From positions 1-63,034 of the forward strand of contig DYOQ01000007.1 in the NCBI GenBank assembly GCA_020720455.1: a stretch of 63,034 nucleotides of DNA. Direction: 5' to 3'. Positions within the stretch are counted from its first letter, which is position 1. Every line of letters begins with the position of its first letter. A program made the translations under genes and the position numbers. The notes beneath the pieces are model-generated. The model was not told where the DNA came from and ran no database searches. It was given only the letters and a program-made list of their open reading frames with translations. The stretch is from Bdellovibrio sp. (GTDB lineage Bacteria; Bdellovibrionota; Bacteriovoracia; Bacteriovoracales; Bacteriovoracaceae). Shown here piece by piece: positions 1 through 63,034 of the stretch.

Positions 1-145
1 AATTGTCAATTTGCCCTAGGTAATGACCTACTACCAATAACTTAACAAGCTAACGTACAAGCTAACGAAAAAAAAACAAAAGTAAAACTTTACGACAAAT
101 TGGAACTCCATTAGCATTCTTTCACATTAGGAGAGATATAATTTT

Positions 146-1279
146 ATGCAGGTGAAATCTACACGATTGGTTGTTTTGTTGTTGTTGTTAGGAATAGTAA
201 CGCCTTGTTTATCTGCTCCGAGAAACCTCGGTCCTAAATACTGGCCATATCACGCAGAAGGGTGCATGAACGCACGGGATCTCTATCTGGCGAAGTCTAG
301 CTTAACAACAAACATCAAATTTACCAAAAGAGGTCAGTTTGACTGTCATATAGAGTCAGGGAAATGGGTCGATTATTTTACTGAAGAGAGCATAAAGGAC
401 GCCAATGAGGTGATTTTAGCTCCTGCAATACCTATCCAACATATAAATCTAGTAACTAAAGTTAAGTGGGATCTTCAAAAGTTTCATGGTTATGTTCACG
501 ATGAAGAGAGTTTCATTACATTTAAAGTAGGTTCAATTGGCGAACAACGATATCTTAACAATGTTAAAACACTTCTAGCAAGGCCGGATGATTATTTTCA
601 TGGGTGTGAACTTGCCGGAAAATGGCTAGATTCAAAAATAAGGTGGGATATTCCCTTTTCAGAAGGAGAAAAAGAAAACCTTGTTAAGGTTGCATTTAGC
701 TGTATCACTTCACATAACTACCGACGTGACATTGTCTACGGTGGGTGGAGAAAAGATGCTGATAAAGAGTGCAATACAAGGGTTGAAGTTCTCGTGAAAA
801 ATTCACTCATTCCGACAACCCCGCTAGAAAAATTTAAAAATATCCCATGCACTCCAAAACTTCAGGGTAAATGGCACGATCCATACAGCGATACAGATTT
901 TGATTTGGCGGAAGTTTTAGATATCGACCACATTGTTCCACTTAAAAATGCGTACAACAATGGAACTTGGAAATGGCCGTACTGGAAAAAAAGAAATTAT
1001 GCAAATGATATGATTAATCCGTTTCATCTGATTCCAGTTTCTGCGAGCGAAAATAGGAGCAAGTCAGATAGTGCGCCAAACGATTACCTACCACCAAATG
1101 ACAGCTTTAAATGCGAATATATTGAACTCTGGGTACAGACTAAATTAAGATGGGTTATTAAGTTAGAGAGCGAAGAGTTAAGCTTTATAAAAAATGAGAT
1201 AACCAGCTGTGGTGATACCATCAATAAAGAAGAAATTCTTGAAGCGCTAAATCTGCTACAAAATCAAAATCCTTGGTAA
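146..1279 (+). CDS. Secreted HNH-type (DUF1524/GmrSD-like) nuclease with a degenerate duplicated domain
   Basis: The 377-aa product begins with a clear signal peptide (about residues 1-23, ending LSA), so it should act in the periplasm or outside the cell. An AGGAGAG ribosome site lies upstream of the ATG. Residues 235-350 carry the nuclease signature: DIDHIVPLKNAY (D261, H262), then NPFHLIPVSASENRSKSD with N303 and K306, the usual metal and catalytic positions of secreted HNH/DUF1524 nucleases. Residues 66-180 look like an older copy of the same unit: GKW...EVILAPAIPIQHI aligns with GKW...EVLDIDHIVPLKNA, and RPDDYFHGCELAGKWLDSKIRW aligns roughly with the segment ending VQTKLRW. The first copy has lost the D-H pair. 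The nuclease assignment of the second half is solid; substrate is unknown. A DNA-degrading or scavenging role is inference. Confidence 0.78.
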   Translation: MQVKSTRLVVLLLLLGIVTPCLSAPRNLGPKYWPYHAEGCMNARDLYLAKSSLTTNIKFTKRGQFDCHIESGKWVDYFTEESIKDANEVILAPAIPIQHINLVTKVKWDLQKFHGYVHDEESFITFKVGSIGEQRYLNNVKTLLARPDDYFHGCELAGKWLDSKIRWDIPFSEGEKENLVKVAFSCITSHNYRRDIVYGGWRKDADKECNTRVEVLVKNSLIPTTPLEKFKNIPCTPKLQGKWHDPYSDTDFDLAEVLDIDHIVPLKNAYNNGTWKWPYWKKRNYANDMINPFHLIPVSASENRSKSDSAPNDYLPPNDSFKCEYIELWVQTKLRWVIKLESEELSFIKNEITSCGDTINKEEILEALNLLQNQNPW

Positions 1280-1310
1280 AAAAAAGTTTAAATTTCAGAT
1301 AAAATATAAG

Positions 1311-1316
1311 TATAAT
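1311..1316 (+). promoter_or_regulatory. Candidate -10 box for the thioredoxin-ccdA pair
   Basis: A TATAAT hexamer lies 28 bases upstream of the ATG at 1344, in the short gap after the nuclease gene. The -35 region (about 1287-1293, TTTAAA) is weak. It would drive the thioredoxin-like gene and ccdA. Confidence 0.35.
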
Positions 1317-1343
1317 AGTCAAAGTATATTATTGAGGTGTTTT

Positions 1344-1742
1344 ATGAAACTGCTTATTCAGATACTATTTGTACTAGCTATAACTATTAGTTGTACTAAA
1401 CAGGTAACGGAAGTGACCGCCGCAAACGTAACAAATAGCAATGAAATAACGGAGAAAAGAATGGAAGGAAAAGGAAAGTTACTTTTTTTCATCAACCCAT
1501 CAGGGATGCCTTGTCAAATGCAAGACCAAATTTTAAATAAAATCAAAGATAAAATTAACAGCAAAGTTGATATTGTCTATTACCAAACAACTACCGAGTC
1601 AGATCTACAACAGTTCTATAAATATGGAGTCAGAGCACTTCCTTCAATCATAGTTTTAAATAGTAGCGATATGGAGTTCAAAAGATTTCCTCCGGGAATC
1701 CAATCTTCTGAATCTATAATTGAGACAGTAGAAAAATTGTAA
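1344..1742 (+). CDS. Thioredoxin-fold lipoprotein with a single active-site Cys
   Basis: The start is set at ATG 1344, which has GAGG 7 bases upstream; a TTG 12 bases earlier in frame has no such site. The 132-aa product has a lipoprotein signal (ITISC, lipidated Cys17). About residues 45-130 have a thioredoxin-like pattern (LLFFINPSG, then YGVRALPSIIVL with the cis-Pro region). The active-site motif reads SGMPC in place of CxxC, so only one redox Cys is present, and no Trp precedes it. The gene sits 3 bases ahead of ccdA, so it is probably the periplasmic partner of CcdA, receiving or passing electrons. A mono-Cys site suggests thiol exchange or glutathionylation-like chemistry instead of classical disulfide reduction, but that is inference. 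Confidence 0.72.
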   Translation: MKLLIQILFVLAITISCTKQVTEVTAANVTNSNEITEKRMEGKGKLLFFINPSGMPCQMQDQILNKIKDKINSKVDIVYYQTTTESDLQQFYKYGVRALPSIIVLNSSDMEFKRFPPGIQSSESIIETVEKL

Positions 1743-1745
1743 CAG

Positions 1746-2384
1746 ATGGAAGATATCAATATAACCACCATGTATACTGCAATTTTAGCTGGCATTTTAA
1801 GCGTTGCCTCTCCATGCGTTTTTCCTGTCATTCCAATCATTGTGACAGGAAAAAAAGATGACTCCATCTTTCGGCCAACCTTAATCGTACTTGGAATCTC
1901 AATCACATTTATCTTAATGGGAGTTCTCTCCTCTTTATTTGGTTACATCCTTGCTGGAAAAATGAGATACATAGAGTATGTTGCTGGTGCGTTTATCTCT
2001 ATTATGGGTATCCTCATGGTATTTGATATCAATCCGTTTAAAAAACTAACCCTCTTTAATAACATAAATAGCAATTTTAACGGTGCGTTTTCTGGACTAC
2101 TTCTTGGACTTACGCTTGGACTAATCTGGATACCTTGTATTGGCCCAATGCTCTCAAGCATTCTTACAACGGTTGCAACTGATGGTAAAATTTTAACCGG
2201 AATAACCCTCTTAGCTCTATACTCGCTCGGCTTTTCTGTGCCGATGTTAATTATTGGCCACTCATCACTAACCTTTAGGCAAAAAATTAAGACCATTAAT
2301 AAACATACGGCCACAATCAGAGTAGTTAGTGGGCTAATCCTTACTATTTTTGGAGCATATATTGCGATAAAAGGTGCAGTTTAA
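1746..2384 (+). CDS. ccdA: CcdA/DsbD-type transmembrane electron transporter
   Basis: The 212-aa protein has about six hydrophobic helices and the two hallmark Cys motifs of CcdA: SPCVFPVIP (Cys24) in helix 1 and WIPCIGPML (Cys131) in helix 4. CcdA carries reducing equivalents from cytoplasmic thioredoxin across the inner membrane to periplasmic thiol-disulfide proteins, for example for cytochrome c maturation. Its length is typical for CcdA, not full DsbD. It starts 3 bases after the thioredoxin-fold lipoprotein gene, so the two form a translationally linked pair. The many CxxCH proteins in this window give a plausible need for apocytochrome reduction, though no ccm/ccs genes are seen here. 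Confidence 0.9.
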   Translation: MEDINITTMYTAILAGILSVASPCVFPVIPIIVTGKKDDSIFRPTLIVLGISITFILMGVLSSLFGYILAGKMRYIEYVAGAFISIMGILMVFDINPFKKLTLFNNINSNFNGAFSGLLLGLTLGLIWIPCIGPMLSSILTTVATDGKILTGITLLALYSLGFSVPMLIIGHSSLTFRQKIKTINKHTATIRVVSGLILTIFGAYIAIKGAV

Positions 2385-2405
2385 AATAATTTTGGTGGCA
2401 CATAG

Positions 2406-3257
2406 ATGGAACTAAAAAAATTAGCTTCAAAAATTTCTAGTAAGGCAAAAAAAAACGGTGCCTTGCAGACGTTAGAAACTAAATGCGAAATTTTTAATGA
2501 TCCAAATTGTGACATACCTTTTATTATTAGAAAAATGTCAGATAACAGTAACAAATTTTTTAGTAAGAGTGTTACAAACTGCTGCAACAAAGATCCTTTT
2601 CTTTTTCCAGAACAAGAGCTCATCGTAAAAGAACTAGGGCCGACTCATCTTTTAATTTTAAACAAATATAACGTTGTCAAAAATCACCTATTAATTATTA
2701 CTAAAGAGTTTATAGATCAAGAGTTACCTATTACTAAAAATGATTTTTTAGCTCTAAAAATGGTTATGAAAGAAATCGACGGACTGGCCTTTTACAACTC
2801 CGGAAAAATTGCTGGAGCAAGCCAGTCCCACAGACATTTACAACTGGCCCCAACTCCTCTAGCAGAAAAAGGACAACCAATTCCAATTAATGATATTCTA
2901 ATTAGAGAGTGCCCTCAAAATTTAGGTCAACTAAAAACACTTCCCTATCGTAATCTCGCATGTCTAGTGCCAGATCTGAAAACTAATAACTGGGAAGAAA
3001 AAATTTTAAAAATCTATTCTGAATCTTTAAAGTTATTAAATCTAGTTAGTGAAAAGAGATTACTCCCATACAATCTATTAATAACTAAAGATTGGTTTTT
3101 AATGGTTCCAAGAGTAAATGAATGCTATCAATCAATTAGTATAAATGGACTTGGTATTGCAGGAACTTTTTTAGTTAAGAATCAAGATGAATATGATCTT
3201 TTAATAACTACTGGGCCATCAAAAATTCTGGCGCATATATCATCTGGGCCGATGTAA
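2406..3257 (+). CDS. ATP adenylyltransferase / Ap4A phosphorylase (HIT superfamily)
   Basis: The 283-aa protein carries the HIT-superfamily signature GASQSHRHLQLAPTP at residues 137-151, with the nucleotidyl-accepting histidine in HRH (H142/H144). An N-terminal DUF4922-like half (ELGPTHLLILNKYNVVKNHLLI) and a C-terminal half (YNLLITKDWFLMVPR) match the two-domain Ap4A phosphorylases of yeast and cyanobacteria. These enzymes split diadenosine tetraphosphate with phosphate to ADP and ATP. It follows ccdA by 21 bases and may share its transcript. Bacteria more often use the ApaH hydrolase, so this type is less common. The family call is firm; activity on other dinucleotides cannot be excluded. 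Confidence 0.85.
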   Translation: MELKKLASKISSKAKKNGALQTLETKCEIFNDPNCDIPFIIRKMSDNSNKFFSKSVTNCCNKDPFLFPEQELIVKELGPTHLLILNKYNVVKNHLLIITKEFIDQELPITKNDFLALKMVMKEIDGLAFYNSGKIAGASQSHRHLQLAPTPLAEKGQPIPINDILIRECPQNLGQLKTLPYRNLACLVPDLKTNNWEEKILKIYSESLKLLNLVSEKRLLPYNLLITKDWFLMVPRVNECYQSISINGLGIAGTFLVKNQDEYDLLITTGPSKILAHISSGPM

Positions 3258-3285
3258 AGCAGAAGCTTGCGTTAGTAAAATGCAG

Positions 3286-3313
3286 TTGACTTTAAATCAC
3301 TCATGAGTAAAAT
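3286..3313 (+). promoter_or_regulatory. Candidate sigma-70 promoter for the AAA/DUF4143 gene
   Basis: TTGACT (3286-3291), a 16-base spacer and TAAAAT (3308-3313) lie 41 bases upstream of the ATG at 3355. This gives an expected leader of about 35 bases ending in a GAGGT ribosome site. Confidence 0.45.
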
Positions 3314-3354
3314 GACATATACATCAAATCACTAACGAGGTATCCGAGGTATTC

Positions 3355-4479
3355 ATGAAACACATACGACAACTATCTAACGTAATCATAGAAGACTTAG
3401 AAAAAAAAATGATCTTTATTGGTGGGCCCCGCCAGGTCGGAAAGACTACCTTAGCAAAATCTTTGACAACGAATGAGGCCTATTTAAACTGGGATTTTTC
3501 TAATGACCGCCAAAAGATTTTAAAAAATGAGATTCCCACCCATTATAAAATTTTAGTTCTTGATGAAATACATAAATATAAGAATTGGAGGTCTCTCGTA
3601 AAAGGATATTTTGATAAATATCATGATAAGTTTAAAATTGTTGTAACAGGATCTGCTCGTCTTGATCACTTCAGAAAAGGTGGAGACTCGCTCATGGGGC
3701 GTTATCACTACTATCGCTTACACCCATTTACCTTGTCTGAGTTATCATTTTTAAAAGAGAAGAGAACAATAATTGATTTATTGAATTTTGGTGGATTCCC
3801 TGAACCGTTACTGGAACTTTCACAAAGAAAATTAAAACGTTGGCATAACGAGCGAATATATCGTGTGATTAATGACGACGTAAGAGATCTTACAAACATT
3901 AAAGAAATTTCGCAAATTGAGTTACTGGCCACCATTCTCCCAAGCAAAGTAGGATCACCTCTTTCATTTAAATCTATTGCGGAAGATTTACAAGTGGCAC
4001 CTCGAACGGTGGAATCATGGATTGGTATTCTTGATAATCTTTATTATTCGTATCGTATTGCCCCTTACGGCCCTCCTAAAATTCGAGCTGTAAAAAAAGA
4101 GAATAAGCTATATATGTGGGACTGGTCTTCTGTTGAAGAGATTGGCCCACGTTTTGAAAATATGGTTGCAAGTCATCTCCTTAAATATTGTCATTATTTA
4201 GAAGATTATCACGGTGAAAAAATGGAATTACGCTTTTTAAGAGATACAGATAAGCGTGAAATTGATTTTGTTGTAATAAAAAACAAAAAACCAATTTTTG
4301 CAGTAGAATGTAAAACTGGAGAAAAAGAGCTTTCTCCTTGGATTAATTATTTTAGGTTACGCACACCAATTCCTCTGTTTTTTCAAGTTCATCTAGGAAC
4401 CAAAGATTTTGGAGTGGCGGAAACCGGAAGAGCTATGCCATTTGAAAAATTTGTTACGGACTATCTTAAAGTAGATTAA
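3355..4479 (+). CDS. AAA ATPase of the AAA_14/DUF4143 family (intact copy 1)
   Basis: The 374-aa protein has a Walker A loop GPRQVGKT (residues 24-31), Walker B LVLDEIH (about 67-73), the sensor motif VVTGSARLD, and the family's G-R...RLHPFTLSEL and GGFPEP segments. A winged-helix-like stretch (APRTVESWI) follows. The C-terminal DUF4143 part has a PD-(D/E)xK-like pattern, EIDFVVI then IFAVECKTG. The cellular role of this widespread family is not established. It has the same length and P-loop position as the copy at 48863-49987 and shares its RKGGDSL..R...RLHP motif, so the two are close paralogs. It stands alone behind its own promoter and may be an independently acquired cassette. Confidence 0.85.
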   Translation: MKHIRQLSNVIIEDLEKKMIFIGGPRQVGKTTLAKSLTTNEAYLNWDFSNDRQKILKNEIPTHYKILVLDEIHKYKNWRSLVKGYFDKYHDKFKIVVTGSARLDHFRKGGDSLMGRYHYYRLHPFTLSELSFLKEKRTIIDLLNFGGFPEPLLELSQRKLKRWHNERIYRVINDDVRDLTNIKEISQIELLATILPSKVGSPLSFKSIAEDLQVAPRTVESWIGILDNLYYSYRIAPYGPPKIRAVKKENKLYMWDWSSVEEIGPRFENMVASHLLKYCHYLEDYHGEKMELRFLRDTDKREIDFVVIKNKKPIFAVECKTGEKELSPWINYFRLRTPIPLFFQVHLGTKDFGVAETGRAMPFEKFVTDYLKVD

Positions 4480-4498
4480 AAATAATTTTTAATGGACA

Positions 4499-5566
4499 CT
4501 AGTAAGTAAAGAATGAAAGATTTCTAATTTTATCAACATTGTCTAAAATCATCTTATCACCAGTAAATCTCATTCTGATATAGACATCAATCTTCGGCCT
4601 AACCTTTGATATTTTAACCATACTTGATAGATGATATAACTTATTTAGCACTGTAATTTTTTGCCTTCTATTAATAAGAAATGGCCGACTTCTTTGTAGC
4701 TCAACCCAAAGGCTTCTTGCTCCGATTTCTCCAAGTAAAAATTTAGCAAACGTTTGATAAATTAGAGGATCAGACTCAAAGTTATCACCAATTAAAACCA
4801 AATGATCTGGGATACCTGTTAAAAAGATAATATCTAAAAGGTGGTTCAGTTTATAGAGGCCTTGCATCTTAATATCTTTTGGAGTTAACTCTCTTTCAAG
4901 TACTGCCAGAATTTTTCTGTAATCCTTTAAAAAAATTCCAGCGCTATAAATATTATTCTGATATAGCCAATCTCTGATAGAGTCTTCATAAAAATGAGGA
5001 GATGCCGAAAGAATAAATGGATGAAGTCCTTCATTAATAAGCTGTCTAACAAGATCAACACTCTTTTGAACAGTTGGAAAATGCTCTAGTGGATTTGTAA
5101 GCGATTCATACATCTCTTTTGCTGTAGAATATTTTGTATCGACAAGAGTCTTATCGAAATCGCAAATCAAAACTTTTTTAGGGGTAACAATAGTTAATGG
5201 TATAAAGCTTCCAAGACAGAGTTCAATGCCATCTGAATATTTCGTCTCATATACCCTAATGGCGCTGAACTTTGAAACAATCTCTTTTCCAAGCGGAATC
5301 TTTATCTCTAAAACACCAAGACGATCAGTATCTAAATTTTTAGCAAATAAAATATCACCATTTTGATCAACACCTTCTAACTTAATCTGAAAGGTTAACG
5401 ACCTCATTAATACAAAAGATTGTAGAGGAAGCCTTGGCGTAAATGTCGGATACCCTTTAAATAAATCGTAATCAAACTCTTTTAAAGTTAGTGTCGCATT
5501 AATAGCGACGGAATCATTTTGCTTTATCGCAATAAAATGAACGATCGTTGGTCTTTTCATACTCAC
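4499..5566 (-). CDS. App1-like (DUF2183) HAD phosphatase, putative phosphatidate phosphatase
   Basis: The last gene of a minus-strand run after TIGR03546 and TIGR03545, starting right after the TIGR03545 stop. The start is GTG 5566 or ATG 5560; neither has a strong ribosome site. The 355-aa product has a beta-rich N-terminal half (1-130) and a HAD-type C-terminal half. Catalytic DFDKT is at D136/D138, motif II is LSASPHFYED (S187), a Lys lies near 239, and motif III is IGDNFESDP (D261, D266). The SASP, K and GD..E.D set is that of App1/DUF2183 phosphatidate phosphatases, which remove phosphate from phosphatidic acid. Substrate is inferred from family resemblance only. A lipid link would suit the membrane-associated neighbours. 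Confidence 0.68.
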   Translation of the reverse strand: MSMKRPTIVHFIAIKQNDSVAINATLTLKEFDYDLFKGYPTFTPRLPLQSFVLMRSLTFQIKLEGVDQNGDILFAKNLDTDRLGVLEIKIPLGKEIVSKFSAIRVYETKYSDGIELCLGSFIPLTIVTPKKVLICDFDKTLVDTKYSTAKEMYESLTNPLEHFPTVQKSVDLVRQLINEGLHPFILSASPHFYEDSIRDWLYQNNIYSAGIFLKDYRKILAVLERELTPKDIKMQGLYKLNHLLDIIFLTGIPDHLVLIGDNFESDPLIYQTFAKFLLGEIGARSLWVELQRSRPFLINRRQKITVLNKLYHLSSMVKISKVRPKIDVYIRMRFTGDKMILDNVDKIRNLSFFTY

Positions 5567-5568
5567 AC

Positions 5569-7518
5569 TTAAAATTTAAATTTTTTCTTAAGCCCTTTAA
5601 GTGCTTTTTTTCCACTCTCTTCTAATTTTTCTTCGGCCTTATTCATATTTTTGTTTTTAGCTTCAGTAATAAAATCAGCTGCTCCTTTTTGATTTTTATC
5701 CAAGACTCCTTCTAGCGATGCTAAATCTCCAGAATATTTTCCAGCAAACTTAGAGAGGCCCTCTGTCAAAAGTTTTTTAGGGCCATCTAACTTAGCATCG
5801 AATTTTGCTTGCAATTTCTTTTTTGCATCAGCTATTTTTTGTTCGACGGCAATTGAGACACCATCCTTGATCGCCGAAGCGATATTTGATTTTACCTGCA
5901 TATCCAAAGAGGTTAATTGACCTTTAAGTTTCGAATCAATAGTTAAAGGGTCTGCCTTAGCTGAAGCTGCCTCTAAAACACTCTTTAAAAAATTTGATTT
6001 TGCTTCAATATCATACTTATTTGCAGCGGCCTTAACTCCAAGCTGTAAATCCATGTACCCTTCGATAATTGGGCCGGCCACTAGCAATGAACCGGTGGAT
6101 TCTTTGATCCCAAACCTAACTCCTTTTCCATCAACAAAAATCAGATTTTCAATTGGAAAAGAGTTGACCTGAATGCGAATATCATCTCTAGCTATTCGTC
6201 GATGGTCTAATACAATTTCGCTCTTAAAACCAAGGATTTTGCTCTTGGGGAAATCACCAGACAACGCTATTTTCGTAGGAACACCTGCAACGTTTTGATC
6301 ACTTGTAATATCTGTAAAGACTCCTTTGATGTTTCCACTATTTTCTGAATATTTTGTTGTTGAACTAATTTTAATAGTTTTAAACCAAAAAAGAGGTAAT
6401 GCCTTCTTTTTACCAAAGCGATAATCAACCCCATGCTTCCTTGGATGAGTGGTAAACTCTTTTCCCTCATCTTTTTCTTTTGGAGCAGGCATATACTCTA
6501 AGGCCATTTCAACATACTTATAATTGGGCCCTAGATACGCAATCAAATAATTTCTAAAGAGCTGAGTAGCTAGGCCACTAACATCTAAATCTGGGATTTT
6601 AACTTTACTAGCAACTCTGGCATAATCTTCTTTTGCCAGCCTTTCAATCTCTTTTACTTCCGTCTGAACAAAATCGACATCTATTTTTAAAGCTGCTGAT
6701 GCTTCAGTAACACTCTTTTTTTTCTGCTCAATCTCTTTTATTAATTTATTTGCCTCTTCAATAGCAGAAATAATCTCTTGTGGATTTTTCAGTTTTTTAT
6801 CTTTTAGTGCCTTAATCTTATTGTTAAAATCTTCAAGACTACTCTTATTTGGCAAACCTTGAACCCTAGTTTTCCACTGCTCTTCTTTTTGTTTAACTAG
6901 CTCTTCTGCACTCTTTGCTCTCTTTAAAGATTCCAAATCATCATCTGTAAGCTCTAAGGCCTTTAACGGATCATCACCCTCTATTATCTGAGCTAGATCA
7001 CCTAAAACATTTCCTTGGTACTCGTTTTGTAATGTACTTGAAGCAACTTTATTTAAATCAGGAGAAGCGTATAGATCAGACACAACTAATGACAACGGCC
7101 CGTTACTTTTGCTTACAGTTACGGTTTTTTCTAAAGGAACTCCAAACTCAATCCCTTCAATAGATGCCTCATTAACAATAAACTTACCTCTTAAAAGTCC
7201 ATCCCAAGAAAAATGAAATTTCCACTCACCAATCCCTAAACGTTTTACTTTTCCATCTTCGCTCTTAAGTGAGACTCCCTTAATATCCATTAAACCATCA
7301 GTAAATGATGTTTTAAAGCTCTCAACCTTAACTTCACCACCAAGAAATTTTGTTCCATATTTTTCAATCGCCCACTTCACATGGTGATCAAAAAACAAAG
7401 AGAAATATAATGCTGGAAGAACTAAAATTATTGTTAGTGGAATTATCGCTTCGAACCTAATTGGGCCCTTTGCTTTTTTCACGTTATTCTTTTTATCACT
7501 ATTTATTTTTTCACTCAT
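5569..7518 (-). CDS. TIGR03545 family protein (membrane-anchored, AsmA-like)
   Basis: The 649-aa product begins with a Lys-rich cytoplasmic tail, then one membrane helix (about residues 27-47, EAIIPLTIILVLPALYFSLF). The body is mostly a periplasmic region of alternating beta and coiled-coil character, with long Glu/Lys-rich helices around 190-300 and a Lys-rich, helical C terminus. The length, N-terminal anchor and close pairing with a TIGR03546 gene match the conserved TIGR03545/TIGR03546 couple known from gamma- and deltaproteobacteria, whose function is unknown. The segment after the anchor (KFLGGEVKVESFKTSFTDG) recalls AsmA-like proteins that act in envelope lipid traffic; that comparison is inference. 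No enzymatic motif is seen. Confidence 0.75.
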   Translation of the reverse strand: MSEKINSDKKNNVKKAKGPIRFEAIIPLTIILVLPALYFSLFFDHHVKWAIEKYGTKFLGGEVKVESFKTSFTDGLMDIKGVSLKSEDGKVKRLGIGEWKFHFSWDGLLRGKFIVNEASIEGIEFGVPLEKTVTVSKSNGPLSLVVSDLYASPDLNKVASSTLQNEYQGNVLGDLAQIIEGDDPLKALELTDDDLESLKRAKSAEELVKQKEEQWKTRVQGLPNKSSLEDFNNKIKALKDKKLKNPQEIISAIEEANKLIKEIEQKKKSVTEASAALKIDVDFVQTEVKEIERLAKEDYARVASKVKIPDLDVSGLATQLFRNYLIAYLGPNYKYVEMALEYMPAPKEKDEGKEFTTHPRKHGVDYRFGKKKALPLFWFKTIKISSTTKYSENSGNIKGVFTDITSDQNVAGVPTKIALSGDFPKSKILGFKSEIVLDHRRIARDDIRIQVNSFPIENLIFVDGKGVRFGIKESTGSLLVAGPIIEGYMDLQLGVKAAANKYDIEAKSNFLKSVLEAASAKADPLTIDSKLKGQLTSLDMQVKSNIASAIKDGVSIAVEQKIADAKKKLQAKFDAKLDGPKKLLTEGLSKFAGKYSGDLASLEGVLDKNQKGAADFITEAKNKNMNKAEEKLEESGKKALKGLKKKFKF

Positions 7519-7533
7519 ATAGCTCTCCTCTAC

Positions 7534-8049
7534 CTAATAAAGTTCATTATATTTGTAATACCATTTATAAAGCGATGTCGTCTGAAGGGCCTTAAACAGT
7601 TTGGTCCCCTTTATTCTTGCCACTACTAGCTCGCGATATTTATTTACGAGATACTTTGTAATAAAAAATATAAATGGCGAAAGGAAAATTGCTACGACAA
7701 AAGATCCCATTACCACACTATTATTAAATTTAGAAAATGGGACAATTGGCATATTATACATAGTTGTATAGATTCCTTGAAACGCATCAACTTCTAGCAC
7801 CATTTTTCCAACTATATGAAACACTCCATCTAGTAAGTAGGCCGGCATCGCAAACGCAAACGCTGCAATAAACGCTGCTCCTATTTGAATCCTAAACATA
7901 AAAAGAAGAATCATTACAAGAATGGTCTGAGGAGAAAACGCAGGCGTTAACCCAAGAAAAAGACCGCAGACAACTCCAAAACTAATCGAAGTTGTCCCAA
8001 CATCTGAATTTAGTAGTTTTAAAAAGGCAAATAGTTGCTTTAGTATCAT
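7534..8049 (-). CDS. TIGR03546 family inner-membrane protein (DUF2062-like)
   Basis: The start is placed at ATG 8049, which has GGAG about 9 bases upstream; an in-frame ATG at 8073 has no ribosome site. The 171-aa product opens with LKQLFAFLKLLNSD, then three or four membrane helices (about residues 20-65 and 110-135) and a basic C-terminal tail. The early GTTSISFGVVCGLFLGLTP stretch resembles the DUF2062 core. It ends 15 bases before the TIGR03545 start, reproducing the known gene pair. A TATAAT box on this strand (8092-8097) lies about 43 bases upstream. Function is unknown; the neighbouring App1-like phosphatase suggests envelope lipid work, which is inference. Confidence 0.78.
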   Translation of the reverse strand: MILKQLFAFLKLLNSDVGTTSISFGVVCGLFLGLTPAFSPQTILVMILLFMFRIQIGAAFIAAFAFAMPAYLLDGVFHIVGKMVLEVDAFQGIYTTMYNMPIVPFSKFNNSVVMGSFVVAIFLSPFIFFITKYLVNKYRELVVARIKGTKLFKALQTTSLYKWYYKYNELY

Positions 8050-8108
8050 GGCAAAAACTCCAATGTAATACATGTTAAAATTTTATTTTTGATTATAGCA
8101 GTGACTAA

Positions 8109-8351
8109 TTAACTAAGTAAAATAGATGGCGCAAAAAAAATGATGTACCCAACAGAGAGATAAAGACCGGTTTTATGAAGTGATCTGGCCCTTTGATCAC
8201 CATATTTTGAACTAATCTTTGAAGTGATCGGCAACTTTGCCAAATCCATACCGATTAACTCAAGATATATCCTACCAAAGGCCAAAATCAGGCAGATTAA
8301 AACCATCGGATGATTGCTTTCAGAGAGTATACTGTTTAAAATTGTATCCAT
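8109..8351 (-). CDS. Small two-helix membrane protein, unknown
   Basis: The 80-aa protein has two hydrophobic segments (about residues 16-36, MVLICLILAFGRIYL, and 63-79, TGLYLSVGYIIFFAPSI) separated by a charged loop with a basic stretch (KYGDQRARSLHKT). I do not recognise a family. It lies head to head with the acyltransferase gene and upstream, on the same strand, of the TIGR03546 gene, which begins 60 bases beyond its stop. The composition looks like a real small membrane protein, not chance translation; the start has no strong ribosome site. Confidence 0.55.
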   Translation of the reverse strand: MDTILNSILSESNHPMVLICLILAFGRIYLELIGMDLAKLPITSKISSKYGDQRARSLHKTGLYLSVGYIIFFAPSILLS

Positions 8352-8377
8352 GTAACACCACCAACCTTGGAACTAGT

Positions 8378-9997
8378 TTGGAAGAGATTCAACAACTCCC
8401 ACTTTTAGAGCTTATCGGCGATCCGATAGAAAATTTTTATCAACTTGGCCTAAAAGATAGAGAAAATATCAATATTTTAATTAACCACATGAAATCTTTG
8501 GCCAAAACGCCATGGCCTAAGCTTACCAACATAATAGAAAATACAATGCAGCTAACTGCAAGTTCTATCCTTGCTCAGTCTGAAATAGCAAAAAAGAAAA
8601 TCGCTGCTTATGCTGAAGGATTGGCAAAACCTACAAATGAGATTGTCTACACACTACTACTTCCGGAACTGCTATCGTGTATGTCTAACTGGTATCCTGA
8701 AATTCCAAGGCTTCTTTACGGCTGTTCAAGTTTTTTTGCACTCGATACAAAAACTAGTCGGCCCATTCATGCTCGAGTTTTAGATTTTTCATTAGTAGGA
8801 AGTTATGATCAGTTTGAAAGAGCGCTCATCACTAAATATACAGGAGAGGCAAAAATTTTTTCTTACTCATCAATAGGACTTCCATATCCATCACTTACTG
8901 CAATGAACGAACATGGTGTAACACTAGCACTTCATCAAAAATTTACCAATAAATTTGACCGAGCAGGGACCCCTATTTTTGAACTTGCCCACCAACTTAT
9001 TGCTAACGTAAAGGATAGGGACGATGCAATAAAATTTTTAGGAAGCTCAAGAACCCTTACTTGCTGGTGTTTTCTTTTAAGCTTTCCAGATGGCAAAATA
9101 CTTATCGCCGATTTAATGGGCAAAGAGTTAGTAAAAAAAGAGTTTACACTTGAATCAAATGAGGTTTTATACTTTAATAATATGCCACTAAGTAATGAGA
9201 TAAATCAAAACAGCATGCTACCTTATGGCATGGCAAACTATTGCCAAATGAGAGAAAATTCGGCCCAAATTATTAAAACAAAAATCTCTCAAAGTAATAA
9301 TATCTGCCAAGAGACAATGCTTAAAGAGATCGCGGCCATTAATAGTTCAAAGGGTGATGACTCTTCTAAATGGAACTTGTCTCCGACTACGCCATCAAGT
9401 TTAACTGTAGCAACGCTTGTTCCAACGCAAGGAAGTTCATCATACATTCCTGGAATGGCCCCCAAATTTTTTAATAATAAAATTTCAAGAATAGATGAGA
9501 TCTGGGAAGGCCCAAAACAACAGACGACTCTAACTACAACAACCATTGATCAACGTTACATTCAAGGGGTACGAAAACTCTCCCAGGCCCAAGCAGCATT
9601 TGATCTCGGAGATATTCAAGAGACATATCACCTATCTCAAATGGGAATCGCACTTTTAAAAAATTATCCTGAAGCAACAATTGGCATGTTTTTCTTTCTC
9701 GTTTACCAATTTATCCACGAATCAAATAAAAAATGCCAAGAACACCTTTTGGCCGAGTTTAAAAAAATTAGAGATAAACTTCCAAAATACTTAAGAGATC
9801 ATGCCTCACTTTTTATTATGAGACTTCAAATCATCACTACTAACGAGAGCGAGATTAGTGAAAACGATATTGAAAATGTAAATCTTAAACGAGTGTTAAA
9901 ACTTGAACAAAAAATTCCAAAAAGACTGCTCCGCAAAAGCGTTTCAAAAACTTTAACTCCAAGATATGAGCTACTTGATGTCATCGGAACAACATAA
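8378..9997 (+). CDS. C45-like Ntn-hydrolase / acyl-CoA:6-APA acyltransferase-like protein
   Basis: The reading frame is open from 8237, but that part runs antisense to the small membrane-protein gene. The conserved domain begins at LLELIGDPIENFYQLG, the usual first motif of this family, so I prefer TTG 8378, with GGA 7 bases upstream. The product is about 539 aa. RLLYGCSSFFALD contains the likely nucleophile Cys of the Ntn fold, followed by IHARVLDFSLVG, SSIGLPYPSLTAMNEHGVTL and RTLTCWCFLLSFPDGKI. The family includes isopenicillin N acyltransferase and related amide hydrolases acting on N-acyl bonds. No signal peptide is evident with this start. The last 150 residues are helical and without a known domain. 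The true substrate is unknown; the start choice is uncertain. Confidence 0.66.
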   Translation: MEEIQQLPLLELIGDPIENFYQLGLKDRENINILINHMKSLAKTPWPKLTNIIENTMQLTASSILAQSEIAKKKIAAYAEGLAKPTNEIVYTLLLPELLSCMSNWYPEIPRLLYGCSSFFALDTKTSRPIHARVLDFSLVGSYDQFERALITKYTGEAKIFSYSSIGLPYPSLTAMNEHGVTLALHQKFTNKFDRAGTPIFELAHQLIANVKDRDDAIKFLGSSRTLTCWCFLLSFPDGKILIADLMGKELVKKEFTLESNEVLYFNNMPLSNEINQNSMLPYGMANYCQMRENSAQIIKTKISQSNNICQETMLKEIAAINSSKGDDSSKWNLSPTTPSSLTVATLVPTQGSSSYIPGMAPKFFNNKISRIDEIWEGPKQQTTLTTTTIDQRYIQGVRKLSQAQAAFDLGDIQETYHLSQMGIALLKNYPEATIGMFFFLVYQFIHESNKKCQEHLLAEFKKIRDKLPKYLRDHASLFIMRLQIITTNESEISENDIENVNLKRVLKLEQKIPKRLLRKSVSKTLTPRYELLDVIGTT

Positions 9998-10002
9998 GTA
10001 AC

Positions 10003-10032
10003 TTGACGATAGTTTTAAACCTATGGGATAAT
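10003..10032 (+). promoter_or_regulatory. Candidate sigma-70 promoter of the porin gene
   Basis: TTGACG (10003-10008), an 18-base spacer and GATAAT (10027-10032) place the transcript start near 10039. That fits translation from ATG 10060 with its GGAGA ribosome site and argues against an upstream in-frame start at 10003. Confidence 0.55.
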
Positions 10033-10059
10033 ATTCTATTCTTTTTATGGAGAAAAAAT

Positions 10060-11295
10060 ATGAAATTACCAAACAGACTATTAACATCTTCTGCACTCTT
10101 ACTCGTTGTAGCATCAAACGTATGCGCCGAGGTAAAGATCACTCCGAGTATCTACTCAAGAGGAGGAATGACAAGATCAACTGATCTAAAATCAAGACAC
10201 ACTCTAGATAACGGTGATGATCGAAAAGATTTTAACCTTGGAGCATGGGGAGATGAATCAAACACAATTAGTGATGATTTAACGGAGCTCACAGCTAAAT
10301 TTGATTTAAACAGTAACTTCTACTACACATACGGCGTTGATATTAACGGTAATCGCCGATTTTTAGAAGGAAACGAGACAGCTGATCATAAATCGCTTGA
10401 TGAACGGTTAAACTTTTTAACTTTTAAAGATAACGATTTTTCTCTCTGGGTTGGACAAAATGCTTATCGAGGAGATGGTGATTATTTAACAAGAAATTTT
10501 CCATTTGATGAACACAACATGATGGGTGGAGGTGTTCGAGTAGAAAAAATGGGCCCAATTAATATTGAGTTTGCCTATGGAGAGGTTACACAAGGAGTCA
10601 CTGATCCAAAAGTTGTCAATTTGTTTATCAACAAAATTGAGTATCCACTTACAAACGGGAAACTTAAAACAAACCTTGAACTTCATAGAATCAATGCTAC
10701 AAGCGATACTAATGAGTCTAAAACATTTCTAGCTGGAGTCCAATTACAACGTTGGGGAATAAAACTTCTCGATGGAAATTTTTATCACATAATGCTAATT
10801 AATTACTCAAATGGATACGTCTATGGCGGACAGATGCAAAGCGGATACAATGAAATTAGCAAAGATCTAGACGAATCTAAAATTCTTGCACAGTGGGCCG
10901 GTGACTGGAAGTGGGCAAACGAAAAAGCGTTATACTTTACCGTTAAGTATCAAGAACATTCAGGTAATAATGACAACCAAAAATGGTCATTTGTAGATTA
11001 TTACGTGAGACCTGTTAAAAATGTAACGCCAAACACGGCCATAGGACTTGATCTAGCACAACGGTTTATTACCAAAGAGAATAAAGATTCAAATAAATCA
11101 TGGATGGAAAACGGAACCAATAGTAGAGTAGCGCTCATGGCATCTTATCACTTAAAAGATAAAATGTTTGAACTACCTTCAGTCTCACTCTTTGCTGGTA
11201 GAATATTTAAAGATAAACCTACCCAATTTTTTACAGATAAACCATCAGCAAGAGAAGAGGATTTTCTTCGCTTGAATTATGAAGTAGCGTTTTAA
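10060..11295 (+). CDS. Outer-membrane porin, maltoporin (LamB)-like
   Basis: The 411-aa product starts at ATG 10060 behind TATGGAGAAA. It has a signal peptide (MKLPNRLLTSSALLLVVASNVCA) and a body of alternating short polar and aromatic strands, ending in the C-terminal Phe typical of outer-membrane barrels (NYEVAF). The segment around residues 130-165 (FSLWVGQNAYRG...GGGVRVEKM) resembles the maltoporin strand that reads W-G-x-R-Y...G-x-G-V-E, so a carbohydrate-type porin is likely. Its stop abuts the stop of the convergent cti gene with no spacer. The barrel call is secure; substrate is not readable from sequence. Confidence 0.66.
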   Translation: MKLPNRLLTSSALLLVVASNVCAEVKITPSIYSRGGMTRSTDLKSRHTLDNGDDRKDFNLGAWGDESNTISDDLTELTAKFDLNSNFYYTYGVDINGNRRFLEGNETADHKSLDERLNFLTFKDNDFSLWVGQNAYRGDGDYLTRNFPFDEHNMMGGGVRVEKMGPINIEFAYGEVTQGVTDPKVVNLFINKIEYPLTNGKLKTNLELHRINATSDTNESKTFLAGVQLQRWGIKLLDGNFYHIMLINYSNGYVYGGQMQSGYNEISKDLDESKILAQWAGDWKWANEKALYFTVKYQEHSGNNDNQKWSFVDYYVRPVKNVTPNTAIGLDLAQRFITKENKDSNKSWMENGTNSRVALMASYHLKDKMFELPSVSLFAGRIFKDKPTQFFTDKPSAREEDFLRLNYEVAF

Positions 11296-13668
11296 CTAGT
11301 CGCCAACTCCTAGGGTGGAATCTTTTTTGAAATAGTTCTTATATCTATTTAGATCAAGAACTCCACCCTCTACTTCCATCGTTCTTTTTAAGTGATCATT
11401 AAACCAGTCACTCACATGCCAGAAATTTGGGTTACTTCTTCTTATCCCATATTTATCGATAAACTTATGGAACTGCTCGCTCTTATCATTACCATTTAAT
11501 CCTTGAAACTCTCGCAAAAACTTATCGGCCTCTTCCATTTTTACAACAAAGAAAAAGTTAGGATAACTACCAACATGGCCTTTATAGAACTCAATCTCAT
11601 CCTCGTTCTCCATATATCGCAATTCTTGAAAAAGCATAAACGCTACGTTTAAGTGAGACCTGTTTTTAATCATTGTATAGACTAAATCTTTTCCGTCACT
11701 CTTAATAAATCTTATCAGTGACATCTCTGGTAACGCTTTAGGGAAGTGGTAATTTAACTCAATCGATTGTTCCTTTGTTTTTTCCTCCGACAAAGAACTA
11801 AGTTTTTTCAACTCTTGATCTAGCTGGGCCTCAGTTCTAATAAAACCATATGAGATATGTAAATTTTTAGGACGCAGGCCAAGGTTTATATTATCAACAA
11901 AGAACGTCTTGCTTAGTCGTTGTTGCCGATCAATCACTTTTTGATAAAACTCACTTCTACTATTCTTCGTAGTATAATCTATCTCACTATCCGGAAACTC
12001 TTTAAGATCTCGGCCCTCCATAAAAAGTCGACCTAAAGCACCTCGATACCAATACTCTCTAAGATCATTGCGATCTTTTTCAGGCAGGAATGCTAAAAAC
12101 ATCTCCTCTCCCTCAACTCTTAAAAGATCCATATATAAACGAGTACCAACTTGATGTTGAACGTTTCCAAAAACATCAAAGTTTGCAACTAGCGCATAAT
12201 AGATACTCTCAGTCGTTACATAATCTAGAATCATCGAACTCTCAGGATAATCACCATGAAAACCTGCTTCAACACTTCCACTATCTTCATGCCGATATAC
12301 TGATAAAACTGCTTGATCTTTATTACTTTTTCCACCGTCCCATAAATCATTCAATCTTAGATGGATATTTAGATCATTATAATAGTCAGCTTTTTGCTCA
12401 ACATACTGATTTCTATTTTTTTGATGATCAAAAATTCTAAAAGGAAGCGATGCCTTTTCAGAATAGTTATAAGGAAAATCAATATCCTTAGTCTGAAGCT
12501 CAAACATATTTGAATCTCTAACAAGCGGATCAGAATCAGGATTTATGAACATAATCCAAAAATGATCCTCAATTACATTTAATGCCACACTTCCCTTACA
12601 AACAGGGCCTCTAATAAATGTCCTAATGATGTAAAGAATATCATCTAATAAAAACTGATATCTTGCTTTAGGAGGAATGGCCTTAAAAATTTCAAAAGGG
12701 TTAGCGTTATCTGCAATAGAAACATAGCTAGGAAGATCTGTATCTCTAAAATTACCCCAGTTACTATTGTTAAAAAACAACTCATTGTACCTATCCATCT
12801 TGGCCTTACTTAGTTTGTAAGTAATATGAGTTTTGTGAACAATTGTTGAAGTTATTTTTCTAAATCTATAAAAGAACTCTGAACCTGGATCATCGGTTGG
12901 CCGTACCGTTGGGATCTCCTTTACCTCATAAGGCGCAGCTGAACGAGACCTTACCAATCTATAATACTCGCCAGGCCTACTCTCAAAATAAATTTCGGCA
13001 ATAAATAAGTGCTCATAAATATATCTAGAAACTAATTTATGCTTTGAATCTTGTTGATTGAAAAATTTCTCCCAGCTCTCAACAGCGTCATCCGCATATT
13101 TACTCCCTTCTAATATCTTGTTTGCTGATTCACTAGGCCCATGTCCACCATCTACAAGCCACTTCTCAAGTACCTCAAACTCATAATCACTTATGGCCGG
13201 AAAACCAAACGGCATACCAGAGTTTGGATTATCTTTAATAAACTTTGATAATTCATCATTACTTGTCGAACAGTTTAAATCATCAGCTTCAGGAAAATAT
13301 TCTCCATCTGGAACTTTACCTTTATGAAGTTCAATTAGGCGGTACATTGGTGAATCTTTCCCCCCCTCAACTACAGGAGCAAAGCTTGAAAGTTCATGCC
13401 AATCTTTTGCTGTTTGATAATCTATTGAAAGACGTGTTGGTTGAATATTGCTCAATCTAGCACCATCATATACTTTAATTTTTGTCGCACCCCTTGCAAC
13501 CCCATCATATGAAGAGAGCTTTAGCTGACATGGCGAATTGTAACAAGAGTGACAAACAACACATCTTTGATCGAGAATTGGTTGAACCTGATCGAGGTAA
13601 AAATCACCTTTTGAATAAGCAGATATCGAAATAAGCACCACTAAAATCATGTAAGTTAACAATCTCAT
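11296..13668 (-). CDS. cti: Fatty acid cis/trans isomerase (haem c protein)
   Basis: The 790-aa product has a signal peptide (1-19) and directly afterwards the Cti signature QPILDQRCVVCHSCYNSPCQ, in which CVVCH (C36-H40) binds haem c. LKLSSYDGVARGATK and YDGARL follow, as in Pseudomonas and Vibrio Cti. The enzyme turns cis-unsaturated fatty acids of membrane phospholipids into trans forms in the periplasm, stiffening the membrane under solvent or heat stress without new synthesis. The length matches the family (about 770-790). It is a single gene, convergent with the porin gene. A TGTGA-N7-TCACA palindrome lies 85 bases upstream of its start, between it and a divergent protease gene. Confidence 0.93.
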   Translation of the reverse strand: MRLLTYMILVVLISISAYSKGDFYLDQVQPILDQRCVVCHSCYNSPCQLKLSSYDGVARGATKIKVYDGARLSNIQPTRLSIDYQTAKDWHELSSFAPVVEGGKDSPMYRLIELHKGKVPDGEYFPEADDLNCSTSNDELSKFIKDNPNSGMPFGFPAISDYEFEVLEKWLVDGGHGPSESANKILEGSKYADDAVESWEKFFNQQDSKHKLVSRYIYEHLFIAEIYFESRPGEYYRLVRSRSAAPYEVKEIPTVRPTDDPGSEFFYRFRKITSTIVHKTHITYKLSKAKMDRYNELFFNNSNWGNFRDTDLPSYVSIADNANPFEIFKAIPPKARYQFLLDDILYIIRTFIRGPVCKGSVALNVIEDHFWIMFINPDSDPLVRDSNMFELQTKDIDFPYNYSEKASLPFRIFDHQKNRNQYVEQKADYYNDLNIHLRLNDLWDGGKSNKDQAVLSVYRHEDSGSVEAGFHGDYPESSMILDYVTTESIYYALVANFDVFGNVQHQVGTRLYMDLLRVEGEEMFLAFLPEKDRNDLREYWYRGALGRLFMEGRDLKEFPDSEIDYTTKNSRSEFYQKVIDRQQRLSKTFFVDNINLGLRPKNLHISYGFIRTEAQLDQELKKLSSLSEEKTKEQSIELNYHFPKALPEMSLIRFIKSDGKDLVYTMIKNRSHLNVAFMLFQELRYMENEDEIEFYKGHVGSYPNFFFVVKMEEADKFLREFQGLNGNDKSEQFHKFIDKYGIRRSNPNFWHVSDWFNDHLKRTMEVEGGVLDLNRYKNYFKKDSTLGVGD

Positions 13669-13752
13669 TAAACACCTCTATCAAAACAAATATATTAACT
13701 TTTCGATAATCTTATACTAAGCATAAGTTCAAATATATAGCGAACAATCCTC

Positions 13753-13769
13753 TGTGAAATATTTTCACA
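13753..13769. promoter_or_regulatory. TGTGA-N7-TCACA palindrome between cti and the protease gene
   Basis: A 17-base dyad with CRP-like half sites but a 7-base spacer, where classical CRP sites have 6, lies in the 170-bp gap between divergent genes. The same TGTGA-N7-TCACA layout recurs at 56847-56863, in front of the NuoE-like operon. It may bind a CRP/FNR-family regulator; this is inference from the pattern. Confidence 0.35.
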
Positions 13770-13838
13770 CTGCTAGTATTATATTTAAGCATTTTTTGCC
13801 GTGTGAGATACTTACTTAAAACCAACTAGGAATAACTT

Positions 13839-15047
13839 ATGATAACTTTCTCAAGGGATCAATATTTACAATTCTTAATACTTGCGCTTATTTTATCCGG
13901 ATGCAATGAGCAACAAAATTTATTAATCCCGCAACAATTTGAAACGAGCTCTTCAAAAATAGTAATGGGTAAAGATGATCGTACAAATTACAGTGGCGAC
14001 CAGGTAACAGAAAAAACAGCGCTAGCTGTTGGAATGGTTTATGGAGAACTTGATGGCAAGGGTTTTAGCTGCACAGGAACTCTTATTGGCCCAAAACATG
14101 TGCTAACTGCGGCACACTGCCTATATAGTGCTGAGAAGAAAAAGTGGTTAGACAATATCCGATTTCACCCTGCTGTTAACTCAACTACTTATTTCACTAG
14201 CGATTACGGATACGAATGGAATAGAGCTTTTATTCTCAAAGAGTATACTGCTAATAACAATCAAAACACGAACGATGAGGATATCGCTCTTCTTGAGCTA
14301 AGAGAAAATGCAGGTAATAAATATGGTTGGCTTGATTACGGAGATTTTCAAGCGGTTCTTAAAAATCAAAAAACAGTATCTACAACCATTGATGGATATC
14401 CAAAAGATAAACCAACCGCGACGCTTTGGCGATCTACATGTGATGACGAGATATTTCATGGCAATGGCAGAGATGAATATGTATATGATCATAATGATAG
14501 AATAGTGTTTCTTTCTTGTGACATTCAAAGCGGAAATAGTGGTTCAGCGCTTAGAACTAATATTAGCACCGACTTCCCAGACGCGATCTATGGAATCCTG
14601 ATTGCTCACTACGGCCATATAAATATCGGATTTTATATTACGCCTGAAATTTTTAAAATAATTAAAAGTTGGGAAAATGAGACTTACGCATCAGATAAAA
14701 AAATCCTTGATCAAACACTCATAGGATCTAACAAACAAATATATGATAGATATAACCTGACATTTATAAATAGATGCGATAAAGAAGTAACACTAGCTAT
14801 CCGGTACAAAGGAGTTGATGATTTGTGGCACGTAAACGCTTGGTACAAACTTCCTCCGAAGGGAAAAAGTCAAGAGGTTGAGGCCGTAACAAAATCTTAT
14901 CAATATTTTAGTATGACGCCTGAGAATGATGAAATTACGCAGGGGAATGTTGATATCGACATCCAAGGAAAGACTCATTATTTTCAAGAGGGCCAAATTG
15001 ATCGAAACAGTTTTGGAACCTGGGTGCAAGAGATTCGTTGTGATTAA
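13839..15047 (+). CDS. Trypsin-like (S1/V8-like) serine protease lipoprotein
   Basis: The 402-aa product has a lipoprotein signal (ALILSGC, Cys22), so it should be tethered in the envelope or on the surface. The chymotrypsin-fold triad is visible: H93 in LTAAHC, D148 in NDEDIALLEL and S234 in SGNSGSAL, with the substrate-pocket region near GYPKDKP. CTGTLIGPKHVLTAAHC is typical of secreted Glu-specific/V8-like endopeptidases. About 130 residues after the protease (270-402) form a separate beta-rich domain with no recognised family. A subtilisin-like lipoprotein gene follows 18 bases later, suggesting a two-protease operon. Confidence 0.88.
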   Translation: MITFSRDQYLQFLILALILSGCNEQQNLLIPQQFETSSSKIVMGKDDRTNYSGDQVTEKTALAVGMVYGELDGKGFSCTGTLIGPKHVLTAAHCLYSAEKKKWLDNIRFHPAVNSTTYFTSDYGYEWNRAFILKEYTANNNQNTNDEDIALLELRENAGNKYGWLDYGDFQAVLKNQKTVSTTIDGYPKDKPTATLWRSTCDDEIFHGNGRDEYVYDHNDRIVFLSCDIQSGNSGSALRTNISTDFPDAIYGILIAHYGHINIGFYITPEIFKIIKSWENETYASDKKILDQTLIGSNKQIYDRYNLTFINRCDKEVTLAIRYKGVDDLWHVNAWYKLPPKGKSQEVEAVTKSYQYFSMTPENDEITQGNVDIDIQGKTHYFQEGQIDRNSFGTWVQEIRCD

Positions 15048-15065
15048 AGTTAATGTGGAGAGATT

Positions 15066-18000
15066 ATGAAATTTGCTTTGCTACTCGTCGTTGCTGCTGT
15101 TTTTTACAGCTGCTCACCAAAAAATCTAAGTTATAACCGATCAAGTAATGACTTGTATGCAAAGACAGAAAGAACGGCGAATCCCTCTTTAACCTCAGAA
15201 CATACCACTAGCATAATTGAAGGTGTGAAAAACCACACGCTAGATGGAACAAACTTTGCGTTCATCGGAATTCTTTACTTTCAAGATAGTCCAATTCATC
15301 GAGATAGAATTATTCATTGGATTGAAAATTGTGGCGGAGAGATTTTATACGAAGATTTACGCTTTGGTTTTTTAGACGCAAAGCTTAGTTGGGAAAACTT
15401 AGAAAAACTAATTAGTGATGAATCACAAATGGACAACGACACTCGGTCAGTCTTTAGACTAGAACTAGAGTATAATGGCCTCGCCTCTAATCCTACTACT
15501 CCCGAACAAGAAAACAGTACATTCACAGGTCCTGTTCACTCGGCAGGATATGGAAGTAACCTCGATAAATTTAAACTAAAAGTAAAAGAAGGTTTAGGTA
15601 TCTCCCCTGAAGGTGCAGGAACAACCGTCGCAGTGTTTGATGGAGGGCTTGATTTAAGTTGGGCAAATGTTTTTGGAAATAGATTAAAAGATTATATCGT
15701 CACCGATGAACTTTATTGGAAAACTCCAACAAAAAATTTAGAAGAGTTTAAGAGCGAAGGAAATAGTACTAACGGAATAGAAAATCCACTTGAACTCGAA
15801 GGACTAAAATTTTTAACGATTAGTGAAAAGGAATTTCCAAGTGCAAACGGCCCTTACGATATAAATGGTTCAAAAAATATTGATAGTTTCACCGTTGCCA
15901 CCTATAAACGAAATGGAAAAAACATTGCGAGATTTCAAATAATTAAAAATGGGAAATTTGGAGATGAAATTGTTGATATAAAAGAAGCAGTGGCCAATAA
16001 CGAGAGCGGAATAGTTAATATGTTTACAGGTAAGCAATTACCACTTAGCGAGAAAAGATTAACCACAAGCGCTGCGGCCATTAAGTTTAGAGAGGTAAAA
16101 GGTGTAGTCCAAGTTGCTATCGTGGGAACGGCCGAATCAGGAGATCATGGGATTGCCAATTTACATATGGTGGGCGGAAAATTTTCAGATGAAAAATCTA
16201 TTGGAATTTATAATGGCGTTGCCACAGAGACAAATTTTATCTATATCGATAGTTTTGCAAGAGCAAAGGGACGCTACGGACAATCATGGATCTTTTTATC
16301 TCGAGGAATGATTGAAGCTGCAAATCGCGACGTTGATGTTATTGATCTAGACATCTACACTCCAGGAACAAGATCCGGTGAAGATATTTTATCAGCACTT
16401 GCTTGTAGGATTAGAGCAAACAGTAACGCAATTACCATTGCAGCTGCTCACAACTTTGGACCACTTCCAAACACTATTCAAAGTTTGGCCCAATCTCCAT
16501 GTGTTCTTGGAATTGGAGCTTCTCACTCTTATGGCGCAGATAAATACGGGTTTTATAAACCAGTATTAGATCAAATTGGTACTGAGACTAGTGATACATT
16601 TCTTAAAACTGCAAGCTATAGCGGCAGAGGGTTTGGCCTAAATGGAACACTCAAACCAGATATAATAACTCCAGCATACGGAAGAACGCCGTATGGAAAA
16701 ACAATGATGGCATTTAATGGAACCTCTGGAGCGACTCCAACGACTGCTGGCCTAATCGCCCTATTGAAACAGGTCGCAAAGTTTAAAGGTAAAGATCTGA
16801 CTTTTTCTCAAATAAAATATCTTCTTCAAAATTCTAGTGAAAGAAGAGTTGGTAAAGATATCAGAGATGGATACGGTTTTGTAAATATGGAAAAAGCACT
16901 AGACCTTCTTTTAACCAATCTTCCTGGCCCAATATTTATTAAAGGAAATCAGCAAATAAGTTACCCCTCCATTGATAGCGTGCCAAACAGTAAAAAAATC
17001 CAATTAGGGATTGGGCCTGAGCTTGGTGCGACTAACAACGTAACCAAAATGAACTTCTCTATTGAGTATCAGGGAGCATCAAAAGGTAGCGAACTAAACT
17101 GGTTATCGTTTAAAAGTTTTGATGATGGACAAACTGATGAAACATTAGAAGCGGAACTACCAATCCTAGGCGAACAGGCCAAGATAGAAATTGTATTTGA
17201 CAAACACACGATCCAACGACTTCCAGATGGAGATCATGTAGCACTCATCATTGGAAAAAGAGTTGATACCCAGTTTCAAGAATTTTTGCTACCTGTATCT
17301 TTTACTAAAACAACGAAATTCAGTGCAAAAAAAATCTCAACAACTCCGCTTTACATTGAAGATGGAGAGCTCCACTATTTAAATGGAAATATAGGTGACA
17401 CCTTTTTAATAAGAAGAGGGTTTCGTTGCGACGGAAAATATCTTGATGGCAATAGCGATTTAAGTTTTACCGCTCCGCTTGCGTTACTAATTAACAACCA
17501 AAAAGATAGTGACTATACACACGCAAGCAGTGTCATGAATACATATATGTCAGAATTATGGTCTGACATGCCAATCACTGTTGAAGCAAAAAATAGTGTT
17601 ACGACTGTTGCAATTTATCGCACAGGTAGTCCCGCATGTATTGGACCAATAGTAGGAAATCTAGACATCAAACGAGTTGGATTTGAGATTGATACATCAG
17701 ATTACATGACAAACAACAGCTTTAAAAAAATGGTTACGCTAAAACCGACAGGCTTTTATCCTCTATTTGGTAATAACGATGCAACAAACACTGGCTGGAA
17801 ATTTTCTTCAGGTGACGCCATGACTAGCTTTAAAACTACCGCACAAGGTAGCTTTACACTACCTCAAGGAAAGGAGTGGAGAAATATTAAATTTTACTCA
17901 AACACAAAATCACAACTTCAAGGAGTCGCTGTTTTAACCAAAGAGAACCAGTTAGTTGGAGTTATTAAGAATGAAAATAGATCATATAGCTCTGGAGTAA

Positions 18001-18371
18001 CGGCGACAAAAACAGAGTTTGATTTTAATGATATTTCTAGCACCACTGCTGTTACATTTATACCTGCAAACTCCAAGCAAAGTTATACTATCGAACTTAA
18101 TAAAAAAACAGCTGCTAACATTCAACTGACAGGGTCTTTTGGCCCAAGCTTTGGGCGAGTAGTTGTGGAATCTCCAAACGATACTGATTCAGAAAGCCTA
18201 ACATTTATATCTACATTATCTAAAGAGTGGAAATATGGAATAGTTGTTCCAATATTGATTATTCAACAACCAACTTCTTCTGACTTATCAAACCTAGGAG
18301 TAAATGGAGAAGAGTTAATAATGTGGAAACATCTTTTAGCTTTTCCAGAAAAAGAGTTTAAACAGAATTAA
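15066..18371 (+). CDS. Large subtilisin-like (S8) protease lipoprotein
   Basis: The 1101-aa product carries a lipobox (FYSC, Cys16). Residues 60-125 look like an I9-type propeptide. The S8 core spans about 180-615: D192 in VAVFDGGLD, H361 in SGDHGIANLHM, Asn463 in AAAHNFGP for the oxyanion hole, and S554 in FNGTSGATPTTAG. The His motif departs from the usual HGTHVAG, and the Asp-to-His gap of about 170 residues is unusually long, so an insertion lies between. Residues 620-1101 form beta-rich domains (Ig-like or jelly-roll by composition) that may bind targets. It is paired with the trypsin-like lipoprotein, probably on one transcript. Confidence 0.85.
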   Translation: MKFALLLVVAAVFYSCSPKNLSYNRSSNDLYAKTERTANPSLTSEHTTSIIEGVKNHTLDGTNFAFIGILYFQDSPIHRDRIIHWIENCGGEILYEDLRFGFLDAKLSWENLEKLISDESQMDNDTRSVFRLELEYNGLASNPTTPEQENSTFTGPVHSAGYGSNLDKFKLKVKEGLGISPEGAGTTVAVFDGGLDLSWANVFGNRLKDYIVTDELYWKTPTKNLEEFKSEGNSTNGIENPLELEGLKFLTISEKEFPSANGPYDINGSKNIDSFTVATYKRNGKNIARFQIIKNGKFGDEIVDIKEAVANNESGIVNMFTGKQLPLSEKRLTTSAAAIKFREVKGVVQVAIVGTAESGDHGIANLHMVGGKFSDEKSIGIYNGVATETNFIYIDSFARAKGRYGQSWIFLSRGMIEAANRDVDVIDLDIYTPGTRSGEDILSALACRIRANSNAITIAAAHNFGPLPNTIQSLAQSPCVLGIGASHSYGADKYGFYKPVLDQIGTETSDTFLKTASYSGRGFGLNGTLKPDIITPAYGRTPYGKTMMAFNGTSGATPTTAGLIALLKQVAKFKGKDLTFSQIKYLLQNSSERRVGKDIRDGYGFVNMEKALDLLLTNLPGPIFIKGNQQISYPSIDSVPNSKKIQLGIGPELGATNNVTKMNFSIEYQGASKGSELNWLSFKSFDDGQTDETLEAELPILGEQAKIEIVFDKHTIQRLPDGDHVALIIGKRVDTQFQEFLLPVSFTKTTKFSAKKISTTPLYIEDGELHYLNGNIGDTFLIRRGFRCDGKYLDGNSDLSFTAPLALLINNQKDSDYTHASSVMNTYMSELWSDMPITVEAKNSVTTVAIYRTGSPACIGPIVGNLDIKRVGFEIDTSDYMTNNSFKKMVTLKPTGFYPLFGNNDATNTGWKFSSGDAMTSFKTTAQGSFTLPQGKEWRNIKFYSNTKSQLQGVAVLTKENQLVGVIKNENRSYSSGVTATKTEFDFNDISSTTAVTFIPANSKQSYTIELNKKTAANIQLTGSFGPSFGRVVVESPNDTDSESLTFISTLSKEWKYGIVVPILIIQQPTSSDLSNLGVNGEELIMWKHLLAFPEKEFKQN

Positions 18372-18568
18372 CTATGCTTGCCTTAAACAAGCTCTCTAAG
18401 CACATTTATATTCCGATTGATTTATTCATCTAAAAAAAATACCTGATCAACGTCATACAACAACTACTTGCGATAAAAAAACATCCCTTGTACCATTTTT
18501 ATTATAATGTTTTTTTGGGTAATTTTTTGGATAATATTGATTATGTAATTTTTTCTGGGGGGAAAAGT

Positions 18569-20014
18569 ATGAGAACCAAGATTGTAGCAGGCCTGCTGTT
18601 AATTTTCTGCTTATCATTAAGCAGTTTTGCAGCAAAAGTTGATCATAAAATGATGATCACAACACCATTTAAAACACCTCAAGAGGTGACAGCAAAATGT
18701 ATAATGTGTCACAAAAAACAAGCGGATGAGTTTGGCCAAACTAGACACTGGAACTGGGAAGGAAAACCATTTAAGTTAAATGGTAAGACTATTAAGCTTG
18801 GAAAAAAGAGCGGAATGACAAACAATTTTTGCATCAACATTCAATCGAACTGGCCAAGATGTACAAGCTGTCATGCTGGATACGGATGGAAAGATAACAG
18901 TTTTGATTTTAGCAAACAAGAGAACATGGACTGTTTAGTTTGCCACGACACAACTGGTACGTATAAAAAATTCCCAACAGATGCCGGATACCCTGTTTAC
19001 GATGTTGAGAAAAAAATGTTTGAAGAGACTAAAGAGTTTCTAAAGGTTGATCTCTTAAAAGTTGCTCAAAGTGTCGGTAAATCTACCACCAAAACATGTG
19101 GAGCTTGTCACTTTTACGGAGGTGGTGGCCATCAAGTTAAGAATGGTGTCTTAGATAAAAGCGCAACGGAAGGAGACCCAGAAATTGATGTCCACATGAA
19201 TAAACTAAAAATGAGTTGTGGTGATTGCCACGCTGTTAAAGGTTCACATAAAGTTAGGGGAGCTCTTCACGCTTCGATGGCCGCAGGAGATAACCATTTT
19301 GACTGTACCGTATGCCACACGAAAGGGCACAAAAATGGAATGGCACCAATACTTGATAAGCACGCAAAGAGTATTGCCTGTCAAACTTGCCACGTTCCAA
19401 CTTATGCAAAAAAATACCCAACTAAAACTTGGTGGGACTGGACAAGCGCAGGAGACAAAAAACGTAACGAAGAGAAAGATGCTGATGGAAATATCACTTA
19501 TACTTGGAAAAAGGGTGATTTTAAATGGGCAAAAAATCTTGTTCCAGAGTATAGATGGCATAATGGAAAGACAGATTACATCACCGTAGACACACCTATT
19601 GCTGATGCTTCAAAGATTGTGGAGTTTAATGCATTAGAGGGTAATTTTAACGATGCTAAATCTAAGATTACTCCTTTTAAAATCATGAGGGGGAAACAGT
19701 ACTACGATCCAGAGACAAAACTAATACTTGTGCCAAAACTCTTTGGCCCAGATGGTTACTGGAAAACAGCTAACTGGCTTGAGTCTTTTGAAAAAGGTAT
19801 GAAAGAGGCTGGATTAAAGTTTAGTGGTAAATTTGAACCTGTTGAGACTGTTATGTACTGGCCACTTGACCACATGATAGCACCAGCTAAAAGCTCACTA
19901 AAATGTATCGACTGTCACGCTGAAAAATCTCGAATCGATTGGAAAGCTTTAGGCTATCCTGGAGATCCTCAGCAAACAGGTCAAAATCGTACAACAATGA
20001 AAATTATTAAATAA
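18569..20014 (+). CDS. Octahaem c-type cytochrome, tetrathionate reductase (OTR) family
   Basis: Translation is set at ATG 18569 behind GGGGGGAAAAG. The 481-aa product has a signal peptide (1-21) and exactly eight CxxCH haem sites, starting at Cys 44, 98, 122, 177, 217, 246, 271 and 446. The spacing and the motifs between (RHWNWEGKP, GGGGH, KTWWDWTSAGD, MYWPLDHMIAP) match the octahaem tetrathionate reductase family known from Shewanella, which can reduce tetrathionate, nitrite and hydroxylamine in vitro. It should be a soluble periplasmic enzyme. No quinol dehydrogenase partner is adjacent; an outer-membrane barrel gene follows after a terminator. The physiological substrate is unknown. Confidence 0.9.
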   Translation: MRTKIVAGLLLIFCLSLSSFAAKVDHKMMITTPFKTPQEVTAKCIMCHKKQADEFGQTRHWNWEGKPFKLNGKTIKLGKKSGMTNNFCINIQSNWPRCTSCHAGYGWKDNSFDFSKQENMDCLVCHDTTGTYKKFPTDAGYPVYDVEKKMFEETKEFLKVDLLKVAQSVGKSTTKTCGACHFYGGGGHQVKNGVLDKSATEGDPEIDVHMNKLKMSCGDCHAVKGSHKVRGALHASMAAGDNHFDCTVCHTKGHKNGMAPILDKHAKSIACQTCHVPTYAKKYPTKTWWDWTSAGDKKRNEEKDADGNITYTWKKGDFKWAKNLVPEYRWHNGKTDYITVDTPIADASKIVEFNALEGNFNDAKSKITPFKIMRGKQYYDPETKLILVPKLFGPDGYWKTANWLESFEKGMKEAGLKFSGKFEPVETVMYWPLDHMIAPAKSSLKCIDCHAEKSRIDWKALGYPGDPQQTGQNRTTMKIIK

Positions 20015-20029
20015 CAAATTAGTTATTTT

Positions 20030-20060
20030 GCGGGCCTATAATTTTAGGCCCGCTATTCTT
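20030..20060 (+). terminator. Rho-independent terminator after the octahaem cytochrome gene
   Basis: GCGGGCCT (20030-20037) pairs perfectly with AGGCCCGC (20046-20053) across an 8-base AT loop, followed by TATTCTT. It separates the cytochrome gene from the next gene. Confidence 0.8.
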
Positions 20061-20163
20061 AAGTGTCATTTCCTTGACAATTTTTTTTAAAAATATCAGT
20101 TTTTAACTATACAATTCTATTTTATCGCTAAACAATTATATTAAATTTTCAAAGGAGTTAAAA

Positions 20164-21423
20164 TTGAAAGTATCACTTTTCGTATTACTAATGTTAGTAG
20201 CAAGTAACGCTTTTGCTTCTAAAGCTAGACTCGAAGCGTTTGGCGAGAGTAAGTATGGTTCATTTATTTTTGACGATTACCGAAACATCTATCTGAACAT
20301 GGCCGCAATTAATGATTACGTTAATTTTGCAACTATTGAACTAGGTGCTTCTACAATCGCAACTACAAATGCAACGGCCACAGCGTCAGCTGATAGCGCT
20401 TCTAATCCAAAGGGTGAAGCAGGTGTTACATTTGGTGCAGGGAATATGGTTTACGGTTTACACTACGGTTACGTATCTGATGCTTTAACTAGCTTTAGAA
20501 AAGGAATTCTAGGAGTTTCTAATTTAACAAGCACTGTAACGTCTGGAGTATCAGCAGCATCGAATAGAACTAGAGATCTGTCTGGTCAAAACGCTATTGA
20601 CTTAATGATGGGCTCAAAAACAGCTAACCTAAAGTGGGGGGCCGCGCTTCAAGTTAGCCAATCAAAAGATGAAAGCGTTGCAACTGATAAGGTTAAGCAG
20701 ACAGCTGCTGCTTCAAGATTTGGTGTTATCGCTGGAAAAGCTAGAGTTGGAGCAATTATCTCTTTGGCCAACAAGGTAACCGCAGATAGAATAGGTTATG
20801 ACTTAGATGGAGATGGTGACTATACCGATACACTTGGAATAGGTTATTATACTCAAGCAAACGCTGAGTTTAAAGGTAAGCTAGGTTTTGAGTTTAATGG
20901 TTCATTTGATCTAACTGATACGATGAGAGTTTTTGGTAAATACCAATTTCAAAAAGCAGAAGGAACAAACTCACTTCTTACTGAGATGAAATATACAAAA
21001 ATGGAAGTAGGTATTTCTAACATCTACAATTTTTCAAAAACAAACTTTATGTTCGTTAAGTTTGATGCAACAAATAGCAAAACAGAAAAAACAATTAACA
21101 GTAATGCTGTAATGACAGCAGTTGCAAATGGACTTGGATTATCAACAGAATCAAAATCACTTCAGTTTCCTATCTCTGTTGGTGTTGAAGGTTTAGCAAG
21201 AGAGTGGCTAAAGCTTAGAGCTTCAGCAAGCATGAACCTTTACTCTACGGAAGAAGACAAAGGCGAAGGAAAAGTTGCTGGAACAGGTAACACAACGCTT
21301 GGTTCAGGAGCAACTCTTGTTTTTGGCAACCTAGATATCGATGGATACGTAGGTGCAAATACAACAGGAACTCTTGAGTTAGATGATCTACTAACAAGAG
21401 CTTCAATGACCTATAATTTCTAA
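20164..21423 (+). CDS. Outer-membrane beta-barrel protein (porin-like), TTG start
   Basis: A strong AAAGGAG (20151-20157) stands 6 bases before TTG 20164, which decides the start. The 419-aa product has a signal peptide (to about NAFAS) and a body of alternating strands with a C-terminal Phe (ASMTYNF), as in barrel proteins inserted by the Bam machinery. An Ala/Thr/Ser-rich stretch (residues 60-85) may be a surface loop or plug. An acidic DLDGDGDYTDT segment near 217-227 looks like a calcium-binding loop. No specific porin family is recognised. The gene stands alone between two terminators, and the strong ribosome site suggests high expression. Confidence 0.66.
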   Translation: MKVSLFVLLMLVASNAFASKARLEAFGESKYGSFIFDDYRNIYLNMAAINDYVNFATIELGASTIATTNATATASADSASNPKGEAGVTFGAGNMVYGLHYGYVSDALTSFRKGILGVSNLTSTVTSGVSAASNRTRDLSGQNAIDLMMGSKTANLKWGAALQVSQSKDESVATDKVKQTAAASRFGVIAGKARVGAIISLANKVTADRIGYDLDGDGDYTDTLGIGYYTQANAEFKGKLGFEFNGSFDLTDTMRVFGKYQFQKAEGTNSLLTEMKYTKMEVGISNIYNFSKTNFMFVKFDATNSKTEKTINSNAVMTAVANGLGLSTESKSLQFPISVGVEGLAREWLKLRASASMNLYSTEEDKGEGKVAGTGNTTLGSGATLVFGNLDIDGYVGANTTGTLELDDLLTRASMTYNF

Positions 21424-21452
21424 GTAAAATTAGAATATTTTGTTTTAGGGTG

Positions 21453-21478
21453 GGGCCCCATGGATTGGGGCCCTTTTT
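21453..21478 (+). terminator. Strong rho-independent terminator after the barrel protein gene
   Basis: GGGCCCCA (21453-21460) pairs perfectly with TGGGGCCC (21466-21473) around TGGAT, followed by TTTTT (21474-21478). It closes the barrel-protein transcript 15 bases before the next start codon. Confidence 0.92.
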
Positions 21479-21492
21479 ACATAGGTGCCTCA

Positions 21493-22947
21493 ATGAAAAA
21501 ATCTTTTTTATTTCCAACTATTTTTTCACTCTTAATCATCTTAGGCCAACCATCTTATAGCTCCGAACTCTTTCATGTCGATGAAAACAGCTTAATCGAA
21601 GCGATCGAACAAAATGGAGTACCTGAAAGAGAGCAGGTTTTTGCTGAATATTTTGGAGCTGAGTCTGAAAAACTTTCAGCGCTAGATAAACTCGAATTTA
21701 AATTTAACTCTGAACTCTCCTATTTAAAAAGTGATGAGACCTCATTTTCTGCTCTTAAACCTGCTACAGAACAGGCAAAATCTTTTAAAGCAGGAATTGA
21801 AAAACCTACAAGTTACGGTGTTAATTTTGGCATCAAATATTTAAGTGAGCAGTTTAGTGCCGGAACTCTTCATGATGCTACGAACTCAAGAGTTTTTGCC
21901 GAACTTTCTGCAGATCTTTATAAAAATCTTTTTGGAATGGTTACAAGAAACCAACTTAACGCTCTTGACCTCTACACAAAAGAGGCAGAGTTGCTAAAAA
22001 AAATCAGACTAAAGGGATTAAGATTAAAAATTAGAAAGCTTTATTGGGACTTTGTTGCAGCAAATGAAGCCTATAACGTTGCAAAAAAATTGGAAGAGTC
22101 CGCTAAGAATCAGATTAAAGATATTTTGGATCGAAAAAAGAGCGGAATAGCTGATAACGGTGACCTTGCAAGATTTAATGCTCAACTTACTGAGCGAAAA
22201 GCTCAAGTCATCCACTTTAAGGCCAATCAATCAATAATAATTGCTAAAATTAAAGAGCTGATCCCAGAGCTTCAGGGCAAATCACTACGGTTAAAACCGT
22301 ATAATCTCAAAGAGAATGTTAATAATTTTTATGCCTGTTTAAATGTCATATCTAAACATAAAGAGGTTCCTCAAGAGTTTACGCTCTATGATGATATAAT
22401 TAACTTACAAAAAGAGAGATTTGAACTCCAAAAGAGGGTTACGAACTCTTATAACAAAATGGATCTTGTCGGATATGTTCAAAAAGGAATTGATGGCAAG
22501 GATAACTCAGTTAGTGGTGCTAATGATGATATGCTAACGAATAAAAGAGATTTTTATGCCACAGGTATTAAACTTAATATTCCTCTTGGAAACAGCTTAA
22601 ATAAGACCTATGAAGCTAAGGCAAATCTCGACTACTCTACATTTATCGCTAAATCAAAAGCAATCGATTTAAAACTGACCTCCTTTCACGAAACAATAGT
22701 GGAAACTATTAATCTTTTAAGAACAGTAATAGATAATCGTGTTGATAATATTAAACACTCATGGATAGGCCTAAATGATTCAAAGAAAAAATATCGTCAG
22801 GTCAGAATAACCTCTCAACAATTAGTACACGAAGAGGATCAATATTTGGCCAATTCACTAAAACTTATCGATGTTGAAAACTACGTTATCAAAGTTATGT
22901 TTGATTATTTTACTCTTTTTACAGAGACTCCATGTAAGCTAAACTAG
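21493..22947 (+). CDS. TolC-family outer-membrane efflux protein
   Basis: ATG 21493 follows AGGTG; a longer frame from 21460 would begin inside the terminator hairpin and is rejected. The 484-aa product has a signal peptide (to about SYSS) and two long helical repeats with TolC-type heptads (LRLKIRKLYWDFVAANEAY in the first, FHETIVETINLLRTVIDN in the second), consistent with a trimeric channel-tunnel. The next gene, 9 bases downstream, is an RND pump, so this is probably its outer-membrane exit duct. No membrane-fusion protein gene is present next to the pair, which is unusual. The compound exported is unknown. Confidence 0.82.
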   Translation: MKKSFLFPTIFSLLIILGQPSYSSELFHVDENSLIEAIEQNGVPEREQVFAEYFGAESEKLSALDKLEFKFNSELSYLKSDETSFSALKPATEQAKSFKAGIEKPTSYGVNFGIKYLSEQFSAGTLHDATNSRVFAELSADLYKNLFGMVTRNQLNALDLYTKEAELLKKIRLKGLRLKIRKLYWDFVAANEAYNVAKKLEESAKNQIKDILDRKKSGIADNGDLARFNAQLTERKAQVIHFKANQSIIIAKIKELIPELQGKSLRLKPYNLKENVNNFYACLNVISKHKEVPQEFTLYDDIINLQKERFELQKRVTNSYNKMDLVGYVQKGIDGKDNSVSGANDDMLTNKRDFYATGIKLNIPLGNSLNKTYEAKANLDYSTFIAKSKAIDLKLTSFHETIVETINLLRTVIDNRVDNIKHSWIGLNDSKKKYRQVRITSQQLVHEEDQYLANSLKLIDVENYVIKVMFDYFTLFTETPCKLN

Positions 22948-22956
22948 GATAAACTT

Positions 22957-25900
22957 ATGAAAGCGATAATCCATTTTTTCACTGAGAACTATAAACTAAC
23001 GATCATCTTATCACTATTTCTTATTGTCTACGGAGCTGTTGGAATAAAACAGATGAATGCTGAAAAATTCCCAGCAGTCAGTATGGCCACTGCTAAAATT
23101 ACTACTCAGTACGAGGGGGCCAGCGCAGAAGATATCGAAATAAAAATAACCAAACCTCTTGAGGATGAAATAAGAGGGGTTGTTGGAATCAAAGATATTA
23201 GCAGTGTCAGCAAATCAGGACTTAGCATGATTACAGTAAGAGTTGACATGGATAACTACGTAGTCAGAGACGTTATGGACGAGATTCAAAAAAAAGTTGA
23301 TGGAACAACTGGCTTACCAAGTGATCTTAAGGATCGCCCTGATTTTTTTGAAATTAACTCGGAAGAGATGCCTGTTTACAACATTGCCATACTTGGGCAA
23401 AATCAGAAAAGAGAGCGTGATATCGTAGCTGAAGATCTTCAAGAAGTACTAGAAGATATTGAGGCCATTAAGAGCGTCCACTTAAGAGGGTATTCAGAAA
23501 GAAGATTTCAAATTGAGCTAGATGCTAGCAAACTTGAAAAATATCACATCTCCATTGCTGAAGTCTTAAATAAAATTAGCAGTCGAAACGTAACAATTCC
23601 TGGTGGGCAATTAAAAAAAGGAGAAGATGATTCACTTGTTAGGGTTGATGGTAAAATTCAAACAGATGAAGACCTAAGAAACTTTGTGGTCCGTTCAAAT
23701 TTTGCCGGCCCTAAAATTTTACTAGGTGAAATTGCAACTGTTACCGATGGCCAGGAACAAAAACGAATCTATACTAGGTATAACGAAGAACCATCAACCG
23801 AACTTATTGTTATAAAAAAAGCTGGGAAAGACTCTATCAAACTAGTTAAAGAGATTAAAAGTAAAATAGAAAATTTTAAAAAAACAAGAAGCGAGCAAGG
23901 GATAAAAATTGTCACCTTTCTAGACGCGTCTAAAGAGGTTGAAAATAAACTTAACGTTCTTCTTGCAAACGGAATAACAGGTCTCATTCTAGTTGTCTTT
24001 TTTCTCTTCCTTTTTATGCCAGGAAAAATTGGGTTTGCTGCAAGTATCTCTTTACCTCTTGCTGTTATGGCCACCTTTGGAATCATGCCACTTTTTGGAA
24101 TGAATCTAGACTCAATTACAATTTTAGCACTAATTATCGCCATCGGAATGCTAGTTGATAACAGCGTTGTCATTAGTGAAACATATACAAAATATCGTGA
24201 AGATGGCATGTCGCCTAAAGAGGCCGCAAGATTAGCAGTAACTGAGCTATGGGGAGCGATTACAGCTTCTGCTCTAACAACAGTTGCTGCATTTTTGCCA
24301 ATGCTAGCAACCAAAGGGATAATGGGAGCATTTATTTATAGCATACCAATTGTGGTTACAGTTGCCCTACTCTTTTCGCTTATTGAAAGCTTCTTTTTAC
24401 TACCAATAAGATTGATGTTTTTTGCAAAAAATATAAAAATAAAAAAAGAGGCAAACAGTGGCATTTACATTAAGTTTGAAAAAAAATTTACAAAAATTTT
24501 AAATTATTGTGTAAACCACCGCTACTTGATGCTTGGTGGTTTTTTAGGAATTCTAATTATAAGTGGTCTCTTTATTGTGGTCTTTAACAAATTTGTTCTC
24601 TTTCCAGCAGATGAAACTGAAATCTACATGGCACGTTTTGAAACCAAAACTGGAACCTCTGTCGAAGGAACAGATCAAATTAGTGCCAAACTTGCAAAAC
24701 AAATTCGTGAAAAAATGGGTGATAAAATTGAGTATGTCACCGTCAGTTCTGGTGAACAAAGACAAAATGCTAGCGATCCAAAAGGAGCTGATGGCGCAAA
24801 TATTGGTTTAATAAAAATTTATGTCACAGAAAAAACTAAATTTAATATTCACTACTCACAGATTTTGCAAGAGTTAAGAACCATTCAAGCACCATATCTA
24901 AAGAAGTTAAGCTTTGAGGAGATTATTAATGGCCCTCCCGTAGGAAGTGCCGTTGAAGCTAAGCTTAGGTCAAACAATCAAGACTGTTTAGTCAAAATGG
25001 CAAACAAAATTGTTGATGATCTGATGAAAGTAGAAGGAATAAAAGATGTCAAAGTAGATGACATATTTGGTGAGAATGAAATTGATGTCAAAATAGATTT
25101 TATGAAAGCTGACAGTGTAGGCCTAAGTGCCAAAGAGATTGGAGACACAATACGAACAGCTATTTCAGGTAAGATCATTTCTCAAGTAACCCTAAATAAT
25201 AAAAATGTTTACTTGCAAGTACGAGTTAGTCCAAGCTTTAGAGAAGATATTAAAGATCTTGAAACTCTTAAAATCCTTAATGGTAAAGGAGATCTGATTT
25301 CATTAAGTACCGTCGCTAGTTTTCAACAAAAAAATGGGGCCCCTCAAATAAAACGTTACAACGGAAAAAGATCTAAAACCATCGTAGCAAACGTTGATTC
25401 ATCCATCATTACTTCAAAACAAGCGAATGATTTACTAAAAAACTCATTCGATAAGCATCAACAAACAATAAAAGAGGTCACTCTTTATCAAGGTGGTTCT
25501 GCAGAAAGCACTTCTGAATCGATGAATAGTTTGACAAGCGCTTCAGTAATGGCCCTACTTGGAATTCTTGCTCTTCTTGTATTTATGTTTAAAAGTTTTT
25601 TAAAACCAGTAATAATTATGACCACCATCCCTCTTGGCCTATTTGGTTTTTCTGTTGCATTTTATTTACACAACCGCCCAATTAGCTTTTTAGCACTGAT
25701 TGGAGTAATTGGCCTAGCTGGAGTCATTGTCAACTCAGGCATTGTTCTTATTGATCACATCGATCATATGAAAAAAAATAGTACCCTCAAGCTTAATGAG
25801 CTTTTGGCCGTTGCCTCAACTGATCGACTTAAAGCTGTACTTGTTACGTCACTAACAACAATTAGTGGGCTTTTTCCAACTGCGTATGGCATAGGGGGAA

Positions 25901-26061
25901 CCGACTCTGTTCTTATACCACTAACGCTTGCAATGGCATGGGGACTCACTACTGGAACAATTCTAACTCTTATATGGGTTCCCTGCGCTTACGGAATCCT
26001 TGAAGATATGTCGCAGCTATTTAAGAAAGCGAACAATAAAAAAAGTTACAATAATACTTAG
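22957..26061 (+). CDS. RND-family efflux pump permease
   Basis: The 1034-aa length and layout are those of a resistance-nodulation-division transporter: helix 1, a large periplasmic loop (about 30-330), helices 2-7, a second periplasmic loop (about 550-850) and helices 8-12. The helix-4 segment IAIGMLVDNSVVISETY has one Asp (VDN) where HAE1 pumps such as AcrB carry two, and helix 10 reads LAGVIVNSGIVLIDH. It uses the proton gradient to expel substrates from the periplasm and outer leaflet. It is paired with the TolC-like gene but without an adaptor gene. The divergent proton-relay motif and missing adaptor argue against simple equation with AcrB; substrate unknown. Confidence 0.87.
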   Translation: MKAIIHFFTENYKLTIILSLFLIVYGAVGIKQMNAEKFPAVSMATAKITTQYEGASAEDIEIKITKPLEDEIRGVVGIKDISSVSKSGLSMITVRVDMDNYVVRDVMDEIQKKVDGTTGLPSDLKDRPDFFEINSEEMPVYNIAILGQNQKRERDIVAEDLQEVLEDIEAIKSVHLRGYSERRFQIELDASKLEKYHISIAEVLNKISSRNVTIPGGQLKKGEDDSLVRVDGKIQTDEDLRNFVVRSNFAGPKILLGEIATVTDGQEQKRIYTRYNEEPSTELIVIKKAGKDSIKLVKEIKSKIENFKKTRSEQGIKIVTFLDASKEVENKLNVLLANGITGLILVVFFLFLFMPGKIGFAASISLPLAVMATFGIMPLFGMNLDSITILALIIAIGMLVDNSVVISETYTKYREDGMSPKEAARLAVTELWGAITASALTTVAAFLPMLATKGIMGAFIYSIPIVVTVALLFSLIESFFLLPIRLMFFAKNIKIKKEANSGIYIKFEKKFTKILNYCVNHRYLMLGGFLGILIISGLFIVVFNKFVLFPADETEIYMARFETKTGTSVEGTDQISAKLAKQIREKMGDKIEYVTVSSGEQRQNASDPKGADGANIGLIKIYVTEKTKFNIHYSQILQELRTIQAPYLKKLSFEEIINGPPVGSAVEAKLRSNNQDCLVKMANKIVDDLMKVEGIKDVKVDDIFGENEIDVKIDFMKADSVGLSAKEIGDTIRTAISGKIISQVTLNNKNVYLQVRVSPSFREDIKDLETLKILNGKGDLISLSTVASFQQKNGAPQIKRYNGKRSKTIVANVDSSIITSKQANDLLKNSFDKHQQTIKEVTLYQGGSAESTSESMNSLTSASVMALLGILALLVFMFKSFLKPVIIMTTIPLGLFGFSVAFYLHNRPISFLALIGVIGLAGVIVNSGIVLIDHIDHMKKNSTLKLNELLAVASTDRLKAVLVTSLTTISGLFPTAYGIGGTDSVLIPLTLAMAWGLTTGTILTLIWVPCAYGILEDMSQLFKKANNKKSYNNT

Positions 26062-26199
26062 GGTTGAGATCAAGAGCATGGCGATAAATTTATAACCGCT
26101 ATCTATTCTAGGTAAAACTAGATAGGGAACGATATAAAGATATAGCGTAGAGTGAAACCCACCAATTACCACTAATTTTTTTATTCTTTTTTTTACCAT
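26017..26199 (-). CDS. Putative 60-aa two-helix membrane protein
   Basis: The product begins with a basic patch (KKRIKK), followed by two hydrophobic segments (about residues 8-28 and 38-58), typical of small inner-membrane proteins. GAGGG lies 8 bases upstream of the ATG. The last 45 bases overlap the end of the RND gene on the other strand. I recognise no family. Composition and ribosome site support a real gene, but its shortness and overlap leave doubt. Confidence 0.4.
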   Translation of the reverse strand: MVKKRIKKLVVIGGFHSTLYLYIVPYLVLPRIDSGYKFIAMLLISTLSIIVTFFIVRFLK

Positions 26200-26400
26200 T
26201 TAACCGGCCCTCTATTTCTGTAAAACATCTGTACACGTTTAATCAGTAATCTGTCTAATTTTTATCCAGTTATCAAGAAAAATACTCATTTAAAGAGCTC
26301 TAAATCACTGATAACAGACGCAACAATTGGCAGCTCTTTTGCAACTAACGTTATGCTGGCCATTTAAGGCCGTCATAAAGCTTTGTAAAGGGATTAGAGT

Positions 26401-27519
26401 ATGCAAGCAAAAAATTATTTAAACCGAATCATCTTAGTTTTAATAATAGTAACGCTCCATATCCCATTTGCTAATAGTAACGATTCTTTTGATAAAACTA
26501 TTCTAACATCAGAGTTCGTTGGTTGGGGAGTATCTCCTACCAATACCCAATCATCAATTAATTTATTAAATGCGTGGAAGCAATCCAACATGAAAAAAGA
26601 TGTTGTCGTTGCTGTTATTGATACAGGTATCGATCCAATACACCCATTCCTTAGGAATAATATTTATGTAGAAAATGGAATAGCAAGCACCATTAATTTT
26701 GGAGTCGATTTTTCAAAAAACCATAAAGAAAAACTAATGCCAACTGATAATCATGGCCATGGAACACACGTTTCTGGAATTATTAAGAGTGTATTTCCTA
26801 AAGTTAAAATCATGGCCCTTAAGTATTACAACCCTAGTGCTTCAGGAAAAGATAACTTAAAGTCTACAGTAGAAGCGTTAAGATATGCTGTTGATCATAA
26901 CGTAGACATTATTAATTATTCAGGTGGCGGTTCAGATCCAGATGTAGAAGAGTTAAAAATACTAAAAGAAGCTGAGAAAAAAGGGATCGTAGTTGTTGCA
27001 GCAGCAGGAAATGAAGAGTCAAATATCGATATAAAGTCAAACGCATACTTTCCTGCTAGCTATGGACTAAGTAATATTGTAACTGTATCAGCATACGGCC
27101 CAAATCTAAGAATTTTATCATCTGCAAATTATGGTGAAAAAAGTGTCGATGTTTTAGCTCCTGGCCAAAGAATAAAATCATCAATGCCTCATGGTAGATC
27201 AGGTTTTCTTACTGGAACAAGTCAAGCGACTGCATTTGTTTCAGGTGTAGCAGCTCTTATCAAAGCAAATTTTCCCGATATGAGTGCTCATCAAATAAAA
27301 GGGGCCATTGTTCAATCATCAAAAACAGAGGTAACGCTTGAGGGTAAGACTAGGTCTAATGGTCGAGTTGATGCTGCAAAAGCGATTGAACTAGCAAACT
27401 CTATGATGCCAAAGCTAGAGGTAAAACAACCGGCGCCAAGAAAAATTGCAACTAAAAATGTCGCCCCAATACACTTGCCAACTAATAGCAATGGAAAAAT
27501 CATCTACCGATTCAAGTAA
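26401..27519 (+). CDS. Secreted subtilisin-like (S8) serine protease
   Basis: ATG 26401 follows AAAGGGA. The 372-aa product has a signal peptide (to about NSN, residue 27) and a compact subtilase domain with complete triad: D74 in VAVIDTGID, H120 in NHGHGTHVSG and S274 in LTGTSQATAF, plus the oxyanion Asn204 in AAGNEE. No long propeptide is present; the catalytic domain starts about 40 residues after the signal. A short Pro/Lys-rich tail ends the protein. Exported protease for extracellular or periplasmic protein breakdown is the likely role. It stands alone upstream of lnt. Confidence 0.92.
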   Translation: MQAKNYLNRIILVLIIVTLHIPFANSNDSFDKTILTSEFVGWGVSPTNTQSSINLLNAWKQSNMKKDVVVAVIDTGIDPIHPFLRNNIYVENGIASTINFGVDFSKNHKEKLMPTDNHGHGTHVSGIIKSVFPKVKIMALKYYNPSASGKDNLKSTVEALRYAVDHNVDIINYSGGGSDPDVEELKILKEAEKKGIVVVAAAGNEESNIDIKSNAYFPASYGLSNIVTVSAYGPNLRILSSANYGEKSVDVLAPGQRIKSSMPHGRSGFLTGTSQATAFVSGVAALIKANFPDMSAHQIKGAIVQSSKTEVTLEGKTRSNGRVDAAKAIELANSMMPKLEVKQPAPRKIATKNVAPIHLPTNSNGKIIYRFK

Positions 27520-27590
27520 CTACTTTTTACCATATATGAATTAAGCGGAGCTTCTTGTATAGTAAGTAAGATCAATATAAACTCTTATAT

Positions 27591-29216
27591 ATGCAAGATA
27601 TAAAAAAAATTTATCGTTTCGTTATAGCGGCCATTGGTGGGTCACTATATGCATTCGCATTTCCGACTAAAATTGGTTTCTTTTTTTTCCCTGGACAAAT
27701 TATTGGCCTAACACTGCTTCTTGCAATACTAATTCAACCAAATCCAAAGATAAGTTTAAAATCTTTGTTGATCTTAAATATCTTGCTTGGACTGGCCTTT
27801 TCATTTGGATATTACCAAACAGGATACTATTGGATTCCTTTTACCGTTCAAGAGTTTGGTAATCTTCATCCCCCTCTAAATTACATAGTGGGTATTTTAT
27901 TTGTTTTAGTCATCATGCCTCACTTAACTTTTTTTATCTGTATTGACTCTTTTTTGAAAAAAAGATTTTATCAATCTAAATTTATTCGGCCAATTACAGT
28001 TAGTGCTACAATTTTTACTCTGTTAGAATATTTTATCCCTCAACAATTTCCTGCTCATCTTGGACACCCTTGGATGCATCTAGCGCCCCATTTAGGCCTA
28101 GCTCCAATTTTTGGTTATTCCGTCTACTCATTTATCTCTGCTCTCTTTGCTTTTGCCATTGCTAAATTTGTTTTAGAAAGAAAACTGGATTTTTTTGGAA
28201 TTTTTACTGCGACAATACTATCTGTTTTAAGTTTTACTATCTCTTTGCCAGAAAATAAAATCGAAACTAAAAAAACTACAGCTGTCCGCATGGTTCAGGC
28301 CAACATTGGAAATTTTATGAAGGTCAACTCAGAACGTGGAGACGATACAAGCTTAAAAGAGATCTATCAACGCTATTATAATTTAAGTACTCACGGTAAC
28401 AACGTAGGTGAAAACAACTTTAAACCTGAACTGATCATCTGGCCTGAAACGGCGTTTCCTGAATTTATTAATAGCTCACTAGCAACGTTGGATCAATTGT
28501 ATACCCCAACACTACTTAGAGAGATTGTAAATCAAACAGGCGCTGAACTTTTCACTGGCGGGTATGAAGAGGCCAAATCTTTTGCTGGATCTGATTTTAA
28601 CTCACAATATAATGCTGCTTTTTTAATTTCTGCTCGTGGAGTATTAAAAGATTACTACTATAAAATAAAACTCATTCCATTTGGAGAAGGATTACCATTT
28701 GGCCCTTTAAACAGGTGGCTCAGTAATATCATTACAAACATATCATATTTTGCAAGCGGAGATAGATTCCCACTCTTTGAGACAAAGAATGGAGTCAATT
28801 TTTTTTCACTTATCTGTTATGAAGTACTCTTCCCATCTTTTGTCAGAGATTATTTAAATAGATTACAAGGAAACCCATCGTTCTTGATCAACTTAACCAA
28901 TGACTCTTGGTACGGTAACACCAGTGAACCTTTTCAGCATCTATTTCTCGCAAAATGGAGAGCGGTTGAGTTTAACATCCCGATGGCAAGAATGACCAAT
29001 ACTGGAATCACATCGGTTATTTATCCCGATGGACACGAGAGTGATCGAATTAAATATGGAGACACGGGTGCTCTTGATCTTGAGCTTGTAACATATGAAA
29101 GAAAAATAACTCTATTTCAAAAATTTGGGATTATAAATTTTCTTCTTTTAGCAACAATTACCATATTAGTTTCGCTACTTAAAATCCCTCTTTTAAAAGA
29201 TCGTGCAGACGTATAA
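27591..29216 (+). CDS. lnt: Apolipoprotein N-acyltransferase
   Basis: The 541-aa protein has an N-terminal multi-helix membrane domain (about residues 8-215) and a C-terminal nitrilase-like domain. The triad of the family is visible: E286 in IIWPETAFPE, K358 in YYKIKLIPFGE and C409 in SLICYEVLFP. Lnt adds the third acyl chain to the N-terminal Cys of lipoproteins in the outer face of the inner membrane, the last step of lipoprotein maturation. Many lipoproteins are encoded in this window. Its 3' end overlaps the convergent kdsD by 38 bases. Confidence 0.93.
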   Translation: MQDIKKIYRFVIAAIGGSLYAFAFPTKIGFFFFPGQIIGLTLLLAILIQPNPKISLKSLLILNILLGLAFSFGYYQTGYYWIPFTVQEFGNLHPPLNYIVGILFVLVIMPHLTFFICIDSFLKKRFYQSKFIRPITVSATIFTLLEYFIPQQFPAHLGHPWMHLAPHLGLAPIFGYSVYSFISALFAFAIAKFVLERKLDFFGIFTATILSVLSFTISLPENKIETKKTTAVRMVQANIGNFMKVNSERGDDTSLKEIYQRYYNLSTHGNNVGENNFKPELIIWPETAFPEFINSSLATLDQLYTPTLLREIVNQTGAELFTGGYEEAKSFAGSDFNSQYNAAFLISARGVLKDYYYKIKLIPFGEGLPFGPLNRWLSNIITNISYFASGDRFPLFETKNGVNFFSLICYEVLFPSFVRDYLNRLQGNPSFLINLTNDSWYGNTSEPFQHLFLAKWRAVEFNIPMARMTNTGITSVIYPDGHESDRIKYGDTGALDLELVTYERKITLFQKFGIINFLLLATITILVSLLKIPLLKDRADV

Positions 29217-30159
29217 ATCCAACAAATCTATTCTTATCTCGAATTACTGGTAAAACATAAATTTGACTCGCACGACGCTCCATCAACTCTAGAGCAAGGT
29301 ACGCAAGCTCACTCTCTCCAATTGAGATTGGAGATTTGGTCATAACCTCTTTTGCTTTAACTAAAAGGTTTGCTCCCCCTTTTGCAAAGTAACGCCTGAT
29401 ATCTCCTTCTACAATAATTCCCAACAAGTTTTCACTCTCATCAACAATTGCGGCCCCACCGACATTTTTTTGAGTCATTCCTAATAAGACCTCTTGTAAG
29501 GTTGCATCCTCTTTAAACATTGGTGTTTGATCAGCTCTCCACATCAAGTCTAAGACTCGCATTTTCAGTCTTTTGCCTAAAATCCCACCAGGATGGTTTG
29601 AGGCAAAATCCTCTTTGGAAATACCTATAAACTTTTCATAAACGACAGCTAATGCATCACCTACCGCAAGCGCTGTAGTAGTACTCGTTGTTGGTGCTTG
29701 ATTTTGCAAACAGGCCTCAGATTCAACATGACAATCAAATGAAAATTCACAATTCTTCGCTATCGGTGAATTAATATCTCCAAGGATGGCAAACCTCATC
29801 TCTTTTTCAATGGAAATAAATGGTAGAAGTTTTAAAATCTCTTCAGCTGTTCCAGATTTACTTATAAAACAGATCGCATCTCCAGCACAGATATTACCAA
29901 GGCCACCATGCAAGGCCTCGGTTGGATGAACAAAATATGATTTTTTTCCTAATGAGGAGAAAGTTGCTGCTAATTTTTCTGCAACAATTCCCGACTTCCC
30001 CACTCCACAAAAGATTAACGACCCACCACTCTGACTTAATCTCTTAAAGAGTTCCACCGTTTCTAGTACTAACTCTTTTGTCAATCGCCGACTGGCCATT
30101 TGTATAGAACTTGCCTCAAGTTCTAATACGTTTTTTGCAATTTGAAAATAATCTTCCAT
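29179..30159 (-). CDS. kdsD: Arabinose-5-phosphate isomerase (KdsD/GutQ type)
   Basis: The 326-aa protein has an N-terminal SIS sugar-isomerase domain (about 35-180; GVGKSGIVAEKLAATFSSLG, then HPTEALHGGLG and SKSGTAEE) and two CBS domains (about 205-260 and 270-325). This is the standard layout of KdsD, which makes arabinose 5-phosphate from ribulose 5-phosphate, the first committed step towards KDO in lipopolysaccharide. The gene is not next to other kds genes here. It is convergent with and overlaps lnt. Confidence 0.92.
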   Translation of the reverse strand: MEDYFQIAKNVLELEASSIQMASRRLTKELVLETVELFKRLSQSGGSLIFCGVGKSGIVAEKLAATFSSLGKKSYFVHPTEALHGGLGNICAGDAICFISKSGTAEEILKLLPFISIEKEMRFAILGDINSPIAKNCEFSFDCHVESEACLQNQAPTTSTTTALAVGDALAVVYEKFIGISKEDFASNHPGGILGKRLKMRVLDLMWRADQTPMFKEDATLQEVLLGMTQKNVGGAAIVDESENLLGIIVEGDIRRYFAKGGANLLVKAKEVMTKSPISIGESELAYLALELMERRASQIYVLPVIRDKNRFVGFIRLHDLLKEGF

Positions 30160-30231
30160 ACTATACCAAACCTATGATGACAGCTACTGCCCTTCTAGAC
30201 CACAATACTAAAAAAGGTTATCATAATAGTT

Positions 30232-30765
30232 ATGAGTTTAAAAAATATTTATAAAATTATACCCATAATTCTTATTACGATCGCTACATTATCCTGCACT
30301 TCATACAAACAGTTCCAATATATTGTAGAAGAGTTTGAAATGCCATCCCAGATTTACAAAGCAGATTACAACCTAACATGGAAAGCTACTGAAAAAGTGA
30401 TGAATGAGTACGAAACTCCTGTTAGAGACCAAGAGGCAGGCATAATCTCAACGAGCTGGATCGACAACACAATTGAACTAAATTTTACTGACTCATTTGG
30501 AGGTAGTGATACTGCAAAAGCTGCAAAATTTAAAATTTTATTAAATGTTGTAAAAGGGTATAGCGGATCAAAAGAGGTTACCAAAGTGACCATATTTAAA
30601 CGTCAGCTAGTCGAGTACGATTTTCTCCAAGGATACAAAGAGCAGCACTCAGATGGAATCTTAGAAAAGACAATTCTATATAGAATTGGAGTAGTCCTCA
30701 AAAATGATCAAGAGCTTCAGAAAATTGATAAGAAGCGGATGGAAGAAGCTGCCGAATCTTTCTAG
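30232..30765 (+). CDS. Lipoprotein of unknown function (BamC-like pattern)
   Basis: The 177-aa product has a lipobox (TLSC, Cys22) and a mature part with a mixed alpha/beta pattern: YKADYNLTWKATEKVMNEY, then an acidic strand region, GIISTSWIDNT and a long amphipathic C-terminal helix. The combination of a lipidated N terminus with a W..a...v...Y motif followed by G.I.T.W recalls BamC/DUF-type outer-membrane assembly lipoproteins, but similarity is slight, so I leave it unnamed. It is divergent from kdsD. Its stop codon lies in a CTAG palindrome that also supplies the stop of the convergent HEAT-repeat gene. Confidence 0.62.
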   Translation: MSLKNIYKIIPIILITIATLSCTSYKQFQYIVEEFEMPSQIYKADYNLTWKATEKVMNEYETPVRDQEAGIISTSWIDNTIELNFTDSFGGSDTAKAAKFKILLNVVKGYSGSKEVTKVTIFKRQLVEYDFLQGYKEQHSDGILEKTILYRIGVVLKNDQELQKIDKKRMEEAAESF

Positions 30766-31541
30766 ATCGCAGTTTCAGGAAGCGCCAACTGCTGCCAAAA
30801 ACGTTGTTTTAATTGCATCGTTGTTTTAGGAGATTTTTTACCAACTATCTCTTCAAGAGCGTAATCAATATCTTCATGAATATCTTTATATTTCTCTTTT
30901 TGAATCATAGCAAGTAATGGCCTCTTGGCCTTTCCAAACTTTAATAAACCCACCGTTCTAACAATAGATTTAACAATGTGTGCTCTTTTTGTTGTTTTAG
31001 TTCCTGTATGGTAATTTTTTTTATCATAAAGCATCGCCCATACATTTGGAGCGAACTCTTTTAAATTAAGCCTCGAAATATTATCCAGCGCCTGCGACCT
31101 AACAATCATTGAGTTATCATTTAATAAATTTGCATACTGCTTCCCATAATTTTTTTGTGAGAGCGCTAACAAAGTTTTTAAACTCGCCATTCTCATCACC
31201 CAATTTGGATGTTCTAAAAATTTTGCGATAAATGGCCCAGACTTTTTACCCATAATTTTTCCAAGCATAAATGTAGCAACCCATCTATTCTTTCCAGGAA
31301 ACTTATCGCTCTTCATCACTTTGATTAGAACAGGCACCGCCTTACCATTAAGGGCAAGCGTCTCTTTTCTTAACTCTTTAATGCCATCTTTTCCAGTATG
31401 ATTCTTTTCATATAAAGCAACCAATTTTTTGTGAACGACATCTCCGGAACCAAAACTCTCCACATTTTTTTCAGCTGGCCTAATTGCAGCATCAACAGAA
31501 AGAACGGCAAGTAAAGCTACCAGTGACATAACAATTTTCAT
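30762..31541 (-). CDS. Periplasmic HEAT-repeat protein
   Basis: The start is placed at ATG 31541, preceded by GAGGAATTGAT and giving a clean signal peptide (KIVMSLVALLAVLSVDAA); an ATG 27 bases upstream gives a poorer N terminus. The 259-aa mature protein is made of helical HEAT-like repeats (ALNGKAVPVLIKVMKSD, LGKIMGKKSGPFIAKFLEHP, NWVMRMASLKTLLAL, SMIVRSQALDNISRL). Such proteins are protein-protein scaffolds. It begins 30 bases after the coiled-coil membrane protein gene, so the two are probably co-expressed and may work together in the envelope. Function unknown. Confidence 0.72.
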   Translation of the reverse strand: MKIVMSLVALLAVLSVDAAIRPAEKNVESFGSGDVVHKKLVALYEKNHTGKDGIKELRKETLALNGKAVPVLIKVMKSDKFPGKNRWVATFMLGKIMGKKSGPFIAKFLEHPNWVMRMASLKTLLALSQKNYGKQYANLLNDNSMIVRSQALDNISRLNLKEFAPNVWAMLYDKKNYHTGTKTTKRAHIVKSIVRTVGLLKFGKAKRPLLAMIQKEKYKDIHEDIDYALEEIVGKKSPKTTMQLKQRFWQQLALPETAI

Positions 31542-31571
31542 ATCAATTCCTCGATGTAGAGTTATCATTAA

Positions 31572-32507
31572 TTAACCTAGCATCTTTTCAAATTCACTTA
31601 GTAAATCGTCTGCTGATTTTTGGCAAGATCCATCAGGAGGCGGAGCTGGATCTAGTGCTGGTGCTGCGGCAGGAGCAGCTAGCTTTGTGCTCTTGCTATC
31701 TTGAATAGCTGCTGCCATCGCAGCTTCTAAATCCTCTTCAGGAGCGACAGGTTCTGGAGCTGGTTTTATTGCCGCAGGAGGTACCACAGCATCAGCAACA
31801 ACTAATGTTCCACCGGCATCGGCCAAAGCTTTTTTCAATGACTCATTCTCTTGTTGTAATTTTTTCAAATTAGCAAGATCTTCTTCAATTATTCCATACT
31901 CCATCAATCTCTCTTTTAACTCATCTCTTTCTTTTGTAACAACTGCTATCTCTTTCTTTAAAACCTCATCACCTGAACTATTTTTCACAGCGGCAAGAGA
32001 GGATTCCGCAGATGTCAATTTTTTCTTCGCATCATCTAATTCCAATCTTAATGACTTAGTTTCTTCACTAGCAGAAGCAGATTTTGCGTTTTGCAAATCC
32101 TTAAGCTTTCTCTCTAAATCCCTAATCGTTGCATCTTTGTCTGCTAACAGTGACTGAACTGCCGCAAGCTCCGCTCTCTTTTGGTTTAACTCCTGAATTG
32201 TCACTTGATCAGCAGTAATGTGGCCAACCGCTAAGTTTTGAACCGGCATCACAGAAGGAATTCCACTTCCAACATCACTCCCACCACCTCTAAACAGAGA
32301 GGATTTTAGCGCTGATGAGTTTTGAATAATTGAATCCAGATAATTTTTTACAACACTTGCAGGAATTTGATGAGAGAGATCGTGATACCTCTTTCTGTTG
32401 TATAACCAGTACGCAATAAAAGCTACTAGCACCATTCCTGAGAGCGAACTTGATATAACCAAGGCCTCAACTGAAAAATTTGAAAGATAATAAATTATAT
32501 CGTCTAT
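31572..32507 (-). CDS. Membrane-anchored coiled-coil protein; possible AUA start
   Basis: The predicted product has one N-terminal membrane helix, then a 140-residue coiled coil (about 80-230, many Glu/Lys/Leu heptads), a Pro/Ala-rich linker (PPAAIKPAPEPVAPEE) and a short C-terminal helix (SADDLLSEFEKMLG) that could be a docking peptide. The start is the odd point: a perfect AAGGAG stands 6 bases before an in-frame ATA at 32505-32507, while the first conventional start, TTG 32462, has only a crowded GAGG, and an in-frame stop precedes the ATA by two codons. With ATA the protein has 311 aa, with TTG 296. It is co-directional with the HEAT-repeat gene. No family is recognised. Confidence 0.6.
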   Translation of the reverse strand: MDDIIYYLSNFSVEALVISSSLSGMVLVAFIAYWLYNRKRYHDLSHQIPASVVKNYLDSIIQNSSALKSSLFRGGGSDVGSGIPSVMPVQNLAVGHITADQVTIQELNQKRAELAAVQSLLADKDATIRDLERKLKDLQNAKSASASEETKSLRLELDDAKKKLTSAESSLAAVKNSSGDEVLKKEIAVVTKERDELKERLMEYGIIEEDLANLKKLQQENESLKKALADAGGTLVVADAVVPPAAIKPAPEPVAPEEDLEAAMAAAIQDSKSTKLAAPAAAPALDPAPPPDGSCQKSADDLLSEFEKMLG

Positions 32508-32572
32508 GACCTACTCCTTCCTTGGAACTAAGATACTTATACTCTAATTATACTTGGCCACCTAGATCGCTG

Positions 32573-34504
32573 TCAAGTACGTTGCTCTTTATCTTTTTCT
32601 TTAGTTTTCATTGGCAATAAAACAGTGACCTTTGTCCCTTCATTAATTGCACTCTCAATTCTTATTAATCCCCTACTGGCCCTGACTATTCCAAGTACTG
32701 CTGCCATTCCTAGCCCTCTTCCTGTAAACCTTGTCGTAAAGAACGGATCATAGATCCTTTCTTTTACCGTTTCATCCATTCCACACCCATTGTCGATGAT
32801 ATCTATAGAACAGTACATCCCTTCAACTAACCCCTCTTTATCAAATGGAGGTTCAAATGAGCTTGCAAGACAGACAACTCCACTCACTCTCACATTAATT
32901 CTTCCAGCTGGAAAATCACCAATAGCATCTACACTGTTTGTAAAAAGAGCAATAACAACCTGCTTTAGTCTGCTAATGTCAGTTTCAACAAAATAGTGCT
33001 CTTTATCCGCTACTATGCTAGTAATAATATTATCTGGAGCATACGAGCGAAGAATTGAATCTAACTCTTGCAGTAACTCACCAACATCAATAACCTCTTT
33101 ATGCATTGGTGAGTGGCCTACAAAGAGTAACATATTCTCTGTGACCTCAGCAGACTTCCATGCTGCATCTTCTGCCTGTTTTAAGTGTTTAGCAATTACT
33201 TCGTTATTTGGATCAATTAACCTCATCGCTTTTTTGATATTATTTATTACGACTGTTAGCCTATTATTAAAATTGTGGGCCATCGATGTGGCCATGGCCA
33301 TCAACCCCTCCATCTTTTGTGACTTTAGTATCTGTTGATATAAACGATGTTTCTCTGTCATATCCCTATTAGATATCCTGATACCAATCCACTCTCCGTC
33401 ACCATTAAAAACTGCTCTAGACATTCTCGATATCCAGTGTTGCTTACCAGATTTATCAATAATTTTAAAATCTATCGTGCTGATTAAATCGTTGTTTGCA
33501 AAACCTGCATTTAAACTCTCTCTCATATGAACGCTAACTCTATCAATATCGTCTGGGTGGACTAAATTTAAGAATAGATCTGGCGACTTAAGAAACTCAT
33601 TTTGCCGGTGGCCACTAATCGCTTCACAAGCAAGTGAGATGTAGTTGACCTTACCATCAGGTGAGACTAACTCTTCCCAATCACACGTGTAATCTAGCAA
33701 GAGCCTAAATTTTTCTTCGGTGTCCACTAACCTCTTATACGCAAGTTCATGTTCATTTCTAACAAACCGGTAATGAACAACACCAAGAAAAATTAGTAAT
33801 AGCCCACTAAGAAAAATAATGATGTGAAAAGTAAGCATTCCCGCATTATCATTTAGAACGCTAGCGTTAATAGTTTCAGTATTAACAGCAGCACTAATCC
33901 CTCCAGCTAACTTGCCGTCAGCAGCATCAGTTCCGTTATGACACTTTAAACATTTTTGTCTGAAATAGACCGGAGTCATCGCTCTAAATGCATTTTTGCC
34001 ACCAAATGGAGCATACTCGAAAATTGGACTACTTCCACTTCCGTTGATAAAACGCTCCAGCGCATGTTTTTCCCACTCATCTGGACGGTTCATTGAGTTA
34101 AGGGGAACAACTCCTGACAAATGGTTATATATTCCAAAATTAATCATTAACTCTTCATTTAAAAGTTTAACGAAATATGTTCCGGGAATAAAAACGAGCT
34201 TACCTCCATTTTCAGTTTTAACTACACTTAAATCACTTGGGACATACTTACTTGGAATAGCGTGTGGCCCAAGTTTTGCGTAAATGCCACCAACTCTACC
34301 GGCCCAGTTAATCACTGTTTGCTGCATGTTAATCATCGTCTTTGTTTGCCACTCGAGAATTGTTCTATTTTTCTCCTCTTCAATATTCATATGCCAGACC
34401 AAAGAAAAAATAGTAACAGCAGTTAGCATTGCAATTGCCAACAAACCGTAAACATAAATAGCGTAATGTTTAAAAATATTTTTCATATTATTCATATTAT
34501 TCAT
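32573..34504 (-). CDS. Membrane sensor histidine kinase with haem c (DUF3365/Tll0287-like) and PAS domains
   Basis: The 643-aa protein has a first membrane helix (about 14-37), a periplasmic DUF3365-like domain with a haem c motif CLKCH (C185-H189), a second helix (about 222-242), a PAS domain (about 262-385, ending ISNRDMTEK), a HisKA-type dimerisation helix with H410 in SMAHNFNNRL, and a HATPase domain with DNGCGMDE and GRGLGM. The periplasmic haem probably senses redox state, oxygen or NO. No receiver domain or adjacent response regulator is present, so it is an orphan kinase. The N terminus begins with the repeat MNNMNNMKN, which makes the exact start ambiguous. Confidence 0.88.
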   Translation of the reverse strand: MNNMNNMKNIFKHYAIYVYGLLAIAMLTAVTIFSLVWHMNIEEEKNRTILEWQTKTMINMQQTVINWAGRVGGIYAKLGPHAIPSKYVPSDLSVVKTENGGKLVFIPGTYFVKLLNEELMINFGIYNHLSGVVPLNSMNRPDEWEKHALERFINGSGSSPIFEYAPFGGKNAFRAMTPVYFRQKCLKCHNGTDAADGKLAGGISAAVNTETINASVLNDNAGMLTFHIIIFLSGLLLIFLGVVHYRFVRNEHELAYKRLVDTEEKFRLLLDYTCDWEELVSPDGKVNYISLACEAISGHRQNEFLKSPDLFLNLVHPDDIDRVSVHMRESLNAGFANNDLISTIDFKIIDKSGKQHWISRMSRAVFNGDGEWIGIRISNRDMTEKHRLYQQILKSQKMEGLMAMATSMAHNFNNRLTVVINNIKKAMRLIDPNNEVIAKHLKQAEDAAWKSAEVTENMLLFVGHSPMHKEVIDVGELLQELDSILRSYAPDNIITSIVADKEHYFVETDISRLKQVVIALFTNSVDAIGDFPAGRINVRVSGVVCLASSFEPPFDKEGLVEGMYCSIDIIDNGCGMDETVKERIYDPFFTTRFTGRGLGMAAVLGIVRASRGLIRIESAINEGTKVTVLLPMKTKEKDKEQRT

Positions 34505-34597
34505 ATATACAAACTATATTGTAACAGGATGCAAGAAACGAACAACAGTCGAAAATTTCCTATCGACAAAATTTCAGACTATTTTGCACGGATAATT

Positions 34598-35812
34598 TCA
34601 CAGATACCAATCTGGCATTTCAAAAGCGGAACCACTAAATTTATTTCCAGTAGCTTGATCTTTAATTACCCTCTTTAAAACAAAATCAAAGAGTAGCGGA
34701 TTAAAAGAGTATATCTCGTTCACTAGCTCACGCTCTTTCTCTGTAAGAAATCCCATATCAACCAATTTACCTGTTTTATAAATAATATTGACTCCAGGAA
34801 GTGGATAATCACTGCCATTTAACAATCTTTTATGAAAGTGTTGCCTTGATAAAATATCCTTCAAGTGATCCACTCTTGTATGAATAGTTATTCCAGAGAT
34901 ATCACCAAAAAGCAGTCCCTCATACTTTGGTTCCTCCATCATTTTAATGAACAGTTTATAACAACTCTCAACTCTACCTGGATTATCAAGGTCATCACAA
35001 TCTCCAAGAGATGCCATATGGGCCACAATAACTTTAACTCCTAGATCAAGAGGAAGCCTAAGCAACATTGGATTTCCTAATGCTTGAGATTCTTCACCAT
35101 CGACAGCTTTTTCTTCACCACCATGAGATAAAAGTGTAACCTTTAACTCCTTCATCACTTGATAAAAAGGTATTAACGCTTTATCGGCAGGATTAATGCC
35201 TTGTGAATTTGGCAACCATTTAAGTTTATTAATTCCTTTTCCCGCCCACTTCTTTAGTTCAGAAATAGCATCTTTTCTATATGGATTTATGGACATGACT
35301 GGAACAAAACGATCCCTATATTTTTCAGAAAGCTCATACACGTACTCATTAGGAACATAGAATGTTGATCTTTCAGCATCAACCATTCCATTTTTATGAT
35401 AAAAATAATCAAAGGCAAGAATATGCATTTTAAACTTAGGCCCAAACGGAGTTGCTAACTTTAATAACCTTTCGACATATTGTTGATCGGCAATTTCATC
35501 ATCGGTTACACCTGAAGCGCTCATATAGACGTGATACTGAATTCGGCGATAAAAATCCCAACCAGAAGTCATTGAAGGATTGATCCATACGCCACTATTT
35601 CCTGTTCCAATTCCGGCCAAATGAGTATGCATATCGGCGAGCCTACTCTTATCAACACCTTTAAACGAATCTTCTACCAAATCTCTTGCCTCTGCGCTAA
35701 GCATTCCCATCTCAAGCGGATCGTGTCTAAAATTTCCACCAATTGGCCTAACAAGTAGCGTACAACCAACCATAAAAGCAATCAGGAGTATCCAAACATA
35801 TCTAATTTTCAT
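34598..35812 (-). CDS. Metal-dependent amidohydrolase-family lipoprotein (TIM barrel)
   Basis: The 404-aa product has a lipobox (FMVGC, Cys16) and then a TIM-barrel hydrolase of the amidohydrolase_2 kind: DMHTHLAG (metal His pair), KLKWLPNSQGINP, LLSHGGEE, VIVAHMASLG (metal His) and LLNGSDYPLPG (catalytic Asp). Relatives are decarboxylases and hydrolases; the substrate here is not deducible. Anchoring of such an enzyme as a lipoprotein is uncommon and places it in the periplasm or on the outer membrane. It follows the outer-membrane protein gene at 35833-36597 by 20 bases on the same strand, suggesting co-expression. Confidence 0.74.
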   Translation of the reverse strand: MKIRYVWILLIAFMVGCTLLVRPIGGNFRHDPLEMGMLSAEARDLVEDSFKGVDKSRLADMHTHLAGIGTGNSGVWINPSMTSGWDFYRRIQYHVYMSASGVTDDEIADQQYVERLLKLATPFGPKFKMHILAFDYFYHKNGMVDAERSTFYVPNEYVYELSEKYRDRFVPVMSINPYRKDAISELKKWAGKGINKLKWLPNSQGINPADKALIPFYQVMKELKVTLLSHGGEEKAVDGEESQALGNPMLLRLPLDLGVKVIVAHMASLGDCDDLDNPGRVESCYKLFIKMMEEPKYEGLLFGDISGITIHTRVDHLKDILSRQHFHKRLLNGSDYPLPGVNIIYKTGKLVDMGFLTEKERELVNEIYSFNPLLFDFVLKRVIKDQATGNKFSGSAFEMPDWYL

Positions 35813-35832
35813 AGAGATAAATCCTTACTTAT

Positions 35833-36597
35833 TTAAAATAGAGTCAAACCTTTTGCGCCATTATACTTGATATTTATAATAGATGTCATGCTCGTTGGAA
35901 AATAATCGCTCTTAATCATCCCCACCCCTACAGTATAGGCCCACGTCCCTCTTTTAAGTGATAAAAAAAATACTGACATTTCTGATTTACCACCGAGACG
36001 ATCCATCTCATTATGTTGGCTTAAAATACCTACTGAGAATCTATCGTTTAAATCATGCCCTATCACCGAGGTTAAAACTATCCGTTCATCACCACCTTGC
36101 TGTCCAAGTAACAATGCTTGTTCATCAACAAACACTCTATCTTTTTTCCCTAGAGTTAATTTCTCAACCCCTAATTTTTCTAGCACATAAACATTTTTAA
36201 ATCTTAGTCCAAGCTTCGCACCATAATGTTTTCTTGTTAAACTCCCATCGCAAGCATAGGTGTCGCAATCGAACTTATGTAAATCCTTGCTACTTCTTGC
36301 ATAATAATCTGCCCCACCCCAAAATCCTAAAAAAGAGATTGGGAAAATCTCTAAAACACCGCCGGCCGAATTAATAAGGACACTTGTTCGCACATTGGTT
36401 GCCAACCGAACATAACCGTAATTGACACTACTCTCATCACCCCAGGTTTTTAGACTCTTACCAACAACTCCTGTCGTGTAAAATCCTCGAGGCAACGTTC
36501 TCGCTAAAGTATCAACTGAATAGTCGACACTGGCAACTGCGGTAAAACCTATACAAATAGAGCTCGCCAAGATTAAAAAAAATAGAACTTTATTCAT
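35833..36597 (-). CDS. Putative outer-membrane beta-barrel protein, unknown
   Basis: The 254-aa product has a signal peptide (to about TAVASVD) and amphipathic strands ending in Phe (AKGLTLF), the outer-membrane barrel signature. Two Cys in a loop (FDCDTYACDG) could form a disulfide. It starts 3 bases after the aminotransferase gene and precedes the amidohydrolase lipoprotein, all on one strand. I recognise no family; the predicted size would suit an 8- to 12-strand barrel. Confidence 0.6.
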   Translation of the reverse strand: MNKVLFFLILASSICIGFTAVASVDYSVDTLARTLPRGFYTTGVVGKSLKTWGDESSVNYGYVRLATNVRTSVLINSAGGVLEIFPISFLGFWGGADYYARSSKDLHKFDCDTYACDGSLTRKHYGAKLGLRFKNVYVLEKLGVEKLTLGKKDRVFVDEQALLLGQQGGDERIVLTSVIGHDLNDRFSVGILSQHNEMDRLGGKSEMSVFFLSLKRGTWAYTVGVGMIKSDYFPTSMTSIINIKYNGAKGLTLF

Positions 36598-36600
36598 TAA

Positions 36601-37392
36601 TTACTCCAAGTTTGCAACAAACAAATCTATCATTTGTTCTATAGCTTGGACAGGCTTAAACGAATTTTCTTCGACAGAATTAACCATCGTGATTCCTCTT
36701 ACGGAATTAGACATAAATAGAGCATCACACTCTAACATCTCTTCTAGCGATATATCGGCAACTACGACTTGGCAATTTAACTGCGTAGTAAAAAAATTAA
36801 TTATCAAACGACGGGTAACTCCAGCTAGCACATCAGGGCCAATTTCAGGCGTAAACAGCACCCCTTTTTTATATCCAAAAATATTTGCACGAGAACACTC
36901 GGAAACAGAGTTATCATCTCTAAAAAAAAGTACCTCATCAAATCCGGCATTAGATCTTTCTTGTAAGATTTTATGAATAGGAAGTAGTTTTCCCCCCTTG
37001 ATATAAGGAGGAAGCGAAGATCTTCTTTCTATATTAGACAACGCTACATTTGCACCATGCTCGCCTTTGTTAATAAAACTTCCATTTATTGGCCTAGTTA
37101 AAAAATCCATTTTAAAAACACCATCAAACATCATGATGTTGGGCCGTTCCATTTCAATCCAACATGTAATCCGCAAATATACATCCCCATCCAAGAGACT
37201 AGATTCTATCTTTTTTAATTTCTCATCAAAATCTTTTGAGATCTCGTCTAAATCAAGATAAGGCCACCAATAATTAACCCCACTAAGCACTCTCTCTTTA
37301 TGAAGATTAATTCCAAAAAATTTCTTATTAACACTTCTAAGTGATGTAAAAACTGAACATCCGTATAGATGTGATGAACTATTCCGTAACAT
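36601..37392 (-). CDS. PLP-dependent aminotransferase, class IV
   Basis: ATG 37392 follows GAGGAG. The 263-aa protein matches fold-type IV PLP enzymes (branched-chain aminotransferase, D-amino acid aminotransferase, aminodeoxychorismate lyase). The N-terminal GCSVFTSLRSVNKKFFGINLHKERV is the usual G.FeTl...ng..f.l..H..RL pattern. IKGGKLLPIHKIL holds the likely PLP lysine, EVLFFRDDNSVSECSRANIF is the conserved E..N.F stretch, and GVTRRLII follows. Specificity within the class cannot be read. It is divergent from the KARI-like/panB/coaX operon, so a role in branched-chain keto acid supply (ketoisovalerate from valine) or folate synthesis is possible. Confidence 0.8.
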   Translation of the reverse strand: MLRNSSSHLYGCSVFTSLRSVNKKFFGINLHKERVLSGVNYWWPYLDLDEISKDFDEKLKKIESSLLDGDVYLRITCWIEMERPNIMMFDGVFKMDFLTRPINGSFINKGEHGANVALSNIERRSSLPPYIKGGKLLPIHKILQERSNAGFDEVLFFRDDNSVSECSRANIFGYKKGVLFTPEIGPDVLAGVTRRLIINFFTTQLNCQVVVADISLEEMLECDALFMSNSVRGITMVNSVEENSFKPVQAIEQMIDLFVANLE

Positions 37393-37506
37393 AGTCGCAA
37401 TCTCCTCAAATCTTAATCTCTATCATATGATTCAAAATCTAGGGTAATATTAAATTTATTTTTTGTAGCTATTACATATTTAGTTCACATATGGTACGTA
37501 ATATGA

Positions 37507-38439
37507 ATGAAAACAGTTTCAATCGTAGGTTTTGGAAATCAGGCAAAAGCATGGGCAAATAATCTACGAGACTCTAACTTTCAAGTAAAAATTTACCTCC
37601 AAAAAAATAGCAACTCTATTAAATTTGCAACGGAACAAGGGTTTGAAACAGTTGAAATAGAGACAACGACGATAATACCTTCACCGATAATTCTCCTTAT
37701 TCCTGATCACCACCACTTAGACTTTTTTATTAAAAACCAAGAAAAGATTTTACCTAAAGGTAAAATAGTATATGCTCACGGTTATAGCGTCTACAAAGAA
37801 CAACTCCCTGCAAAATACCCGCAGTTTTCACACCTTCTACTCGCACCAAAGGGGATCGCTACTGAGGTCAGAAATCAATATTTACACAAAGGCAAGCTGG
37901 GTGCTGCCTTTAGTCTCGAGAACTCTTTATCTAAAGACGATGACTCAACATTAATTCACGATCTTGCTTTAAATATTGGAATAACCGCTGGGCCATATCA
38001 AACTACATTTGAAATGGAAACGATTGCCGACCTCGTTTCTGAGCAAACACTGCTCTGTTCAATTATTCCCTACACCGCTTTAGCTTCTTATAATACGTTA
38101 AGAAAAAGTGGAACGCCAAAAGAGATTGCCTACATGGAGTGTTGGTACGAACTAAAACTAATTGTTGATACGCTTGCGAAAATCGGGCCCGATAAATTTT
38201 TTGACCTAATTAGCCCCAATGCCCTAATTGGCTCAGAAAAGGCAAAAAAAATTTTTTTTGATGATAATTTTTTTCAAAAAATTGAATCGCTAAAATCAGA
38301 TATCGTAAACGGCATCTTTTTTAAAGAGGTCGAAAACACCGATACCAATGCGCTAAGAGATCAAGTGAAGCAATATTGGAAGAACGAAGAGTTAACAAAG
38401 GTTCATCACGATCTTGCAGAGAATATGTTTGACAAATGA
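37507..38439 (+). CDS. Ketol-acid reductoisomerase-like protein, possible ketopantoate reductase
   Basis: The 310-aa protein has the KARI layout: N-terminal Rossmann domain (IVGFGNQAKAWANNLRDS), LLIPDHHHLDFF, VYAHGYSV with the catalytic-loop His, and an all-helical knotted C-terminal part with the metal Asp/Glu residues in ADLVSEQTLLC and ECWYELKLIVDTL. It is shorter than usual (about 330) and lacks the normal APKGPGxxVR sequence, reading APKGIATEVR. KARI normally makes 2,3-dihydroxyisovalerate, and IlvC of some bacteria also reduces ketopantoate. Lying directly before panB and coaX, it may be specialised for the missing pantoate step (PanE function). That role is inference. Confidence 0.75.
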   Translation: MKTVSIVGFGNQAKAWANNLRDSNFQVKIYLQKNSNSIKFATEQGFETVEIETTTIIPSPIILLIPDHHHLDFFIKNQEKILPKGKIVYAHGYSVYKEQLPAKYPQFSHLLLAPKGIATEVRNQYLHKGKLGAAFSLENSLSKDDDSTLIHDLALNIGITAGPYQTTFEMETIADLVSEQTLLCSIIPYTALASYNTLRKSGTPKEIAYMECWYELKLIVDTLAKIGPDKFFDLISPNALIGSEKAKKIFFDDNFFQKIESLKSDIVNGIFFKEVENTDTNALRDQVKQYWKNEELTKVHHDLAENMFDK

Positions 38440-38486
38440 GCTAGAAAGAAAATAAAACTAGAGCAGAAATATCCAAGGTGAGTAGT

Positions 38487-39266
38487 TTGAATAAAACGAT
38501 CCTGACGACAAAAGAGATTGTAAAACAAAAAGGCAAACGTCAGCTTCAAATGCTCACATGTTATGACTTTCAAACGGCCACGCTACTCGATGAGACACCT
38601 GTAGATTTCATTTTAGTTGGTGATAGTCTAGGAAACGTCATTCTTGGTTACGAGAACACCATTAAAGTCTCACTAAATGAAATGACTATTTTTGCAAGCG
38701 CAGTCAAGCGTGGAGCTAAAAAGACATTCGTCATTGCAGATATGCCATTTGGCACCTACTCTTCATACGACAAAGGTGTTGAGTCAGCAATTAACCTATT
38801 CCAAACAAGCGGCGTTGAAGCGGTAAAATTAGAAGGAGTCTCTGATACGAAGCTACAGATTATTGCTAGTTTAAACGAAACAGGAATTCCGGTTGTTGGC
38901 CACATTGGACTTACTCCACAATCTGTCCACCAGCAAGGCGGTTATTATACCCACGGGAAAGATGAAAATGGAGCAAAGAAGCTCTTAGATGATGCAAAAA
39001 AACTTGAGGCAGCTGGGGTATTCTTACTTGTTTTAGAATGCGTCCATCCACCTGTAGCTGAACTAATTACTAAGCAGTTAACAATTCCTACAATCGGAAT
39101 TGGCTCAGGTAATAAGACTGATGGACAAGTTCTAGTAATTAACGACCTCTTAAGAATGGGAAAAGAAGAACCTCCAAAGTTTTGTGTTCCAATTGCCAAC
39201 CTTTATCAAACAAAGTTGGAGTTAATAAATAACCACTTGAGTAAGCATGGCCAACCTCTCCAGTAA
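38487..39266 (+). CDS. panB: 3-methyl-2-oxobutanoate hydroxymethyltransferase
   Basis: I place the start at TTG 38487, which has AAGGTG 6 bases upstream; the GTG three codons earlier lies inside that ribosome site. The 259-aa enzyme shows the PanB motifs LTCYDFQTA, LVGDSLGNVILGY (metal Asp), VKLEGV, GHIGLTPQSVHQQGGY, and PTIGIGSGNKTDGQVLVINDLL. PanB adds a hydroxymethyl group from methylene-tetrahydrofolate to ketoisovalerate to make ketopantoate. It lies 47 bases after the KARI-like gene, and its end overlaps the coaX start by 20 bases, so the three form an operon for pantothenate/CoA. panC and panD are not in the window. Confidence 0.95.
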   Translation: MNKTILTTKEIVKQKGKRQLQMLTCYDFQTATLLDETPVDFILVGDSLGNVILGYENTIKVSLNEMTIFASAVKRGAKKTFVIADMPFGTYSSYDKGVESAINLFQTSGVEAVKLEGVSDTKLQIIASLNETGIPVVGHIGLTPQSVHQQGGYYTHGKDENGAKKLLDDAKKLEAAGVFLLVLECVHPPVAELITKQLTIPTIGIGSGNKTDGQVLVINDLLRMGKEEPPKFCVPIANLYQTKLELINNHLSKHGQPLQ

Positions 39267-39984
39267 AACCTACACCTTTGATATCGGTAACTCTAATCCA
39301 AGCTTTGGTATCCATATAGATGGAACCCTAAAATCTATCTACCCTATAAGCAAATGGGAGACACCTCCTACTAAATTTTGTGCGGTAAAATCTCAAGTAG
39401 GAAAACCGTTACCAGAAAAAATAGTTACCGAAATTAAAGATAATCTCGTTGAACTTCCAAAGTTACATAACGGAAAATTTCTTGATATGCCAGTAAACTA
39501 TCAGGACAGCTTAGGTGTCGATCGACTCTACTCTGCCTACTATATATTTAAAACAATGCTTCAAGCATACCATTCTATACTCTTAATTGATGCTGGAACT
39601 TTTACAACAATTGATCTTGTAAATAATTCTGGGTTTAAAGGTGGCCTAATCTTTCCTGGGATCAATCAATACCTAAAGGCCTATTGTGCTGGTTACAACC
39701 TACCACAGATTGAGTTACCAAAATTCAATTTAGAACAGATCAAAACCTTACCTACAACGACAACCTCGGCGATAACATCTAGCTTTATGTTACAAGCGGC
39801 AGCAGTTTTAGATCATCTTATTCACAATGTTCACCCAGATTTAATCATCGTTACAGGTGGCAAGCACGAAGTTTACAGAAACATTCTTGAAAAAATTCAC
39901 CCAACATCAAAAGTCAGCGTTTTGCCATCTCTAATTCATAACGCTCTTTTCTTTTTAGCTACTAATTCATCCCAGATTTCATAG
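39247..39984 (+). CDS. coaX: Type III pantothenate kinase
   Basis: The 245-aa protein carries the CoaX motifs of the acetate kinase-like fold: FDIGNSNPSFG (phosphate 1), NYQDSLGVDRLYSAYY, LLIDAGTFTTIDLV (phosphate 2) and GGLIFPGINQYLKA, then IVTGGKHE. The enzyme phosphorylates pantothenate, the first step of CoA synthesis, and is ATP- and monovalent-cation-dependent. The start overlaps panB by 20 bases (translational coupling). The 3' end overlaps the convergent, internally deleted DUF4143 gene by 49 bases. Confidence 0.88.
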   Translation: MANLSSKTYTFDIGNSNPSFGIHIDGTLKSIYPISKWETPPTKFCAVKSQVGKPLPEKIVTEIKDNLVELPKLHNGKFLDMPVNYQDSLGVDRLYSAYYIFKTMLQAYHSILLIDAGTFTTIDLVNNSGFKGGLIFPGINQYLKAYCAGYNLPQIELPKFNLEQIKTLPTTTTSAITSSFMLQAAAVLDHLIHNVHPDLIIVTGGKHEVYRNILEKIHPTSKVSVLPSLIHNALFFLATNSSQIS

Positions 39985-40646
39985 TAAGGAAGGATTAAAA
40001 TATCTCCTTCGCTATAGGCCTGCTCTCCTTCATATAGAAGAATAAGCGTGCTCAAGCTATTCTCTTTTTGAAACTCAAGAAGTGACGTAAGATCTTTTTT
40101 AACAATTTTTTTCTTTGCCTTAATTTCAATTGCATATAGAGGTTTTGATTTCTTAGATAAAATCAGATCAACTTCAAACTCACCTCTTTCAGTTCTCCAA
40201 AAATGAAATTCATAATCTGATTGAGCATAGATAGAAAAATTTCGAATCTCATTGATAAGCCATTGCTCAAACATTTTTCCTCTAACCTCCGGACGCAAAT
40301 TATCTTTTAAATTTCTCAATATGGAGTTAGTGATACCATTGTCACACATATAAAATTTAGAATGTTTCGAAAAATGAATTTCATTGGTTAGCTCTGGTAT
40401 CTTTTGAATCTCATCAATGAAGAAATACTTCATCTCTTTTTTATTTATTTGAAATTCAACATCTTTTCGAAACTGTTCTGGAGAAGAAAGATAACGACGA
40501 AAATACTCACTTTTTAAGAGATCAATTTCAAAATATTTCTCGTTAGAAAGCATGTGGCGAATAAGCGTGCTTTTACCGCATTGTCGAGGGCCAAGCCAAA
40601 GGGATGAAGCAGACTTATTTAGCGTTTGGAGCCGTTCAATATACAC
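39936..40646 (-). CDS. Internally deleted AAA_14/DUF4143 ATPase (remnant)
   Basis: A GTG at 40646 with GAGG upstream gives a 236-aa product beginning VYIERLQTLN, the normal family N terminus. Walker A is GPRQCGKS (19-26), Walker B FFIDEIQK (75-82). After LTNEIHF (about residue 92) the sequence jumps straight to SKHSKFYMCDNGITN, which normally lies some 150 residues later. The TGS/R-rich sensor part, the GGFPE region and the winged helix are gone, while the C-terminal nuclease-like part (GEFEVDLILS, YAIEIKAKKK) remains in frame. It is probably a deletion product without ATPase switching, though the frame is intact. The subfamily differs from the intact copies at 3355 and 48863. Its 3' end overlaps coaX by 49 bases. 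Confidence 0.7.
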   Translation of the reverse strand: MYIERLQTLNKSASSLWLGPRQCGKSTLIRHMLSNEKYFEIDLLKSEYFRRYLSSPEQFRKDVEFQINKKEMKYFFIDEIQKIPELTNEIHFSKHSKFYMCDNGITNSILRNLKDNLRPEVRGKMFEQWLINEIRNFSIYAQSDYEFHFWRTERGEFEVDLILSKKSKPLYAIEIKAKKKIVKKDLTSLLEFQKENSLSTLILLYEGEQAYSEGDILILPYYEIWDELVAKKKRAL

Positions 40647-40743
40647 AAATACCTCACTCCACAAAATGTAACATTTTATGGAGCTTGGTACAACAATAAA
40701 ATACCTAAAGTAATTATTAAACCTGACCGATACAGTTGTTAGG

Positions 40744-40878
40744 ATGAATAGAATAAGCACACACCTAGTTATTATCGCAATTTTGCTCTTTATCGCTAAG
40801 ATTTCAATAGCAGACCATCTAAGAAGCACCACCGCTAGGTCAAATGGTGTCCAAAGTTTTGACATAGAAAATAGATAA
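40744..40878 (+). CDS. Possible 44-aa secreted peptide
   Basis: A short frame reads MNRISTHLVIIAILLFIAK followed by ISIADHLRSTTARSNG, a textbook signal peptide (basic N terminus, hydrophobic core, A-D cleavage region) and a 22-residue hydrophilic mature part. It lies in the 246-bp gap between the deleted DUF4143 gene and murD and ends 15 bases before the murD stop. The ribosome site is poor (TAGG touching the ATG), so the evidence is mainly the signal-like composition. Confidence 0.3.
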   Translation: MNRISTHLVIIAILLFIAKISIADHLRSTTARSNGVQSFDIENR

Positions 40879-40892
40879 GAAATAGAGAGTGA

Positions 40893-42209
40893 TTAATCTT
40901 CGAAAAATGTTTCCCGAAATTTTCTTCCTCTTTCAACGTAATTTTTAAACTGATCAAATGATGGAAATGCCGGTGAAAACAGTAACACTCCATCAAACTC
41001 CTCTTTTTCTATGTACTGCTTAACGCCACCTAGATTATCGCATAGTTGGTATTTGGCCACACCATCTAACTCACTCTTTAAAAGTTCAGAGGCTTCACCT
41101 ATAAGTAGATATTTTTCAACTCCTGCAAATAAGAATATTAACTCACCTAGCGAATCACTTCGCCCTCTTAGTTTTCCTCCAAGCACAAGCCAAATTTTCT
41201 TATCAGGGTATGTTTCACAGACACTCTTCACTGCCGCAACCGTAGCGTCCCAGTTAGTACTCTTAGCATCATTAAAAATAGTACATCTACGATTTTTCAC
41301 TCTTTGCAACCTAAAATCTACACCACTAAAAGTATCAATCGTTTTTTGAATTCCGCTATCACACTCATCACCATAAGTAACTCGCACACAAGAGATTGCC
41401 ACCATCAAATTTGCTAAATTATGTTTTCCTACCAATTGAAATTTATCAATAGAAAACTTTTCAAAAACTCGATCAGGAGATGTTATTGAAAGTAAGTGTA
41501 ACGAAGGACCGTTTATCTCATACTTTCCCCAAAAATTATCGAACGTAACAAATGTTTTGCTATGATCCATGTTTTTAACGATATTAAGTTTAGCATCAGT
41601 ATACTCTTCCACTGTAGCGTAACGCTCACCATGATTTGGCGTAACATTTAGAATTGCAGCAACATCTGGAGTAAACTTTTCAATCGATTCTAACTGAAAG
41701 CTTGAAAGCTCCATTGCGACGACATCATAACTATTTTCATTTCCTACAATATCACAAAAAGGTGTCCCAATATTTCCACACACGAAAGGGCATTTTCCTG
41801 CGTTCTTTAACATCTCTCCAATTAGTGTAACCACTGTCGTTTTGCCGTTCGTCCCTGTAATCGCAATAATTGGAGCATCACCAATTCTAAGGCGAAATCC
41901 TAATTCAATTTCACTCCAGATCGGAATATTTTTACTTATTGCAGATTTTAACAGCGGATGATTTCTTGGAATACCTGGAGAAAGAATAATTAATGAAGCT
42001 TTTGAAAACTCATCTTCACAGCAAGACTCTTGGGACAAAAGCTTAATGTCTGGTACTTTAGATAATAACTCACTCTTACTCTCCCACGTACTTGGTTCGC
42101 CTTGACTTACCATAATAGAAGTAACACCTTTTTTAAATAACGCCTTAGCTGCACTAACTCCAGATCTGGCGGCCCCAAAAATGTATACGTTTTTCATTAG
42201 AACTTGCAT
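40893..42209 (-). CDS. murD: UDP-N-acetylmuramoylalanine--D-glutamate ligase
   Basis: ATG 42209 with AGGA 6 bases upstream is preferred to an ATG four codons later. The 438-aa protein shows the Mur ligase pattern: N-terminal Rossmann domain (YIFGAARSGVSAAKAL), ATP loop ITGTNGKTT (117-125), MELSSFQLE, NVTPNHGERY, FNDAKSTNWDAT and the C-terminal SPAFPSFDQFKNYVERGRKF. It adds D-glutamate to UDP-MurNAc-L-Ala in the cytoplasm during peptidoglycan synthesis. In most bacteria murD is in the dcw cluster; here it stands alone, divergent from the METTL25-like gene with 39 bases between starts. Confidence 0.93.
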   Translation of the reverse strand: MQVLMKNVYIFGAARSGVSAAKALFKKGVTSIMVSQGEPSTWESKSELLSKVPDIKLLSQESCCEDEFSKASLIILSPGIPRNHPLLKSAISKNIPIWSEIELGFRLRIGDAPIIAITGTNGKTTVVTLIGEMLKNAGKCPFVCGNIGTPFCDIVGNENSYDVVAMELSSFQLESIEKFTPDVAAILNVTPNHGERYATVEEYTDAKLNIVKNMDHSKTFVTFDNFWGKYEINGPSLHLLSITSPDRVFEKFSIDKFQLVGKHNLANLMVAISCVRVTYGDECDSGIQKTIDTFSGVDFRLQRVKNRRCTIFNDAKSTNWDATVAAVKSVCETYPDKKIWLVLGGKLRGRSDSLGELIFLFAGVEKYLLIGEASELLKSELDGVAKYQLCDNLGGVKQYIEKEEFDGVLLFSPAFPSFDQFKNYVERGRKFRETFFED

Positions 42210-42248
42210 ACTCTTTCCTAGATAAAGAAATTGGTATAGAACACTAAT

Positions 42249-43502
42249 ATGAACATTGAAACTCTATTTACAGATATTCACTCTTTCTTGGTATGCTATC
42301 AAAAAATAGTAAATGAGGAAATTTTAATTTTTTTCCCTTCATCAATGAAATCATACCAAAAAAACTGGATAAAATCGCTCCAGCAAATTAATAGTGAAGA
42401 CCTGCTGGATGCTTATAACGGAGTTAATTACTCCCCTATGATCGATTCCTCGCTCAGCGAAATCTTAATCAAAGCAAACTATTTTTATAATCAAATTAAA
42501 AGCGTCACGCCACAGAACTCGCTAACAACACTTCCGCCAAGAGCGTATGTTGGAATGAAAGAAAAAAAGAGACATGAAATCGATAATCTTAGATCTAGCA
42601 TAGTTCAAATATGTAATGAAAACAGCTTAAATGGCGTCATCGATATAGGAGGAGGTGTAGGCCACCTACCAAGAATCCTTGCGCAACACCACGGGATAGA
42701 GAGCTTATCTATTGACCAAGATAAGACTCTTCAACAACAAGGAGTAAGTAGATCTAATAAATATCCTGTCTCTTCAAATGCAGCAAAAATTTCATTTATT
42801 AATGCTACACTGAATAAAGTTGAAAGAGTTCCAATTCCATCAGGTCTTGATAATTTATTATTAGTTGGGTTACACACCTGTGGGCCACTTGCCAACATTT
42901 TGCTTAGTGAAGCGATAAAAAATAGTGCTATCAAGGCCGTCTTAAATTTTGGATGTTGTTATCTTAAACTTGATGGTGTTAGCGATATAAACATCTCACA
43001 ACTAGCAAAAAAAACAGGGCCAATTAATCTTTCAAAATATGCACTAACATTAGCTACAAGGTCTCATGCCTCTTTAACAACAACTGAATTTAATGATACA
43101 AAAAGAGTCAAAGATTACCGTTACAGCTTTCATTTACTGCTTAATCAAAAGCTAGGAATCAACGATTTTTTAGCAACCGATAATGTCTCAATGAAAATCT
43201 ACGCTGGCAGCTTTGAGGATTACGCAATCTCCATGCTAAATCGTCTAAACATCACATCAAATCTTACAAAAAAAGAGCTTCAAGATTTTTATCTATTTCC
43301 TGAGACAAAAAAAATTGTAAGCGAACTTTTTATTGCGTCTATCATTCGCTGGCAGTTTGGAAAAATTATTGAACTATATATTCTATTAGATCGTGCACTC
43401 TATCTGAAAGAAAATGGATTTTTAGTCACTCTTTATAAATATTTCGAGGGAAGAATCTCCCCTCGAAATATCGGGATACTTGGAATTCTACCTCAAAAAT
43501 AA
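42249..43502 (+). CDS. METTL25/RRNAD1-like SAM-dependent methyltransferase (Methyltransf_32)
   Basis: The 417-aa protein has a SAM-binding loop VIDIGGGVGHLPRIL (131-144) with the acidic partner LSIDQD, then VGLHTCGPLANILL (206-219) and VLNFGCCYLKL (231-241). The pairing of GLH-CG-L with GCCY-KL is the hallmark of the METTL25/RRNAD1 group, best known in eukaryotes, where METTL25B has been linked to methylation of a ribosomal protein. The substrate in bacteria is unknown. The last codons contain a 12-bp inverted repeat that probably serves as terminator for the convergent glnN, and the two genes overlap by 15 bases. Confidence 0.76.
   Translation: MNIETLFTDIHSFLVCYQKIVNEEILIFFPSSMKSYQKNWIKSLQQINSEDLLDAYNGVNYSPMIDSSLSEILIKANYFYNQIKSVTPQNSLTTLPPRAYVGMKEKKRHEIDNLRSSIVQICNENSLNGVIDIGGGVGHLPRILAQHHGIESLSIDQDKTLQQQGVSRSNKYPVSSNAAKISFINATLNKVERVPIPSGLDNLLLVGLHTCGPLANILLSEAIKNSAIKAVLNFGCCYLKLDGVSDINISQLAKKTGPINLSKYALTLATRSHASLTTTEFNDTKRVKDYRYSFHLLLNQKLGINDFLATDNVSMKIYAGSFEDYAISMLNRLNITSNLTKKELQDFYLFPETKKIVSELFIASIIRWQFGKIIELYILLDRALYLKENGFLVTLYKYFEGRISPRNIGILGILPQK
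43439..43471 (-). terminator. Hairpin downstream of glnN, inside the convergent methyltransferase gene
   Basis: ATATTTCGAGGG (43439-43450) and CCCTCGAAATAT (43460-43471) form a perfect 12-bp stem with a 9-base loop. On the minus strand it lies 17 bases after the glnN stop and is followed by TTATAAAG. It is embedded in the last codons of the methyltransferase gene, so one sequence would serve as protein code on one strand and terminator on the other. The U-tract is short, which limits confidence. Confidence 0.5.
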
Positions 43503-45680
43503 AAGGTCATAATATTTTGGAAGGGCCCAAAGTTCACACGGAATGATCTCTTCTAAAACATGACAATGTTTTGCCAACATATTTGATTTTGGCATAAGCT
43601 TATCAGCAATATAATGGGCCTTCTCTTTATGGGCCCCTTTAAAATTTTCAAGATCACTCAAAATCTCTTTTGAACCTGAGCAAGTAGCAATTAAGGCCCC
43701 TTCTAACTTACCTAGAATTTCCTTCTCTACCACACTTTTCTCACCTATATCAGATTGAAGCTTAATCGCTTGACACAATTTAATTTTATAATCAATCGCC
43801 GCCGGAATTACAAAATGATTAATCATAGAAGTAAAAGTGTTAAACTCAATCTCTCGAATTGTATTATACCTTTCAATATGGATGTTATACCTAATCTTCA
43901 ACTCATTTGGCCTAAAAATTTTCTGATTGATTAAGAACTTTGATCCTTTCTCATCAATTAACACTTGAACAGCATCGGGAGTGGTTTTAAAATTTGGAAG
44001 GCCACGTTTTTTTGCCTCTTCAACCCACTCTTTACTATATCCATCGCCATTAAAAACTATTCTCTCAGCATTTTCCATCCACTTCTTCGTTAGCTTTCTT
44101 AATGCAGCATCAACGCTCATTCCATCTCTGTTTATCCACTCTTCAAGCAGACTATTTGATTCATCTAAAATTTCTGAAACGGCAGCATTTAAAATGGCAA
44201 GTGGAAACCCAATTGATTGATCCGAGCCAACCGCTCTAAACTCAAACCGATTAGATGTAAATGCAAATGGTGACGTTCTATTTCTATCAACATCATCTGC
44301 AAGAAGCGTTGCTAAATGATCAACCCCAACATCTAGCACTTTTTTTTCATCTGATGTAACATCGCCACCACTAATAAATTTTTCAAATATAGCTAGCAGG
44401 GCCTTTCCTAAATAAACAGAGATGATACTAGGAGGCGCTTCATTTCCTCCTAGTCTGTGATCGTTACCTGCACCACAAACACTCATTCTTAAAGCATCAC
44501 TATGTCGATAAACAGTCTCAACAATCATCGAAACAACTGCCAAGAATCTAGCAGTATCCATTCCTCCATCACCTGGATCTAAAAGGTTTGTTCCATGATC
44601 ATCCACCATTGACCAGTTCAAATGTTTTCCGCTTCCGTTAATATATGAGAATGGTTTTTCATGAAGAAGAACATGGAAATCGTGCTTGCTCGCAATGTTT
44701 CTAAGTTGTGCCATCAGCACTTGGTTATGATCTGCTGCCAAGTTTGCCTCTTCAAAAATAGGAGCAATTTCAAACTGGCCAGGAGCAACCTCGTTATGTC
44801 TAGTTTTAGATGGTATTCCTAAACGATAGAGTTCAACATCAAGCTCTTGCATAAAGGCCAAAACTCTAGCAGGAATTATTCCAAAATAGTGATCCTCTAA
44901 TTGTTGATTTTTCGCACTCATCGATCCAAAAAGCGTTCTACCTGACATCACCAAATCTGGTCTTGCAAAATAGAGCGCCTTATCTACAAGAAAATATTCC
45001 TGCTCGGCCCCACATGTAGCTTTTACCGATTGGACTTCTGTTTTCCCAGTCAAATTTAAAAACTTTGTCGCAACTTTATTGAGTCTCAAAGTACTTCTAA
45101 GAAGCGGGGTTTTTACATCAAGGGCATCACCATTAAATGAAACAAACGCTGTTGGAATACATAAAGTCTTACCGTTTGTACCCTCAATCAAAAAAAGAGG
45201 TGAGGTAAAATCCCAACTCGTATAACCTCTTGCCTCAAATGTTGACCTAGAATCACCATGTGGCAAACTTGAAGCATCAGATTCACCTTGCAACAACTGA
45301 CTAACACCCATCTGATCAATAGGGACTCCGTCATCTGTTAGTGTTAAAAATGAGTCATGCTTCTCTGCTGTTTGTCCTGTTAACGGTTGAAACCAATGGC
45401 AAAAATGTGTTGCACCTTTTTGCATTGCCCATCTAGTAACCTCTTTGGCAATTAACTCTACATCCTCTCTTGCTAATTTTTCACCACCCTTAGCAAGATT
45501 AACTATTTTATCTTTTATACTCTTGGGAATACCTTTCGCAGTTTTAACATCAAATGTGTTTTCTCCAAAATAATCAGATATCCTCAAATATTCACCAGCA
45601 CTATTTATCTGCTTTTTTCCCTCTCTAGGTTTCCTCGTTCCCAAAAATGCTCTCTTCTCAAACATGTGGCCCAAGCTCAT
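43488..45680 (-). CDS. glnN: Type III glutamine synthetase
   Basis: AAGGAG stands 6 bases before ATG 45680. The 730-aa length and motifs are those of GSIII: an N-terminal domain with THFCHWFQPLTGQTAEKHDSF, AEQEYFLVDK, RHNEVAPGQFEIAP, LLHEKPFSYINGSGKHLNWS, the Asn/Gly loop and NRTSPFAFTSNRFEFRAVG. GSIII forms dodecamers and makes glutamine from glutamate, ammonia and ATP; it is common in Bacteroidetes, cyanobacteria and some deltaproteobacteria. No glnB or ntrC is adjacent. A terminator-like hairpin follows the stop inside the convergent gene. Confidence 0.95.
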   Translation of the reverse strand: MSLGHMFEKRAFLGTRKPREGKKQINSAGEYLRISDYFGENTFDVKTAKGIPKSIKDKIVNLAKGGEKLAREDVELIAKEVTRWAMQKGATHFCHWFQPLTGQTAEKHDSFLTLTDDGVPIDQMGVSQLLQGESDASSLPHGDSRSTFEARGYTSWDFTSPLFLIEGTNGKTLCIPTAFVSFNGDALDVKTPLLRSTLRLNKVATKFLNLTGKTEVQSVKATCGAEQEYFLVDKALYFARPDLVMSGRTLFGSMSAKNQQLEDHYFGIIPARVLAFMQELDVELYRLGIPSKTRHNEVAPGQFEIAPIFEEANLAADHNQVLMAQLRNIASKHDFHVLLHEKPFSYINGSGKHLNWSMVDDHGTNLLDPGDGGMDTARFLAVVSMIVETVYRHSDALRMSVCGAGNDHRLGGNEAPPSIISVYLGKALLAIFEKFISGGDVTSDEKKVLDVGVDHLATLLADDVDRNRTSPFAFTSNRFEFRAVGSDQSIGFPLAILNAAVSEILDESNSLLEEWINRDGMSVDAALRKLTKKWMENAERIVFNGDGYSKEWVEEAKKRGLPNFKTTPDAVQVLIDEKGSKFLINQKIFRPNELKIRYNIHIERYNTIREIEFNTFTSMINHFVIPAAIDYKIKLCQAIKLQSDIGEKSVVEKEILGKLEGALIATCSGSKEILSDLENFKGAHKEKAHYIADKLMPKSNMLAKHCHVLEEIIPCELWALPKYYDLLFLR

Positions 45681-45736
45681 GAGATACTCCTTATTAAAAT
45701 AAGATAAAATAATAGCATAAGAGCTCTAAAACGAAA

Positions 45737-46429
45737 CTATAAACAACTAGCAGGTATCTGAATGATTTTTTCACTCAAGTATTGTGGGCGTTCGCAGTTA
45801 TTGATAATAATACCAACTGGGCATTTCCGATCTTCGACAATTTTTTTTAAAAACACAATACTCTCTGATCGAACGGTTGTACCAAATTTAATTTCAATTG
45901 GAATTAATCCCATCTCACCGTCGAGAAGTAAGTCGATCTCTGCCAGATGCTTCGTCCGAACAAAATAGAAATCAAGTAAAGATTTTTAAAAAATGACAAA
46001 TAAGCCCTGTATCTCGAAAAGAACCCTTGGGATTTTTTATAAACCCTTTAGTTGCATCACCGGCATTGAAAGATTGCCATTTTCGAAAAACAAAAGTCCC
46101 TTCCGCAATATCAAGATAGTTAGCAACAGTTGGTGAGGAAATGCCTAAACTAGCTGCTCACTGATTAATAACGGGCCCAGCTCATAAATTCCAACTCTTC
46201 CGGCCAAAGAGTCAGCGACCTCTTTTAATAGTTCAGGAGAGCTTGAACCAGAGAGTAAAAATTGGCCATTTCTTTTTCGCCTCTGATCGATGCGCACTCG
46301 CAAAGCAGAAAAAAGTTTTACCGACAACTGTGCCTCATCAATAACTATTGGATCTTCATACTGCGACAAGAAAAAATCTGGATCATTATTGATCATTTCA
46401 AAATCACTGCTACGCTCTAGTCAAAGAAA
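45737..46429 (-). pseudogene. Decayed AAA_14/DUF4143 ATPase gene
   Basis: Pieces of one DUF4143 protein can be read on the minus strand in several frames. An N-terminal piece (46145-46429) has DPIVIDEAQ (Walker B), FLLSGSSSPELLKEV and LAGRVGIYELGPLLISEQ but no Walker A. After a frame change comes SLGISSPTVANYLDIAEG through GSFRDTGLICHFLKIF (about 45985-46140). A third frame then gives AEIDLLLDGEMGLIPIEIK and CPVGIIINNCERPQYLSEKI up to TAG at 45737. At least a 5' truncation, two frame changes and two internal losses are needed. The left edge at 46429 is approximate. It lies between glnN and the secreted-protein operon. Confidence 0.78.
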
Positions 46430-46584
46430 GGTGCCTTTTTGAAATTGGTTCTGTATGTCGTGGAATTAAACCGACCATTTTTAAAGTGTGTATTTAAAAA
46501 TCGCCGGGGTCAATAAAAAATGTTGCCACATAAATAATTAGTTGTAATTAATTCACGCCATGCACAACTGCTCTCATTTTTTGA

Positions 46585-46590
46585 TATAAT
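46585..46590 (+). promoter_or_regulatory. Candidate -10 box of the secreted-protein operon
   Basis: TTGATATAAT ends at 46590, 56 bases before ATG 46647, and gives a TATAAT hexamer without a good -35. A GGGGT ribosome site precedes the ATG. The rest of the stretch from the pseudogene end to here shows no gene on either strand. Confidence 0.35.
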
Positions 46591-46646
46591 AATCTCTGAT
46601 TCTTACGTCTTGCAATTTATAATTGGCCAACTTAACGGGGTAACAG

Positions 46647-47336
46647 ATGAAAATTATTAAGAAAAAATCAATAATAGTGGCGATGACAGTGGTACTCTCT
46701 CTTCCTATTCTGGCAAATGGGGCAAGTAACAACAAACCAGTACCTCCTGAAAATGGATTAAATGGCCTGATTACAGATTTGAGTAAGGTCCTAACACCGT
46801 TTGATCCAAGAATTGATATCACCATGAGTATTGACTCAAAGAGAGGATTTCAAATTGAAAAACTTGATTCATTAATTGAAGTTGGGTTGCTAGATGAATA
46901 CACCAAAGATCTTTATACAAACGAAAAAACAAACACACTAAATACAACACTCGTAGTTGGTAGAGAAGGAATTCTTGGCCACCTTCACGCTTATGGTGAT
47001 GCCAAACTACTTCAGCTCGATATGACATTTACTGACCTAGAAGATAAAAACGTTACTTTAGACGCTATTGTAACATCAATAAATAGTCGGTACGAACAAA
47101 CATTTCATATTGATAAAGTAAGTATAACATTTACCAATCTAATCTCCTCGACTGCTCCAGATATCGTCATTGATGGAAAGTGCGATGCTACTTCTGAGTT
47201 TCTTAATGCTAAAAACACTATGTTAAAAAAAAGACCAGCAACTCATTTAGAAAAAATGAAAGAGTGTAGCTTTAAATTTACTTATAACAGACCAACTGGT
47301 GAGTACGTTTTTAAAACAAGACTTAACAACTTATAG
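46647..47336 (+). CDS. Secreted protein of unknown function, first of a three-gene operon
   Basis: The 229-aa product has a signal peptide with a basic start (KIIKKK) and cleavage near ANGAS. The mature part is predicted beta-rich (TTLVVGREGILGHLHAYGDAKLL, LDMTFTDLED, VSITFTNLI) with two Cys (GKCDA, KECSF) that could form a disulfide. I recognise no family. It is followed 13 bases later by a second and then a third exported protein gene, so the three probably act together in the periplasm or outside the cell. Confidence 0.62.
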   Translation: MKIIKKKSIIVAMTVVLSLPILANGASNNKPVPPENGLNGLITDLSKVLTPFDPRIDITMSIDSKRGFQIEKLDSLIEVGLLDEYTKDLYTNEKTNTLNTTLVVGREGILGHLHAYGDAKLLQLDMTFTDLEDKNVTLDAIVTSINSRYEQTFHIDKVSITFTNLISSTAPDIVIDGKCDATSEFLNAKNTMLKKRPATHLEKMKECSFKFTYNRPTGEYVFKTRLNNL

Positions 47337-47349
47337 GTAACAAGCAACA

Positions 47350-48090
47350 ATGCAAAAAAAAGAACTATTTTTTTTCATGATTCTTCTTACACTCTTTTGC
47401 GCATCAGCGTTTGCAGACCCGGTTGGATATAATCTAATTAACAAAAGATTTAATATCGATAAAGTTCTGTTTGAAAAATTGGGAGTAAAAGTCGTCCAGT
47501 GTACGACCAAAAGCTGGTTTAAGTTTGATGAATTAACCAGTGACAAACTTGGGATCTGTTTATACCAAGATTTTCTCCGTAAAAGAACGACTGGCCTTGA
47601 AAACGAAGAGACTGAACTTGTTTACACAACAACAGCAGACCCAGAAATACTAAGAACTGCTCAAATAAGATGGATTCCAGTTCCAAGGCAAGATAATTTT
47701 ATGAGAGCTGATTATGGTGTGCTCAAAAGTTCATACGTTTACTGGAAAGAATTTTTCAGACTTTTTTATCGGCCATTAAATCACAAAATCGAGATCACTT
47801 TTGAAGAACCTCTAACTCTTCAAAATGGGCCACTAAGATACTTACAGCACTTGCTTAAAAACAAACATAGCATTACAAAATTAGGCTTTGACCATAAAAG
47901 AGTTGAGAATAAAAATAGTGAGTGGAACTATTTTGGAGTTTTATCTATCTATACTAGTAATACAAAGATTCCTGATTACTCTATTGAATTAGAGCATAAT
48001 TTAAAACTTCGTTATATAAAAACTGGCGAAAAATTTGATGCTCATATCGAAGGTAACGATCTTGGCCAAGATATAGACGAGGTGGATTAA
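47350..48090 (+). CDS. Secreted protein of unknown function, second of a three-gene operon
   Basis: The 246-aa product has a signal peptide (KKELFFFMILLTLFCASAFA). The mature chain has alternating strands and basic/aromatic patches (SYVYWKEFFRLFYRP) and a very acidic C terminus (NDLGQDIDEVD). Two Cys (VVQCTTKSW and LGICLYQ) are likely disulfide-bonded. Its stop TAA shares its last base with the ATG of the next gene (TAATG), so translation of the two is coupled. No family is recognised. Confidence 0.62.
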   Translation: MQKKELFFFMILLTLFCASAFADPVGYNLINKRFNIDKVLFEKLGVKVVQCTTKSWFKFDELTSDKLGICLYQDFLRKRTTGLENEETELVYTTTADPEILRTAQIRWIPVPRQDNFMRADYGVLKSSYVYWKEFFRLFYRPLNHKIEITFEEPLTLQNGPLRYLQHLLKNKHSITKLGFDHKRVENKNSEWNYFGVLSIYTSNTKIPDYSIELEHNLKLRYIKTGEKFDAHIEGNDLGQDIDEVD

Positions 48091-48851
48091 TGAAGCTAAC
48101 TGTTTTTCTAGTATTAATCTGGCCTTTACTCCCATTTTCCCCTAGCTGTTATGCTAACGCTGATAGTTTTGTTGGATGCAAATATAAAGAAGATGAGGTG
48201 GCCGAATTATTAACGAAAGTGGCAATTTCAGATATGGAAGAGTTTGGCCAAATGCAGTACTCAAACATGGTTCAAACAGATATTGATACAATAACGACCA
48301 GTAAAAAAACTGAATACACGGCAACGATTGAAGGTTACATTCTACCTGGCAAACATACTCTTTTTACCATTCCAGTAATCAATCTTGGCTTTAACTTAAA
48401 TCAAAACGACATCGTATACATCTGCTTCCATGTCGATAGAGAAAACAAAGATAATAACCATCTAACGCTACTCTTTCTTCAAGGAAAGCACATTCGCAAT
48501 GAGAGTTTAAATATTTTTAATCTGCCACCCAAGGTAGTACCCTCTCCAACAACCACAAAACTTCAAACTATAGAAGGAATTGTAGATACTATTGTCGATG
48601 CGCTACCAACTCTTCCAATATTATCAATCCTCTTAGATTTTTTTAATTTATTCATTCACGAAGCTATGGATTTTCTCCATAAAGCAATCGATAAGATTAT
48701 TGGTTTAGGAGTAACAAAAGTTGTAATAAAACCATATGAACTAAACCTCTATTACGGTATGAAACTTCTAAATCAGATCATTATTCCTGGAAAACACCAT
48801 TCTGATCAAGACAACCCAGTCGTAAGTGGAAGAATCGAACAACAACCGTAA
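48090..48851 (+). CDS. Secreted protein of unknown function, third of a three-gene operon
   Basis: The 253-aa product has a signal peptide (to about SCYANA) and mature Cys in VGCKYKEDE and YICFHVD. Residues 65-140 form strands; residues 183-235 form a hydrophobic/amphipathic helical stretch (LPTLPILSILLDFFNLFIHEAMDFL) that could insert into or associate with a membrane. The C terminus is hydrophilic. No family is recognised. The start overlaps the previous stop by one base. Convergent with the intact DUF4143 copy 2. Confidence 0.62.
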   Translation: MKLTVFLVLIWPLLPFSPSCYANADSFVGCKYKEDEVAELLTKVAISDMEEFGQMQYSNMVQTDIDTITTSKKTEYTATIEGYILPGKHTLFTIPVINLGFNLNQNDIVYICFHVDRENKDNNHLTLLFLQGKHIRNESLNIFNLPPKVVPSPTTTKLQTIEGIVDTIVDALPTLPILSILLDFFNLFIHEAMDFLHKAIDKIIGLGVTKVVIKPYELNLYYGMKLLNQIIIPGKHHSDQDNPVVSGRIEQQP

Positions 48852-48862
48852 TAAAAATTAAT

Positions 48863-49987
48863 CTATGTTTCCAATTGGGCCAAAAAATTTCCAAGAGGGA
48901 AAATTTTGATATTTTTACTAGGTTCTAAAATCTTATCGGTATTTAGTACAATTTGAAATGATTTAAGAGGTGAAAGTTTTTGGTGATAATAATTAAGAGC
49001 TGGTTGCATATTCGTATCACTCAATTTCACTTCAACTAAATACTCTAATTTATTATTTAAGACAGTAGCAAAATCTATTTCCCGTCTCTCTTTGTCTTTA
49101 ATGTAAACAAGCTCTGCGCGCTCACCTAACGTATCAGCTAGAAAATGTGACCTCTTTAAGAGGTGACATGCGACCAAATTTTCCAACCTTGCAGCATCAC
49201 CATTTGTAACTCTTCCTGTATCAAAAAAGTAAACCTTTGGTTCTTTGACAATTGCCTTGGCAATATTTCTTGAATATGGCCGAACGATGAAAATCACATA
49301 TAAGTTTTCTAAAATTTGCAACCAATGCTTGACCGTATGTGGTGATACCATTAAATCTTCTGCCAAAGATTTATATGAAATCGGCCCACCGACCCTATCG
49401 GCCAAAAGATCGATAAGAATCTCAATACTTTTCACATCTCTTACCTTCTCTAAATCGAAAAGATCCTCTCTTAAAATCACATCTAAGTGACTTTTTCTCC
49501 ACATATTTGCGGACTTTACGCTCTCTTTAATAAAAGGTTCAGGAAAACCACCATACATCATAAGTTTTCGAACCGTCTCATCTGGTGATTTATGATTAAT
49601 CTCTTTTACACTGAGTGGATGCAACCTAAAAAGATGGTGCCTTCCAGCAAGAGAGTCTCCTCCTTTGCGATAAATATCCATCCTTGCTGAACCAGTGACT
49701 AATAGATGAGGTGGAATACCCTCAACGTCATAAACACCCTTAAGCCATCTTTTCCAATATCTCATTTTGTGAATTTCATCAAAAACTACTAACCCCGAAT
49801 CTCTATCCCACATTTTATTTGAGATAATTTTCCGGTGAGAAATATCATCAAAATTTAGATACTCAAACTTTGATTGAATCGTTTTTGATAGAAAAGTTTT
49901 ACCCACTTGGCGTGGGCCCATTAAAAGAGTTATTTTATCTTTTAAAGAATCTTCAATTGCCGGCAACAAGGTTCGTTTTATTATCAT
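48863..49987 (-). CDS. AAA ATPase of the AAA_14/DUF4143 family (intact copy 2)
   Basis: The frame is open to a TTG at 50032, but that part overlaps a promoter and a repeat, so I use ATG 49987. This gives 374 aa, identical in length to copy 1 at 3355-4479, with Walker A GPRQVGKT at the same residues (24-31). Walker B LVVFDEIHKM, LLVTGSARMDIYRKGGDSLAGRH, FRLHPLSVKEI, GGFPEP, a winged-helix stretch (VSPHTVKHWL) and the C-terminal EIDFATV/YLVEVKLS pattern follow. The two copies are clear paralogs. The start lies only about 4 bases after the predicted transcript start and has no ribosome site, so it may be a leaderless mRNA. Cellular role unknown. Confidence 0.82.
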   Translation of the reverse strand: MIIKRTLLPAIEDSLKDKITLLMGPRQVGKTFLSKTIQSKFEYLNFDDISHRKIISNKMWDRDSGLVVFDEIHKMRYWKRWLKGVYDVEGIPPHLLVTGSARMDIYRKGGDSLAGRHHLFRLHPLSVKEINHKSPDETVRKLMMYGGFPEPFIKESVKSANMWRKSHLDVILREDLFDLEKVRDVKSIEILIDLLADRVGGPISYKSLAEDLMVSPHTVKHWLQILENLYVIFIVRPYSRNIAKAIVKEPKVYFFDTGRVTNGDAARLENLVACHLLKRSHFLADTLGERAELVYIKDKERREIDFATVLNNKLEYLVEVKLSDTNMQPALNYYHQKLSPLKSFQIVLNTDKILEPSKNIKIFPLGNFLAQLET

Positions 49988-49997
49988 ACTGATAAAA

Positions 49998-50026
49998 ATT
50001 ATAACATAACACCACATTTCGAACAA
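49998..50026 (-). promoter_or_regulatory. Candidate promoter of DUF4143 copy 2, giving a near-leaderless mRNA
   Basis: On the minus strand TTGTTC (50026-50021), a 17-base spacer and TATAAT (50003-49998) make a good sigma-70 promoter. Transcription would start near 49991, about 4 bases before ATG 49987. The promoter directly abuts the palindromic element at 50028-50087. Confidence 0.5.
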
Positions 50027-50027
50027 G

Positions 50028-50087
50028 ACCAAAATGCAGAGCTTTGCATTTTAGTCCGGACTTTTATGCAGTTCGCTGCATTTTGGT
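50028..50087. repeat. Composite palindromic element (nested hairpins)
   Basis: ACCAAAATGCAG (50028-50039) and CTGCATTTTGGT (50076-50087) are perfect inverted repeats framing the element. Inside are AAAATGCA/TGCATTTT (50031-50052), the perfect palindrome AGTCCGGACT (50053-50062), and ATGCAG-TTCG-CTGCAT (50066-50081) with a UUCG tetraloop. It lies between the promoter of DUF4143 copy 2 and a possible 31-aa ORF. It looks like a REP/BIME-type unit or bidirectional terminator. A partial match, TAAAATGCAG, lies near 3276, before DUF4143 copy 1. Confidence 0.6.
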
Positions 50088-50088
50088 A

Positions 50089-50184
50089 CTATATTAAATA
50101 GGCCTTGCTCATGCACATAACACAAATAGCAAAGAAGAAAAATGCGACTTTACCTAAAATCAAAACCATCTCGTCTGGAAACAT
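50089..50184 (-). CDS. Possible 31-aa single-helix membrane peptide
   Basis: From ATG 50184, preceded by AAGGGG about 8 bases upstream, the frame reads MFPDEMVLILGKVAFFFFAI and continues for a few residues to AYLI, one membrane helix with a short acidic head. An ATG 21 bases upstream is in frame but lacks a ribosome site. It ends 2 bases before the palindromic element, which could terminate it. Support is ribosome site plus helix; no homolog is known to me. Confidence 0.35.
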   Translation of the reverse strand: MFPDEMVLILGKVAFFFFAICVMCMSKAYLI

Positions 50185-50285
50185 ACCCAATCCCCTTCCA
50201 TTCATCTTGATGACATTAACTTATTGCAAAAGAGCAACAATTAGGCAATAAAATAATTCTAACTTGTAATTATGACAAATAAAGT

Positions 50286-51080
50286 ATGGACTACAGATAC
50301 CTTCAAGCATTTATTTTAACCGCAAAGTATTCTAGTTTTTCAAGAGCGGCCAAAGAGTTAAACATTGCCCAATCAGCAATCAGTAGACAAATAAAGCTGT
50401 TAGAAGAGAATGTTGGAGAAGAACTGCTTGTACGCTCGTCAAAAAAAATGGTTCTTACCCCAAAAGGAAAGGACCTCTTCTCACTTGCTACAAATTTTGA
50501 CAAACAGGTAAAACACATTTTTGATGAAGAAGAAAAACATCCACTGCGAATTGGCACTCTCCACGGACTACTAGAAAATTGGCTATATCCAAAAATTGTG
50601 AAGTATTACAAGAAGCAGTCGAGGGAGATATCGATAACAATAGATGCTCCAGATAGTTTAAAAGATGGAATCAGTAACGGTGTTTATGACATTATTTTTA
50701 CCAACCAAGAGATCCAATCAGACCTCATCTCATCTCTTACTCTTTTTAATGAACATCTAGTTTTAATTAGTAAAAATGAGATCGACGTAACCAATCTCAA
50801 AAATTACAGATGGATCATCTACAATGACGACGATAATATTTTTAAAATAAATACTACACATAGTAAATTTCTTACTCATGTCAACTCAATAACCGCAATT
50901 ATTAAGCTAGTTAAGTCAGGAGTAGGAATCGCGGTTGTCCCTGATCACCTATTGACACCGTCCGACAAACTATTCCAATATAGCTTTAAGGAGCTCGAAC
51001 ACGCTAATATCTATATGACTACTCTTAACCATAAAAAACTGCCAACATATATTAAAGAGTTAGTTGAATCACTGAAATAA
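50286..51080 (+). CDS. LysR-family transcriptional regulator
   Basis: The 264-aa protein has the LysR winged helix (residues 1-62: YRYLQAFILTAKYSSFSRAAKELNIAQSAISRQIKLLEENVG in outline, with the AQSAISRQI recognition helix) and a short LysR substrate domain (about 85-264, RIGTLHGL, SGVGIAVVPDHLL). It is a little shorter than usual (about 290-300). Ligand and targets cannot be told. No divergently transcribed enzyme gene is adjacent; the next gene, in the same direction, is a YIP1-like membrane protein. Confidence 0.9.
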   Translation: MDYRYLQAFILTAKYSSFSRAAKELNIAQSAISRQIKLLEENVGEELLVRSSKKMVLTPKGKDLFSLATNFDKQVKHIFDEEEKHPLRIGTLHGLLENWLYPKIVKYYKKQSREISITIDAPDSLKDGISNGVYDIIFTNQEIQSDLISSLTLFNEHLVLISKNEIDVTNLKNYRWIIYNDDDNIFKINTTHSKFLTHVNSITAIIKLVKSGVGIAVVPDHLLTPSDKLFQYSFKELEHANIYMTTLNHKKLPTYIKELVESLK

Positions 51081-51090
51081 TATAGTATCA

Positions 51091-51116
51091 TTTTCTTAAG
51101 GAATTTTCTTAAGGAA
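51091..51116 (+). repeat. Tandem duplication of a ribosome-binding site
   Basis: TTTTCTTAAGGAA occurs twice without a gap (51091-51103 and 51104-51116). Each copy carries AAGGA; the second ends 6 bases before ATG 51123 and should be the functional ribosome site of the YIP1-like gene. Confidence 0.8.
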
Positions 51117-51122
51117 TTTTTT

Positions 51123-51767
51123 ATGAAAAATAGGCCATTACCAAAATTAAATTTAAAATTTTTCGATGTCATCCTTGGGATGATCATAAAACCAAGAAAA
51201 ACTTTGACAGATATTACCTACAGTGTTGACCACTCAAAATGGGTAGTTTTAATGTTTGTCGCTCTTACGCTTGAAAGATTGAGCAATGTTGTCTTTAGGG
51301 CCACAACAGAGCCCCCTTACGATCCAACTGTCATCTGGCTCGAAATTATTGTCTACATTTTAGGATTTGCTGTTTTTACATACCTAATAAACCATGTACT
51401 TGCCTCCATTTCATATTTTCTTTTTAAACTATTTAAGATCGATGTAGATCTAGATGAGGTCAGAGTATTCCTTCCGGCCACCTATATTCCAGGTATTTTT
51501 ATAAGTATCGCTTTGATGATAGGTTTTGCTTTCACTCCTGCTGGCAATAATGAAATTAGGAACTTTCTAGTATTTGCTCCATTTTTAACAATACTTTATG
51601 GTGAACTGCTTCTAGCTATCGCTGCGGCAGATATCTCTTACTGTTCTAAGCTCAAGGCCCTCGGTAGTTATATGATAAAAATGCCGATTCTTTTTGGAAT
51701 CTGGTACGGATTAAATATTTTTACAGAATACACAATCCTAAAAATTATTCAGGCAAACGTCTGTTAA
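51123..51767 (+). CDS. YIP1-family inner-membrane protein
   Basis: The 214-aa product has a short cytoplasmic start with the YIP1-like motif FDVILGMIIKPRKTL, then about five hydrophobic helices (about 34-55, 70-95, 115-140, 150-170 and 185-207). This resembles bacterial YIP1/DUF1282 proteins of unknown function. It follows the LysR gene by 42 bases with a duplicated ribosome site. The function is not deducible. Confidence 0.66.
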   Translation: MKNRPLPKLNLKFFDVILGMIIKPRKTLTDITYSVDHSKWVVLMFVALTLERLSNVVFRATTEPPYDPTVIWLEIIVYILGFAVFTYLINHVLASISYFLFKLFKIDVDLDEVRVFLPATYIPGIFISIALMIGFAFTPAGNNEIRNFLVFAPFLTILYGELLLAIAAADISYCSKLKALGSYMIKMPILFGIWYGLNIFTEYTILKIIQANVC

Positions 51768-51778
51768 TTGGCGAAGTT

Positions 51779-53080
51779 TTAGTTACCTTCTCTATTTGTA
51801 ATAGCGTTGTATAAATCGATTCTACCGTTGGTAACACTACTTTTTACCACTCTTCTAGAGATCCCTACCGATGTATCCATCAATCTCTTTTTAAGAGCTA
51901 GAGGCGATAGTGTTGGCGCTCTTGATAAGACCTCTGCAGCGACCCCTGCTGCAACAGGTGATGCCATCGACGTTCCAGACATCTCACCATATGTCCCCCC
52001 TTTTAGAGTAGAATAGATACCACTACCTGGTGCTGCAAGATCTACTGAAACTTTACCATAGTTTGAAAAAGTACTATATGTTCCAAGACTAGTAGTTGAA
52101 GCAACAACTAAAAGGTAATCCGTTTTAAACGATGCTGGGTACATTGGATTTGAATCAATGTTTCCGTTATCATTTCCAGCAGCAGCAACAACTAAGACAC
52201 CATACTGCTTCCCAATATGGTCGATAGTATCATTGACGGCCATACCGCCCTCATTCTCTCTCTTTCCAAATGAACAGTTAATAATTTTGGCCCCATGTTT
52301 TGCCGCATATAAGAATGCTTCAATGATATCTACATCACTCTCGTCTGCATTATTTGGAACAGTTCGAAGGGCCATAATTTTAACATTTGAAGCAACACCA
52401 GCACTTCCAGAATAATTATTATGACTAGCTCCGATTATCCCAGCAACGTGAGTTCCATGATCGTGAGTATCTAAAACATTGACAGTTGCCTTACCTTTTT
52501 CATCTCTAACATAAGTATTGATTCCATGAATATCATCGATGTAACCATTTTTATCGTCATCTATGCCATTCGCTGGGATCTCTTTCTCGTTTGTCCACAT
52601 AACCGCTTCTAAATCACGATGCTTGTAATAAACGCCCGTATCAACTACAGCTACAATTATAGGTTTACCTTTTGATGGGCCAAGTTCTTCGTAGGTTTTA
52701 TGAACGCTAATTCCAAACTCAGCATCATCACTAAAGAACCAGCTTCTATCAACTCTTGGATCATTAAAATAACCACCGGTTACACTTTCATCACTACCCA
52801 AAGGCCGATCTAAAATAATTTCAGACGAAGGGAAAGGTTGTTTTATTGAGCGCTGATCAACCTGAATGTACTCAACCTCATCCATTAAACGAAGCCTTGA
52901 AATTTCTGACTCATCGGCTTTTATAACGTATAAATTTCCGAACAGATGTTTATAATCAGAGTGATCAAAAATCTTAAAAAGGTCGACTCCACCGCTCTTA
53001 AATTTAACAATAACTCTTTCTTCAAATCCGGCTGCAGTTAAACATGCAACCAAAGAGAGAACAATAATCAACCTTTTCAT
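51779..53080 (-). CDS. Secreted subtilisin-like (S8) protease with I9-type propeptide
   Basis: The 433-aa preproprotein has a signal peptide (to about TAAG), a propeptide-like region (20-80, VIVKFKSG, LYVIKADESE, VEYIQVDQ) and a complete subtilase domain: D147 in VAVVDTGV, H208 in HDHGTHVAGI, oxyanion Asn303 in AAAGNDNG and S371 in MSGTSMASPVAAG. GIDDDKNGYIDDIHG (172-186) is a likely calcium-binding loop. It is the closest of the three subtilases here to classical secreted proteases. It lies 31 bases downstream of ndk on the same strand and could be read through from it. Confidence 0.93.
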   Translation of the reverse strand: MKRLIIVLSLVACLTAAGFEERVIVKFKSGGVDLFKIFDHSDYKHLFGNLYVIKADESEISRLRLMDEVEYIQVDQRSIKQPFPSSEIILDRPLGSDESVTGGYFNDPRVDRSWFFSDDAEFGISVHKTYEELGPSKGKPIIVAVVDTGVYYKHRDLEAVMWTNEKEIPANGIDDDKNGYIDDIHGINTYVRDEKGKATVNVLDTHDHGTHVAGIIGASHNNYSGSAGVASNVKIMALRTVPNNADESDVDIIEAFLYAAKHGAKIINCSFGKRENEGGMAVNDTIDHIGKQYGVLVVAAAGNDNGNIDSNPMYPASFKTDYLLVVASTTSLGTYSTFSNYGKVSVDLAAPGSGIYSTLKGGTYGEMSGTSMASPVAAGVAAEVLSRAPTLSPLALKKRLMDTSVGISRRVVKSSVTNGRIDLYNAITNREGN

Positions 53081-53111
53081 AAGAATCCATCCTTAAAAAA
53101 ATTATTAAAAA

Positions 53112-53531
53112 TTATACAATTTCGTTTTTATCAAAAAAATAAGAGATCTCTCTCTCTGCTGAACTCTTCGAGTCAGAACCATGAACAGCATTAGCTTCGA
53201 TAGATTTTGCATAAAGTTTTCGAAGTGTCCCCTCTGCTGCTGAAGCTGGATTTGTAGAACCCATAATTTCTCTATTTTTATCAACAGCATTGTTGCCTTC
53301 AAGAACCATAAGCATAACTGGGCCACTTGTCATAAAACTAACGAGCGAACCAAAGAAAGGTCTTTCTTTATGCTCAATATAAAACCCTTCTGCTTTCTCT
53401 TTTGTAAGTTTGACCAGTTTTGCAGCTGCTATTCGAAGGCCCTCTTTTTCAAATCTCGCAATAATATTACCTATGTTGTTATCTTCAACTGCGTTTGGTT
53501 TAATAATACTCAATGTTTTTTCAACTGCCAT
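53112..53531 (-). CDS. ndk: Nucleoside diphosphate kinase
   Basis: The 139-aa enzyme has the full Ndk pattern: [12 protein letters not shown]-like start ([12 protein letters not shown]), [35 protein letters not shown] and the active-site NAVHGSDS with the phosphorylated His117. It equilibrates NTP and NDP pools. It is the last gene of the sucC-sucD-ndk run; succinyl-CoA synthetase makes ATP or GTP, which Ndk can redistribute, and the same order occurs in Bdellovibrio relatives. Confidence 0.97.
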
Positions 53532-53572
53532 TTTTCACTCCCTCATCAATATACCAAATAGTATAATAAAAT

Positions 53573-54451
53573 TTAATTCTTCTTCTTTAAAACCGATTCA
53601 ATCTTCTCACCAAGTTCAGCAGGGCTTCTCGCAATAGTTACCCCACACTCTGCCAAAATTCTAAATTTTGCTTCAGCAGTATCATCTCCACCAGAAATAA
53701 TGGCGCCAGCATGTCCCATCCGTTTTCCAGATGGAGCACTTGCTCCTGCAATAAAACTGACAACAGGCTTACTCATATTCTTTTTGATCCAACGAGCTGC
53801 ATCTGTTTCTGCATTACCACCAATCTCTCCAATTAAAATAACTGCCTCAGTATTTGGATCTTTCTCAAACATCTCAAGCAAATCGATAAAATTTGTGCCG
53901 GCCACTGGGTCACCACCAATACCTATACAAGTTGATTGGCCAATATCTCTCTGAGTTAGCTGATAGACCGCTTCATAAGTCAATGTTCCTGATCTTGAAA
54001 TTACACCAATCTTTCCTGGCATATGAATATGGCCAGGCATAATTCCAATTTTACACTCACCAGGAGTTATGATTCCAGGACAGTTTGGCCCAATCAATCT
54101 AGATTTTGAATTTTTTAACACAGCTTTTACTTTAACCATGTCAGCTATTGGAACACCTTCAGTAATACAAACTATGAGTGGCATCTCCGCCTCAATACAC
54201 TCGAGAATTGAGTCAGCAGCAGCTGGTGGTGGAACAAAAATCATCGCAGCGTTTGCACCAGTTTTACTCATAGCTTCTGAGACAGTGTTAAACACTGGAT
54301 AACCTTCGTGAACTGTTCCACCTTTTCCTGGGGTTACACCACCAACAAAAGTCGTTCCATAATCACGAGACTGAAGCGAATGAAATGTTCCTTGCTTTCC
54401 GGTAAATCCAATCGTTATAAGTTTTGTATCTCTATTTACTAATATTGCCAT
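53573..54451 (-). CDS. sucD: Succinyl-CoA synthetase alpha subunit
   Basis: The 292-aa protein has the SucD layout: CoA-binding Rossmann domain ([13 protein letters not shown]), [35 protein letters not shown], and ligase motif with the phosphohistidine in [11 protein letters not shown]. Together with SucC it makes the reversible TCA step succinyl-CoA + ADP (or GDP) + Pi to succinate + ATP/GTP. It lies 14 bases after sucC and 41 bases before ndk. Confidence 0.97.
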
Positions 54452-54465
54452 AATCCACCTCTTCT

Positions 54466-55629
54466 TTACTTAGCAACAGCTGCTACAACTTTTTGAGCAG
54501 CATCGGCCAAATCACCTGCTGGAATAAGATCTAAACCAGAAGCGGCCAAAATCTTTTTACCAAGTGCCACGTTTGTTCCTTCAAGCCTAACGACGAGAGG
54601 AACTTTTATTCCTATCTCTTTTGCTGCAGCAACAATACCTTCTGCAATGATATCGCATTTCATGATACCACCAAAAATGTTGACTAGGATTGCTTTAACT
54701 TTTTTATCGCTAAGAATTATCTCAAACGCTTTTTGAACAGCTTCTTTCGTCGCTCCACCGCCTACATCAAGAAAATTAGCAGGAGTCCCGTTGTATAGTT
54801 TAATTATATCCATCGTCCCCATCGCAAGTCCCGCACCGTTGACTAAACATCCGATATTTCCATCAAGGGAAATATAAGATAATCCATACTCCTTTGCCTC
54901 AAGCTCTTGCGCACTCTCCTCAGAGACATCTCGTAGTGCTTCAATCTCAGTGTGTCTAAAAAGAGCGTTATCATCAAAATTTAGTTTTGCATCTAACGCT
55001 ATAACATTCCCACTCTTCGTTGTTACGAGAGGGTTGATTTCTGCTGTTGTACAATCTTTATCGATATAAAGTTTATACAAACCTTCAAAAAAAACACCCG
55101 CTTTTTTTGCTATATCACCAGACATACCAATACTATAAGCTAGTTTTCTTCCCATAAACGAGGAGAACCCAACTGCTGGATCAATGTTTACTTTTATGAT
55201 TTTCTCTGGAGTCTCAGCTGCGACCTTTTCGATCTCAACACCACCCTCACTTGAGGCCATCATTGTAACTTTTCCTATATCTCGATTAAGAACTATTCCA
55301 ACATAGTACTCATGAGCGATATCACATCCTTCTTCAACAAGTAGAGTTAGAACCTCTTTTCCCTCTGGCCCTGTTTGATGAGTCACAAGTGTTTTTCCAA
55401 GAATCTCACCTGCATACTTTCTAACCTCATCTAAGCTTCTTGCTAGCTTAACACCCCCGGCCTTACCTCTTCCCCCCGCGTGAATCTGAGCTTTAACAAC
55501 CCAAATCTTTCCACCAAGTCCTTCAGCGGCCGATACCGCTTCATCAACACTCTTTGCTACACGGCCTTTTAGGACAGAGATCCCTTTTTCTCTCATCAAA
55601 TCCTTGGCCTGATACTCATGAACGTTCAT
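54466..55629 (-). CDS. sucC: Succinyl-CoA synthetase beta subunit
   Basis: ATG 55629 follows GGGAGA. The 387-aa protein starts [16 protein letters not shown] and shows the ATP-grasp part ([26 protein letters not shown]), the metal-binding region AEINPLV and the CoA-ligase part with [24 protein letters not shown] and [10 protein letters not shown]. It is the nucleotide-binding subunit and first gene of the sucC-sucD-ndk operon. Divergent from the MBL hydrolase gene with 86 bases between. Confidence 0.97.
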
Positions 55630-55715
55630 AGAGTTCTCCCAAATTGTTTTGTCTTAAAATAAGTAATGACTGAAATACGTTTGCAAAGGTTAATGGAAAC
55701 GAAAGAAGTTGGCAA

Positions 55716-56648
55716 ATGAAAACTCAACTTATATATTCTCATTCTATGAAACTATACTGCATCCAACCAGCAAAATTCCGACTCGACGGAGGAGCAATGT
55801 TTGGGATCATCCCAAAACCGCTCTGGGAGAAGAGTTCACCTCCTGACGAAAAAAACAGAATTGATTTGGCCCTTCGCCTTATCCTAATAGTCGACGAAAA
55901 AAGAAAAATATTAATCGATACAGGAATAGGCGATTATCATGATCAAAAATTTATTGGTAATTTTGATATAAGAGGCCAGGTAGCACCTGTTGATGAAGCA
56001 CTCAAAGAGATAGGCTTAACTAGCACCGACATAACCGACGTAATATTTTCTCATCTTCATTTCGATCATGCAGGTGGGATGCTAAAAATTGAAAATGGAA
56101 ACAGTGTTTCAAATTTTCCAAATGCAACGTTTCACATCCACAAAAAACATTATGAGTATGGCCTAATGCCAAACGCAAGAGATGCTGGGTCGTTTCACTC
56201 TCACCACTACGCTTCAATAATCAAAGAACATGAGGCAAATAACAAAGTTAATTGGCTTAGCGAAAATGCCGGAATTATCATGATACTCTCGACCGGTGAA
56301 CTACGCTATGTATGTTCACACGGCCATACACCTTACATGATACACCCATTTAACGATAATTTTATTTATCTTGCGGACCTCATTCCAACCTCAAACCATA
56401 TAAAACTCCCCTGGGTGATGGGATATGATATGAACCCAGCAATCTCAACTGAAAATAAAAGCAAACTGCTATCACTCATCTCTGAGCGAAAACTACTGGC
56501 AATCTATGAACACGATCCAATTTTCTATGGCAGTTTTATTCTTGCTGACTCAAAAGGACGCTATGAAGCAGTGAGTAAGCAGAGCGATCCAGAAAAAAAA
56601 TGTGTACCGATTGACTATAGCTTGCTGCTAAAAAACTTATTAGGATAA
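55716..56648 (+). CDS. Metallo-beta-lactamase-fold hydrolase
   Basis: The 310-aa protein has the MBL-fold core: ILIDTGIGDY, the metal motif SHLHFDHAGG (HxHxDH), then YVCSHGHTPYMIHP with the third metal His and a late Asp/His segment (AIYEHDPIFYG). The start GAMFGIIPKPLWEK is typical of the group that includes quorum-quenching lactonases and other hydrolases. Substrate is unknown. ATG 55716 or ATG 55746 can serve as start. A 58-aa Cys-rich protein gene follows 5 bases later. Confidence 0.83.
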   Translation: MKTQLIYSHSMKLYCIQPAKFRLDGGAMFGIIPKPLWEKSSPPDEKNRIDLALRLILIVDEKRKILIDTGIGDYHDQKFIGNFDIRGQVAPVDEALKEIGLTSTDITDVIFSHLHFDHAGGMLKIENGNSVSNFPNATFHIHKKHYEYGLMPNARDAGSFHSHHYASIIKEHEANNKVNWLSENAGIIMILSTGELRYVCSHGHTPYMIHPFNDNFIYLADLIPTSNHIKLPWVMGYDMNPAISTENKSKLLSLISERKLLAIYEHDPIFYGSFILADSKGRYEAVSKQSDPEKKCVPIDYSLLLKNLLG

Positions 56649-56653
56649 CGGTT

Positions 56654-56830
56654 GTGTCGAACTGTAACAAATGCAAACATTACTATGTGACCTGGGATAA
56701 AATTGCTCCACACGGATGTAGAGCTTACGGATTTAAATCTAAAGCAATGCCTAATTTTGTCGTCAAACAAAACTCAGGAGAAGAATGCCTCTCCTTTAAA
56801 GACAAAACTAACGAGAAGAAAAAAGAGTAA
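56654..56830 (+). CDS. 58-aa Cys-rich small protein (probable metal-binding)
   Basis: From GTG 56654, with TAGGA about 8 bases upstream, the frame encodes a 58-aa protein. It opens SNCNKCKHYYVTWD and continues PHGCRAYGF and EECLSF, so four Cys are arranged C-x2-C, C, C. The core CxxC-x-Y-T-W...PHGCRAYGFKS matches a family of tiny bacterial proteins often mis-annotated as uracil-DNA glycosylase, which are probably zinc or iron-sulfur binding and of unknown function. The C-terminal tail is Lys-rich. It is 5 bases after the MBL hydrolase gene and likely co-transcribed. Confidence 0.72.
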   Translation: MSNCNKCKHYYVTWDKIAPHGCRAYGFKSKAMPNFVVKQNSGEECLSFKDKTNEKKKE

Positions 56831-56846
56831 TTCTGGCCAAAAAAAA

Positions 56847-56863
56847 TGTGACAACAAATCACA
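56847..56863. promoter_or_regulatory. TGTGA-N7-TCACA palindrome upstream of the NuoE-like operon
   Basis: A 17-base dyad with the same half sites and 7-base spacing as that at 13753-13769. It is centred about 60 bases before the start predicted from the promoter at 56880-56908, the classical position for a CRP/FNR-type activator. The regulator is inference. Confidence 0.4.
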
Positions 56864-56879
56864 AACTGTTGTAATTTAA

Positions 56880-56908
56880 TTGATTATATTTTCATTTAAT
56901 TTGCTAAT
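56880..56908 (+). promoter_or_regulatory. Candidate promoter of the NuoE/NuoF/chimera operon
   Basis: TTGATT (56880-56885), a 17-base spacer and GCTAAT (56903-56908), with TAATAC overlapping, lie 28 bases upstream of ATG 56937. AAGGA serves as ribosome site. Confidence 0.4.
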
Positions 56909-56936
56909 ACTAACATCATCTTAATTAAGGATAGTT

Positions 56937-57443
56937 ATGAGTAAATCTTTAGAAGCAAACGTTGATGAATCAAAAGTTTTAGGATGGATCAAAAAAATTG
57001 GCACAGAACCAAGTGCTTCAGTTCCATTATTACAAGAGATTCAGTCAGAATACGGTTATCTCCCAAGAGAGGCGATGGAAATCGTCATAAAGAATAGTGC
57101 GATCACCTCATCACAACTTTATGGTGTCGCCACTTTCTACTCTCAATTTCGCTTAAAACCTATTGGGCGCCATTTAATAAAAGTCTGTCACGGAACTGCT
57201 TGTCACGTAAGAGGAGCAGACAGGCTTGATACATCTGTCGAGCATGCACTAGGACTAAAAAAAGGGCAAGATACTGCACTAGATGGAAGCTACACCGTAG
57301 AACAGGTAGCGTGTGTAGGTTGTTGTAGTTTAGCACCAGTAATGGTGGTTGATGATAAAGTTTTAGGAGACCTAACAGGCGCAACAGCAAAGAGAGCTCT
57401 TAAGGCCCACGCTAAAGAGAACGACGAAAAATTACAGAACTAA
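56937..57443 (+). CDS. NuoE/HydC-like [2Fe-2S] thioredoxin-fold subunit
   Basis: The 168-aa protein matches the 24-kDa subunit of complex I and the C subunit of multimeric hydrogenases and formate dehydrogenases: VPLLQEIQSEYGYLP, YGVATFYSQFRLKPIG, and four [2Fe-2S] Cys at CHGTAC (C84, C89) and CVGCC (C126, C130). It passes electrons to or from the FMN subunit. It is the first gene of a three-gene operon whose members are spaced by 25 and 15 bases. In flavin-based bifurcating enzymes the NuoE-like and NuoF-like pair forms the core unit. Confidence 0.88.
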   Translation: MSKSLEANVDESKVLGWIKKIGTEPSASVPLLQEIQSEYGYLPREAMEIVIKNSAITSSQLYGVATFYSQFRLKPIGRHLIKVCHGTACHVRGADRLDTSVEHALGLKKGQDTALDGSYTVEQVACVGCCSLAPVMVVDDKVLGDLTGATAKRALKAHAKENDEKLQN

Positions 57444-57468
57444 AAACTAAATAGGACTGAGGTTTAAA

Positions 57469-59241
57469 ATGTTAAAAATCAGAGTTGGAGAAGGAACTTG
57501 TGGTAGAGCGGCCGGAAGTGCAACAGTGTTAGAGCTGCTAATGAAACAATTTCCAAATGATAAAATTACAAGTGTTGGTTGCAAAGGAATGTGTCACCGA
57601 GAAGTAATCATCGAAGTAGAAGATAGCTCTTCGAATAAAAAATATATGTTTGGTGACTTAACAAATAAGAACGTTGAACAAGTTGTAAAATTTTTAAAAG
57701 GCGAAGGACAGCTACCTTCAGATTTAATTATCAACTCTTCTGATGAGAGTGATACCACAAAATTTCGCTACCTCTCTGGACAAAAAAGAATTGCGCTAAG
57801 AAATGTTGGAGAACTAACCCCAACCTCTATTGATCAATATATTGAACGAAGTGGTTACGAAGCTATTAAAAAAATTTTTAATAAAGGGATGAGTCCTGAT
57901 GATGTCATAAACGAGGTTAAAGATTCAGTAATTAGAGGAAGAGGGGGCGCTGGCTTTCCAACCTACCTAAAGTGGCAATTTGCCAAAGGTGCTCCAGGTG
58001 ATACCAAATATCTAATTTGTAACGGCGATGAGGGCGATCCTGGCGCATTTATGGACAGATCACTTCTTGAAGGCGATCCCCATAACGTCTTAGAAGGGAT
58101 GATTATTGGCGCGTACGCAATTGGGGCCAACCACGGATACGCATACATCAGAGCAGAGTACCCTTTAGCTGTCAAAAATTTTGGAATCGCTATTGTCGAT
58201 GCTAAAGAGAAAGGTTTTCTTGGAGAAAATATTTTAGGAAGCGGATTTTCATTCGATATAAAAATCAAACAAGGAGCTGGGGCTTTTGTTTGTGGAGAAG
58301 AGACTGCACTAATTGCCTCAATTGAAGGACAAAGAGGAATGCCTAGGCTTCGCCCACCATTTCCAGCTATCAAAGGGGCGTTTGGCAAACCAACAATTAT
58401 CAACAACGTTGAGACACTTGGAAATATTCCGTGGATTATTTTAAACGGTGGAAAAGAGTACGCTAAATATGGAACCGAAAAATCAAAAGGGACCAAAGTT
58501 TTTGCATTAGCTGGAGCAGTAAAAAATGGTGGACTTGCAGAGGTTCCAATGGGAACTTCGATTAGAGACGTTATCGAAAAAATTGGAGGCGGTAGTAAAA
58601 CAGGAAAACCACTTAAGGCCGTTCAGTTAGGTGGCCCAAGCGGTGGCTGTATTCCAGAAAGTTTATTCGACACCATTATTGACTATGATGCGATCAATGC
58701 GACAGGTGCGATAATGGGCTCAGGTGGAATGATTATAATGGACAGTTCAACCTGTATGGTTGATTTAGCAAAATACTTTCTCGAATTTACCCAACTTGAA
58801 TCTTGTGGAAAATGTACATTCTGCCGAGTTGGAACAGTTCGAATGAAAGAGATTCTGACACGAATTTGTAATGGTGAAGGCAAGATGGAAGATATTGATA
58901 CGCTAGAGGATCTATCTAGCAAAATTAAAACTTCCTCTCTTTGTGGCCTAGGTCAGACAGCACCAAATCCAGTTTTAACCACTCTTAAATATTTTAAAGA
59001 AGAGTATCTCGAACATATCAAAGAAAAAAAATGTCGGGCCGGTAAATGTAAAGCACTTATCACCCACACTATTTTAAAAGATCCATGTGTCGCTTGCAGT
59101 CTGTGTAAATCAGCTTGCCCTGTTGGCGCAATCACTGGTACGCCTAAAAAACTAAGAAGTTTTGAGATTAATCATGAGACCTGTATTAACTGCGGAATGT
59201 GTGTTGAAGTTTGTAGAGACGACGCTATTGAAGTTAAATAA
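57469..59241 (+). CDS. NuoF/HydB-like FMN subunit with extra ferredoxin domains
   Basis: The 590-aa protein is longer than complex I NuoF (about 430). It has an N-terminal thioredoxin-like [2Fe-2S] domain (C11, C38, C42; GEGTCGRAAGS, GCKGMCHRE), the NuoF core with RGRGGAGFPTYLKWQ and CNGDEGDPGAFMDRSL for FMN and NADH, SLBB, the [4Fe-4S] set ESCGKCTFCRVG, and a C-terminal pair of [4Fe-4S] sites (DPCVACSLCKSACP, ETCINCGMCVEVC). These extensions are typical of HydB and related subunits of NAD-dependent, often electron-bifurcating, hydrogenases and formate dehydrogenases. It should be the NADH-handling subunit. Confidence 0.88.
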   Translation: MLKIRVGEGTCGRAAGSATVLELLMKQFPNDKITSVGCKGMCHREVIIEVEDSSSNKKYMFGDLTNKNVEQVVKFLKGEGQLPSDLIINSSDESDTTKFRYLSGQKRIALRNVGELTPTSIDQYIERSGYEAIKKIFNKGMSPDDVINEVKDSVIRGRGGAGFPTYLKWQFAKGAPGDTKYLICNGDEGDPGAFMDRSLLEGDPHNVLEGMIIGAYAIGANHGYAYIRAEYPLAVKNFGIAIVDAKEKGFLGENILGSGFSFDIKIKQGAGAFVCGEETALIASIEGQRGMPRLRPPFPAIKGAFGKPTIINNVETLGNIPWIILNGGKEYAKYGTEKSKGTKVFALAGAVKNGGLAEVPMGTSIRDVIEKIGGGSKTGKPLKAVQLGGPSGGCIPESLFDTIIDYDAINATGAIMGSGGMIIMDSSTCMVDLAKYFLEFTQLESCGKCTFCRVGTVRMKEILTRICNGEGKMEDIDTLEDLSSKIKTSSLCGLGQTAPNPVLTTLKYFKEEYLEHIKEKKCRAGKCKALITHTILKDPCVACSLCKSACPVGAITGTPKKLRSFEINHETCINCGMCVEVCRDDAIEVK

Positions 59242-59256
59242 GAAGAGGATGAAGTT

Positions 59257-62199
59257 ATGAGTAATAGTATAAGCATCACATTAAATGGAAAAAAAGTAGA
59301 GGTCAAAGAGGGCTCAACAATCCGAGAGGCTGCAAAAGCGCACGGGGTCGAGATTCCAACATTTTGTCACGATGACCGACTAGAGCCATTTGCCAGCTGT
59401 TTCCTTTGCGTTGCTGAAGTTGAAGGAGCAAGAACGCTACTCCCTGCTTGCAGCACTAGAATAACTCCGAACATGGTTGTTAATACTGAGAGTGAAAGAG
59501 TTTTAAGCACCAGAAAGATGGCCCTAGATCTTTTACTTTCAGATCACGCTGGAGATTGTGAAGCACCATGTGTTCACGGATGTCCTGCTCAAACAGATGT
59601 TCAAGGTTACGTTGCTCACGTAGCTAACGGCGAGTATCAAGAGGCCCTAAAACTTATCAAAGAAAAACTGGCCCTCCCTTTTGTTTGTGGAACAATCTGT
59701 CCTAACCCTTGTGAAAATCATTGTCGAAGAACACTTGTTGATGAATCTATAGCAATAAGAGATATTAAAAGATTTGCATCAGAGTATGATCTTGCAAATG
59801 GCCCCTATCTACCAAAGATTAAACCTGAGAGCGGGAAAAAAATTGCGATAATTGGAGGCGGCCCTGCCGGTCTTGCGGCAGCTTATCAATTAAGAAAAGA
59901 TGGCCATGGAGTTGACCTCTACGAGGCACTTCCAGAGCTTGGAGGGATGGCACGCTACGGTATTCCTCGATTTCGTCTCCCTTGGGAACAGATGGATGCT
60001 GAGATTAAAAGCATTATCGATTTAGGAGTAAATGTTCATCTCAATAAGAGACTTGGTAAAGACTTCACTCTAAGCGATCTAAAGAAAAACGGAGCAGCTG
60101 CTATTGTCATTGCGATCGGTGCTCACGGATCAAAAGCGATGCGAGTTGAAAATGAAAACTGTATTGGTGTCATTGGTGGAGTGGATTTTCTAAGAAAAGT
60201 TGTTTTAGGTGAAGAGGTAAACGCAGGCAAACGAGTTGCAGTAATTGGTGGTGGCGACGTTGCAATGGATTGTGCAAGAGTGGCAAAACGGCTTGGCGCT
60301 GAAGTAGAACTCCTCTACCGAAGAACACAAAAAGAGATGCCGGCGCTTCATCATGAACAAGAAGAGACAAAAGAAGAGGGTGTCCAATTCCGCTACTTGA
60401 TCGCTCCACTTGCAGTAATCGAAGAAAATGGAAAAGCAAAATATTTAAGAATTCAAAAAATGGAACTTGGTGAACCAGACTCTTCAGGCAGAAGAACACC
60501 TGTTCCAATTGAAGGTAGCGAAGAGAACCTTCAATTCGATCTAATTATAAGTGCAATAGGACAAGACCCAGACATCAGCTGTCTTAATAACGATACGCTT
60601 GCGCCTAAAGCTACAAAATGGAAAACGGTTGATTACAACCCTCAAACGATGGTTACTTCAACTGAAGGAATTTTTACAGCAGGAGACTGTGCTTTTGGGC
60701 CAGATACTGTTGTTAGAGCGCTTGGAGAAGGTAGACGTGCCGCTGAAGCAATCAATCTTTACCTAGCAGGTGCCAAAATTGAGTTTAAGGAAGAGTATCG
60801 AATCTCTCGAGGAGAAAAACTTTCTGATTTAGATACAAATGATTTTGCCCCTAGATATGAACATAAAAAAAGGGAATCAATCACTGTCTATCCTGCAGAA
60901 AAAAGACTTGCTAAAGGTGGATACAACATAATCTCGAAAGGGTTCGATTCTATCCAAGCAAAAGCTGAAGCTTCAAGATGTATCGAGTGTGGTTGTAGCT
61001 CTAGATATAATTGTGATTTAAGAGATTACTCAACTGAATATAGCGCTTCAGAAAAAAGATTTGCAGGACAAGTAAGAAAATATGAAGCGGACAAACGTCA
61101 CCCTCTTATAAAAATAGAGTCTGACAAATGTATCACTTGCGGTAGCTGCGTTAGGGTGTGTAATGAAGTTAGAAATATCTCTGCGTTAGCATTTATCAAC
61201 AGAGGTTTCACTACTCATATCGCTCCAAGTTTTGAAGAAGCTCTTCAAAAAACAAATTGTGACTCTTGCGGAATGTGTATCGATGTCTGCCCAACTGGAG
61301 CAATTGATCAAAACATCGGAAAAAATATTGGCCCATGGAAAGGTCAAACTCACGAATCAACTTGTACCTCATGTTCAATTGGTTGTGGCCTTAGTGTAAA
61401 AACAAGTCATGGGAAAGTGATCGAAGTAGCATCTCTTTCAAGTGATCCAGTGAATGGCGCAATCATTTGCAAAGATGGCCGTTTTAGTTACATGATTACA
61501 AATGGTGAGGTAGCAACAGTTAACGACCTCACTTCTAAAATCAGTAACGCAAGCAAGATAGTTCACAAAGCTAAAAATATCGGGATTATTATCTCTTTAT
61601 CTCAAACCATAGAGACAATCTTCGCCGCTTCAAAACTCTCGCAAAAAGTGAAAGGCAAACTCTACTACATTCCTGGTGAGAAAAAAGAAGGAAAATTTCC
61701 AAAGTCAAAACTATCTGGAAGCGCAAACATCTCTCTTATTTCTAAACTTGGTGGAATAAAATGGGAAAACAGCAAAAATCATGACTGCCTAATTTCTGTT
61801 GGAGCTTACCTTGGAGGTATTAACTTTAAGGGCGACATAATTAATATTGGTAACTACAACCCAGGGATAAAAACAAAAGAGAGTATTCCGGCAGAAGATC
61901 AGATTCATAGTGATGGGACATTCTTAAATAGAGATGGGCTAATTCAGAAACTGTACTCACCTCTTACTTTTAAACCTGAACCATACTCAATCATTGATAA
62001 AATTGGGAATTTGGATTTGGGCCCACTTGAAACGATTCGAAAAAAAATAGCTACTGAAATAGTTGAACTAACTTCCATTATTCAGTTAAACGATACTACG
62101 ACAAGATCATTAAAGTGTGGACTCACTCCAGTGATTGCAGAAGTGGCAATGGATGCTAAAGAACACGCATTTGCAGATTACTATAAAAACCTCTTCTAA
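59257..62199 (+). CDS. Chimeric NuoG-type ferredoxin / GltD-like FAD oxidoreductase / truncated molybdopterin-domain subunit
   Basis: The 980-aa protein has domains in this order: a NuoG-type [2Fe-2S] ferredoxin (C37, C48, C51, C65); a DHAGDC Cys-rich segment (97-109); a GltD-type helical FeS domain (109-180, CGTICPNPCENHC); an FAD/NAD(P)H oxidoreductase (FAD loop GGGPAGLAAAYQL near 200, nucleotide loop VIGGGDVAMDCARV near 328, GIFTAGDCAFGPDTVV near 471); FeS sites at C575-C586; two ferredoxin [4Fe-4S] sites (C625-C635, C668-C678); and the [4Fe-4S] lead domain of molybdopterin enzymes (C703, C706, C710, C738, then GRFSYM). The final 240 residues are far too short for a catalytic molybdenum domain. 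With the two preceding subunits it would form a soluble NADH/NAD(P)H/ferredoxin oxidoreductase; direction and partner are inference. Confidence 0.85.
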   Translation: MSNSISITLNGKKVEVKEGSTIREAAKAHGVEIPTFCHDDRLEPFASCFLCVAEVEGARTLLPACSTRITPNMVVNTESERVLSTRKMALDLLLSDHAGDCEAPCVHGCPAQTDVQGYVAHVANGEYQEALKLIKEKLALPFVCGTICPNPCENHCRRTLVDESIAIRDIKRFASEYDLANGPYLPKIKPESGKKIAIIGGGPAGLAAAYQLRKDGHGVDLYEALPELGGMARYGIPRFRLPWEQMDAEIKSIIDLGVNVHLNKRLGKDFTLSDLKKNGAAAIVIAIGAHGSKAMRVENENCIGVIGGVDFLRKVVLGEEVNAGKRVAVIGGGDVAMDCARVAKRLGAEVELLYRRTQKEMPALHHEQEETKEEGVQFRYLIAPLAVIEENGKAKYLRIQKMELGEPDSSGRRTPVPIEGSEENLQFDLIISAIGQDPDISCLNNDTLAPKATKWKTVDYNPQTMVTSTEGIFTAGDCAFGPDTVVRALGEGRRAAEAINLYLAGAKIEFKEEYRISRGEKLSDLDTNDFAPRYEHKKRESITVYPAEKRLAKGGYNIISKGFDSIQAKAEASRCIECGCSSRYNCDLRDYSTEYSASEKRFAGQVRKYEADKRHPLIKIESDKCITCGSCVRVCNEVRNISALAFINRGFTTHIAPSFEEALQKTNCDSCGMCIDVCPTGAIDQNIGKNIGPWKGQTHESTCTSCSIGCGLSVKTSHGKVIEVASLSSDPVNGAIICKDGRFSYMITNGEVATVNDLTSKISNASKIVHKAKNIGIIISLSQTIETIFAASKLSQKVKGKLYYIPGEKKEGKFPKSKLSGSANISLISKLGGIKWENSKNHDCLISVGAYLGGINFKGDIINIGNYNPGIKTKESIPAEDQIHSDGTFLNRDGLIQKLYSPLTFKPEPYSIIDKIGNLDLGPLETIRKKIATEIVELTSIIQLNDTTTRSLKCGLTPVIAEVAMDAKEHAFADYYKNLF

Positions 62200-62214
62200 A
62201 TATCAGAAGAGGTT
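62188..62214 (+). terminator. Hairpin at the end of the chimeric-subunit operon
   Basis: AACCTCTTCT (62188-62197) and AGAAGAGGTT (62205-62214) form a perfect 10-bp stem with a 7-base loop. The stem overlaps the last codons and the loop holds the stop codon. A U-tract is lacking (GCTATAAT follows), so it may act with Rho or as a transcript 3' stabiliser. Confidence 0.45.
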
Positions 62215-62216
62215 GC

Positions 62217-62222
62217 TATAAT
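62217..62222 (+). promoter_or_regulatory. Candidate -10 box for the tRNA gene
   Basis: A perfect TATAAT lies 27 bases before the tRNA 5' end. The -35 position falls inside the preceding hairpin and has no clear hexamer. Confidence 0.4.
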
Positions 62223-62249
62223 AAATTGTTAGAAAAATTTTCCATCATC

Positions 62250-62326
62250 GCGGCGTTAGCTCAGTTGGATAGAGTAGTTGGCTTCGAACCAATTGGTCGG
62301 GAGTTCGAGTCTCTCACGCCGCGCCA
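62250..62326 (+). tRNA. tRNA-Arg (anticodon TCG)
   Basis: The 77-base gene folds as a cloverleaf: acceptor GCGGCGT/ACGCCGC, D arm GCTC...GAGT, anticodon stem GTTGG/CCAAT around loop CTTCGAA (anticodon TCG, reading CGA), T arm GGGAG-TTCGAGT-CTCTC, discriminator G and encoded CCA. It lies 50 bases after the chimeric oxidoreductase gene. The region beyond changes to gene-poor, AT-rich sequence with an antitoxin-like gene, as is common at tRNA-borne island borders. Confidence 0.95.
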
Positions 62327-62727
62327 TTCTTAAACGCAGACGAACTTTTAACCGTCTGGTTCGAGATGGCCGCTAATCTTCTAAGAGATTGGTTGATACC
62401 AAGAAAAGAACTGGCCGAAGGATTTTGTCCCTCGGCCAATGTTCTCTCATTCTTCTGGTTTTCAGGTCTATTCAAAATATCCAAATGATAAAAAGTCTTG
62501 ATCCCTTCGTTTGTGTAAACGAGACAATCCAACATTCGTCTTAAAAACCGTTTTTGAAATTCTTGCACATACTACATAAAAGTAGTATCTTAAGTTTTGT
62601 ATGATTTTTATAAATTTTAAAAAACAGCAAGTAATCTTTATTATTTTCGTAAAACAAAAAAAAGCGATTTACTTGTGTCGTTGTTAAAATATGTCCAGAT
62701 GGTAATTTTGTATCTACGGCACTGACT
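62327..62727. other. Gene-poor AT-rich stretch with two hairpins
   Basis: No convincing gene is seen in these 401 bases. A minus-strand 84-codon frame (62314-62568) runs into the tRNA 3' end and has no recognisable domain. Two inverted repeats stand out: TGGCCGAAGGA/TCCCTCGGCCA (62412-62438, one mismatch) and ATACTAC/GTAGTAT (62569-62588, loop ATAAAA). No attachment-site duplicate of the tRNA end was found within the window. Confidence 0.5.
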
Positions 62728-63034
62728 ATGTATATATATTATGATGAGAAAACAGATTACTTAGAAGTTATTGAAAAAAAGATTCAGAACTACTCTATTC
62801 CACTAAAGAATGGGATGTTCAAAATTCTATCTGAAAAAAGTAAAAAGGTGATAGGGTATGGAGTTGAGAGCGCGTCTACGAGACTTGATGATCTTACGAT
62901 GTTTAATCCATACGTCAAATTATCGATCATGATTAAAATTTCTAGACTGAAACACAAGTACACTCAACAACAGTTGGCAGAAAAAATAGGCATCGGGCTT
63001 TTACCATATCAACGATTAGAATCAGGTGGAAACA
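62728..63034 (+). CDS. HTH (XRE/HicB-like) putative antitoxin, 3' end cut by the window
   Basis: The frame opens at ATG 62728 and is still open at the window edge (102 codons). The start MYIYYDEKTDYLEVIEK resembles DUF2283-like small domains. Residues 68-102 form the first part of an XRE helix-turn-helix (LSIMIKISRLKHKYTQQQLA then YQRLES), much as in HicB-type antitoxins where the same helix binds the operator. No toxin gene is seen upstream, so the partner, if any, lies beyond the window. No ribosome site is evident. Confidence 0.6.
   Translation, partial: MYIYYDEKTDYLEVIEKKIQNYSIPLKNGMFKILSEKSKKVIGYGVESASTRLDDLTMFNPYVKLSIMIKISRLKHKYTQQQLAEKIGIGLLPYQRLESGGN

What the first reader, a model, noticed from the sequence alone, without database searches (positions are those of the whole stretch)
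3355..50026. Four DUF4143 ATPase loci at different stages of decay within 47 kb
Two intact paralogs of equal length (3355-4479 and 48863-49987), one frame-preserving deletion (39936-40646) and one many-lesion pseudogene (45737-46429) lie in this window. This density and decay series suggests repeated gain and loss, as for a mobile or conflict-related system. The function of the family is not established.
Basis: partly seen in the sequence, partly recalled or inferred. Interest (0 to 1): 0.55.

Follow-up and report, generated by a model that had tools for sequence, protein, structure and literature searches.

The report
Self-controlled nuclease genes, repeatedly acquired
The four DUF4143 genes in this stretch belong to a very large, poorly understood family of candidate virus-defence genes that bacteria gain and lose one at a time, and most of these genes seem to carry their own private mirror-image control sites, often a pair set three turns of the DNA helix apart, which makes their function directly testable.

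Summary
In detail: two intact copies, one in-frame deletion and one frameshifted relic of a DUF4143 ATPase lie in the window. They are 4 of 41 domain matches (about 35 full-length genes) in a 2.7 Mb genome. The copies are not recent duplicates: the best paralogue pair is 58% identical, and on a family tree the own copies scatter like shuffled labels. Three of the four loci sit in a gene block that relatives keep without them. Repeated gain and decay is therefore supported, by lateral acquisition rather than transposition. The protein is an NLR/STAND-like ATPase with a winged helix plus a PD-(D/E)XK nuclease with conserved active site. PADLOC lists it as defence candidate PDC-S01. New here: about half of the genes carry detectable palindromic sites over their own, often leaderless, promoter, in many cases as two copies 32 bp apart. 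The pattern holds in other genomes, phyla and a distant Bacteroidota branch; the sites differ between paralogues, show compensatory changes and travel with the gene. Best explanation: a self-contained, autorepressed STAND-type nuclease, probably for conflict with mobile DNA. Autoregulation is strongly inferred. Defence, and which domain binds the sites, is unproven.

The parts
3355..4479 (+). Copy 1, intact: STAND-like ATPase (res. 1-135), helical part (136-184), winged helix (185-240), PD-(D/E)XK nuclease domain (about 241-374)
   Evidence: AF2 model pLDDT 94.7; all key residues present
3274..3337 (+). Twin control site of copy 1: two 32-nt repeats with spacing exactly 32 (3274-3305, 3306-3337), over TTGACT (3286-3291) and TAAAAT (3308-3313)
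   Evidence: conserved in L039 although the flanks are not
48863..49987 (-). Copy 2, intact, 374 aa
50028..50087 (-). Twin palindromic control site of copy 2: 22-nt repeats spaced 32 (50034, 50066), whole element an inverted repeat of 30-nt arms
39936..40646 (-). Copy 3: in-frame deletion of about 128 residues (ATPase end and winged helix); nuclease motifs kept
40646..40693 (-). Decayed palindromic control site of copy 3, alignable with the intact site of relative L174
   Evidence: score 61, shuffled maximum 37; 20-nt arms, 80%
45737..46429 (-). Copy 4: relic with frameshifts, stops and missing blocks
46471..46507 (-). Possible remnant of the control site of copy 4 (15-nt arms, 87% complementary)
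   Evidence: no relative aligned well there

Best explanation
Each DUF4143 gene is a self-contained, laterally acquired one-gene unit: promoter with its own palindromic operators plus a gene for an NLR/STAND-like ATPase fused to a PD-(D/E)XK nuclease. In the resting state the protein, as dimers or a small oligomer, sits on its private sites (in many members two, 32 bp or three helical turns apart, on one face of the DNA) over the -35/-10 region and keeps its own expression low. An unknown trigger, most likely invading DNA or a phage product, switches the ATPase. The protein leaves the operators, is made in quantity and cleaves nucleic acid. Copies are picked up from other bacteria and plasmids, kept under purifying selection for a time, then decay. 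Shown by sequence: architecture, conserved active sites, site geometry, private and co-varying sites, co-transfer of site and gene, dispersed phylogeny. Inferred: that the protein itself binds the sites, that binding represses, the trigger, and the nuclease target.
For: Domains and active sites. PADLOC PDC-S01. Inverted repeats upstream: own 14 of 33 vs 3 of 191 control genes, other genomes 26 of 67 vs 4 of 243. Spacing: in held-out genomes 42 of 62 upstreams with a direct repeat have lag exactly 32 and 53 of 62 have lag 31-33; in a distant branch 12 of 12 have lag 32 or 33; controls from those loci 2 of 26 at lag 32, earlier controls 2 of 61. Compensatory double changes 71 vs 24.7 (sd 4.4, max 40 of 1000) in the null. 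Upstream 90 bp conserved in 31 of 56 homologue pairs vs 1 of 55 further upstream and 1 of 51 downstream. Two operators searched genome-wide occur only at DUF4143 promoters. Promoter overlap and short or absent leader. Purifying selection. Scattered phylogeny. Absent at syntenic places.
Against: No binding or repression was measured. The winged-helix region does not predict operator similarity better than other domains, so the reader of the sites is not identified. 86 of 191 upstreams, and 11 of 33 own copies (one because of a misassigned start), show neither signal at the thresholds used. Outside the clade near copy 1 the exact 32-bp twin arrangement is rarer (11 of 119 vs 44 of 72). Many lag-32 upstreams share sequence (48 of 55 in one single-linkage cluster), so counts are not independent. 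Own-genome copies do not sit in defence islands, and no viral relative was found with one close query.
Confidence: 0.6

Rival explanations
1. The palindromes are the family's DNA target rather than (or besides) an operator: the nuclease recognises and cuts or marks its own site, as in homing or addiction, and promoter overlap is secondary.
For: Sites are long palindromes like those of PD-(D/E)XK restriction dimers; the nuclease domain resembles cOA-activated and restriction nucleases; the best single column associated with operator similarity lies in the nuclease domain (position 298).
Against: Strict overlap with -35/-10 and proximity to the start codon. A nuclease-dead own copy (L031:1631-2911; Q and S in place of E318 and K320) keeps one of the strongest twin sites. 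The position-298 signal was not controlled for phylogeny, and tree-independent pairs show no nuclease-domain effect.
Confidence: 0.15
2. The sites are bound by a separate host regulator that controls these genes.
Against: Sites differ between paralogues in one genome yet keep geometry; two tested operators occur genome-wide only at DUF4143 promoters; sites move with the gene across phyla; no recurring neighbour gene.
Confidence: 0.1
3. Lineage-specific duplication followed by decay; no transfer.
For: Many copies in one genome; decay series in the window.
Against: Best paralogue identity 58%, median 25%; own copies scattered on the tree as if shuffled; copy 1 is 83% identical to a gene in another genome with different flanks.
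Confidence: 0.05
4. The genes are simple transcription regulators or housekeeping ATPases, not conflict genes.
For: Winged helix present; self-operators; neighbours are ordinary genes.
Against: Catalytic E268, D304, E318, K320 kept in nearly all homologues; patchy distribution 0-35 copies; plasmid carriage; PADLOC candidate.
Confidence: 0.15

Closest known systems
PDC-S01 (PADLOC phage-defence candidate; Pfam AAA_14 PF13173 + DUF4143 PF13635; COG1373 by recall)
   Same: Sequence models match six diverse own copies; ATPase fused to PD-(D/E)XK, as described in PMC12988326 (passages)
   Different: No source found describes operators, leaderless promoters or private palindromes; those are new here
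Archaeal STAND-like ATPases SSO1545 (2fna) and PABY2304 (2qen)
   Same: Best structural matches over residues 1-262: Z 13.3 (rmsd 3.4, 239 aligned) and Z 14.0 (rmsd 3.2, 234 aligned)
   Different: No C-terminal match to our nuclease domain in those alignments (aligned range ends at 261-262)
Can1/Can2/Cdn1/Card1 CRISPR-ancillary DNA nucleases and type II restriction enzymes
   Same: PD-(D/E)XK domain; best matches Z 8.1-8.5 (rmsd 3.2-3.6, 122-128 aligned) for Can2, Can1 (6sce) and Cdn1, Card1 Z 7.3, then restriction enzymes Z about 6-7
   Different: Those use CARF or other sensors; here the regulator is an NLR-like ATPase
Autoregulated toxin-antitoxin operons and RM control (C) proteins (recalled)
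   Same: Palindromic operators over the own promoter, specific to each module
   Different: Here a single gene, no partner gene recurring

Membership tests
PDC-S01 / AAA_14+DUF4143 | Profile matches over most of the protein | tested here: met
   (102 of 102 homologues match both Pfam models)
PDC-S01 / AAA_14+DUF4143 | Anti-phage activity | not testable with these tools
PD-(D/E)XK nuclease superfamily | E...D...ExK active-site residues | tested here: met
   E268, D304, E318, K320 kept in 192-196 of 197 homologues per site; 32 of 34 own copies keep all four
PD-(D/E)XK nuclease superfamily | Restriction-endonuclease-like fold | tested here: met
   Domain model pLDDT 93.9; top structural matches are such nucleases, Z up to 8.5; sequence match to Card1 E 3.8e-4. 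Foldseek alone gave no E below 0.001
STAND / NLR-type NTPase | NBD, helical and winged-helix arrangement | tested here: met
   Z 13-14 to SSO1545 and PABY2304, about 11 to CED-4 and plant NLRs; NB-ARC or nSTAND3 matches in 9 and 14 of 102
STAND / NLR-type NTPase | Separate C-terminal sensor domain (repeats) | tested here: not met
   All 374 residues are accounted for by ATPase, winged helix and nuclease; so 'STAND-like', not filed as STAND
Transposable element | Conserved sequence at both ends of the unit | tested here: not met
   Upstream 31 of 56 pairs, downstream 1 of 51
Type II toxin-antitoxin | Two-gene operon with a recurring partner | tested here: not met
   No Pfam family recurs beyond 2 of 55 neighbours in the own genome; next gene mostly convergent, 22 of 32
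Autoregulated gene | Product binds its own operator | not testable with these tools
   Sites shown by sequence only

The most novel reading that the evidence does not exclude
One of the most common defence candidates in prokaryotes (PDC-S01) works as an orthogonal set of self-recognising repressor-nucleases: dozens of paralogues per genome, each with a private palindrome, often a pair at a fixed three-turn spacing, where release from the palindrome couples ATPase switching to expression and to nuclease attack. That would be a one-gene alarm circuit in which the operator is the lock, without a separate antitoxin or regulator.
Probability: 0.25. Interest if true: 0.8.

Novelty: new variant of a known kind. 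Interest (0 to 1): 0.62.

Why it matters
A held paper ranks PDC-S01 as the fourth most common defence across prokaryotes, with experimental validation still pending for most PDCs (PMC12988326, passages). A predicted self-operator gives a direct handle: a defined 60-bp DNA ligand for each protein, a reporter for the signal that releases it, and a way to read the evolution of DNA specificity in hundreds of natural pairs. It could also explain how single genes hop between phyla and are controlled at once in a new host: the control region travels with them.

Tried and rejected
Considered: recent duplication (rejected); transposon ends (rejected); operon partner or antitoxin (none); palindromes as terminators, RNA hairpins or dispersed repeats (rejected: they overlap -35/-10, the two tested are private, and they differ between copies). 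Tried: does the winged helix predict the operator? No clear answer: the nuclease domain looked best over all pairs, but in 93 tree-independent pairs no domain stood out except the N-terminal ATPase, which is linked to the upstream DNA. A first compensatory count with slid partners was not comparable and was replaced. A close-relative search of viral contigs found none; the phage collection gave 6 unannotated records. Alignment of the region upstream of copy 4 with relatives gave nothing convincing. Locus 1 could not be tested by synteny because its neighbour gene is absent in 30 relatives. The fold searches listed no relative of the whole three-part architecture, which is no evidence that none exists. 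Rows dropped: two non-family ORFs (L129:16868, L038:10190), 20 of 230 hits lacked a Walker A or start and 2 of 208 were duplicates; 197 were full length and 191 had usable upstream DNA. Start codons were chosen by rule; L031:1631 got a wrong start, which hides its strong site (seen).
Full report
WHAT IS THERE. The four loci are real. Copy 1 (3355-4479, +) and copy 2 (48863-49987, -) are intact, 374 aa each, with AAA_14 and DUF4143 domains. Copy 3 (39936-40646, -) lacks about 128 residues in frame. Copy 4 (45737-46429, -) is a relic in three blocks and two frames. The whole genome (2.70 Mb, 92 contigs) has 41 DUF4143 matches. At ORF level there are about 35 full-length genes plus fragments. Some fragments lie at contig ends or scaffold gaps and may be assembly effects.

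GAIN AND LOSS. Among 39 relatives, 24 have matches and copy number runs from 0 to 35. In a phylum sample 103 of 191 have a match at E 1e-20; the search scored at most 18 candidates per genome there but saw up to 84 first-look candidates. Own copies are far apart: best pair 58% identity, median 25% over 437 long pairs. On a tree of 197 proteins (quick method, so single branches are weak) the 34 own copies need 31 label changes; shuffled labels need 31.9. Copy 1 is 83% identical to a gene in Bdellovibrionales bacterium GWA2_49_15, but only the gene and about 70 bp before it align, not the neighbours. The window's MurD-like, methyltransferase, glutamine synthetase and LysR genes form a block kept in relatives. 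In 17 fetched relative regions, 14 of them with both glutamine synthetase and LysR genes, no DUF4143 match was found, including two genomes (G017, G168) with many copies elsewhere. So loci 2, 3 and 4 are insertions on this lineage, or losses everywhere else.

THE PROTEIN. AlphaFold2 gives a confident model (pLDDT 94.7): ATPase, helical part, winged helix, and a C-terminal domain. Residues 1-262 match archaeal SSO1545 and PABY2304 (Z 13-14) and, lower, CED-4 and plant NLRs (Z about 11). The C-terminal domain alone matches Can2, Can1 and Cdn1 nucleases (Z 8.1-8.5) and then restriction enzymes; those Z values are modest, but most of the best rows are known or putative PD-(D/E)XK nucleases (by their titles and recall). 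E268, D304, E318 and K320 are kept in 196, 194, 192 and 194 of 197 homologues. PADLOC calls the family PDC-S01. Close lineages show purifying selection: dN/dS about 0.05 to 0.09 in three unsaturated pairs of other genomes; for copy 1 against GWA2_49_15 pN is 0.10 and pS 0.84, saturated.

THE CONTROL SITES. Reading upstream DNA of all own copies showed palindromes next to the start. Against control genes from the same loci, inverted repeats of score 12 or more occur in 14 of 33 own upstreams vs 3 of 191, and in 26 of 67 from other genomes vs 4 of 243. Many are two copies of one site. The idea of a 32-bp spacing came from the own copies; in held-out genomes 62 of 158 upstreams have a direct repeat of at least 15 in 22, 42 of these at lag 32 and 53 at lag 31-33. 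In a distant branch (L097-L118, mainly Bacteroidota, other promoter type) 12 of 17 non-redundant upstreams have such a repeat, all at lag 32 or 33; controls from those loci show 26 of 136 with a repeat, 2 at lag 32. Upstreams chosen by lag 32 alone are palindromic (score 10 or more) in 41 of 55, against 8 of 61 control upstreams with a direct repeat. An independent repeat tool finds spacing 32 at both intact window copies. Between homologues, palindrome positions that change on both sides stay complementary 71 times (48 do not; 217 further positions changed on one side only), against 24.7 (sd 4.4) complementary in a null. The sites overlap promoters: 80 of 191 family upstreams have a strong -35/-10 pair vs 43 of 434 controls, and the median distance from -10 to the start codon is 8 bp vs 37, so many transcripts should have almost no leader. 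The element is the unit that travels with the gene: 31 of 56 homologue pairs share it, 1 of 55 share the stretch before it, 1 of 51 the stretch after the gene. Two operators searched in the whole genome with up to 3 mismatches occur only at their own promoter, plus one sister DUF4143 gene on C50.

LIMITS. Not all copies have it: by either signal 105 of 191 (own 22 of 33) vs 28 of 434 controls. The 32-bp twin is strongest in the clade of copy 1 (44 of 72) and rarer elsewhere (11 of 119); several others have one palindrome over the -10. Most lag-32 upstreams are linked by some sequence similarity. Which domain reads the site is open.

DECAY OF SITES. Copy 3's site aligns with that of L174 (score 61, shuffled maximum 37) but its arms have drifted (80%). 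Gene and operator seem to decay together.

CONTEXT. Own copies stand alone among ordinary genes: no family recurs beyond 2 of 55 neighbours, and very few neighbours look like defence genes. Relatives of copy 1 occur in 334 plasmid records, 134 of them on plasmids typed as conjugative, and relatives of L124 in 499; of the eight plasmid stretches read, three have it beside or near a replication gene and three beside or near an integrase, one of them both.

LITERATURE. Passages read: PMC12988326 and PMC13356809 on PDC-S01 prevalence and one line of PMC4406477. Searches for DUF4143, COG1373, PDC-S01, PF13635, PF13173, guilt-by-embedding and two operator-related term sets showed nothing on such operators in listings; subscription papers are mostly not held.

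VERDICT. The decay series is real and fits repeated lateral gain. The larger find is a widespread self-operator with a fixed three-turn geometry in many members, pointing to autorepressed single-gene STAND-like nucleases.

Noticed in passing
L031:1557-2911: Own DUF4143 copy with nuclease residues lost (E318 to Q, K320 to S) but one of the strongest twin palindromes, directly before a GTG start
   Followed up: partly
L126:9715-11363 (G000:C18): A nuclease-dead copy (9922-11100) lies between near-identical direct repeats of about 50-60 bp (88-92%) and beside two further DUF4143 genes; a scaffold gap follows
   Followed up: no
L120, L126, L127, L033 and the L034/L134 junction: Exact 55-bp repeats 155 bp apart or at contig ends near DUF4143 genes look like assembler k-mer overlaps around 100-N scaffold gaps, not biology
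   Followed up: partly
L123:15027-15182, L132:450-605, L132:8472-8684, L131:87-207, L131:18861-19001: Stretches of about 120-155 bp shared at 76-79% identity between contigs, outside DUF4143 genes
   Followed up: no
L133:474-1198: Array of diverged tandem repeats (about 80% identity) inside or beside an ORF of 646 aa next to a DUF4143 gene
   Followed up: no
46647-48851: Three ORFs between glutamine synthetase and copy 2, without Pfam match and absent at this place in relatives
   Followed up: partly
L101:5901, L107:5931, L113:5877, L114:5700: Bacteroidota branch with an altered nuclease motif (FE[IVL]GG[KR]) that keeps twin sites next to a TAnnTTTG promoter element (name recalled)
   Followed up: partly
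L339, L341, L342 (plasmids): Plasmid-borne relatives beside or near repC or repA
   Followed up: no
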